Source: Candidatus Muiribacterium halophilum
GTDB taxonomy: Bacteria > Muiribacteriota > Muiribacteriia > Muiribacteriales > Muiribacteriaceae
Length of the DNA: 33,956 nucleotides
Reading direction: 5' to 3'
NCBI GenBank assembly: GCA_002869225.1
Contig: PKTG01000042.1
Location: 1 to 33,956 of the forward strand
In this document: one piece after another, positions 1-33,956 of the stretch
How the letters are laid out: each line of letters starts with the position of its first letter
Numbering within the stretch: the first letter of the stretch is position 1
Notes under the pieces: model-generated
What the model saw: the letters and a program-made list of their open reading frames with translations, nothing else
Told to the model about the DNA's origin: nothing
Databases searched by the model: none
Made by a program: the position numbers and the translations under genes

Positions 1-273
1 AACCGGAGCAGTTTCCTCTTCCTGAGGAGTCTCTATATTAATAGTATTGTCTTCTTCAGGTTCTGAAGGAGTATCTGCAATAAAAGAAGAAAGGTCAACG
101 TCTTCTGAATCAGAGGTATCGATCTCGATGACGTTTTCATCCACGCTAACCGGAGCAGTTTCCTCTTCCTGAGGAGTCTCTATATTAATAGTATTGTCTT
201 CTTCAGGTTCTGAAGGAGTATCTGCAATAAAAGAAGAAATGTCAACGTCTTCCGAATCAGAGGTATCGATCTC
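1..273 (-). repeat. 147-bp in-frame tandem repeat in the HEAT-protein tail
   Basis: Bases 1-126 and 148-273 are the same sequence with two mismatches (positions 92/239 and 107/254). The period is 147 bp, exactly 49 codons. The translated unit begins IEIDTSDSED and is rich in acidic residues and proline. The array touches the window edge, so more copies may follow. The copy next to the unique part diverges after about 126 bp. Confidence 0.9.
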
Positions 274-1551
274 AATTATCTTTTCTGTTTCATCTATATT
301 TAAATTATTTTCTGGTATTATACTCTGACTGTTATCTATTGTCTCAAGTTCAGATATAAGGCTATCGAGCTGATCAGCTTCATCGGCTTTATCATCTTCT
401 TTTTCGTTAACAGGAGTAAAGTCGATACTATCATCTACTATTATTGTCTCTTTAGCTTGATTATTTTCCTGACTGGAAGCTTTTTTTATCTCTTCAAGTT
501 CATCACTATCTATCTCTTTTATCATTAATTCTTCTGGAATCTTAGTGATTTCTTCCTCTGGTTCCTGAATATCTTTTATAACATTTATCTCATCGTCGAT
601 TTTTATTTCGTTTATATCTATAGAACTCTTATTTATGTCATCTTTTATCTTTCTTTTTTTGACAAGCATTTCTTCTTTAAGAGGTTTCTCGAGTTCTTTA
701 ATTCCTTTTTCTATCATGTTAAGAACTGATTTTTCTATTTTAGATAATAATTCCAGTTCTTCCTCGTTTTTATAATGTTCAATAAGTATCATCCCTGTAT
801 TAGCAGTAATGATCTTAGCAAGTGCAAATATAGCTGAATCTCTCATCTCTCTTTTTGGTAGTTTTATCATCTTTGCTAGTAGTTCTACTACATTAGATCT
901 TCCATATTTCTGAAGTGCTTTTGCAGCATTTGCAATGACTCTTGGATTCTTATCTCTCAAAAGTGGAACGAGATGTTTATATATTTCTGGTTCTTTAATG
1001 AATTCAAGACACTCAATTGCGTTAGCACGGATTCTCGGATCCTGATCTTTTAAGTATTTTACGAGTAAAGGTATCTCGTTTTTACCACCTATATATCCTA
1101 TTGATTTTACAAGAAAAGATATTACGAACTGATCTGTTTCTCCAAATAATGTTTCTTTAAGATAAGGGAGTATCAATTTGGGTTTAAGACTTGATAGACC
1201 TCTTTTTATTGTGTCAATTTTTATTTTGGCGTTGTCGGATTTTAATAGTTCTACAAATGAATTGAAATCAATATCTTTATGTTTTTTTTCAGATGTTTCT
1301 TCCTGGGGTTCTGATAGATCAACAATATCTTGAGAGTTTATGAGTTTAAATTCATTTAATTTTTCGGTGAACATCTCAATTGCTCTATTAGCATAATATT
1401 TCACTTTATCATCTTCTTCGATTAGGCTTATATCATATAAAGCCTGCACTGAATAAAGCATCTCCTTAGTGAATTTTATTATAGCTTTTTTTCTTATGTC
1501 TGGATCCTTGCTCTCAATATCAATAAAAAATTGATTAATAAACTCAACCAT
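1..1551 (-). CDS. HEAT-repeat protein with acidic repetitive tail (3' end beyond window)
   Basis: An open minus-strand frame runs 517 codons from ATG (1549-1551) to the window edge without a stop, so the gene is partial at its C-terminus. Residues about 90-265 consist of helical pairs typical of HEAT repeats (for example a stretch reading KYLKDQDPRIRANAIECL followed by PLLRDKNPRVIANAAKAL), which normally form a protein-binding solenoid. From about residue 300 onward the chain is very rich in E, D, I, S and T and looks disordered. Its last part is a 49-residue unit repeated in tandem. A G-rich stretch (six G) about 8 bases before the ATG can serve as ribosome binding site. It is divergent from the regulator at 1702. 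No enzymatic motif was seen; a scaffold role is inference only. Confidence 0.85.
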   Translation of the reverse strand, partial: MVEFINQFFIDIESKDPDIRKKAIIKFTKEMLYSVQALYDISLIEEDDKVKYYANRAIEMFTEKLNEFKLINSQDIVDLSEPQEETSEKKHKDIDFNSFVELLKSDNAKIKIDTIKRGLSSLKPKLILPYLKETLFGETDQFVISFLVKSIGYIGGKNEIPLLVKYLKDQDPRIRANAIECLEFIKEPEIYKHLVPLLRDKNPRVIANAAKALQKYGRSNVVELLAKMIKLPKREMRDSAIFALAKIITANTGMILIEHYKNEEELELLSKIEKSVLNMIEKGIKELEKPLKEEMLVKKRKIKDDINKSSIDINEIKIDDEINVIKDIQEPEEEITKIPEELMIKEIDSDELEEIKKASSQENNQAKETIIVDDSIDFTPVNEKEDDKADEADQLDSLISELETIDNSQSIIPENNLNIDETEKIIEIDTSDSEDVDISSFIADTPSEPEEDNTINIETPQEEETAPVSVDENVIEIDTSDSEDVDLSSFIADTPSEPEEDNTINIETPQEEETAPV

Positions 1552-1663
1552 CTGAAAAACCCCCCGCAAAATCAATAAGAGTAATAGAAAAACACCTTAA
1601 AGGTATTCTATTATTGCATTTATCGGTGAAAACTACTTATAAATTAAAAAATTATGTATTAGC

Positions 1664-1692
1664 TTGTTAATTTAAAAGAAAATATATATAAT
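1664..1692 (+). promoter_or_regulatory. Sigma-70-like promoter of the STAND/TPR regulator, probably giving a leaderless mRNA
   Basis: TTGTTA (1664-1669) and a perfect TATAAT (1687-1692) are separated by 17 bases. The ATG of the downstream gene starts only 9 bases after the -10 box, so transcription would begin at or next to the start codon. No Shine-Dalgarno sequence is present before that ATG, which agrees with a leaderless transcript. The rest of the 150-base divergent gap is AT-rich and holds a perfect 11-bp palindrome, ACCTTAAAGGT (1594-1604), that could be an operator. Confidence 0.5.
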
Positions 1693-1701
1693 TTTTTTAA
1701 T

Positions 1702-4416
1702 ATGTATAAATACTCAATTCCTGTACCGCCGGACAATTTTTCTGGAAGAAAAAGAGAATTATCAAAATTGATAGAATATTTTGATACTCAAAAAATCATA
1801 ATAATAGCTGGCATAACCGGTATAGGAAAGACTTCTTTAATATTAAGATTTCTACAGGAAATCGAAAAGATACATATCAATAAACAGTTAGTCTGGATAG
1901 ATGTTTCCGAAGGAATAACTTTAGAGACTTTTTTTTCTCAGATAAATAAATGGCTTATGGATAGAGGTCAGGACTTTTTTGATAAAGTAAATAAAAATAA
2001 AAAAGAGGATTCAAGATCAAAGATCGATGCTTTAATAAATGGAATTGAAATAAATGATATTGTCCTTGCGATAGATAATTTTCATGAAATAGAAAATGAT
2101 GATACAAGGTATTTAATAAAACAGGCAATAAAATTTTTCTCTAAGGGTCGTTTGCTTATATCAACAAGAAAAAGGTTAAAGCTTTCTCCGATAGAAAGAG
2201 TTGATATATTTGAGAGAAGATTAAACGGTCTTTCTTACGATGATAGTCTTGAGCTTATCCACAATCTGATGGAAAAACATGGATATGACATGCCGTCTCA
2301 GCAGACACTCAAAAATATTTATGGAAAGATACAAGGCCATCCTTTTTCTATTAAACTTCTTGTAAGTCTATATATAACTGGAGATATATCGTTGGATGAA
2401 CTTGTTCTTGAAAGTTCTCAGTTTGGTGATGAACTTGAGAATTATATACTTGATTCTCTTTTTAGGACACTTTCAAAAAAAGAAAAGACTTTTCTTACAC
2501 ATTTTTCTGCATTTAATATACCGGTATCCCAGAAGATGATAGAGGATCTGATTGATATATCTAATTTTAATAGTGTAAAAAATAAACTGGTTGAGCTTTA
2601 TTTATTTGAGATGAATAAAGATAAGAAATATTTTATTCATTCGATATTAAAGAATTATTGTCTTTCCAAGCTTAAGAAAAAAGAAAAGATGGACTTGTAT
2701 GCAAGGTTTGCAGAATACTTCTCGAAATATGATGATCTGAACTTTAAATTACAGGCGTTTTATTATTGGTTTGATACTGAAGAAAAAGATAAAGCAATAG
2801 AGTTTTTAATAACATTTATCAAAGATATGTTTAAGCAGGGAAAAAATGAAGAGTTGTTGACAATAATAGAAAATATACTAAAGAGTCATGAGGACAAATA
2901 TCCGATACTCAGTTTTTTCAAGGCTAATATTTATCTTAGATGGGGAAGGTTAAGTGAAGCTATAGAGGTGCTTGATGAACTTACCGGTAAAGTTAAAGAT
3001 AAAAATCTGAAAGCAAATATTTACGAGACTTACGGTCGCTCATATGCACTTATTTCAGAAAATAGTATAGCACTTGAATATTTTGAGAAATCGCTTGAAC
3101 TTTATAAAGAACTTGATAACAAAGAAGGGATCTGTTCATCACTAATTGGTATTGGTGATACATATCGTTTTATGTCGCAATATGATAAGACAATAGAGTT
3201 TTTTAATCAGGCTAAAGAATATCAAAATATGGTCTCGTTAGAATTAAAGGGAAGGATATTAAAAGGTTTTGGTGATATATCTCTTAATCATAGGGATTAT
3301 AATAGTGCTATAAGTTATTATGAAAAAGCAATATCTATATTTTCAGAGATACAGGAAAATTTCTATATAGGTAAGATAAAGCATAATCTTTCTTTGCTTT
3401 ATTTTGAATTGGGTGAACCAGACAAATGTATATCATTACTAAACGAACTACTTGAATATAGGAAGTCTATAAATGATACAGTAGGTCTTGTTTATAATTA
3501 TTCTTTTCTTGGTGAATTATATCTACTTGAGGACGACAATGAAAAGTCCGAAGTACATCTCAGGGAAGGTCTTAAATATATTCAGGAAACCGATGAGAAA
3601 AGAGGTCAGATAGATCTTTATCTTAATCTTATAAGGTTGTATATAGTAAAAAAAGAATACGGTTCTGCAAGAAATATCTTAAGAGAAGCAAGAGAAGCCA
3701 TAGAGGATTTTGAAGGTGTTGAAAAACTCTCACTGATGCTGGATATAGCAGAATATATGATAGAGTTTTTTGATGACAAGAACTTTGAATTAGAAGAACT
3801 TAAGGAGACAAGGCTGGAACTTGAAAAGCAAAGCGAGATCACTTGGGCGCTTCAAGCACTTTTTATAGAGAGGAATCTTGCTTTTAAAAACGATGATAAA
3901 TTTGAACCTGTTAAAAATTTCGAAGAATTGAAAGAAAAAGTCATACCAAATGAGCTTAAGTTCTTTGAAAGGTTATTTAAACTTTCAGAGGATTCAAAGA
4001 AAATATATACCGCAATACTAAATGACGATTCAAAGATGTTGAGCGCATTGGAATATAAAGATCTGGAAAATGAAAGAGATAAATTCGATCTATGGATCGA
4101 TCTTAGTAAAAATGAGATTATTGAAAAGAAAAAAGGCGAGATAAAGGTGCTTAAGAAAAGAACTGTTGCAAATGTTTTTATGTTCTTTTTAAATAATCCT
4201 GGAAGAGAGTTATCTTTTAAAGAGATATTTGAAAACATATGGAAGAGAGAATACGACCCTGAGACTGATGCGATAACTGTAAGGGTCAATATAAGTAGGT
4301 TAAGACAGGCTGTAGAACCAAATCCAAAGACTCCAAAATATATTATTAATGCAAAAGAAAGTGGTTTTTATCTTTTTAATCCGAAAAATTCTTTTGCTCT
4401 TATAAAGAAAGCTTGA
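1702..4416 (+). CDS. STAND-type NTPase/TPR transcriptional regulator with C-terminal OmpR-like winged helix
   Basis: 904 residues. The N-terminus begins like an NB-ARC/AAA module (FSGRKREL). It has a Walker A GITGIGKTS at 37-45, a Walker B strand VLAIDNFH near 121-128 and a sensor-like LLISTRKR at 151-158. Residues about 340-690 are TPR-like helical pairs (motifs such as IYETYGRSYALISENSIALEY). The last about 95 residues match the OmpR/PhoB winged helix, including the recognition-helix pattern DAITVRVNISRLRQAVEP and the wing PKYIINAKESGFYLF. STAND proteins of this kind act as signal-gated switches; the signal and the target genes are unknown. In SARP/AfsR regulators the winged helix is N-terminal and in MalT the C-terminal domain is LuxR-type, so this order is uncommon. 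There is no Shine-Dalgarno; see the promoter just upstream. Confidence 0.85.
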   Translation: MYKYSIPVPPDNFSGRKRELSKLIEYFDTQKIIIIAGITGIGKTSLILRFLQEIEKIHINKQLVWIDVSEGITLETFFSQINKWLMDRGQDFFDKVNKNKKEDSRSKIDALINGIEINDIVLAIDNFHEIENDDTRYLIKQAIKFFSKGRLLISTRKRLKLSPIERVDIFERRLNGLSYDDSLELIHNLMEKHGYDMPSQQTLKNIYGKIQGHPFSIKLLVSLYITGDISLDELVLESSQFGDELENYILDSLFRTLSKKEKTFLTHFSAFNIPVSQKMIEDLIDISNFNSVKNKLVELYLFEMNKDKKYFIHSILKNYCLSKLKKKEKMDLYARFAEYFSKYDDLNFKLQAFYYWFDTEEKDKAIEFLITFIKDMFKQGKNEELLTIIENILKSHEDKYPILSFFKANIYLRWGRLSEAIEVLDELTGKVKDKNLKANIYETYGRSYALISENSIALEYFEKSLELYKELDNKEGICSSLIGIGDTYRFMSQYDKTIEFFNQAKEYQNMVSLELKGRILKGFGDISLNHRDYNSAISYYEKAISIFSEIQENFYIGKIKHNLSLLYFELGEPDKCISLLNELLEYRKSINDTVGLVYNYSFLGELYLLEDDNEKSEVHLREGLKYIQETDEKRGQIDLYLNLIRLYIVKKEYGSARNILREAREAIEDFEGVEKLSLMLDIAEYMIEFFDDKNFELEELKETRLELEKQSEITWALQALFIERNLAFKNDDKFEPVKNFEELKEKVIPNELKFFERLFKLSEDSKKIYTAILNDDSKMLSALEYKDLENERDKFDLWIDLSKNEIIEKKKGEIKVLKKRTVANVFMFFLNNPGRELSFKEIFENIWKREYDPETDAITVRVNISRLRQAVEPNPKTPKYIINAKESGFYLFNPKNSFALIKKA

Positions 4417-4447
4417 TTTATTTTTCAAAAAAATTTATCATTTAATT

Positions 4448-5110
4448 ATGAAAAAGACTATTAGCATATTTTTATTAATGTTCGTTTGTTTCTCAGTACT
4501 TTCACTTCCCTCATATGAATTAGATACCGAGAAACAATTGATAAAGTTTACTACTTATGTATCACCTACTGTATTTGTAATGGATAGTAAGGAGATATCT
4601 GTAAAATACGATTCAAAACTTTTTAATGAAATTGAAAGCAATACAAATCTTGAAAGAAAAGTGTTTAGATATAACGGTGAAAGAATATATATTGATTATT
4701 TTATCGCTGGCTTTTCATGGGAAAGCATGAATTCTTTTCTTGAGATGGAAAGAAATGTTGAGTCTGATCTTTATACCGAAATAATAAAGAAAGCTAAGAA
4801 GAAATATTTTTCTGAATATATAAAGAACTTTAAAAGAGGTTATATAGACGCATCAAAATATTTTAAGAAGACCGAAGATCCAGACAAAATTTTAGAGAAG
4901 ATATTCTTTGTACCGTTTCTAGGAAATGGAAGTCCTGAAGAATATTCCTATGTACTAGGAAGTAGTATCGCAAATAGTTTCTTTCAAAGATATGAAGATT
5001 CTTTAAGGTTTAAGAAGTTAACTTCTAAAGAAATAAAAGAGTTTATTGAAGGCTATTCATATACATTTGGGGTAGTCGCTTATATCAGAACAAGATATGT
5101 TGAAGAATAA
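4448..5110 (+). CDS. Secreted protein of unknown function
   Basis: 220 residues with a clear signal peptide: a basic start (MKK), a hydrophobic core to about residue 17, and a likely cleavage near residue 20 (VLSLPS). The mature part is mixed charged and aromatic, without cysteines or a family motif I recognise. A lysine-rich helix lies near 110-125 and the C-terminal segment contains FIEGYSYTFGVVAYIRTRYVEE in two adjoining parts. It lies 31 bases after the regulator and its end overlaps the endonuclease IV gene by 14 bases, suggesting one transcript. No good ribosome binding site precedes the ATG. It probably functions in the periplasm or outside the cell. Confidence 0.7.
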   Translation: MKKTISIFLLMFVCFSVLSLPSYELDTEKQLIKFTTYVSPTVFVMDSKEISVKYDSKLFNEIESNTNLERKVFRYNGERIYIDYFIAGFSWESMNSFLEMERNVESDLYTEIIKKAKKKYFSEYIKNFKRGYIDASKYFKKTEDPDKILEKIFFVPFLGNGSPEEYSYVLGSSIANSFFQRYEDSLRFKKLTSKEIKEFIEGYSYTFGVVAYIRTRYVEE

Positions 5111-5927
5111 GCTTTTTTTTGGAACAGCTGGAATTCCTCATTCAACACCAAAAAAATCCACCTTGGATGCTATTTCACAAATAAAAAGACTCGGACTAGA
5201 TCTTATGGAGATTGAATTTGTAAGAGGAGTCAGGATGTCCGAAGAGCTCTCTAAAAAGATCAGAGAAAAAAATAAAAAAGAAAATATATTTCTATCATGT
5301 CATTGTCCATATTATATAAATCTTGCTTCAAAAGAGGATGAGAAGATTAAAGCAAGTAGAAAACGAATAATAGATTCAGCCAAAGCACTTTATCTTTGTG
5401 ATGGAAAAAATGTAGTATTTCATGCAGGTTATTATCAGGGACGTGATAAAGAAAAGGTTCTTGAAAAGATCATAAATGAGATAAAGAAGGTAAGAAAAGA
5501 ACTAGATGAAATGGGTTTGGAAAACATAATACTTAGACCTGAACTCACAGGAAAGGCATCGGCTGTTGGAGATGAGTTTGAGCTAGTCAGAATATCAAAG
5601 GAAGTTAAAAACACCTTTCCTTGTATTGACTTTTCACATTACTGGACAAGATATCAGGGTGAAAAGAGTTTTAAAGAGCTTATAGAATTGCTTGCAAAAG
5701 AACTTCCAGAGTTAAAGGATGATCTTCACGGACATATCTCTGGAATAGAATTTACTAATAAGGGAGAGAAGAATCATCTTGTATTTGAAGAAAGTGATTT
5801 TCCATTTAAAGATCTTTTAAGATTATTATTCGAAAATGATTTTAAAGGTACTATTGTATGTGAATCTCCAAATCTTGAGGAAGATGCCATGAAAATGAAA
5901 AAATATTACGAAGGACTTTTTATATGA
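5097..5927 (+). CDS. nfo: Endonuclease IV (AP endonuclease family 2, Nfo-like)
   Basis: 276 residues in a TIM-barrel layout. Metal-ligand positions typical of endonuclease IV are visible: H69 in LSCHCPYYINLAS, H109 in VVFHAGYY, E149 in LRPELTG, D178 and H181 in CIDFSHYWTR, H211/H213 in DLHGHISG and E256 in CESP. The family cleaves the backbone 5' of abasic sites in base-excision repair and binds three zinc ions. The sequence is closer in style to the shorter archaeal/anaerobe branch than to the E. coli enzyme. The ATG overlaps the secreted-protein gene by 14 bases, and the stop overlaps the GH57 gene as ATGA. Function confidence is high; substrate preference is not visible. Confidence 0.88.
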   Translation: MLKNKLFFGTAGIPHSTPKKSTLDAISQIKRLGLDLMEIEFVRGVRMSEELSKKIREKNKKENIFLSCHCPYYINLASKEDEKIKASRKRIIDSAKALYLCDGKNVVFHAGYYQGRDKEKVLEKIINEIKKVRKELDEMGLENIILRPELTGKASAVGDEFELVRISKEVKNTFPCIDFSHYWTRYQGEKSFKELIELLAKELPELKDDLHGHISGIEFTNKGEKNHLVFEESDFPFKDLLRLLFENDFKGTIVCESPNLEEDAMKMKKYYEGLFI

Positions 5928-8395
5928 AAAAATATCTGATTATTCACGGTCATTTTTATCAACCTCCAAGGGAAAACCCATGGATCGCTGAAATAGAAAG
6001 ACAGGATGGAGCTTTTCCTTATCATGATTTTAATGAAAAGATAGATGCGGAGTGTTATACTCCAAATGCTTTTTCAAAATATCTTGATGGTTTTGGAAGA
6101 ATACTTGATATTGTAAATAATTATGATTTTCTTGATTTTAATTTTGGTCCTACATTAATGGGATGGATAAAAAATAAAAATAAGGATACTTATAATAAGA
6201 TAGTAGAGGGGGATCGAGAATCCTGTGAGAGATTAGAAGGGCACGGGAACGCCATAGCTCAGGTCTACAATCATGTCATTATGCCACTGGCTGATAAAAA
6301 ACGAAAAGAGATACAGGTCAAATGGGCTATAAAAGATTTTAAAAGACATTTTGACAGAGATCCTGAAGGAATGTGGCTTGCAGAGACTGCGATCGATATA
6401 GAGACTGTAAAAGTGCTTATTGATAATAATATTAAGTTTACTATACTTTCACCTTATCAGGCCCTTAAATTCAGAGAGATAGGTTCACAGATGTGGAACG
6501 ATGTATCTCAAGGAACAATATCACCTTCAAGACCTTATAGAATATTTGATTATGATAAAAACGGTAAAAGAATAGAGGATAGATATCTGGATGTGTTCTT
6601 TTTTGACAGGATATTATCTCCAGCGGTTAGTTTTGAACATCTTATGAGAGATTCTCAAGTGTTTTTAGATAGAATAGTTCAAGCAGGTGAACATATCGGG
6701 AATGAAGAAATTGTTAATATATCAACAGATGGAGAGACATTTGGACATCACGAACCTTTTGCAAATATGTGCCTGACCGCACTATCCAAAAAGCTAAAGG
6801 ATAGTGAGTATGAATGGGTCAATTATTCATGGTATTTAGCTAAATATCCTCCAAAAGATGAAGTGATCTTAAAAAAAGGCGATTATGGTACTGCATGGAG
6901 TTGCAGTCATGGTGTTGGAAGGTGGTATAGAGATTGTGGATGTACTACTGATTCTCCTGATTACTGGAATCAGAAATGGAGAACCCCGCTTAGAGATGCT
7001 TTCAATCATCTTCAAAAAAAAGCGGATGATATATTTCTGGAAACATTCAATGATCTAACGGATGATCCCTGGACAATGTTTGAGAGATCAATGGACATAA
7101 CGGATCATGAAGGCGATGTCAATGAATTACTTAAGATCAATGCGGATAAGGATTTTGATGAAATCAAAATAAGAAATATTCTTCTTATGCAAAAATATGT
7201 TATGTTCTGTTTTACTTCATGTGGATGGTTTTTTGGAGATATTTCCAGGATAGAACCTGTACAAAACCTGAAATATGCCAAAAAAGCTCTTGATATAATG
7301 AAGATGTATGACAAAGAAGAAGCGGTATTGCTTGAAAAAGAGATGTTATTGATCCTTAGGAATGCAATATCAAATATACCTTCGCAAAAGAACGGTGAAC
7401 ATATATGGAAAAACTCAGTTTTACCTGCAAAGATAAGTGATGATAAGTTTGCAGCATTCTTTATGATAAATCTTCTTGTGACAGATGATAAGGAAGATAT
7501 CAGTATCTTTAATAGACTGATTGCAAGTACATCAGAAGTTAAAGAAATACAAAAAAACGAGAATATAAAAAAGATAATCATGAATATAAAAGTCAAAAAT
7601 GAAGAACTAAATATGGAAAATGAATATTCTGTCTTTGGAATAATCGATAGACCTCATACCTTAGAAGCATATGTATGCAAGAAAGATTACGATAAAATTG
7701 AAATACTTGTTGAAAAGTTTGCAAGTGAGGATTTTAGTAAATATTTTAAAGAACAAAAAATAAGTTATTTTGGACTTGAGCAGATGTTCTATGACCAGAA
7801 AGAGTTTCTTGCCAAAAGGCTGTTTGAGAATATAGAAAAAAATATTTCGGAAAAATATAGAATTATATATGATGAAAATATACAAAATATAAGGACTATG
7901 CTTGGAATCGGAATTGAACCACCTTATTTTCTGATACCGCCTATATCTCTTACTTTAAAAGAGGATATCACAAGACTTTTTGAAAGCTTCTGTGAAAATA
8001 ACAGTAAGGAGCTTTATGAAAAAATAATAGATGATTCACTTCTTTTTAAGAGAATAAATACCCAACATGATGATTTTTTAGAAGTGCTTTTCGAAAGAAA
8101 GATATCAGAAAAATTTTCCGTTTACTTCAAAAGTGATGATCTTTCCATTCTTGATAATATAATGGAACTTTTCAGATTATCATGGGATATAGATATCACT
8201 CTTGTGCTTGATAGAGAAAAGAATATGGTATTTTCAAGACTTAGAGAGTATATGAAAGAAAAAGAGTTGCTTATAAAAGAAGATAGACTTTCCGAGATGG
8301 ATTTTAATGGAATACTTAAAGTTGTAAATATTGCTGAAGCTTTAAATATGAATATTGATGAGCTTAGAAATTCACTGAATCCGTTTAAGAAGTGA
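5924..8395 (+). CDS. Glycoside hydrolase family 57 protein with DUF3536-type C-terminus
   Basis: 823 residues. The N-terminus IIHGHFYQPPRENPW is the GH57 first signature, GNAIAQVYNHVIMPL resembles the second, WLAETA carries the expected nucleophile E154, and STDGETFGHHE carries the expected acid D269. A cysteine-rich segment follows (SCSHGVGRWYRDCGC near 325-340), then a long mainly helical C-terminal region as in DUF3536-containing GH57 proteins. The family handles alpha-glucans (amylase, branching enzyme, 4-alpha-glucanotransferase); the exact activity cannot be set from sequence. There is no signal peptide, so it is probably cytoplasmic and may act on storage glycogen. It starts by ATGA overlap with nfo and converges with the minus-strand glycosyltransferase, overlapping it by 24 bases. 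Confidence 0.85.
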   Translation: MKKYLIIHGHFYQPPRENPWIAEIERQDGAFPYHDFNEKIDAECYTPNAFSKYLDGFGRILDIVNNYDFLDFNFGPTLMGWIKNKNKDTYNKIVEGDRESCERLEGHGNAIAQVYNHVIMPLADKKRKEIQVKWAIKDFKRHFDRDPEGMWLAETAIDIETVKVLIDNNIKFTILSPYQALKFREIGSQMWNDVSQGTISPSRPYRIFDYDKNGKRIEDRYLDVFFFDRILSPAVSFEHLMRDSQVFLDRIVQAGEHIGNEEIVNISTDGETFGHHEPFANMCLTALSKKLKDSEYEWVNYSWYLAKYPPKDEVILKKGDYGTAWSCSHGVGRWYRDCGCTTDSPDYWNQKWRTPLRDAFNHLQKKADDIFLETFNDLTDDPWTMFERSMDITDHEGDVNELLKINADKDFDEIKIRNILLMQKYVMFCFTSCGWFFGDISRIEPVQNLKYAKKALDIMKMYDKEEAVLLEKEMLLILRNAISNIPSQKNGEHIWKNSVLPAKISDDKFAAFFMINLLVTDDKEDISIFNRLIASTSEVKEIQKNENIKKIIMNIKVKNEELNMENEYSVFGIIDRPHTLEAYVCKKDYDKIEILVEKFASEDFSKYFKEQKISYFGLEQMFYDQKEFLAKRLFENIEKNISEKYRIIYDENIQNIRTMLGIGIEPPYFLIPPISLTLKEDITRLFESFCENNSKELYEKIIDDSLLFKRINTQHDDFLEVLFERKISEKFSVYFKSDDLSILDNIMELFRLSWDIDITLVLDREKNMVFSRLREYMKEKELLIKEDRLSEMDFNGILKVVNIAEALNMNIDELRNSLNPFKK

Positions 8396-9484
8396 TCTAA
8401 ACTCTTTGTTGTTTTGCTCTATATTGTTTATCGCTTTTGAATTATCTACTTTTATTGGTAGTTGTATGTTTTTTATTATATCTATTAAGTCAGTATAGTC
8501 TTTAAAAATCAAAGCGCTGTCAGACAATCCTGATATTTTACGGATTGCTTCATCTTTTCCGATTATAAGGTTTCCAGCATATGCAGCTTGTATGAGTTTT
8601 AGATTTATTCCACTTGGATTTTTAACAGGGGATAGAAAAATACTGTTTTCTTTGAAAAGATCATAGGTCGTCTCAGGATTTCTTATTATTTTAAGGTTTT
8701 TATTTTTACTTTTAATTTCAGGGATGTTTCTTCCTGCTATTGTGAAAGTTATATTCCTAAATTCATCTGATAATCTGCAAAAAATTCTTAAAGCTGATCT
8801 GTTTAAGGGCCAATTAAAATTACCTGTAAAAAGAATTGATTTTTGCTCGTGTATAGTTGGAGAGTCTATAGGTCTTATCATAGGGTGTGGAATATGGTTG
8901 AAAATGTTTTTTGCGATAACGTTGAGACTATCAGGAAGCGGACCTGTGATAACCTTTTTGATATCCGGATTTGATATGATCTCTTTTTCTAATGAAAAGA
9001 TATTTTCCATTTCTCTTTTATAAATAAACTTTTTTAAAGGGTTCTTACATTCTTTTATATAGTGCTTTAAAAATTCTGAGTGAATATTATGAAAATCTAT
9101 TATTATGTGATTACTCTCAACAAGATCTATATAATGATATGAAAAAAAAGAATCAAGATAAGCAATATCATATTTTTCTTTTTTCTTTAATAGTGATTCT
9201 AATGGTTTGGAGTAAAACCTTTTATAATAGATACCCTTTGAAAACAAATTTAATGGACTAAGATTTGACAGTCTGAAATCTTTATAAATAGGAAAAAGAT
9301 TTAATCTATTATATTTTCTTTTAAGGTCAAGAAGATACTCCATCTCCTCTTTATTTGAGTAAAAACAGAAAAAGTCACAACTTGAAGATTTTTAGAACAG
9401 TATATCCAAGGTGTGACTTATCTTTATTCCGCTACCACCTGTCTTTTCAGATGGGATATATGGACTTACAAGAAGTGATCTCAT
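8372..9484 (-). pseudogene. GT-B glycosyltransferase (family 4-like) interrupted by an in-frame TAA
   Basis: The intact-looking part (ATG at 9341-9343, 323 residues) has GT-B features: a nucleotide-binding start ILFTGNFNWPLNRSAL, FTIAGRNIP, and the donor-binding SPVKNPSGINLKLIQAAYAG. It lacks the usual first Rossmann strand. That strand is found in the same frame upstream: ATG at 9482-9484 begins MRSLLVSPYIPSEKTGGSGIK, a classic GT-B N-terminus with a glycine loop, and overlaps the preceding gene as ATGA. A TAA at 9392-9394 (codon 31) separates the two. The full frame would be 370 codons. Either a nonsense mutation, a sequence error, or an N-terminally truncated product from 9343. A purine-rich AAAGAGGAG directly abuts the internal ATG, too close for a normal start. 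Likely role if intact: sugar transfer for surface polysaccharide. Confidence 0.8.
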
Positions 9485-10218
9485 TGACTTGCAAGTAATT
9501 TATGTCCATATTTAATATGCTCTATATATATTGGTTTATCTTTGACTTTTGAAAAGTTAACTTTTCCTGTCTTGGTTACTTTTACCCTTCTTTCATCAAG
9601 ACCAGTATTTATCATTCCACTTATTGATGCAATATCAAATCCAGGAAAGTTAATATCAAGATCCGAAAGATCATTTGCTTTTCCTGCTATTGTCATCTTT
9701 CTTATATTTGAGTGTTTGATTCTTTCAATGGTTACATTTTCTATTGTCTTAAAATGACTTTCGAGTTTAAGCATTATAAGCTCGGAAGGTATCATAGGCA
9801 TTATCTCGTTTAAAATAACCGAGGAGATAAAATCTATCGAATCTTTTATTGCTTTTGCATCGCCTAAAGCTGCTATAAAATCTTCAAAAATATAAATTTT
9901 ACATTTCTGAAGTTTTTTATAAGTATCTTCCTGTTCCATTCCTTTATCGAATTTAACTATTTTGTTCTGAATGAGCACCGCTCGTTCCATCTTTATATAA
10001 TCTCTGTTTTTTTCAACTGTCTCTATTCCCGGATATCCTGCTGCAAGATTAGCCATATGTTTGGGGTCATCCAGTTTATTGAAAGTATCTTCAAGGTCAA
10101 TACCTTCTATTTCATAATAACTGACATTCTCACTAAAAAATTCTGATACTATAGAACTTGAAGTAATATTATTTTTTTCCTGATCAACTTGATTTCCTTC
10201 AAATGGAGGTATTTCCAT
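9481..10218 (-). CDS. Hypothetical protein, family not recognised
   Basis: 245 residues, acidic N-terminus, no signal peptide and no membrane segment. The C-terminal half contains a hydrophobic stretch (SVILNEIMPMIPSELIMLKL) and a segment with FPGFDIASISGMINTGLDERR in two adjoining parts; neither recalls a family to me. A strong ribosome site AAGGAG lies 6 bases before the ATG, and a good promoter lies at 10273-10301. It is the first gene of a two-gene minus-strand unit with the interrupted glycosyltransferase, with ATGA coupling. The context suggests an accessory to glycan transfer, but this is only proximity. Confidence 0.65.
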   Translation of the reverse strand: MEIPPFEGNQVDQEKNNITSSSIVSEFFSENVSYYEIEGIDLEDTFNKLDDPKHMANLAAGYPGIETVEKNRDYIKMERAVLIQNKIVKFDKGMEQEDTYKKLQKCKIYIFEDFIAALGDAKAIKDSIDFISSVILNEIMPMIPSELIMLKLESHFKTIENVTIERIKHSNIRKMTIAGKANDLSDLDINFPGFDIASISGMINTGLDERRVKVTKTGKVNFSKVKDKPIYIEHIKYGHKLLASQ

Positions 10219-10272
10219 GTTTAACTCCTTTTTTGATTTTATTTTTCAAATGAATAATGGATTATTTATAAA

Positions 10273-10301
10273 ATGATACAATGTATTTTATTTACTTTCA
10301 A
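10273..10301 (-). promoter_or_regulatory. Sigma-70-like promoter of the hypothetical/glycosyltransferase unit
   Basis: Read on the minus strand, TTGAAA (10296-10301) and TATCAT (10273-10278) are separated by 17 bases. The start codon of the hypothetical gene follows after about 55 bases, with a clear AAGGAG in between. Confidence 0.55.
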
Positions 10302-10314
10302 GATTATAAAATCT

Positions 10315-10343
10315 GTGAATGGTGAAAAGTGAGTAGTGAATAG
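10315..10343 (-). repeat. TTCAC-type short dispersed repeat
   Basis: On the minus strand this reads as spaced copies of TTCAC or CTCAC (CTATTCACTACTCAC, then TTTTCACCATTCAC). The same motif chain occurs in the gaps at 15769-15800, 27883-27911 and 28021-28087. Confidence 0.6.
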
Positions 10344-10383
10344 ATAAAATCTGGAAATAGAGAAAAATCGGATTTTGGAATGG

Positions 10384-10490
10384 AGCTGGATTTTGGTTTT
10401 TTGGAAAAACAAAACCCCAAACCCCTTAATCCCAGCTTTTTAGGGATTTTACCTAATTTAGCTGAGAAAAAATCCACATTTATGTTAAGC
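10384..10490. repeat. Intergenic repeat with long imperfect hairpin and TTTTAGGG module
   Basis: AGCTGGATT (10384-10392) pairs with AATCCCAGCT (10428-10437) leaving one bulged G, with a smaller inner stem GTTTTT/AAAAAC (10396-10401 and 10405-10410). It is followed by TTAGG/CCTAA arms (10440-10444 and 10452-10456) around GATTTTA. The 19-base TTTTAGGGATTTTACCTAA and a similar following stretch recur at 27916-27960. No plus-strand gene ends here, so it is not an obvious terminator. Confidence 0.6.
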
Positions 10491-10506
10491 AGACATTCTG
10501 CTGTTG

Positions 10507-10670
10507 ACAACCAAGGGTTGTGTATTCACCATAAATAATGGTGAAATGCTTTTGTTTCACAAAAGTGTCTAAACTCTTGCCAAAAGCAAGCACATGAACA
10601 AAAGTTCATCATCCTTTTTTCGTTAGAGAAAATATATTAGCGTATGCTAATTAACAACAGCGAAGCTGTT
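10507..10670. repeat. Chain of seven short hairpins (array A)
   Basis: Seven successive perfect inverted repeats with 3-5 base loops. Arms: ACAACC/GGTTGT (10507-10521), TTCACCAT/ATGGTGAA (10525-10545), CTTTTG/CAAAAG (10549-10565), CTTGC/GCAAG (10576-10590), ATGAAC/GTTCAT (10594-10609), ATTAGC/GCTAAT (10636-10651), AACAGC/GCTGTT (10656-10670). Read on the minus strand, five of these align one to one with array B at 31486-31580, with the same linker lengths. The last arm touches the -24 box of the moxR promoter. Confidence 0.8.
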
Positions 10671-10686
10671 TGGCACGATTTTTGTA
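10670..10686 (+). promoter_or_regulatory. Putative -24/-12 (sigma-54-like) promoter of moxR-batAB
   Basis: TTGGCACG followed by ATTT and TTGTA: the GG (10672-10673) and the G of the -12 element (10684) are 12 bases apart, the canonical sigma-54 spacing. The -24 half is a perfect match; the -12 half has TTGT instead of TTGC. The moxR ATG is about 46 bases further on. The same pattern precedes batC at 28095-28111. Confidence 0.5.
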
Positions 10687-10731
10687 TTTGATATTAATGA
10701 AGAAAATTTTAATGAATCTTTGGAGGTATAT

Positions 10732-11715
10732 ATGGACCTTGTCAGAATGAATGAAGAAATTAGAGAGAAGTCTTTATTTATTGACAACATCAGTCAGGAA
10801 GTTGGAAAAGTAATTATAGGACAGAATAAGATGATTGACGCAATAATAATGGCCTTTTTATGTAAAGGTCATATTCTTCTTGAAGGAGTTCCGGGTTTGG
10901 CTAAAACTCTTACGATAGAGACGATAGCTAATATAATGGATCTTTCTTTCAAGAGAATACAGTTTACACCAGATCTGCAGCCGGCTGACCTAATAGGTAC
11001 ACTTATCTATAATCAGAAGAAAGCTGAATTTGAAGTAAGCAAAGGACCAATATTTGCAAATATTATTCTCGCTGATGAGATCAACAGAGCTCCGGCCAAA
11101 GTTCAGAGTGCACTTCTTGAAGCGATGCAGGAAAGGCAGGTAACTATTGGTAATGAGACTTTTAAACTACCTGAACCGTTTTTAGTATTGGCAACTCAGA
11201 ATCCACTTGAACAGGAAGGTACATATCCACTTCCTGAAGCACAGGTTGACAGATTTCTTATGAAAGTGATAGTTGATTATCCTAGCAAACAGGAAGAGAA
11301 AGAGATAATCAAGAGAATGAGTATAACACAGGATTTTGATCTTAATAAGATAGTTAAGAAAGAAGAGATCATCAGAGCGACTAAGGATGTTGAAAGTGTA
11401 TATATAGATGAAAAAGTAGTTGATTATATTATTGATTTGGTCTTTTCAACAAGGAAGCCAGGAGATTATAAACTGGAAAAATTTGAAAACTTTATTAATT
11501 ATGGTGGTTCTCCAAGAGCTTCTATCAACCTTACAAGATTAGGTAAAGCATATGCTTTTATAAAACACAGAGGTTACGTAACTCCAGAGGACATAAAGAA
11601 CATATCCTATGATGTTCTAAGACATAGAATAATTCCAACTTATGAAGCCGAAGCTGAGGGTTATTCATCGGAGATGATAATAAAAGAGATACTAGATACT
11701 ATTCAAGTCCCTTAA
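10732..11715 (+). CDS. moxR: MoxR-family AAA+ ATPase
   Basis: 327 residues from ATG 10732; GGAGG at 10722-10726 with five bases of spacing fixes this start over a TTG 12 bases upstream. Walker A GVPGLAKT is at about 52-59 and Walker B ILADEIN at about 112-118, followed by the family-typical RAPAKVQSALLEAMQERQVT, TQNPLEQEGTYPLPEAQVDRF and the C-terminal GGSPRASINL. MoxR ATPases act as chaperone-like partners of VWA-domain proteins, here the DUF58, BatA and BatB products encoded directly downstream. First gene of the bat half-operon; the DUF58 gene follows 12 bases after the stop. Confidence 0.93.
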   Translation: MDLVRMNEEIREKSLFIDNISQEVGKVIIGQNKMIDAIIMAFLCKGHILLEGVPGLAKTLTIETIANIMDLSFKRIQFTPDLQPADLIGTLIYNQKKAEFEVSKGPIFANIILADEINRAPAKVQSALLEAMQERQVTIGNETFKLPEPFLVLATQNPLEQEGTYPLPEAQVDRFLMKVIVDYPSKQEEKEIIKRMSITQDFDLNKIVKKEEIIRATKDVESVYIDEKVVDYIIDLVFSTRKPGDYKLEKFENFINYGGSPRASINLTRLGKAYAFIKHRGYVTPEDIKNISYDVLRHRIIPTYEAEAEGYSSEMIIKEILDTIQVP

Positions 11716-11727
11716 GGAGTGTTTTTC

Positions 11728-12585
11728 ATGGAAATAACTGAATTGATGAAAAAAGTGAGAGCAATTGAAATAAAGACTAATAAACTTGTTCAGGAACTTT
11801 TTGGTGGACAATATCATTCAGCATTCAAAGGAAAAGGCATGGAGTTTGCTGACCTTAGAAATTATGAAGCAGGAGATGACTTCAGATCAATAGACTGGAA
11901 ATCTACAGCAAGATTTAATACCCCATATGTCAAGATGTATGAAGAAGAGCGTGAGTTAACTATAATGCTTCTTCTTGATGTAAGTAGTTAAATGGATTTT
12001 GCTTCCAAACATTCCGGTAAAAATGATATTTCTGCAGAAATAGCTGCGCTTGTAGCTTTTTCAGCAATGAGAAACAAAGATAAAATAGGTGCACTTCTTT
12101 TTTCAGACACAGTTAAAGATTATATAAGACCTGGAAAAGGTCTTGCTCATTCACTACATATTATAAGAGATATAATTGCATCTGATTACAAGGGAAATAA
12201 TACTGATATAAATCAGGCACTTGATTATCTTATGAGAATTCAGAAGAAAAGATGTGTTGTTTTTCTTATATCTGATTTTATTGGAAGTATAGATTTTAAA
12301 AAACTAAATATAATAAGTAAAAAACATGATCTTATAGGAATAAGAATAAAAGATATACTGGAAGAGAAACCACCTGAATTTTTCTATGGTAGTTTTTTAG
12401 ATTCTGAATCTCAAGAGGCCGTGGCTGTTTCTATGGGAGATAATCTTGAGTATGTCTCAAAGGATGAACAATTAGAAAAGTTATTTAATAAAGAAATCAA
12501 GAAAAGAGGAATAGATATTGTTAATATATATACAGACTCTGATTATATAAAAGAGATGAGATTATTTTTTAAAAATAGGATATAA
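11728..12585 (+). pseudogene. DUF58 (VWA-like) protein split by in-frame TAA
   Basis: From ATG 11728 (AAGGAG at 11714-11719) the frame reads the DUF58 signature GMEFADLRNYEAGDDFRSIDW up to LLLDVSS, then TAA (11989-11991, codon 88). It continues in the same frame as MDFASKHSG through LLFSDTVKDYIRPGKG to a stop at 12583-12585, 285 sense positions in all. The TAA sits at the third serine of the DxSxS-like motif expected there (DVSS then MDF), which suggests TCA changed to TAA. ATG follows the stop directly (TAAATG), so termination-reinitiation could in principle make an 87-residue and a 197-residue piece, but no ribosome site precedes the second. It lies between moxR and the BatD-like gene, the usual place for DUF58. 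Confidence 0.85.
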
Positions 12586-12596
12586 AGGAGAAAAAG

Positions 12597-13481
12597 ATGA
12601 CACTAAAAAAAGATACAACGATCTTCCTTATCCTGATATTTATTTGTTTTATGTCGTATTCTCAAGTGTCTTTTTATGTTGATACTAAGGAAACACAGGT
12701 TGGGGAGACCGTACATATAATATCAGATCTATCAGAAGGACAGAGTTTAATTCTGTCAGATGATCAGAATGTAGACAATATCGCGATATTAAATGAAAAA
12801 AATGAAAACAGGCAATATATTCTTGATATACTGCCTCTTGGCGAAGGTGATTTCAGTATAGCACCGATAAGGTTTGAGCTTGATGAAAACGGAGATACAA
12901 GTGAGGTCTTCTCTCCAACGTTTGAGGTCAATCTTATTTCAATAATAAAGGAACCGGAAGGTACGAAAGAAACACAGATGCGGCCAGATGTCCCGTTCAA
13001 AAAACTAAAAGATAAATGGAATCCGATCTTCTGGTCATTTTTAATGTTTTTGATTATTGTTGTCATAGCTATCCTTGCATATCTTCTAAATAAAAAAGGC
13101 AAACAGATTGTTTTTGGAAAGACAAAGGAACCTGCACATGTTATAGCAAAAAGACTACTAGAAGAACTTAAGTTGAAAAATTATCTTGAAAACAACAAAC
13201 AAAAAGCTTTCTGTGTAGAATTGTCGTTTATTATAAAATCCTATATTCACAATCGATTTGAATTAGATATAGTTGAGATGACCACAGATGAGATCTCCAG
13301 GTTATTTTCTGATAAAAGAGGAATACTTCCAGATAATGTTAAGATGATCGATTATTTTAGAAAGATGGATCTGGTCAAATTTGCGAAATATCATCTTAAA
13401 GATGAGATCTTGATAGAAATATTTGAATTTACAAGAGAATTTGTTAAAAAGACCGAGGTGAAAAACGATGAGATTGCTTAA
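12597..13481 (+). CDS. BatD-like membrane protein of the first bat half-operon
   Basis: 294 residues. Signal peptide to about residue 22 (FICFMSYSQ), then a periplasmic beta-rich domain with an LPLGEGDFSIAPI motif as in BatD repeats, one membrane segment at about 143-165, and a cytoplasmic helical domain containing EMTTDEI and DLVKFAKYH. The same layout is found in proteins encoded between DUF58 and batA in other bat operons. It would present a periplasmic domain and an inner domain near the VWA proteins; its exact role is unknown. Ribosome site AAAGGAG is 7 bases before the ATG. The end overlaps batA by 14 bases. Confidence 0.75.
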   Translation: MTLKKDTTIFLILIFICFMSYSQVSFYVDTKETQVGETVHIISDLSEGQSLILSDDQNVDNIAILNEKNENRQYILDILPLGEGDFSIAPIRFELDENGDTSEVFSPTFEVNLISIIKEPEGTKETQMRPDVPFKKLKDKWNPIFWSFLMFLIIVVIAILAYLLNKKGKQIVFGKTKEPAHVIAKRLLEELKLKNYLENNKQKAFCVELSFIIKSYIHNRFELDIVEMTTDEISRLFSDKRGILPDNVKMIDYFRKMDLVKFAKYHLKDEILIEIFEFTREFVKKTEVKNDEIA

Positions 13482-14427
13482 TCCTTATTATCTTTTACTT
13501 TTGATACCTGTCTGTTTCTTTTTATATTTGAAATATAAAAGGTTGGAAAATAGATTGAAAATACCATCCTTAAATGGATTTAAAGAAAATAAGACGTTAA
13601 GTATCTCAAGCTATATATTTAGAGCTTTGATATTCATCTGTATTATAATTGCGATCTCAAGACCACAACATTACAAGGAAAGAGAAGTGTTTTATGGACA
13701 GGGCATCGATATTATGATAGCTCTTGATACATCAAGCAGTATGCTGGCAGAGGATTTTAAACCAAACAGACTGGAAGCTGCCAAAGATGTTATCAGAGAT
13801 TTTGTTGAAGAGAGAAAAAATGACAGAATAGGTTTGACTATTTTTGCTGCAAAATCAATTAATCGAATCCCGTTTACTGCTGATTATGATCTGCTTGAGA
13901 AATTCTTAGAGGATATTACTTTTTATATGCTTCCGGATGGTACAGCTATCGGCACAGCAATAGCAAATTCATTATCCAGACTAAAAGAGAGCCAGGCCAA
14001 ATCCAAAGTCATAATATTGTTAACGGATGGAGTCAATAATGCGGGTCAGGTATCTCCGGAAGCTGCTGCTGAGACAGCCAAGGATATAGGCGTAAAGATA
14101 TATACTATTGGTGTGGGCACAGAAGGAAAAGCTTATTCCCTTGTTAAGACTCCTTTAGGTATGAAAAGAGTCCCTATTTCAACTGAGATAGATGAGAAGC
14201 TTCTTAGGAAGATATCAGATGAGACCGGCGGGAAATATTATAGGGCAACTGATAATGAAAAGTTAAAAGATATATTTGAAGAAATATCAAAACTTGAAAA
14301 GACAAAGATAGAATCTGAATTATTCTCTATAACAAAAGAATATTTTCAATACTTTCTTATAATCGCTTTGATAATGTATCTTCTTGAAATATTTATTTTC
14401 GACTTTATTTTAAGAAGGATACCATAG
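13468..14427 (+). CDS. batA: BatA, membrane-anchored VWA-domain protein
   Basis: 319 residues. Two N-terminal membrane segments (about 5-22 and 49-64), a VWA domain, and a C-terminal membrane segment (about 292-314). The MIDAS metal site is complete: D87-T-S89-S-S91, T159 in DGTAIGTA and D187 in LLTDGVNNAG. Bat proteins are linked to aerotolerance and stress resistance in Bacteroides and to fitness in other anaerobes, acting with the MoxR ATPase. This is one of two VWA genes of the locus and the only one that is intact. batB follows after 8 bases. Confidence 0.92.
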   Translation: MRLLNPYYLLLLIPVCFFLYLKYKRLENRLKIPSLNGFKENKTLSISSYIFRALIFICIIIAISRPQHYKEREVFYGQGIDIMIALDTSSSMLAEDFKPNRLEAAKDVIRDFVEERKNDRIGLTIFAAKSINRIPFTADYDLLEKFLEDITFYMLPDGTAIGTAIANSLSRLKESQAKSKVIILLTDGVNNAGQVSPEAAAETAKDIGVKIYTIGVGTEGKAYSLVKTPLGMKRVPISTEIDEKLLRKISDETGGKYYRATDNEKLKDIFEEISKLEKTKIESELFSITKEYFQYFLIIALIMYLLEIFIFDFILRRIP

Positions 14428-14435
14428 GAGGGCAC

Positions 14436-15455
14436 ATGCTTGATATATTTAAAAATGTAGAATATTTATCGTTTATAGTCTTGGTGCCTCTTATTATATT
14501 GATGTTTGTGTGGGTATATTTTAGAAAAAATAAGTATATTTCAAAATATTTTACAGCTGAAAATTTCTTTAAATATTCAAAATTCAAAGTGAAAATAAAC
14601 ATTATTATAAGAGCTACTTTTGCTTCCCTGTTTATATTGTTTATCACAATATCTTTAGCAAGACCAGGTTGGGGTAGAAAACCTGTTCATATAAAAAGGG
14701 AAGGATCGGATGTGATCATTGCTATAGATATTTCAAAAAGTATGAATGCTCAGGATATAAAACCTTCCAGATTTTTTAGAGTAAAACAAGCCGTAAAAGA
14801 CCTTCTGAAAAATTTGAAAGGTGATCGTGTGTAGCTTGTCTTTTTTGGTGGAGATGCTTTTGTGATGATCCCATTTACTCTAGATTATTATACAGTTTCG
14901 TTGGCTCTAGATAATCTTTAACCGCAGGATTTTCCAATGCCTGGAACTAATTATGGAAACTTGTTTATTAAAGTGAAAGATATGCTTCAAAGGTCAAACT
15001 CTGCAAGCAAGATGATGTTGATATTTTCAGATGGAGAAGATCTTGAGAAGACAGAGGATGCTTTTTTAAAACTACCTGATACAAAGGTTTATACAATAGG
15101 TGTAGGTACTAAAAAAGGTGATGTAGTACCTGAATTTGATGATAAAGGTAATAAGACAGGAGTAAAAAAACATAATGATGAGATAGTGATGTCAAGACTT
15201 GAAGAAGAAAATATTTCAAGAATAGCCAGATTAAACTCAGGAAAATATATGAGATTATCATACGATCTTTCTGAGATACCTTTAATATTAAATGATCTTT
15301 CTGAGATGAAAAAAGCTCCTCTTGATATAAGTGAAAAAGACAGAATAATAGAGAGGTATATATTTTTCCTATGGCCTGCGTTTTTGTTTCTTCTTATAGA
15401 GACTTTATTTGTAAATTATTCACCGGTTTTTAAATTCAATAAAAGCTCTATGTAA
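14436..15455 (+). pseudogene. batB: BatB, VWA-domain protein interrupted by two in-frame stops
   Basis: AGGAGGG precedes ATG 14436. The frame runs through N-terminal membrane segments (about 11-28 and 58-74) and the MIDAS start D98-I-S100-K-S102 to KGDRV, then TAG (14832-14834, codon 133). It goes on in the same frame LVFFGGDAFVMIPFTLDYY to LALDNL, then TAA (14919-14921, codon 162), then PQDFPMPGTNYGN and FSDGEDLE to the true end at 15455, with a C-terminal membrane segment. The total of 339 positions is the usual BatB length and no frameshift is needed. The sequence between the stops is fully conserved in character, so the damage is recent or is sequence error. As read, no functional VWA domain can be made. 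Confidence 0.88.
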
Positions 15456-15512
15456 CTTAATTTAGAAAGTCAGAGCATCATCTAATCAAGTTTAATCACT
15501 TCTCTATACTTA

Positions 15513-15668
15513 GCTTCGCTGGTATTTCGAAGCGATTCTCCTTGATCCGGTATGATTGACTTTCTTGCCTAAGCTCTCACTTCAGCTTAACCATTTGAGA
15601 AATCATCCAGAATTTCTCTGCATTATTTTCAAAAACGATAGCACATCGTGTGTAGGTGTTTTTGAAAA
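15513..15668. repeat. Intergenic hairpin chain C (four inverted repeats)
   Basis: The gap 15456-15883 (428 bases) holds no gene. Inverted repeats: GCTTCG/CGAAGC (15513-15533, 9-base loop), TAAGCT/AGCTTA (15570-15589), GAGAAAT/ATTTCTC (15597-15618), and an 11-bp arm TTTTCAAAAAC/GTTTTTGAAAA (15626-15636 and 15658-15668) whose loop contains CACA/TGTG. The segment ATAGCAC followed by GTTTTTGAA is shared with 27965-27985. None is followed by a T-run directly. Confidence 0.65.
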
Positions 15669-15768
15669 TTTAATTGCTTTCGTTTTTATTTTAGTCCTTG
15701 TCAACGTTTCTGCAATCTATCTATGTTAGTGCTGTACCTTCCTGGTTATGCTTTTTATCCTGATTTTT

Positions 15769-15800
15769 CTATTCACTATTCACATCTCACAATTCACAGT
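15769..15800 (+). repeat. TTCAC-type short dispersed repeat
   Basis: CTATTCACTATTCAC followed by ATCTCACAATTCACAG; the same motif chain as at 10315-10343 (inverted), 27883-27911 and 28021-28087. Confidence 0.6.
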
Positions 15801-15883
15801 TATTTTCTTTATTACATACACGAAATATGATATATTATTCAAGGATTTTATAATTGTATTTTCTAATGAAAACGGGGTATTAA

Positions 15884-16732
15884 ATGTCTTTTTCAAAAAG
15901 ATACGGCTTTAAAGAAGATGATATAATATATCAAAAAGAAGGTATGTCAAAAGATCTAAGGAACTCACTTTGGAATGCCCTTGATGAGACCTACTGGTCT
16001 AAGATGCAAGGTCATAAATATCTCACTGAAAATCAGGATATGGAATTTCTTTTTACAAGACTTTGGAGAGACTTTTTCAAATATGATATTGATACTCTTA
16101 ATAATTTCTGGAAAGACCTTCATGTAAAGATAAGAAATCATTTTCAAAGTGCTCAGTGGTTTGAGATATACGATCTCATTGAGTTTGTTAGTAATAATTT
16201 CCCATTGGATAAAGAGGAGAGTAACAAAAAATTTAAAAAGATCTGTAATTTTTATCTCGAAAGAGAAAAATCAGCATATAGATTTATTGGCAACAATGTA
16301 GTTGAGACAACTTCAGAGATGGAGATCAAAGAGATAGAAAAGCTCCTGAAAAGAGAAGACCTGATAAATGAGATAGGTAAAGATATAAAAAAGGCCAGTT
16401 CGTTTATATTTAATCAAAGAGAAAATTCAGATTTCAAAGAACCAATAATGCTTATTACAAAAGCTTTTAATGAGTTTGAGAGATTCATGGATATGAATAT
16501 CAGTCTTCCTGTTCTTGAATTTGAAGAGAAGATCGAGCATATACTTAAGGATACACCTGAAATAGATAAACTGGTGCTATGTATAAGGGATATGTTTGTT
16601 AAACTAAAGGAAATAAATGAAAGCGATATACCTGTATCGGGCAAGATAGAGTATGAGGATGTTAGATTTATTCTGGTACAGACCGTGACATATATGAATT
16701 TCTTTTTACAAAAGATGTCAAAGGACCATTGA
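15884..16732 (+). CDS. AbiJ N-terminal domain 4 (AbiJ-NTD4) protein
   Basis: 282 residues. The first about 150 match the AbiJ-NTD4 pattern: FSKRYGF at the start, GMSKDLRNSLWNAL, and YRFIGNNVVETTSEMEIKEI near 137-156. That domain is found at the front of abortive-infection/HEPN-type proteins. The C-terminal half has the expected helical layout (ITKAFNEFERFMDMN), but I do not see the GIRH-like HEPN motif; the corresponding place reads LCIRDMFVKLKEI. So nuclease activity is doubtful. It stands alone between repeat-filled DNA and gpmA, with G-rich AACGGGG before the start. A single-gene phage-defence role is possible but unproven. Confidence 0.65.
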   Translation: MSFSKRYGFKEDDIIYQKEGMSKDLRNSLWNALDETYWSKMQGHKYLTENQDMEFLFTRLWRDFFKYDIDTLNNFWKDLHVKIRNHFQSAQWFEIYDLIEFVSNNFPLDKEESNKKFKKICNFYLEREKSAYRFIGNNVVETTSEMEIKEIEKLLKREDLINEIGKDIKKASSFIFNQRENSDFKEPIMLITKAFNEFERFMDMNISLPVLEFEEKIEHILKDTPEIDKLVLCIRDMFVKLKEINESDIPVSGKIEYEDVRFILVQTVTYMNFFLQKMSKDH

Positions 16733-16769
16733 TTATAATAAATAATAGGAATTAAATAGAGGAGGATCT

Positions 16770-17513
16770 ATGATAAAACTAGTATTATTAAGGCATGGAC
16801 AATCTGTTTGGAATCTTGAAAATCTTTTTACAGGTTGGACTGATGTTGACCTTACAGAAAGAGGAGTAAAAGAAGCTATAAATGCAGGAAAAACATTAAA
16901 AGAAGAAGGATACACCTTTGATAAGGTATACACTTCTGTCTTAAAAAGAGCAATAAAGACTCAATCAATGGCTATGGAAGAGATGGATCTTTTATGGGTT
17001 CCTGTTGAAAGAGCCTGGGAACTTAACGAAAGACATTATGGAGCTCTTCAGGGACTAAATAAATCAGAGACTGCGAAAAAATATGGAGAGGAACAGGTTC
17101 TTATTTGGAGAAGAAGTTACGATGTACCACCTCCAGCACTTGAAGAAGATGATGATAGATTTCCAGGAAAAGATCCAAGATATGCTGGACTTTCATCTGA
17201 TCAGCTACCTCTAACTGAAAGCTTAAAGCTTACCTTGGAAAGAGTACTACCTTATTGGAATGAAAAGATAGTACCTGATCTTAAAGCAGGTAAGAAACTT
17301 CTTATTGCTGCCCATGGGAATAGTTTAAGAGCTATAGTGAAACATCTTGATAATATGGCTGAGGATGAAATCACAAAACTAAATATACCTACAGGTATGC
17401 CTCTTGTATATGAACTTGATGATCAGCTTAAGCCTATTAAAAAGTATTATCTTGCTGATGAAGAGACAAGAAAAAAGGCGGAAGCAGAAGTAGCTAATCA
17501 GGGTAAAGGTTGA
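16770..17513 (+). CDS. gpmA: 2,3-bisphosphoglycerate-dependent phosphoglycerate mutase
   Basis: 247 residues. The phosphohistidine motif [10 protein letters not shown] carries H9; [12 protein letters not shown] carries E87; AAHGNSLRA carries the second histidine H182. It interconverts 3- and 2-phosphoglycerate in glycolysis and gluconeogenesis. Length and motifs are those of the full-size dPGM family rather than small broad-specificity phosphatases. GGAGG lies 6 bases before the ATG. tyrA follows after 7 bases, so both are probably on one transcript. Confidence 0.96.
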
Positions 17514-17520
17514 TGTTGAT

Positions 17521-18477
17521 TTGAGAAAAATAGCGGTAGTAGGAACTGGACTTATGGGGACCTCATTTGGTCTCCATGTCCAGTCTTTTTATAATGATGT
17601 TTATCTACTGGGATATGATAAAGACCCTAAACAAAGTGAAAATGCATTGAAAATTGGTGCGTTCTCCCGTATCGTTGATTCTCTAACTGAACTAAAAGGG
17701 TGTGAGTTTATCTTTGTATGTTGTCCTTTAAAATATGCATCTGAGACAATTGAAAGACTATTTGAAATAGTAGATGAATCTACCATTATAACCGATATCT
17801 CTTCTGTAAAATCTCAGATATGTAAAAGATTTGCAGATAAAAAGAATTTTTTGGGTGGACATCCTATGACAGGATCAGAAAGACAAGGTGCACTGGCAGC
17901 TCAGGCAGAGATCTTTGATAATTCATTGTATATACTTTGTCCGGAAATAAATCAGGAATTATCCTGTAAAAAGATACAGATTTTTCTCGAGAAGATGAAT
18001 ATAAAGATATATAAGATGAAGCCTTCTATACATGATCGTGTCGTTGCTATGGCAAGTCATCTTCCATATTTTGTTGCGACAACTCTGGTCAACAGTATGG
18101 ACGGTGAACTTTTTGAACACATCTCATCCGTTGCAGGGAGTGGTTTCAGAGATACAAGTAGAGTAGCATCTTCACCAGGTAAGATGTGGGATATTATTTC
18201 AAAAGAAAATAGCGAGAATATATTAGAAGCTATAAATATTTTTAAAGAAAGACTTGATGAGACGACTGTATCTATAAAAAAGGAAAATACTTTAGATATA
18301 TCTGATAAAGAAAAAAGACTTAGGGATAGTATAGTTGAGAACAGATTAGCAGGAAGCGGAGAAAGTATGCTTACGATCGATGTTCCTGATAGACCTGGAG
18401 TCCTATCAAATATATTCAATCTGCTTGAGAACATAAATATTAAAAACATAGAGATCGAGGATTCGCGTGAATATTAG
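17521..18477 (+). CDS. tyrA: Prephenate dehydrogenase, ACT domain cut by in-frame TAG
   Basis: TTG start at 17521 (an upstream ATG is out of frame); AAAGG lies 11 bases before it. Residues 8-13 (GTGLMG) form the NAD-binding loop, GGHPMTGSE holds H114, and ASHLPYF follows at about 178-184. The enzyme makes 4-hydroxyphenylpyruvate for tyrosine synthesis. The ACT regulatory domain begins near residue 282 (LTIDVPDRPGVLSNIF) and is stopped by TAG at 18475-18477 (codon 319). In the same frame the domain continues TGSLRVFFRTTEDKKKAEHLL to TGA at 18562-18564. The catalytic part is intact, so a truncated enzyme may be active but lack feedback control; GAG to TAG is a simple origin. Confidence 0.88.
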   Translation: MRKIAVVGTGLMGTSFGLHVQSFYNDVYLLGYDKDPKQSENALKIGAFSRIVDSLTELKGCEFIFVCCPLKYASETIERLFEIVDESTIITDISSVKSQICKRFADKKNFLGGHPMTGSERQGALAAQAEIFDNSLYILCPEINQELSCKKIQIFLEKMNIKIYKMKPSIHDRVVAMASHLPYFVATTLVNSMDGELFEHISSVAGSGFRDTSRVASSPGKMWDIISKENSENILEAINIFKERLDETTVSIKKENTLDISDKEKRLRDSIVENRLAGSGESMLTIDVPDRPGVLSNIFNLLENINIKNIEIEDSREY

Positions 18478-18588
18478 ACTGGATCATTAAGGGTCTTCTT
18501 TAGAACTACTGAAGATAAAAAGAAAGCAGAACATCTATTGAAAAGTTCAGATATTTTTAATTGATCAGTTATTTTAAAAGGGGGAGTT

Positions 18589-19122
18589 TTGGAAAAATAT
18601 ATTTATCTTGTGAAAAATTATCCATTATTATCCGCATTCTGTCAGTTTGCTATACTTGGTACTTTCGGAGAGCTTCTGGCAATATGTATAAACAAAAAAA
18701 AGTTGGTGTTTTCATGGAGTCTTTCAAAATTAATCATGAAGATGCTTGCCTGGGGAATCCTCGGTATAGTAATAAAATATGGGTTTAAAGGTATGAAAGG
18801 TTTTGTAAGTGCACTTATAATAGCTGGTTATATTCCTGATATGTCTGGAATAGTTCATTCTTTTTATATATCTTTTTTCACAAATCTGTTTTTCGGCCCT
18901 CAGATGATGTTATTTCATAGGATAGAGGACAATTTGATAGATGGTAATATAAGACCTTCAAAATGGGATTTTTCAGGTATGATGAAAAGCATTAAGACAC
19001 TTGCCTGGTTCTGGGTACCTGCCCATACGATAACCTTTATACTTCCAGTAGATTTTCAGATAGGACTTGCTGCAATCTGGGGTGTGGTATTGGGAATAAT
19101 ACTTGGCGGAGGGAAAAAATGA
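18589..19122 (+). CDS. Integral membrane protein, Mpv17/PMP22-like
   Basis: 177 residues starting at TTG 18589 after GGGGGAG (18580-18586, close spacing). Several hydrophobic segments, a GPQMMLFHRIEDNLIDG stretch and the C-terminal WFWVPAHTITFILP recall the Mpv17/PMP22 family pattern (GP..H.WY and W.P.....NF). The function of bacterial members is not known. It overlaps the next gene as ATGA, so it is translated together with the C11-like secreted protein. Confidence 0.55.
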   Translation: MEKYIYLVKNYPLLSAFCQFAILGTFGELLAICINKKKLVFSWSLSKLIMKMLAWGILGIVIKYGFKGMKGFVSALIIAGYIPDMSGIVHSFYISFFTNLFFGPQMMLFHRIEDNLIDGNIRPSKWDFSGMMKSIKTLAWFWVPAHTITFILPVDFQIGLAAIWGVVLGIILGGGKK

Positions 19123-20231
19123 AAAGATCTTTATTAATAATTATTATGATAATCTCCTTGTTTCAGACAAACGTCTTTTCAAAAGTACAGAATGTGCTTT
19201 TTTATTTTAACTCTGATAACGATTATAGATATGATGTTATGAAGAAATTAGATAAGATAATCTCTAACAAGGCATTTAAAGAGAATATATCGATCAAGGT
19301 TGATAGATTTAGAAGTATTTTTCCTGAAAAGGATGTTTTTGAAGATGTCTATAAAGAAAAGAACACGAAATTTGCTGATATAAACTCAGGAGACCCTTCT
19401 AGATTAAAAGATATTCTAAATGATGGTGATCAGATATTATGGATATATTCTCCTGGATATTTAAAAAACGATAAGGCTAGAGGGTTTTCAGAACATTTTG
19501 AACCTCTTTTATTTGACACCTCCTCAAAAGATTTTCTTAATATTAAAGAGCTTGAGGATATTCTTTTTAAGAAATATGAACTGATTATAATAGATCATTC
19601 TCTTTTTTCTTCAATTGAAAATATATATGCTTTGAGGAAGAATTTTGATTTTCTGATAGCTACTCAGGAGATAATCCCCATAACGGGATTTCCAATAGAT
19701 GGTTTTTTGAATAGTTTAAAAGACAAAGATACCGGGAATTCAATAGAAGCTATATTTAGTGATGTAAAAAAGGAATATGGTGCAAAGACAAACGGATGGT
19801 GGGGAGTTCCCATTAGATATCAGATGTCTCTTATAAATTCGGATTCGATTGATAGACTTATCCTTCATTTTAGATTTTTTACAAGAATATTAATACAGGA
19901 ATATAAAAAAACACATTCCGAGATCTTAAGAGCAAGAAGTATGAGTGTTAAATTCAACGATGATTATGTTGATATTGATTCTTTTCTTTCAAATCTCAAA
20001 AAGGTAAGAGTATCAAGAGCTTTAAAAGAACAGGCGGATAACCTTAAGATGATATTATCAAAAGTTATCTCAAGACAATATTTTCAGCGTCCTCAAAATG
20101 TTGCATCCGGTGGACTCAGCGTGTTTTTCCCTTTAAATGGTATTTTACCTGAAGGTTATGATGTTTCTGAGTTTTCCAAAAACACAGGGTGGAATGATTT
20201 TCTTTCAATACTTATAAGCGAGGATCAATGA
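19119..20231 (+). CDS. Secreted clostripain-family (C11) protein lacking catalytic residues
   Basis: 370 residues with a signal peptide (to about residue 21, NVFS). The C11 peptidase framework is clear: QILWIYSPGY at 105-114 stands where the family has ILWDHGxGW, LLFDTSSKDFLNIKEL at 130-144 matches the DDTS..FL...EL region, and IIIDHSLFSSIE at 156-167 stands where the family has the DACLM motif. ATQEIIPITGFPID and the late GGLSVFFPL also fit. The catalytic histidine place is Y/S (109-111) and the catalytic cysteine is S161. It is therefore probably a pseudo-protease with a binding role in the periplasm or outside. It is coupled to both neighbours by overlaps. Confidence 0.7.
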   Translation: MKRSLLIIIMIISLFQTNVFSKVQNVLFYFNSDNDYRYDVMKKLDKIISNKAFKENISIKVDRFRSIFPEKDVFEDVYKEKNTKFADINSGDPSRLKDILNDGDQILWIYSPGYLKNDKARGFSEHFEPLLFDTSSKDFLNIKELEDILFKKYELIIIDHSLFSSIENIYALRKNFDFLIATQEIIPITGFPIDGFLNSLKDKDTGNSIEAIFSDVKKEYGAKTNGWWGVPIRYQMSLINSDSIDRLILHFRFFTRILIQEYKKTHSEILRARSMSVKFNDDYVDIDSFLSNLKKVRVSRALKEQADNLKMILSKVISRQYFQRPQNVASGGLSVFFPLNGILPEGYDVSEFSKNTGWNDFLSILISEDQ

Positions 20232-20578
20232 TGTATTATCTTTTAACAAAGGTCTCTTTGACCGCAATACTTGTTGCCTTGATATCAGAAGTATCAAAAA
20301 GGTTCTCTCTTCTAGGGGCTATATTTGCATCTATCCCGTTAACCTCAGTACTTGCTATGATATGGCTTTATCATGAATCAAAAGATATAAAAAAAGTAAT
20401 AGACCTTTCGCAGGATATATTCTATCTGGTCATACCATCTCTTGTTTTTTTTATAGCTTTACCACTGCTTTTAAAAAAAGGTGTATCCTTTTATCCATCA
20501 ATGTTTATTTCTCTAGGTATAATGAGTTTTTTTTATTACCTTATGACTTTGATCTTAAAGAAAGCAGGTCTTGTATAA
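20228..20578 (+). CDS. DUF3147 family membrane protein
   Basis: 116 residues, almost entirely four hydrophobic segments. The stretch LISEVSKRFSLLGAIFASIPLTS and the following MIWLYHESKD are the recognisable DUF3147 core. Biochemical role unknown. The ATG overlaps the stop of the C11-like gene. A second ATG directly follows and could be used equally. Confidence 0.75.
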   Translation: MMYYLLTKVSLTAILVALISEVSKRFSLLGAIFASIPLTSVLAMIWLYHESKDIKKVIDLSQDIFYLVIPSLVFFIALPLLLKKGVSFYPSMFISLGIMSFFYYLMTLILKKAGLV

Positions 20579-20600
20579 TGAATCAAAGGTTGTTATTAGT

Positions 20601-21914
20601 ATGATATTTGAATCAATATATACCCCTTTTGGAGATCATACTATAGATGTCCCACCTGATAAATCAATCAGCAACAGAAGTATTCTTTTAAATATTATAG
20701 CCCAAAGTGGAAGAGCAAAGATAAAAAACATTCTTCTTTCTGAGGATACTTTAGCAACTATTGCGTTTGCAAAAAGGATTGGTTTTGATATCAAAGTTGA
20801 TGAGAATAAAAAGACGGTATCGATGAAAAAAGGAAAGCTGATAAAAGATATTGGGACATTTGATTGTAAGAATTCCGGTACTACTGTAAGACATATTATG
20901 AGTATTATGTGTGGTCTTGATATAAAAGGAGTACTTGACGGAGATTCTTCACTTAGAAAAAGACCAATGCAAAGGATAACGAGTTTTCTAAAGGAAATGG
21001 GCGCGGATTTTAAAGGTGGTGCTGATTTTCTTCCAATAGAGGTGAGATCTTCAAGACTCAATAGGATAGATTTCACTACTGATCTAGCATCCGCGCAACA
21101 GAAATCATCTTTTATATTAGCCTCTCTTTTAGCTGAAGGAGAAAAAGCGACGTTCAATTTTAAAGTACCTTCAAGAGATCATACAGAAATAATGTTAAAG
21201 GAAATGGGGATCAATCTTATATATGATCAAAAAGATTCTTATAGACAGATATTAATCAAAGATAAAAGACCTTCAGAGATGAAGGATTTTACTGTTCCCG
21301 GTGATTTTTCATCAGCTGCTTTTTTTATAGTACTTGCAATTCTTACTCCGGGTATGTGTCTTAAGATAAAAGATGTTAATCTCAACAAGAGCAGGACAGG
21401 TCTGCTTGACGTTCTGATTCAGATGGGCGCTGATATAGATATATTCCAAAAGAAAGGATCCGGAGAAGAAAGTGGTGATATAATAATACGACACTCATCG
21501 TTAAAAGGAGTGAATATAAATAATAAAGAGATCATTCCAAGGATGATAGATGAGTTCCCGGTGCTTGCTCTTGCAATGGCTTTTGCAGATTCTAAAAGTC
21601 GTGTTGAAAATGTTGGTGAGTTAAGAGTAAAAGAATCTGATAGAATAGAAAAGATCAGGGAGATATTAAACTTCTGTGGTATGGAGCTTTTAGCTGAAAA
21701 AGACCGGTATGAGATAGATCCGGCAAGGACTAAAAAACCCTCTGAAGTAGTTGATACAAGTGGGGATCACAGAATAATAATGACAGCAATATTAGCTGCT
21801 ATTATAACTAAAAGAAAATTGAAGCTTGATGATATATCTGGTATAAATGTATCATTCCCGGATTTTTTTAAATCACTTAAGGAGATAGGTTATGAATATA
21901 AGTGTAGCGATTGA
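20601..21914 (+). CDS. aroA: 3-phosphoshikimate 1-carboxyvinyltransferase (EPSP synthase)
   Basis: 437 residues from ATG 20601 (AAAGG about 11 bases before; the frame is open to a TTG at 20571 inside the previous gene, but the protein pattern starts later). Motifs: DKSISNRSILL for shikimate-3-phosphate, NSGTTVRHIMS, LRKRPMQRI, VPGDFSSAAFF, LRVKESDRI and SGDHRIIMTAI. It forms EPSP from shikimate-3-phosphate and PEP in the chorismate pathway, fitting tyrA upstream. The residue before NSGTT is K rather than the usual G. The end overlaps cmk by 23 bases. Confidence 0.96.
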   Translation: MIFESIYTPFGDHTIDVPPDKSISNRSILLNIIAQSGRAKIKNILLSEDTLATIAFAKRIGFDIKVDENKKTVSMKKGKLIKDIGTFDCKNSGTTVRHIMSIMCGLDIKGVLDGDSSLRKRPMQRITSFLKEMGADFKGGADFLPIEVRSSRLNRIDFTTDLASAQQKSSFILASLLAEGEKATFNFKVPSRDHTEIMLKEMGINLIYDQKDSYRQILIKDKRPSEMKDFTVPGDFSSAAFFIVLAILTPGMCLKIKDVNLNKSRTGLLDVLIQMGADIDIFQKKGSGEESGDIIIRHSSLKGVNINNKEIIPRMIDEFPVLALAMAFADSKSRVENVGELRVKESDRIEKIREILNFCGMELLAEKDRYEIDPARTKKPSEVVDTSGDHRIIMTAILAAIITKRKLKLDDISGINVSFPDFFKSLKEIGYEYKCSD

Positions 21915-22563
21915 TGGACCAGCAGGTTCAGGAAAATCAACGATAGCAAAGATATTAGGAAAAAGATTAAACTTTTTTTATATTGATAGTGGTGCTTTTT
22001 ATAGAACTGTTACTTTGTACTTTTTAAGGAAAAAAATAGATCTTGAAGATACAGTTGCTGTAGAGAATGCTTTAGAAGAAATGAAATTAAACGTTGTTCC
22101 TGCTGAAGGTGCTTTTAATATATATCTCGATGAGGAACTAATGCAGCAGCAGATAAGAACCAGAGATGTGACTTTCAATGTATCACCAGTATCGGCATTG
22201 ATGCCAGTCAGAGAGAGATTGAATTCGATATTTCGTGAGCTTTCACATACTAAGAGCGTTATAATGGAAGGAAGAGATATAGGAACTGTAGTCCTTCCAA
22301 ATGCAAGTTTTAAATTCTTTTTAAATGCTTCAGTAGAGGAAAGAGCGAGAAGAAGATTGAAGGAACTTGAGGAAAAAGGAGAACGGCATTCTCTTGATGA
22401 TATAAAGAAACAGATAGAAAGAAGAGATAGATTAGATTCAACAAGAGAGATTGCTCCGCTCAAAAAAGCAGCTGATGCTAACGAGGTTGATACAACCGGT
22501 ATGACTATTGAAGAAGTAGTTGAAGAGATCATGATGGATGTCGAAGGAGAAACCTCCCGATAA
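21892..22563 (+). CDS. cmk: Cytidylate kinase
   Basis: 223 residues. P-loop DGPAGSGKST at 8-17, YIDSGAFYRTVTLYFL, MEGRDIGTVVLPNASFKFFL and the RRDRLDSTREIAPLKKA lid region are those of bacterial CMP/dCMP kinase. AAGGAG lies 7 bases before the ATG within aroA. The aroA-cmk order is common in bacteria. It shares the A of its stop with the start of plsC (TAATG). Confidence 0.97.
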   Translation: MNISVAIDGPAGSGKSTIAKILGKRLNFFYIDSGAFYRTVTLYFLRKKIDLEDTVAVENALEEMKLNVVPAEGAFNIYLDEELMQQQIRTRDVTFNVSPVSALMPVRERLNSIFRELSHTKSVIMEGRDIGTVVLPNASFKFFLNASVEERARRRLKELEEKGERHSLDDIKKQIERRDRLDSTREIAPLKKAADANEVDTTGMTIEEVVEEIMMDVEGETSR

Positions 22564-23189
22564 TGAACCTTTTTGACGTTTGGCTTGCAAAAAAAAGTCT
22601 TTGGTTTATGTTCAAAGCTTTTTTTATTACTTTTGATGTGATCGGAATAGAAAATCTTCCCAAAGAGGATACTTTTATTATTGCTTCAAATCATCAGAGT
22701 AACATCGATCCGATGATAATCTTTTACAATATACCCACTCCTGTTTGCTTTATGGCAAAAAAAGAACTTTTTAGTATTCCGGTTTTTTCATGGATACTAG
22801 GGCAACTTGGAAATTTTAGTGTAAGAAGAAATGCTTTTGATAAGACATCAATACAAACTGCAGTACAAAGAATAGAGAATGGTCAGGTAATAGCATTATT
22901 TCCTGAAGGAACACGTTCAAAAGATGGAAAGATAAAAAAATTCAAAAGCTGTGTATCATATATAATGAAACATTCGGGGTTTAAACAGGTCGTACCGGTA
23001 TATATAAAAGGAAGCCGAGATCTTTTAAAAAAAGGAGATTTTCTGCCAAATCCGGTTAATATAACTTTAAAGATCGGGAAACCTCTTATTTTTACTGAAA
23101 AAGATTGGGACGATAATAATAAAAAAACGTCTGCTGAGAATATTACAGCAAAAGTCGAGGAAAAAGTAAGGAAGATGGCTGATGAATAA
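22563..23189 (+). CDS. plsC: 1-acyl-sn-glycerol-3-phosphate acyltransferase
   Basis: 208 residues. Catalytic NHQSNID (H44, D49) and the glycerophosphate-binding FPEGTRSKDG (113-122) are present, with a hydrophobic N-terminal region for membrane contact. It acylates lysophosphatidic acid at position 2 in phospholipid synthesis. It is joined by 1-base overlap to cmk and by 8 bases to gmhB. PlsC-like proteins can also acylate other lipids; the order here does not decide. Confidence 0.93.
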   Translation: MNLFDVWLAKKSLWFMFKAFFITFDVIGIENLPKEDTFIIASNHQSNIDPMIIFYNIPTPVCFMAKKELFSIPVFSWILGQLGNFSVRRNAFDKTSIQTAVQRIENGQVIALFPEGTRSKDGKIKKFKSCVSYIMKHSGFKQVVPVYIKGSRDLLKKGDFLPNPVNITLKIGKPLIFTEKDWDDNNKKTSAENITAKVEEKVRKMADE

Positions 23190-23715
23190 GGCGATAATGC
23201 TAGACAGGGATGGTACAATAATTCAGGATAAAGATTATCTTAAAGATCCTGAGGATATAGAACTTATTAAAGGTGCTGATAAAGCTTTGAAAAGACTTTC
23301 TGATATTGGTTTTAACCTTATAATAGTAACCAATCAGTCAGGAATAGCAAGAGGCATGTTTACGTTAGAAGATGTTTATAAAGTCAACAACCGATTGTCA
23401 GATATTCTCGCAGAAAAAGATGTATTTATTAAGAAATATTATATTTGCCCTCATCATCCTGAATTCGATGGCCAATGTGATTGTAGAAAACCAGGTATAA
23501 AAAATGTTAAAATTGCAGAGAAAGAATTCGATATCGACCTTAAGAGTTCTTATTTTGTTGGTGATAAATGTTCCGATGTATTATGTGGAAGAAATGCTGG
23601 TATGAAAGGAATACTTGTAAGAACAGGCAAAGGTAGAGAGCAGGAAGGAAAATGTTTAAGCGATGGTGTTTTTGATAGTATTGTAGAGTTCGCTGATTTT
23701 CTTGCAGGTAAATAA
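23182..23715 (+). CDS. gmhB: D-glycero-D-manno-heptose-1,7-bisphosphate 7-phosphatase
   Basis: 177 residues, HAD fold: nucleophile motif LDRDGT (D8, D10), VTNQSGIARGMF (49-60), and the zinc-binding CPHHPEFDGQCDCRKP with C89, H91, C99 and C101. This Zn-site pattern identifies GmhB/HisB-N type phosphatases; the neighbouring heptose genes fix the choice. It removes the 7-phosphate after the kinase step of ADP-heptose synthesis. Confidence 0.95.
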   Translation: MNKAIMLDRDGTIIQDKDYLKDPEDIELIKGADKALKRLSDIGFNLIIVTNQSGIARGMFTLEDVYKVNNRLSDILAEKDVFIKKYYICPHHPEFDGQCDCRKPGIKNVKIAEKEFDIDLKSSYFVGDKCSDVLCGRNAGMKGILVRTGKGREQEGKCLSDGVFDSIVEFADFLAGK

Positions 23716-23731
23716 TTCAGGGAGTAGTTTT

Positions 23732-24748
23732 ATGAAAAAGATCGATTTAGAAAGAATAAAAGATATACTTGAAACTTTTAAAGATAGAAAAATTCTCGTT
23801 TACGGTGATCTTATGATCGATGAGTTTATTTTTTCTGATGTTAAGAGAATTTCTCCCGAAGCTCCTGTTCCTGTTGCTGAAGTAATTGAAAAGAACTATA
23901 GATTAGGTGGCGCTTCTAACGTTGCTGCAAACATAGTATCTCTAGGTGGTAAAGCTTGTATGGCAGGACTTGTAGGTGATGATGGATTTGGAAGATTATT
24001 TTCAGAAAGTGCATCGGAGCAGGGAATAGACGTCTCCTGCATAGTAAAGGATGAAGACAGACCAACCACCGTCAAGACAAGAATACTTGCCCAGAATCAG
24101 CAGATAGCAAGAGTGGATAGTGAGAAACGTCATGCTATGAGCCACGAAATAAAAGAAAAGATGAAAAGAAAACTCTCTGAAAATATAGATAAATATGAAG
24201 CTGTAATTATATCCGATTATGCAAAAGGTGCGTTTAATATAGATATCTCAGATTTTATAAAAAATATTTGTAATCAAAAAGGTATAATTACCGCGGTAGA
24301 TCCTAAGATAAGATCAGAAGAACTATACAGTGGTATAGATTATCTCAAGCCAAACTTAAGAGAAGCTCAGATGCTCGCCGGCCTTGAGATAAAAGATGAA
24401 GATTCACTACAGCTGGCAGGCAAAACTTTACTTGAAAGGATGAAAGCAAAAGTCGTTGTCCTTACAAGGGGAAAAGATGGAATATCTGTTTTTCAAAAAG
24501 ATAAAAGATTTGATATTCCTACACAGGCTAGAAAAGTCTATGATGTTACTGGAGCAGGTGATACCACAATAGCTACCTTGATTATGGCAATACTTTCAGG
24601 AGCCGATATAATGGAAGCATCTCTTATAGCTAATATCGCTGCAGGAATAGTAGTTGGGGAAGTTGGTACTGCAAAAGCTACATGCGATGATATACTTTCT
24701 CATTGTAGTGAATATGAGGAGGAAATATGTTGTTTTCAGAAAAAATAA
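23732..24748 (+). CDS. rfaE1: D-glycero-beta-D-manno-heptose-7-phosphate kinase
   Basis: 338 residues from ATG 23732 (GGGAG 7 bases before); a TTG 30 bases upstream is less likely. PfkB family: GGASNVAANIVSLG near 59-72, KPNLREAQML and the catalytic GAGD at 274-277. It corresponds to the kinase half of HldE; the adenylyltransferase half is the separate gene at 25277. The reaction gives heptose-1,7-bisphosphate. It overlaps gmhA by 22 bases. Confidence 0.94.
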   Translation: MKKIDLERIKDILETFKDRKILVYGDLMIDEFIFSDVKRISPEAPVPVAEVIEKNYRLGGASNVAANIVSLGGKACMAGLVGDDGFGRLFSESASEQGIDVSCIVKDEDRPTTVKTRILAQNQQIARVDSEKRHAMSHEIKEKMKRKLSENIDKYEAVIISDYAKGAFNIDISDFIKNICNQKGIITAVDPKIRSEELYSGIDYLKPNLREAQMLAGLEIKDEDSLQLAGKTLLERMKAKVVVLTRGKDGISVFQKDKRFDIPTQARKVYDVTGAGDTTIATLIMAILSGADIMEASLIANIAAGIVVGEVGTAKATCDDILSHCSEYEEEICCFQKK

Positions 24749-25284
24749 TATCCCTGTTTGAAAAAAAAGACAGTATAATGAAACTCGAAGATGATGTTCA
24801 AAGTATAATAAACGATATTGTCAAAGCTTATAAAGAAAATAAAAAAGTCATAGTATTTGGAAATGGCGGGTCCGCTTCCGATGCTCTTCATATGTGTGCT
24901 GAGCTTCAGGGACGATTTTTTCTTGATAGGAAAGGGCTTGGAGCTATTTGTCTTAATACAAATGTATCTACTATGACAGCTGTTGGAAACGATCTGGGAT
25001 TTAACGAGATATTTAAAAAACCACTCGAAGGACTCTTAAATCAGGGTGATATAGTGATAGGAATATCAACAAGTGGTAATTCCGAAAATGTAATGCGTGC
25101 GATCGAATATGCAAATGATAATGGTGGGAAGTGTTTTACTTTGACAGGCAAAGATGGAGGAAAGCTTAAAGATATATCCGATTGTCTTATAGCTCCATCT
25201 GATATAACACCTGAGATTCAGGAGATACATATAATGATAATCCATTATATCTGTATGAGAGTTGAGGAGATACTTTTTGGATAA
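24727..25284 (+). CDS. gmhA: Phosphoheptose isomerase (sedoheptulose-7-phosphate isomerase)
   Basis: 185 residues, SIS fold: [21 protein letters not shown] (44-64) with H55 and E59, [11 protein letters not shown], and late [13 protein letters not shown], all GmhA signatures. First step of ADP-heptose synthesis. GGAGG before ATG 24727. It overlaps both neighbouring heptose genes. Confidence 0.95.
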
Positions 25285-25756
25285 TAATTACTTTGAAGCT
25301 TCACAAATTTCAAAAAGGCTTAAGGAAGATAATAAAAAGATAGTCTTTACAAATGGTTGCTTTGATATCATTCATGCCGGTCATATAGATTATCTAAAAA
25401 AAGCATCACAGCTTGGAGATGTTCTTATAATTGGCTTGAATTCTGATAATTCGGTAAAAAGATTAAAAGGACAGGATAGACCAATTAATAACGAGAATGC
25501 AAGAAGACTAGTCCTCGAAGGGATCAAAGGTGTCTATAAAGTGCTTCTTTTTGAAGAAGACACACCAGCTGAACTTATAGATAAAGTAAGGCCAGATATA
25601 CTTGTAAAAGGTGGAGATTATAAAGTGGATGAAGTCGTAGGAAAGGATATTGTGGAGAAAAACGGTGGCGAAGTCGTTATAATTCCTTTTCTTGATGGAT
25701 ATTCTACTACCTCTATAATAGAAAGGATAAACAGGGTCTATGGCAAAAAGAGATAG
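25277..25756 (+). CDS. rfaE2: Heptose-1-phosphate adenylyltransferase
   Basis: 159 residues if TTG 25277 is the start; AGGAG at 25265-25269 gives 7 bases of spacing, better than the TTG at 25262. Nucleotidyltransferase fold: [16 protein letters not shown] with the HxGH motif, [12 protein letters not shown] and the closing [10 protein letters not shown]. It is the adenylyltransferase half of HldE as a separate protein and makes ADP-D,D-heptose. The HldD epimerase is not in the window. Confidence 0.94.
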
Positions 25757-26864
25757 ACGATTTTTTAAGGATAATTTTCCTGCACTTAGGAATAGTATGT
25801 ATTTAAATACCGGCTCTGAAGGTCTTATCCCAAGAGAAACGTATAAACAAATAAACAAACTTATTAAGAGAAATTTTAAATATGGAGGTTCCCATCCTCA
25901 TTTTTATGATATGGTGAACTTTAACTTTTCAAAAATACCACATTATTTAAAGCTACTGGGAGTGGATCCTGAAAAACAAATAAGAGTGTCTTCTGTTTCG
26001 GAAGGTCTAAATTTTTGTTTTAATATGCTTTCCAATAACAATATAAAAAAGATTCTTCTTCTTAAAGATGAGTTTAAGACTGGTATACTTGCTTCTTATG
26101 CCTTTGCTGAAAAAAATAAAGCGAAACTTATATGGGCTGATGATCTTGATGATTATTATAAACGTTTGAAAACAGACAAACCTGATATTGCCATAATGTC
26201 GCATGTTGATTACAGAGATGGGAAGGATAATAATATTGAAAGATTTTACTCTGAATGTAAGAAAAACAATGTTTTTTTTATAGTTGATGGAGCTCAGGCT
26301 ATTGGTAATCTTTTTATAAGATTTCCTCAGGAGATACATGCAGATCTCTATGTATGGACAACTCATAAATGGTTATGTAGTCCAAGAGGGTTAGGATTCA
26401 TAAACGTATCTCAGAGGATAAAGGATAGTATAGGCCCACTTGGATATCATTATTTTGCAACAGAGGTCTTTCGACCACCTGAGATCAAAATAATAGATAG
26501 TATGGATTCGATGTCTGTACATGCGGCTAATTTTATTGGAGAGATCGGTTTTGTCTCCAGTATGCGATTTCTTGATAAAAAGATTGGAATCGATAATATA
26601 TTGAAGATAAATGAGGATAATAAGAATTATTTTTATAAAGTAGCAGAAAAGAACTCTATAAAAGTCGAAGTTTCTGATACAAATCTATTAAGTATAAAGG
26701 TGGATGAACCGGAAAAGGTTGTTGAGGCAATGCTTAGAAGAAAGATCTTAATCAGATCAATACCTGACACCGAATATATAAGAGTATCGATTCATTTATA
26801 TAATAATAAAAAAGATATTGATGTCTTTTTTAAAAATCTTAATCAGATCTTGGGGGAAAAATGA
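25740..26864 (+). CDS. Class V aminotransferase (PLP-dependent), substrate unknown
   Basis: 374 residues, fold type [12 protein letters not shown] near the start, VDGAQAIGN with D183 for the PLP ring nitrogen, and [14 protein letters not shown] with the Schiff-base lysine K210. The class includes cysteine desulfurases, isopenicillin-N epimerase-like proteins and kynureninase. No cysteine-loop of an IscS/SufS enzyme was evident at the C-terminus, so sulfur transfer is not implied. It overlaps the heptose adenylyltransferase by 17 bases and the PPC-domain gene by ATGA. Confidence 0.82.
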
Positions 26865-27277
26865 TTTGGAAAAAAGTAGATGATGGATTTTATCTTGTCT
26901 TTGAACCTGGAGACAAAGTTATCGAGAGTTTTACAAAGTTCTGTAAGGATCATCACCTGAGAACAGGTATATTTAGTGGTATAGGTGCTTTTTCAAAAAT
27001 TACACTTGGACATTATAATATTACTACAAAAAGATATATGGAAAAAGACGTAAGTGATAGTCTGGAAGTGTTAAGTGTTAACGGTAATGTAACTATTAAA
27101 GAAAAAGAGCCTTTTGTTCATATGCATGCAATAGTATCTGATGCTAATATGAACTTCTATGGTGGTCACGTAATAGAAGCAGAGGTATCTGTAACACTTG
27201 AATTACATGTAACAGATTTTAGAGAGACTCTTCATAGAGAGTTCGATGAAGAGCTTGGTCTTTTTACAATAAAGTAA
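26861..27277 (+). CDS. PPC/DUF296 domain protein
   Basis: 138 residues forming a single PPC (PCC) domain: LRTGIFSGIGAFSKITLGHY, then HMHAIVSDANMNFYGGH with H87, H89 and H103 as likely metal ligands. The domain occurs alone in bacteria and archaea, and in plants with AT-hooks; the bacterial function is not settled. Last gene of the long plus-strand run, followed directly by a terminator. Confidence 0.88.
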   Translation: MIWKKVDDGFYLVFEPGDKVIESFTKFCKDHHLRTGIFSGIGAFSKITLGHYNITTKRYMEKDVSDSLEVLSVNGNVTIKEKEPFVHMHAIVSDANMNFYGGHVIEAEVSVTLELHVTDFRETLHREFDEELGLFTIK

Positions 27278-27309
27278 AAAAAAGCCCTCTTTTGAGGGCT
27301 TTTTTTTTA
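27278..27309. terminator. Bidirectional rho-independent terminator
   Basis: AAAGCCCTC (27281-27289) pairs with GAGGGCTTT (27294-27302) around a TTTT loop, flanked by A-run and T-run on both sides. It ends the plus-strand run at the PPC gene and the minus-strand peroxiredoxin gene. Confidence 0.95.
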
Positions 27310-27321
27310 TTCTTCTTATCT

Positions 27322-27771
27322 TTAACTGCAGGCTTTGATTATCTCGTCTATTGGTGGTAATTGTGGTATATCATATACTTTGACAAACAATACTTTTCCT
27401 TCCTCGTCAACTATTACATTTGCTCTCTGGGTAAAACCTTCTGTTTCTCTGAACAGACCAAGTTTATTAGCATATCCACCGTGTGGCCAGAAATCTGATA
27501 ACATCTGAAGTTTTTCTATACCAATATGTTTTGCCCATGCGTTTTTACAAAAAGTGGAATCTATACTAAGACCAAAACAAACCGTGTTTAATTCATCAAA
27601 TTTGTCAAGATTGTTTTCTATAGAAAGCATCTGATCCTTACAGACTGGGGTCCATGCGAGTGGATGAAATGAAAGAAGAACCTTTTTCCCTTTTAATGAA
27701 TTGGAATCAACATCGTTTCCTTTATGGTCCTTTAATATCATCTGTGGTAATTTATCGCCTACTTTGATCAT
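27322..27771 (-). CDS. Peroxiredoxin (AhpC/TSA family)
   Basis: 149 residues from the ATG at 27769-27771: GGAGG lies 5 bases before it, and the ATG 12 bases upstream would put that site inside the gene. The peroxidatic motif is LAWTPVCKDQM with C44. A further Cys in STFCKNAW and one near the end (KACS) could resolve. Reduces peroxides using a thiol donor and fits an oxygen-sensitive lifestyle together with the nearby Bat genes. Shares the bidirectional terminator with the PPC gene. Confidence 0.93.
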   Translation of the reverse strand: MIKVGDKLPQMILKDHKGNDVDSNSLKGKKVLLSFHPLAWTPVCKDQMLSIENNLDKFDELNTVCFGLSIDSTFCKNAWAKHIGIEKLQMLSDFWPHGGYANKLGLFRETEGFTQRANVIVDEEGKVLFVKVYDIPQLPPIDEIIKACS

Positions 27772-27821
27772 CTTTTCCTCCATTTATGGTGATATTTTAA
27801 TGCAACTTTTGTACTCATTAC

Positions 27822-27851
27822 AGTATATCATATAAACCTTTGAAGAAACAA
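27822..27851 (-). promoter_or_regulatory. Possible sigma-70-like promoter of the peroxiredoxin gene
   Basis: On the minus strand TTGTTT (27846-27851) and TATACT (27822-27827) are 18 bases apart, about 50 bases before the start codon. The match is moderate. Confidence 0.4.
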
Positions 27852-27882
27852 TATATAAAGTGTTAAGCGTGAAGCGTGTTTT

Positions 27883-28087
27883 CTTCTCACCATTCACTAT
27901 TCACTTCTCACTGTCTTTTAGGGATTTTACCTAAATCAACTGGGAAAAATACGCATTTATAAAAATAGCACTGTATCGTTTTTGAAGTTAAGACGTTAGT
28001 TTTGTTTAAAAGTTTATTGTTTTTCACTTTACGCATCACACTTTACCCTTCACGTTTATTTATGTTCTTACTATTTACTATTCACTG
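27883..28087. repeat. Mosaic of dispersed intergenic repeats
   Basis: The 374-base gap 27772-28145 has no gene. It contains TTCAC chains (27883-27911 and 28021-28087), the TTTTAGGGATTTTACCTAA module (27916-27934, arms TTTAGG/CCTAAA around GATTTTA) followed by a stretch similar to 10457-10490, and ATAGCAC...GTTTTTGAA (27965-27986) shared with 15638-15666. These are the same modules as in the gaps at 10.3 kb and 15.6 kb, in a different order. Confidence 0.65.
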
Positions 28088-28094
28088 CTTTTAA

Positions 28095-28111
28095 ATGGCA
28101 TAGAATTTGTA
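28095..28111 (+). promoter_or_regulatory. Putative -24/-12 (sigma-54-like) promoter of batCDE
   Basis: TGGCATAG, AAT and TTGTA: the GG (28097-28098) and the -12 G (28109) are 12 bases apart, as before moxR. Matches are TGGCA in the -24 box and TTTGTA in the -12 box. The batC ATG follows 35 bases later. Weaker than the moxR site, but the shared layout supports it. Confidence 0.4.
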
Positions 28112-28145
28112 TATGTTTTAATGAAATGGAAGATTGGAGGAAGTT

Positions 28146-28943
28146 ATGAAAAAGATATTGTTTTTTTTAATTATCAATGTTATTTCTTTTAATATATTTT
28201 CAATAGATCTAAATCCATATAAACAACATTATAGAGATTATCAGGAATCCATAAAACAGATACAGAAAAAAGATACCGATAAAGCTACCGAATATATGAT
28301 TGATGCATTAGAGAAGGCTGAAGCAAAAAAACTGGATGACGTTGATGCTTTAAGTTTTAACGTTGGAAATCTAATGAAACAAAAGGGTGATAAAGAAAAA
28401 GCAGAAGATTATTATAACAATGCTTTAAACGGTTTTTCAGATAACAAGGATAAAGCAGATACTCTTTTTAATCTGGGAAACATGTATTTCAAAGATAACA
28501 AACTAAAAGAAGCAATAGAATCTTATGTTCATTCATATAAACTTAATCCTACTGAGGATCTTAAGTATAATCTTAATCTTGCAATAAAAAAATTAAAACA
28601 ACAAAAACAGGATCAGAAACAAAACGAGGATAATGATAAAAAGAATAAGAAAGATCAGGATAAAGATAAACAGAATAAAAATGATAAGAATAATGAAAAG
28701 GATAAGGATAAGGAAAAGCAGGATAAAGGACAAAAACAGGATAAAAAACAACAGGACAAAGATAAAGATGATAAAAAGGATAATCAACAGCAAAAAGATA
28801 ACGAATCACAACAGCAAAAAAAAGAAGAAAAATACAATCAACAACAGGTGATAAAAAACGCAGATCAACAGGAAAAAGAAGCTCTAAAACAGTTTATAAA
28901 AAAAGAGCTTGGTGAGGTGAGATCAAATGGTAAAGATTGGTAG
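28146..28943 (+). CDS. batC: BatC, TPR protein with charged C-terminal region
   Basis: 265 residues from ATG 28146; GGAGG at 28136-28140 favours it over the TTG 12 bases upstream. Signal peptide to about residue 19, TPR-like repeats (ALSFNVGNLMKQKGDKEKAEDYY and ADTLFNLGNMYFKDNKLKEAIESY regions, about 68-140), then a long K/D/Q/N-rich low-complexity stretch (about 150-230). This is the typical BatC layout, thought to form periplasmic protein contacts in the Bat complex. It overlaps batD by 17 bases. Confidence 0.82.
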   Translation: MKKILFFLIINVISFNIFSIDLNPYKQHYRDYQESIKQIQKKDTDKATEYMIDALEKAEAKKLDDVDALSFNVGNLMKQKGDKEKAEDYYNNALNGFSDNKDKADTLFNLGNMYFKDNKLKEAIESYVHSYKLNPTEDLKYNLNLAIKKLKQQKQDQKQNEDNDKKNKKDQDKDKQNKNDKNNEKDKDKEKQDKGQKQDKKQQDKDKDDKKDNQQQKDNESQQQKKEEKYNQQQVIKNADQQEKEALKQFIKKELGEVRSNGKDW

Positions 28944-30696
28944 AAAAAGTCTTTTTTTAATAGCAGTATTATTATTATATGTATCGGCAATCGCTGGGGT
29001 TAGTGCCCAGCTTTTCCTTGATCAAAGGGAAGTCGTCAAGGGAAGGGCTTTTAAGTTCACTATAGAAGTCAAAGGTGATATATCTAATGTGTCTACGCCG
29101 GATATAACTGTTCCCGATAGTGTAAGAATAATCTATCAATCAAAAAACCAAAGTATAAATATTGTAAACTGGGAAAAGTCTGTTTCTCATTCCTATATTT
29201 ATAGTGCTATTGCGTTAAAAGAAGGTGACTTTTCTATAGGACCGGTAAGTCTAAAAGTCGATGGTAAGGATGTTAAAATAAAAGCTGAAGATATTAAAGT
29301 AGTGAAAACACCATCAGGTAATGATATAAAAGGTGGTTCTTCAAATGACGATAGAAACGTGCTTTCCTGGATTAAAATCGACAAAGATAGATGCTATGTC
29401 GGCGAACAGATACCTGTAAAAGTCATATTTGCATACAGAGATACAAGGGTAAGAAATCTTGGCTTTGAACCACCAAAGGATCTAAAGGATTTTATTACCT
29501 ATGATAGAGATGAGAAACAATACACAGCAGAGGTAAAAGGAAAAAGATATAACATACTACAACTTACCTATCCTTTGATACCTTTAAGGACCGGGAAGTT
29601 TGTTTTTGATGATGCACAAATAACATATGATGTGATAAAGACGTCTTCCAATTCAGGACCAAGATCGATGTTTGATGATTCTTTCTTCGATGATTTTTTT
29701 AATCCTTTTGATGTTGAAAAGAGAATACTTATACCGGATGCGGCTACTGTTGAAGTAGTCTCGGTACCAGATGCCCCCCCTGATTTTTCAGGTGGAGTCG
29801 GTAATTTTGTAATATCAGTGAAAAAAGATAACTCCCAGAAGATACAGGGAGAGCCATTTGAACTTGAATTGGTGATAAACGGGGTAGGTAATATAGATAA
29901 TATAAGCAAACCTATCTTTAATATAAGTGATGATTACAGTATTTCCTTTACAGGTGAGAAAAAAGATACAAAGATAGTAAATGGAAAGATAACAGGAAGT
30001 AAAAAATTCTCATATGTTGTAATACCTGAAGAATCCGGAAATATAAAAATAGATCCAGCAAAATTCGTATATTTTGATCCTGACAAAGATGAGTTTATAA
30101 CTATAAAGAGTGACGAGCTCAACATTAAAGTAAAAGCTAATAAAGATTTTGTTAAAAAACAAAACACTCTAAGGGATTTTTCAGATGTTAAGACGGATAT
30201 GTCCGAGCAGGCAGTATCTACAGGTGCTGATATAGAGTTTATTTTTACAAAGAAAGGTATTTTCTATGATGGCATAAGAAAGATCCTCCTTTATCTTAAC
30301 GCTTTTATGATACTGTTGTTTATTGTTTACTTTTTGAGTCAAAATATTATTTCCTATTTCAAGAGTTCCCATGAAGTAAGACTTTCAAAGACAATAAAAA
30401 GATTAGAGATGGGATTTGAAAATGGCAGTTTTTATAAAGATTTTTCGAACATATACTTGTCTTATCTATCGGATCTACTCAATCTGAAGGAAAATAAAAA
30501 TATAGCTTCCAGAATAATGGAAGAGCTCCATATAAGGATAAAAGATAAAAAACTACTTGATGAACTTAAGGAGTTTAAGGATAAGATGGAATTAAAAGCC
30601 TATAGTGGAATGGCTTTCAATGCTAAAGAAGAAGATCTTAAGATAGCTGTTGATCTTTTAAGAAAGATAAGTTCTAAAGTCAGGAGGTCAAAATGA
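28927..30696 (+). CDS. batD: BatD, oxygen-tolerance membrane protein
   Basis: 589 residues. Signal peptide to about residue 27 (GVSAQ), then repeated beta-sandwich units with the family phrases LKEGDFSIGPV (about 97-107) and VVIPEESGNIKIDPAKF, a membrane segment at about 456-478 and a cytoplasmic helical tail that contains MAFNAKEEDL. It resembles the shorter BatD-like protein at 12597, so the two half-operons each carry one. It couples to batE by ATGA overlap. Confidence 0.88.
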   Translation: MVKIGRKSLFLIAVLLLYVSAIAGVSAQLFLDQREVVKGRAFKFTIEVKGDISNVSTPDITVPDSVRIIYQSKNQSINIVNWEKSVSHSYIYSAIALKEGDFSIGPVSLKVDGKDVKIKAEDIKVVKTPSGNDIKGGSSNDDRNVLSWIKIDKDRCYVGEQIPVKVIFAYRDTRVRNLGFEPPKDLKDFITYDRDEKQYTAEVKGKRYNILQLTYPLIPLRTGKFVFDDAQITYDVIKTSSNSGPRSMFDDSFFDDFFNPFDVEKRILIPDAATVEVVSVPDAPPDFSGGVGNFVISVKKDNSQKIQGEPFELELVINGVGNIDNISKPIFNISDDYSISFTGEKKDTKIVNGKITGSKKFSYVVIPEESGNIKIDPAKFVYFDPDKDEFITIKSDELNIKVKANKDFVKKQNTLRDFSDVKTDMSEQAVSTGADIEFIFTKKGIFYDGIRKILLYLNAFMILLFIVYFLSQNIISYFKSSHEVRLSKTIKRLEMGFENGSFYKDFSNIYLSYLSDLLNLKENKNIASRIMEELHIRIKDKKLLDELKEFKDKMELKAYSGMAFNAKEEDLKIAVDLLRKISSKVRRSK

Positions 30697-31247
30697 CTAA
30701 AAAAAGCTTTGTAATAATGACTTTATTAATATTTCTTATCCTGACCTTTTCAAATGAGTTTGATTCTGGTGTGAAGTATTATAAAGATGGTGATTTTAAA
30801 AATGCGTTGAGTTCTTTTCAGAATATCAAACAAAAAGATAGTAGGGTGTATTTTAATATAGGTAACTGCTTCTTTAGATTAAAAAAACTTCCGGAAGCTG
30901 CAGCTTATTATCTGAAAAGTATAAGGCTGGATCCTGGACTTAAGGATGCGTTGCAGAATCTTCGTCTGATTGCCGGAGAGGATATTGTCTTTCATTCAAC
31001 TATCTTTATACCATTTCCGAGAAGTGCAGTTTATACTGTTAATCTATTATTTCTTTTTATTTTGCTTCTATTTACCTTTGTAAAGTTAATCAAAAAGAAA
31101 AAAGGAATATCACATGTTCAGATTACGATAGCTGTTTTGACAATAATTTTATCGTTTTATTCATTGTTTGCTTATGTGAACTCTCTTAAGGAGTTTGCTG
31201 TAATAAATCAACATTCAGAGGTCCTTAGTTCCCCTTCAAGTGATTGA
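30693..31247 (+). CDS. batE: BatE, TPR membrane protein; C-terminal SH3 part cut off by TGA
   Basis: 184 residues to TGA 31245-31247. Signal peptide or first membrane segment at the start, a TPR region with YFNIGNCFFRLKKLPEAAAYYLKSIRLDPG, then two membrane segments (about 114-130 and 143-162). The same frame continues after the TGA as VQIAEVFAGNVMYVEIRGKNY and ISGWMKNSELIFIE to TAA 31383-31385, which is an SH3-like domain as found at the end of BatE proteins. A full gene would have 230 residues. GGA or TCA to TGA is a one-base change. The truncated protein may still be inserted in the membrane. Confidence 0.82.
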   Translation: MTKKSFVIMTLLIFLILTFSNEFDSGVKYYKDGDFKNALSSFQNIKQKDSRVYFNIGNCFFRLKKLPEAAAYYLKSIRLDPGLKDALQNLRLIAGEDIVFHSTIFIPFPRSAVYTVNLLFLFILLLFTFVKLIKKKKGISHVQITIAVLTIILSFYSLFAYVNSLKEFAVINQHSEVLSSPSSD

Positions 31248-31390
31248 GTTCAAATAGCAGAGGTGTTTGCAGGAAATGTTATGTATGTTGAAATAAGAGG
31301 TAAAAACTATAGTAAGATAAAGAATCATCAAGGAATATCCGGTTGGATGAAAAATTCAGAGCTGATATTTATAGAAGATCTATAAAAGTC

Positions 31391-31437
31391 GGGTCTGGCT
31401 GATCCTGAGCTTAAACTTACAAAGCTCAGCCTGACCC
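31391..31437. repeat. Large imperfect hairpin after batE
   Basis: GGGTCTGGCTGA...GCTT pairs with AAGCTCAGCCTGACCC with one mismatch and a six-base bulge (TCCTGA) in the left arm. It follows the batE remnant by 5 bases, but on the plus strand no T-run follows, so it is not a typical intrinsic terminator; a short T-run follows on the minus strand. Confidence 0.55.
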
Positions 31438-31485
31438 AAAACAACATTAAAATGTCCTGTTAGAGGTAAGTTGTTAAATTCACCA

Positions 31486-31599
31486 GAACAAAGTTCGTGT
31501 GCTTTCTTTCAGAAAGAGTTAAAACCCTTTTGTGAAACAAAAGCATTTCATCGAAGATGAACACATAACCGAAAGGTTATCATCGGCACCTAAAGGTGC
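31486..31599. repeat. Chain of six short hairpins (array B)
   Basis: Arms: GAAC/GTTC (31486-31496), CTTTCT/AGAAAG (31502-31516), CTTTTG/CAAAAG (31527-31543), TTCATC/GATGAA (31547-31561), ATAACC/GGTTAT (31565-31580), GCACC/GGTGC (31586-31599). Loops are 3-5 bases. The first five correspond in order to array A read on the minus strand; linkers of 5, 10, 3 and 3 bases are the same. It lies in the gap 31386-31783, which has no gene; the remainder up to the glutamine synthetase is AT-rich. Confidence 0.8.
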
Positions 31600-31783
31600 T
31601 AATCGGTAAGTCGAGTTGTCGGAATATAGATGTTTCATTTGGTCATTGGGATAAAAATAAAAAAAATTGTTTTTTAAGCTTAAAATAATTTAAAATTATA
31701 AAATCATAATAAATACATTCGGAGTATAAAAAGAAGCAGTTCGTTGTTTCTGGTTGAGACAAATCAAAATAGAGGGGAAAACT

Positions 31784-33952
31784 ATGTTAAAAAATTCATT
31801 TAACAATAAAAAAAAGGAAAGAATATCAGATTATTTTGCTTGTAACACCTTTTCAGAAGAAGTTATGAGAGAAAAACTTTCAAAGTCTACACATAATTCA
31901 CTTCTTTCCTGTATCGAAGGTGATAAGACCCTTACGCTTGAGATCGCTAATGAAGTCGCTCATGCTATGAAAGAATGGGCAATTGAAAAAGGCGCAACGC
32001 ATTATGCACATTGGTTTCAACCACTTACCGGTGCTACAGCTGAAAAACACGATTATTTTCTTGAAAGAGCAGGAAAAGCACATATAGAAAGATTCTCGGG
32101 AAAACAATTGGTCAGGCAGGAACATGATGCATCCAGTTTTCCAAGTGGAGGATTGAGGGTTACTTTTGAAGCAAGAGGTTATACCTCGTGGGATCTTACA
32201 AGCCCAGCTTTTATTATAGAGGATGGTTCAGGTTGCACGCTTTGTATTCCTTCTGTTTTTGTTTCTTATAATGGGGAATCACTTGATCAGAAAGCACCAC
32301 TTATGCGTTCTGTAGATGCTCTTGAAAGCTCTGTTAAGAAGATGCTGATAGACATATTTGATGAACCTGAGCAGAAAGTTTTCTCATTTGTTGGTGCAGA
32401 GCAGGAATATTTTTTAATTGATAAGCAGTATGCTCTTAAAAGACCTGATGTACTGCTTTCCGGAAGAACTGTATTTGGTGCAAAGCCTCCAAAAGGGCAG
32501 GAGATGGATGATCAGTATTTTGGAACTATAAAAGAAAGAGTATTGGTTTATATGAGGGATGTAGAACAGGAACTCTATAAACTTGGTATACCATGTAAAA
32601 CAAGACATAACGAGGTGGCTCCTCATCAGTATGAGTTTGCACCTATATTCGAGGAAGCAAATATTGCGCAGGATCATAATCAGCTTATGATGGAAATAAT
32701 GAAGAAAAAAGCTAATGAGAATGGTTTTTATCTTCTTCTTCACGAAAAACCTTTCGATCGTATAAATGGTTCTGGAAAACATATAAATTGGTCGATGAAC
32801 ACTGAAAAATATAATCTTCTTGAACCTGGTGATGAACCTGAGAACAATGTGAGATTTTTAACATTTTTATTATCTGTGATAAGAGGAGTACATAAATATT
32901 CAGGAATACTTAGAGCTTCAGTAGCTACTGCATCTAATGATCATAGACTAGGTGGAAATGAAGCACCGCCTGCAATAATCTCGGTTTATCTCGGCTCTTT
33001 TCTTACTGCACTGCTTAAAGACATCAAAGATTCAAACTTAGAAAAGACAAAGAATAAAAAGAACTCTAAGACACGTTTTAAAGATATTGGAAGGTTGAAC
33101 CTTTCAGAGACATTATCTAATATAGCTGATAATACGGATAGAAATCGTACTTCGCCATTTGCTTTTACCGGTAACAAATTTGAATTTAGAGCGGTTGGTT
33201 CAAGTCAGAGTCTGGCAATACCCGTTACGGTAATAAACACTATTGTCGCAGAATCTTTAGACCATATCTATGCAAAGATGAAAAAAGCCATAAAGAATGC
33301 TGGTAATAAGGATATGTCTGTTCTTATGGGTGTTATAAAAGAGGTAATAGAAGAGGTAAGTCCTGTTATATTTGAAGGAGATAATTATTCAAAAGAAGGG
33401 AAGACAGAAGCTAAGAAAAGAGGTTTACTTAATCTTGAAAGCACACCGGAAGCTCTTAGTTTTTATAATGATAAAAACACTGAAAAACTTTTCGAGAAAT
33501 ACAATGTAGTATCAAAAGATGGTCTACATGCAAGAGGAGAGGTTGAGTTTGAAAACTATTGTAAATCTATTAATATTGAAGCTAAGTGTCAGCTTGATAT
33601 AGCAAGGACTATGATATTCCCTGCTGCTCTGGAATATCAGAAGCTTCTATTAAACAATCATTTTGAATTAAAGAGACAGTTTAACGATAAAAAAATATAT
33701 AATGAGATAGAGAAAGAGACTAAGGTCTTATCAATAACCATTAATGAGTTTATGAAAGACATTGATAGACTTGAAAAAGAACTTGAAAAGACGAATAAAG
33801 AAAAAGATAATATTAAGAAGGCTAATCTTTTTAGAAAAAAGATACTTCCACTTATGCAAAAACTAAGGGATAATGGAGATTTTATTGAGACCAAGGTTCC
33901 TAATAAATACTGGGAACTACCAAAGTATCACGAAATGCTTTTTATTGAATAA
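31784..33952 (+). CDS. glnN: Glutamine synthetase type III
   Basis: 722 residues from ATG 31784 (GAGGGG 6 bases before; a TTG 30 bases upstream is less likely). Length and motifs are those of GSIII: VGAEQEYFLID, KTRHNEVAPHQYEFAPIFEEANIAQDHNQ (in adjoining parts), LHEKPFDRINGSGKHINWS, ASNDHRLGGNEAPPAI and FAFTGNKFEFRAVGSSQS. It makes glutamine from glutamate, ammonia and ATP, as a dodecamer. GSIII is common in Bacteroidetes, some cyanobacteria, spirochaetes and various anaerobes. The C-terminal third has a lysine/glutamate-rich coiled-coil region. Complete, ending 4 bases before the window edge. Confidence 0.95.
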   Translation: MLKNSFNNKKKERISDYFACNTFSEEVMREKLSKSTHNSLLSCIEGDKTLTLEIANEVAHAMKEWAIEKGATHYAHWFQPLTGATAEKHDYFLERAGKAHIERFSGKQLVRQEHDASSFPSGGLRVTFEARGYTSWDLTSPAFIIEDGSGCTLCIPSVFVSYNGESLDQKAPLMRSVDALESSVKKMLIDIFDEPEQKVFSFVGAEQEYFLIDKQYALKRPDVLLSGRTVFGAKPPKGQEMDDQYFGTIKERVLVYMRDVEQELYKLGIPCKTRHNEVAPHQYEFAPIFEEANIAQDHNQLMMEIMKKKANENGFYLLLHEKPFDRINGSGKHINWSMNTEKYNLLEPGDEPENNVRFLTFLLSVIRGVHKYSGILRASVATASNDHRLGGNEAPPAIISVYLGSFLTALLKDIKDSNLEKTKNKKNSKTRFKDIGRLNLSETLSNIADNTDRNRTSPFAFTGNKFEFRAVGSSQSLAIPVTVINTIVAESLDHIYAKMKKAIKNAGNKDMSVLMGVIKEVIEEVSPVIFEGDNYSKEGKTEAKKRGLLNLESTPEALSFYNDKNTEKLFEKYNVVSKDGLHARGEVEFENYCKSINIEAKCQLDIARTMIFPAALEYQKLLLNNHFELKRQFNDKKIYNEIEKETKVLSITINEFMKDIDRLEKELEKTNKEKDNIKKANLFRKKILPLMQKLRDNGDFIETKVPNKYWELPKYHEMLFIE

Positions 33953-33956
33953 ATAA

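Follow-up and report, generated by a model that had tools for sequence, protein, structure and literature searches.

Arrays A and B, two rows of short hairpins in the window analysed here (the whole 33,956-nt stretch of contig PKTG01000042.1 of Candidatus Muiribacterium halophilum), were found to be two of about 41 separate places at which one repeat family is dispersed through this genome, counted after overlap removal with the covariance models R1 (left half, hp1-hp5) and R2 (right half, hp5-hp8). The preliminary description had known of two copies, which proved too few. We consider it rather probable that the arrays represent a dispersed, non-coding, REP/BIME-like family of inverted half-chains, the arms of which would be kept up by template switching together with selection, and which mostly lies in sense behind stop codons and often carries cap hairpins.

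Structure and position of arrays A and B

A full element is built of 8-10 short hairpins, always in the same sequence and arranged as two mirrored half-chains of 4-5 hairpins round a short centre. Array A, read on the minus strand, extends from 10488 to 10670 with 8-9 hairpins in all, and array B, read on the plus strand, ends at 31599 and has a left half without the two outer hairpins. The hairpins are as follows.

10656..10670, minus strand: array A hp0, outer hairpin and copy-specific cap, AACAGC/GCTGTT, then linker GTTA
10636..10651, minus strand: array A hp1, ATTAGC/GCTAAT (consensus TTTGGC/GCCAAA)
10617..10632, minus strand: array A hp2, TTTTC/GAAAA (consensus TTTTTTC/GAAAAAA)
10594..10609, minus strand: array A hp3, ATGAAC/GTTCAT, then linker GTG
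10576..10590, minus strand: array A hp4, CTTGC/GCAAG, then centre AGTTTAGACA (10566-10575)
10549..10565, minus strand: array A hp5, start of the right (mirrored) half, CTTTTGT/ACAAAAG
10525..10545, minus strand: array A hp6, TTCACCAT/ATGGTGAA
10507..10521, minus strand: array A hp7, ACAACC/GGTTGT
10488..10502, minus strand: array A hp8, AGCAGA/TCTGCT
31486..31496, plus strand: array B hp3 remnant, GAAC/GTTC, then linker GTGTG; hp1 and hp2 are missing
31502..31516, plus strand: array B hp4, CTTTCT/AGAAAG, then centre AGTTAAAACC (31517-31526)
31527..31543, plus strand: array B hp5, CTTTTGT/ACAAAAG
31547..31561, plus strand: array B hp6, TTCATC/GATGAA
31565..31580, plus strand: array B hp7, ATAACC/GGTTAT, loop GAAA (GNRA)
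31586..31599, plus strand: array B hp8, GCACC/GGTGC

The stems and the linkers of 5, 10, 3 and 3 bases reported earlier, with A on the minus and B on the plus strand, were reproduced exactly, and the hairpins named there stand; the start of array A was moved from 10507 to 10488, which the chain reaches. The strongest and longest inverted repeat in the window, 10542-10599 with 31493-31550 (58 nt, 86%), pairs array A with array B. When stems with at least 6 perfect pairs were counted, 423 kb of the genome contained 7 clusters of at least 4 neighbouring hairpins and a first-order Markov control contained none; as arrays A and B are among the 7, they are not a product of chance. The idea that gene ends here carry hairpin rows as a rule was rejected by the same scan and by a gene-end control. 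The earlier statement that both arrays adjoin the ends or starts of Bat genes is broadly right: array A, whose neighbouring genes are divergent, is upstream of the moxR/Bat operon (10720), and array B lies between the TPR gene that follows BatD and a type III glutamine synthetase gene.

Other features of the window were recorded. Positions 1-285 hold two direct repeats of 138 nt, 96% alike, with a start-to-start distance of 147 nt, and short GTGAATAGTGAATAG-type repeats occur in both orientations at 10308-10348, 15758-15808, 27879-27908, and 28060-28089. The interval 1702-4416 encodes an NB-ARC/TPR protein of 904 aa with a C-terminal transcription-regulator domain, and 15884-16732, inside the Bat region, encodes an AbiJ_NTD4-domain protein, possibly the product of an abortive-infection gene.

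Size and distribution of the family

Model R1 detected 27 strong places and R2 added more, and BLASTN with arrays A and B found about 20 further places. All these counts refer to one genome (G000), a metagenome-type draft of 2.93 Mb in 148 contigs with 89% completeness and 4.4% contamination, and some chain places touch contig ends, as expected of a repeat. The preliminary description had proposed a covariance-model search of the genome and its relatives. R1 was run on 57 genomes and R2 on 287, this genome being counted in both sets and each set including 39 others of the same phylum. Copies were found only here and in none of the 286 other genomes, under the stricter filters used for searches of more than 40 genomes, which lose weak matches. 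R1 also found no copy in 21 genomes chosen for having the closest glutamine synthetases, for which the best full-length identity was at most 52%. The lineage is isolated, and the nearest genomes among those searched share only the phylum.

In the Rfam scan of the window, 0 matches reached the gathering threshold. Two core motifs had no match in the viral contigs scanned, and a distant search of plasmids with array B and of phages with array A was likewise negative. The earlier remark that no named repeat family with this layout was known to its author agrees with the empty Rfam result and with the nearest kinds of repeat (REP, BIME, and BOX), which lack it. CRISPR was rejected for want of equal repeats or spacers, and integron attC sites were rejected by layout alone.

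Mirror symmetry and modular construction

The linkers of the half-chains are mirrored, as GATG, ATG, and GTG in one are the reverse complement of CATC, CAT, and CAC in the other, and the linkers between hairpins are fixed at 3-5 bases. The halves mirror each other in these linkers, not in stem sequence. Model R1 also gives matches on the other strand of these elements, offset by half a chain, and copy C46 carries right-half hairpins on both sides.

In subfamily I, the left half in the orientation of array B runs from the cap hp0 through GATG, hp1 (TTTGGC/GCCAAA), ATG, hp2 (TTTTTTC/GAAAAAA), GGATG, hp3 (ATGAGC/GCTCAT), and GTG to hp4 (CTTTCT/AGAAAG). The centre, GGTTTAAACT, lies between hp4 and hp5, and the right half continues from hp5 (CTTTGC/GCAAAG) through CAC or CAT, hp6 (TTCATC/GATGAA or AGCCT/AGGCT), TAC, hp7 (ACAACC/GGTTGT), and CATC to hp8 (AGCAGC/GCTGCT) and the outer hairpins. 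Subfamily II has the linkers ATG, ATG, and ATG, the centre TGTTTCGG...CCGAGACA, and then CAT, TAT, CAACG, and TAAAC. A third type of half-chain repeats GTTA(TTG...CAA)GTTA(TTG...CAA) and was found in C108, C14, and C86. Hairpins behave as modules that can be dropped or exchanged, with exact loss of hp3 and hp4 in C116 and of hp5 and hp6 in C77 and C86.

Several details were seen beside these patterns. GTTA-separated TTG...CAA hairpins of the third type with very different inner stems lie in L146 (1365-1470), L171 (around 19662, minus strand), and L185 (13955-14030). The right halves of L027, L028, L029, L033, and L038 share a hairpin CATC-TTGAGCgaaGCGATA-CATC. Its inner pairs covary (GC/GC, AC/GT, AT/AT) next to A·G and G·A mismatches that are conserved, an arrangement resembling a tandem GA motif. 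Stretches like GTGAATAGTGAATAG and repeats of CGTAAAGCGTGAAGCGAAACGGG flank several subfamily II chains (L036, L040, L042, and L143).

Covariation of the stems

Covariation is the standard proof of a selected RNA structure, and classical RNA covariation proceeds via G·U. In the hand-set structures, 14 of 24 pairs in the right half and 13 of 31 in the left half changed on both sides, a level that 0 of 500 shuffles reached, and the covariation was lost in slid-register controls. The statistical test proposed earlier was thereby passed far beyond chance. In 27 copies of the left half and 22 of the right half, which are related and the alignment of which was fitted to the model, the stem cells comprised 1283 Watson-Crick pairs, 15 G·T (leaving out 12 from a pseudo-pair outside the subfamily II stem), 10 A·C, and 27 others. 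About 96% of the stem cells were Watson-Crick and the loops varied freely, so that stems broken as often as loops change, which would have spoken against selection on structure, were not what was found.

The kind of change was also informative. Double-compensated cells numbered 194 against 54 single-sided ones (about 3.6:1). G·T made up 1.2% of stem pairs compared with 11.5% (10 of 87) in the tRNAs of the same genome, a control of four tRNAs only (Fisher p = 9e-7, a guide only since the copies are related), and was not significantly commoner than A·C within the stems (15:10). Template switching has been proposed to create and repair hairpins, with simultaneous double change as its mark (PMC8794818). 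It would also be expected to leave inverted loops, and loop inversion was clear only sporadically (hp2, TTC and GAA), which counts against it. With G·T and A·C at similarly low frequency and a large excess of double over single-sided changes, the pattern bears the marks of copying between the arms no less than those of RNA selection. Template switching from arm to arm accounts for the covariation better than RNA selection does; selection on folded DNA would also fit the concerted stem changes, and the orientation bias and the GNRA-type loops at one hairpin, described below, hint at selection on the sense strand as RNA. The preliminary description had concluded from covariation to a selected DNA or RNA structure; the covariation stands, and the step to selection is not secure, given the similar rarity of G·T and A·C and the excess of double changes.

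Genomic placement and RNA features

Predicted frames of at least 90 aa were overlapped by only 2 of the 41 chains. The chains are biased towards the sense orientation, with ratios of 24:10 for the preceding gene and 27:11 for the following one; where both flanking genes run in the same direction, both were in sense in 18 cases and antisense in 3 (p = 0.0015, a guide only, the copies being related). The left chain end often lies 10-30 nt past a stop codon. Exceptions are array A with its divergent neighbours, C54, which abuts the start of radA, and some copies upstream of or antisense to genes.

At hp6, 9 of 12 tetraloops were of the GNRA type when read on the sense strand and 0 on the antisense strand, and this restriction to the sense strand counts against a pure DNA view. 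The z-scores for RNA folding were -5.3 for array A and -2.8 for array B; the other strand of array B, folded as single-stranded DNA, gave -4.5, a comparable result against shuffles. As RNA, hp4 and hp5 of array B prefer pairing with each other. The terminator scan returned one site in array A, on the strand opposite to the reading direction of the chain, and none in array B.

Cap hairpins derived from host sequence

A unique palindrome with a score of at least 8 stood directly before hp1 in 12 of 27 copies, compared with 0.2% of random sites, and the gap between cap and hp1 was usually exactly 4 bases (GATG). Among the 16 chains that follow a gene in sense, 7 had the cap palindrome at the stop codon, compared with 9 of 302 other gene ends (p = 2e-6, to be taken as a guide because of the relatedness of the copies). 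The caps are host-derived: in chains lying in sense, the left arm often holds the stop codon and the last codons of the preceding gene. Caps at gene ends include the following.

C129:8285: cap at the end of dnaA
C118:4802: cap at the end of the YicC-family gene
C117: cap at the end of glyA
C123: cap at the end of serC
C99: cap at a gene end

The first of these belongs to chain L028 (G000:C129:8185-8285), which lies between dnaA and recF and whose cap palindrome overlaps the dnaA stop codon. The YicC-family protein matches its family model to the last residue, and the left cap arm consists of its last codons and stop; the proteins of dnaA, serC, and glyA similarly match to, or almost to, the last residue. 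Because proteins that contribute codons to a cap arm match their family models so far, the coding arm is probably older than the other arm. In a few cases (C86, C129:21277, and C25) the cap is an ordinary terminator. The caps would reflect either inverse copying of the flank at insertion or a preference of the element for gene-end palindromes.

Comparison with known systems

The family is probably a new multi-hairpin variant of REP/BIME-like repeats and is predicted to be transcribed. Like the REP/BIME/REPIN repeats of the GTAG and CGTC families (PMC3733652, PMC8266576, PMC3116915), it consists of many short intergenic palindromes, mostly behind genes, with inverted pairs round a centre and conserved unpaired bases at the hairpin foot. 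Multiple copies are evident from the roughly 41 places, and inverted pairing from the mirrored half-chains, the opposite-strand matches of R1, and C46. However, each half contains 4-5 different hairpins instead of one, the perfect stems differ between copies, and the linkers GATG, ATG, GTG, and GTTA take the place of the foot tetranucleotide GTAG or CGTC. The RAYT (Y1) genes of those systems are flanked by REPs, whereas the Y1 gene here has no chain.

BOX of Streptococcus pneumoniae (PMC3049150) is likewise a modular composite repeat of about 100-200 bp, whose modules can drop out or recur and whose transcript would fold. It is composed of boxA, tandem boxB, and boxC, whereas each hairpin here has its own sequence and place, the halves are mirrored, and no tandem identical middle module was seen by eye. 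Template-switch hairpins (PMC8794818) share perfect stems made or repaired by inverted copying, simultaneous compensatory changes, and a host arm copied in inverted form; those are isolated mutation events, whereas here the process would maintain a dispersed family of multi-hairpin elements. Clustered-hairpin terminators (PMC8355165) also form hairpin rows up to 80 bases past stop codons, but they are not one repeat family and lack conserved linkers and mirror symmetry. The GC-rich hairpin and sense U-tract of an intrinsic terminator are absent from array B, and the single site in array A is antisense to the chain.

Proposed mechanism and alternative explanations

The element would have spread through intergenic regions as a non-autonomous palindromic element, its unit being a half-chain of 4-5 short perfect hairpins. 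The arms may be kept paired largely by copying of one arm onto the other in replication (template switching), helped by selection, as suggested by the rarity of single-sided and wobble states. The elements appear to settle mostly directly past stop codons, in sense with the preceding gene, and often with a cap, the pattern of which was observed directly. As RNA, the elements would fold into consecutive hairpins downstream of a gene or between two genes, which could slow RNases or help end transcription. The Y1 (IS200-like) transposase, the only one in the genome, is a candidate mover and stays only that, since no chain lies at the flanks of its gene (C17, L136 901-1878, minus strand). No target duplication, which together with terminal inverted repeats would mark a MITE, was seen in the copies read by eye.

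A structured regulatory or protective RNA in 3'-UTRs or between cistrons, multiplied by duplication and kept by ordinary pairing selection with classical covariation, would account for the sense excess between co-directional genes, the left ends close behind stop codons, the sense-only GNRA loops, and the folding z-scores of both arrays. We regard it as unlikely, as G·T is about ten times rarer than in the tRNAs and not clearly commoner than A·C, some copies lie upstream of or antisense to genes (array A, C54 at the radA start), the other strand of array B, taken as single-stranded DNA, has a fold of similar quality relative to shuffles, and hp4 and hp5 of array B prefer each other in RNA. It is very improbable that genes here finish in rows of hairpins and that the chains are such clustered-hairpin terminators, whose similarity reflects the spread of an efficient terminator. 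They do sit past stop codons, termination at hairpin clusters that lack U-tracts has been reported (PMC8355165), and several chains adjoin classical bidirectional terminators (C86, C97, C96, and C25). However, the terminator scan found one site on the wrong strand of A and none in B, a chain occurs at only about 41 genes while 302 control gene ends have none, the 18 chains between co-directional genes would cut operons, and the conserved linkers and mirror symmetry would be left unexplained.

For the caps alone, it is possible, although doubtful, that hp0 is in each case an older palindrome of the gene end, to which the chain homed as its insertion target, an explanation compatible with the REP-like reading. 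Insertion of REPs into palindromes has been reported from Anabaena, Thermomicrobium, and Halothiobacillus (PMC3733652), and some caps are plainly terminators (C86, C129:21277); but among control gene ends just 3% carry such a palindrome, in several caps a U-tract is absent and one arm consists of conserved codons, and the cap stands beside the element, not around it. There is also a small chance that the element grows by inverse copying, in which the flank becomes the cap at each new site and then the next chain link; the row would then be a fossil record of insertion sites, and compensation would arise by mutation, not by selection.

Significance

The REP/BIME-like reading would extend this type of repeat to ordered multi-hairpin chains. 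The family combines strong covariation, almost no wobble intermediates, host-derived caps, and many copies in one genome, and it would allow a direct test of template switching against selection as the maker and keeper of hairpins. It is a natural test case for the spread of hairpin DNA and the upkeep of its perfect pairs.
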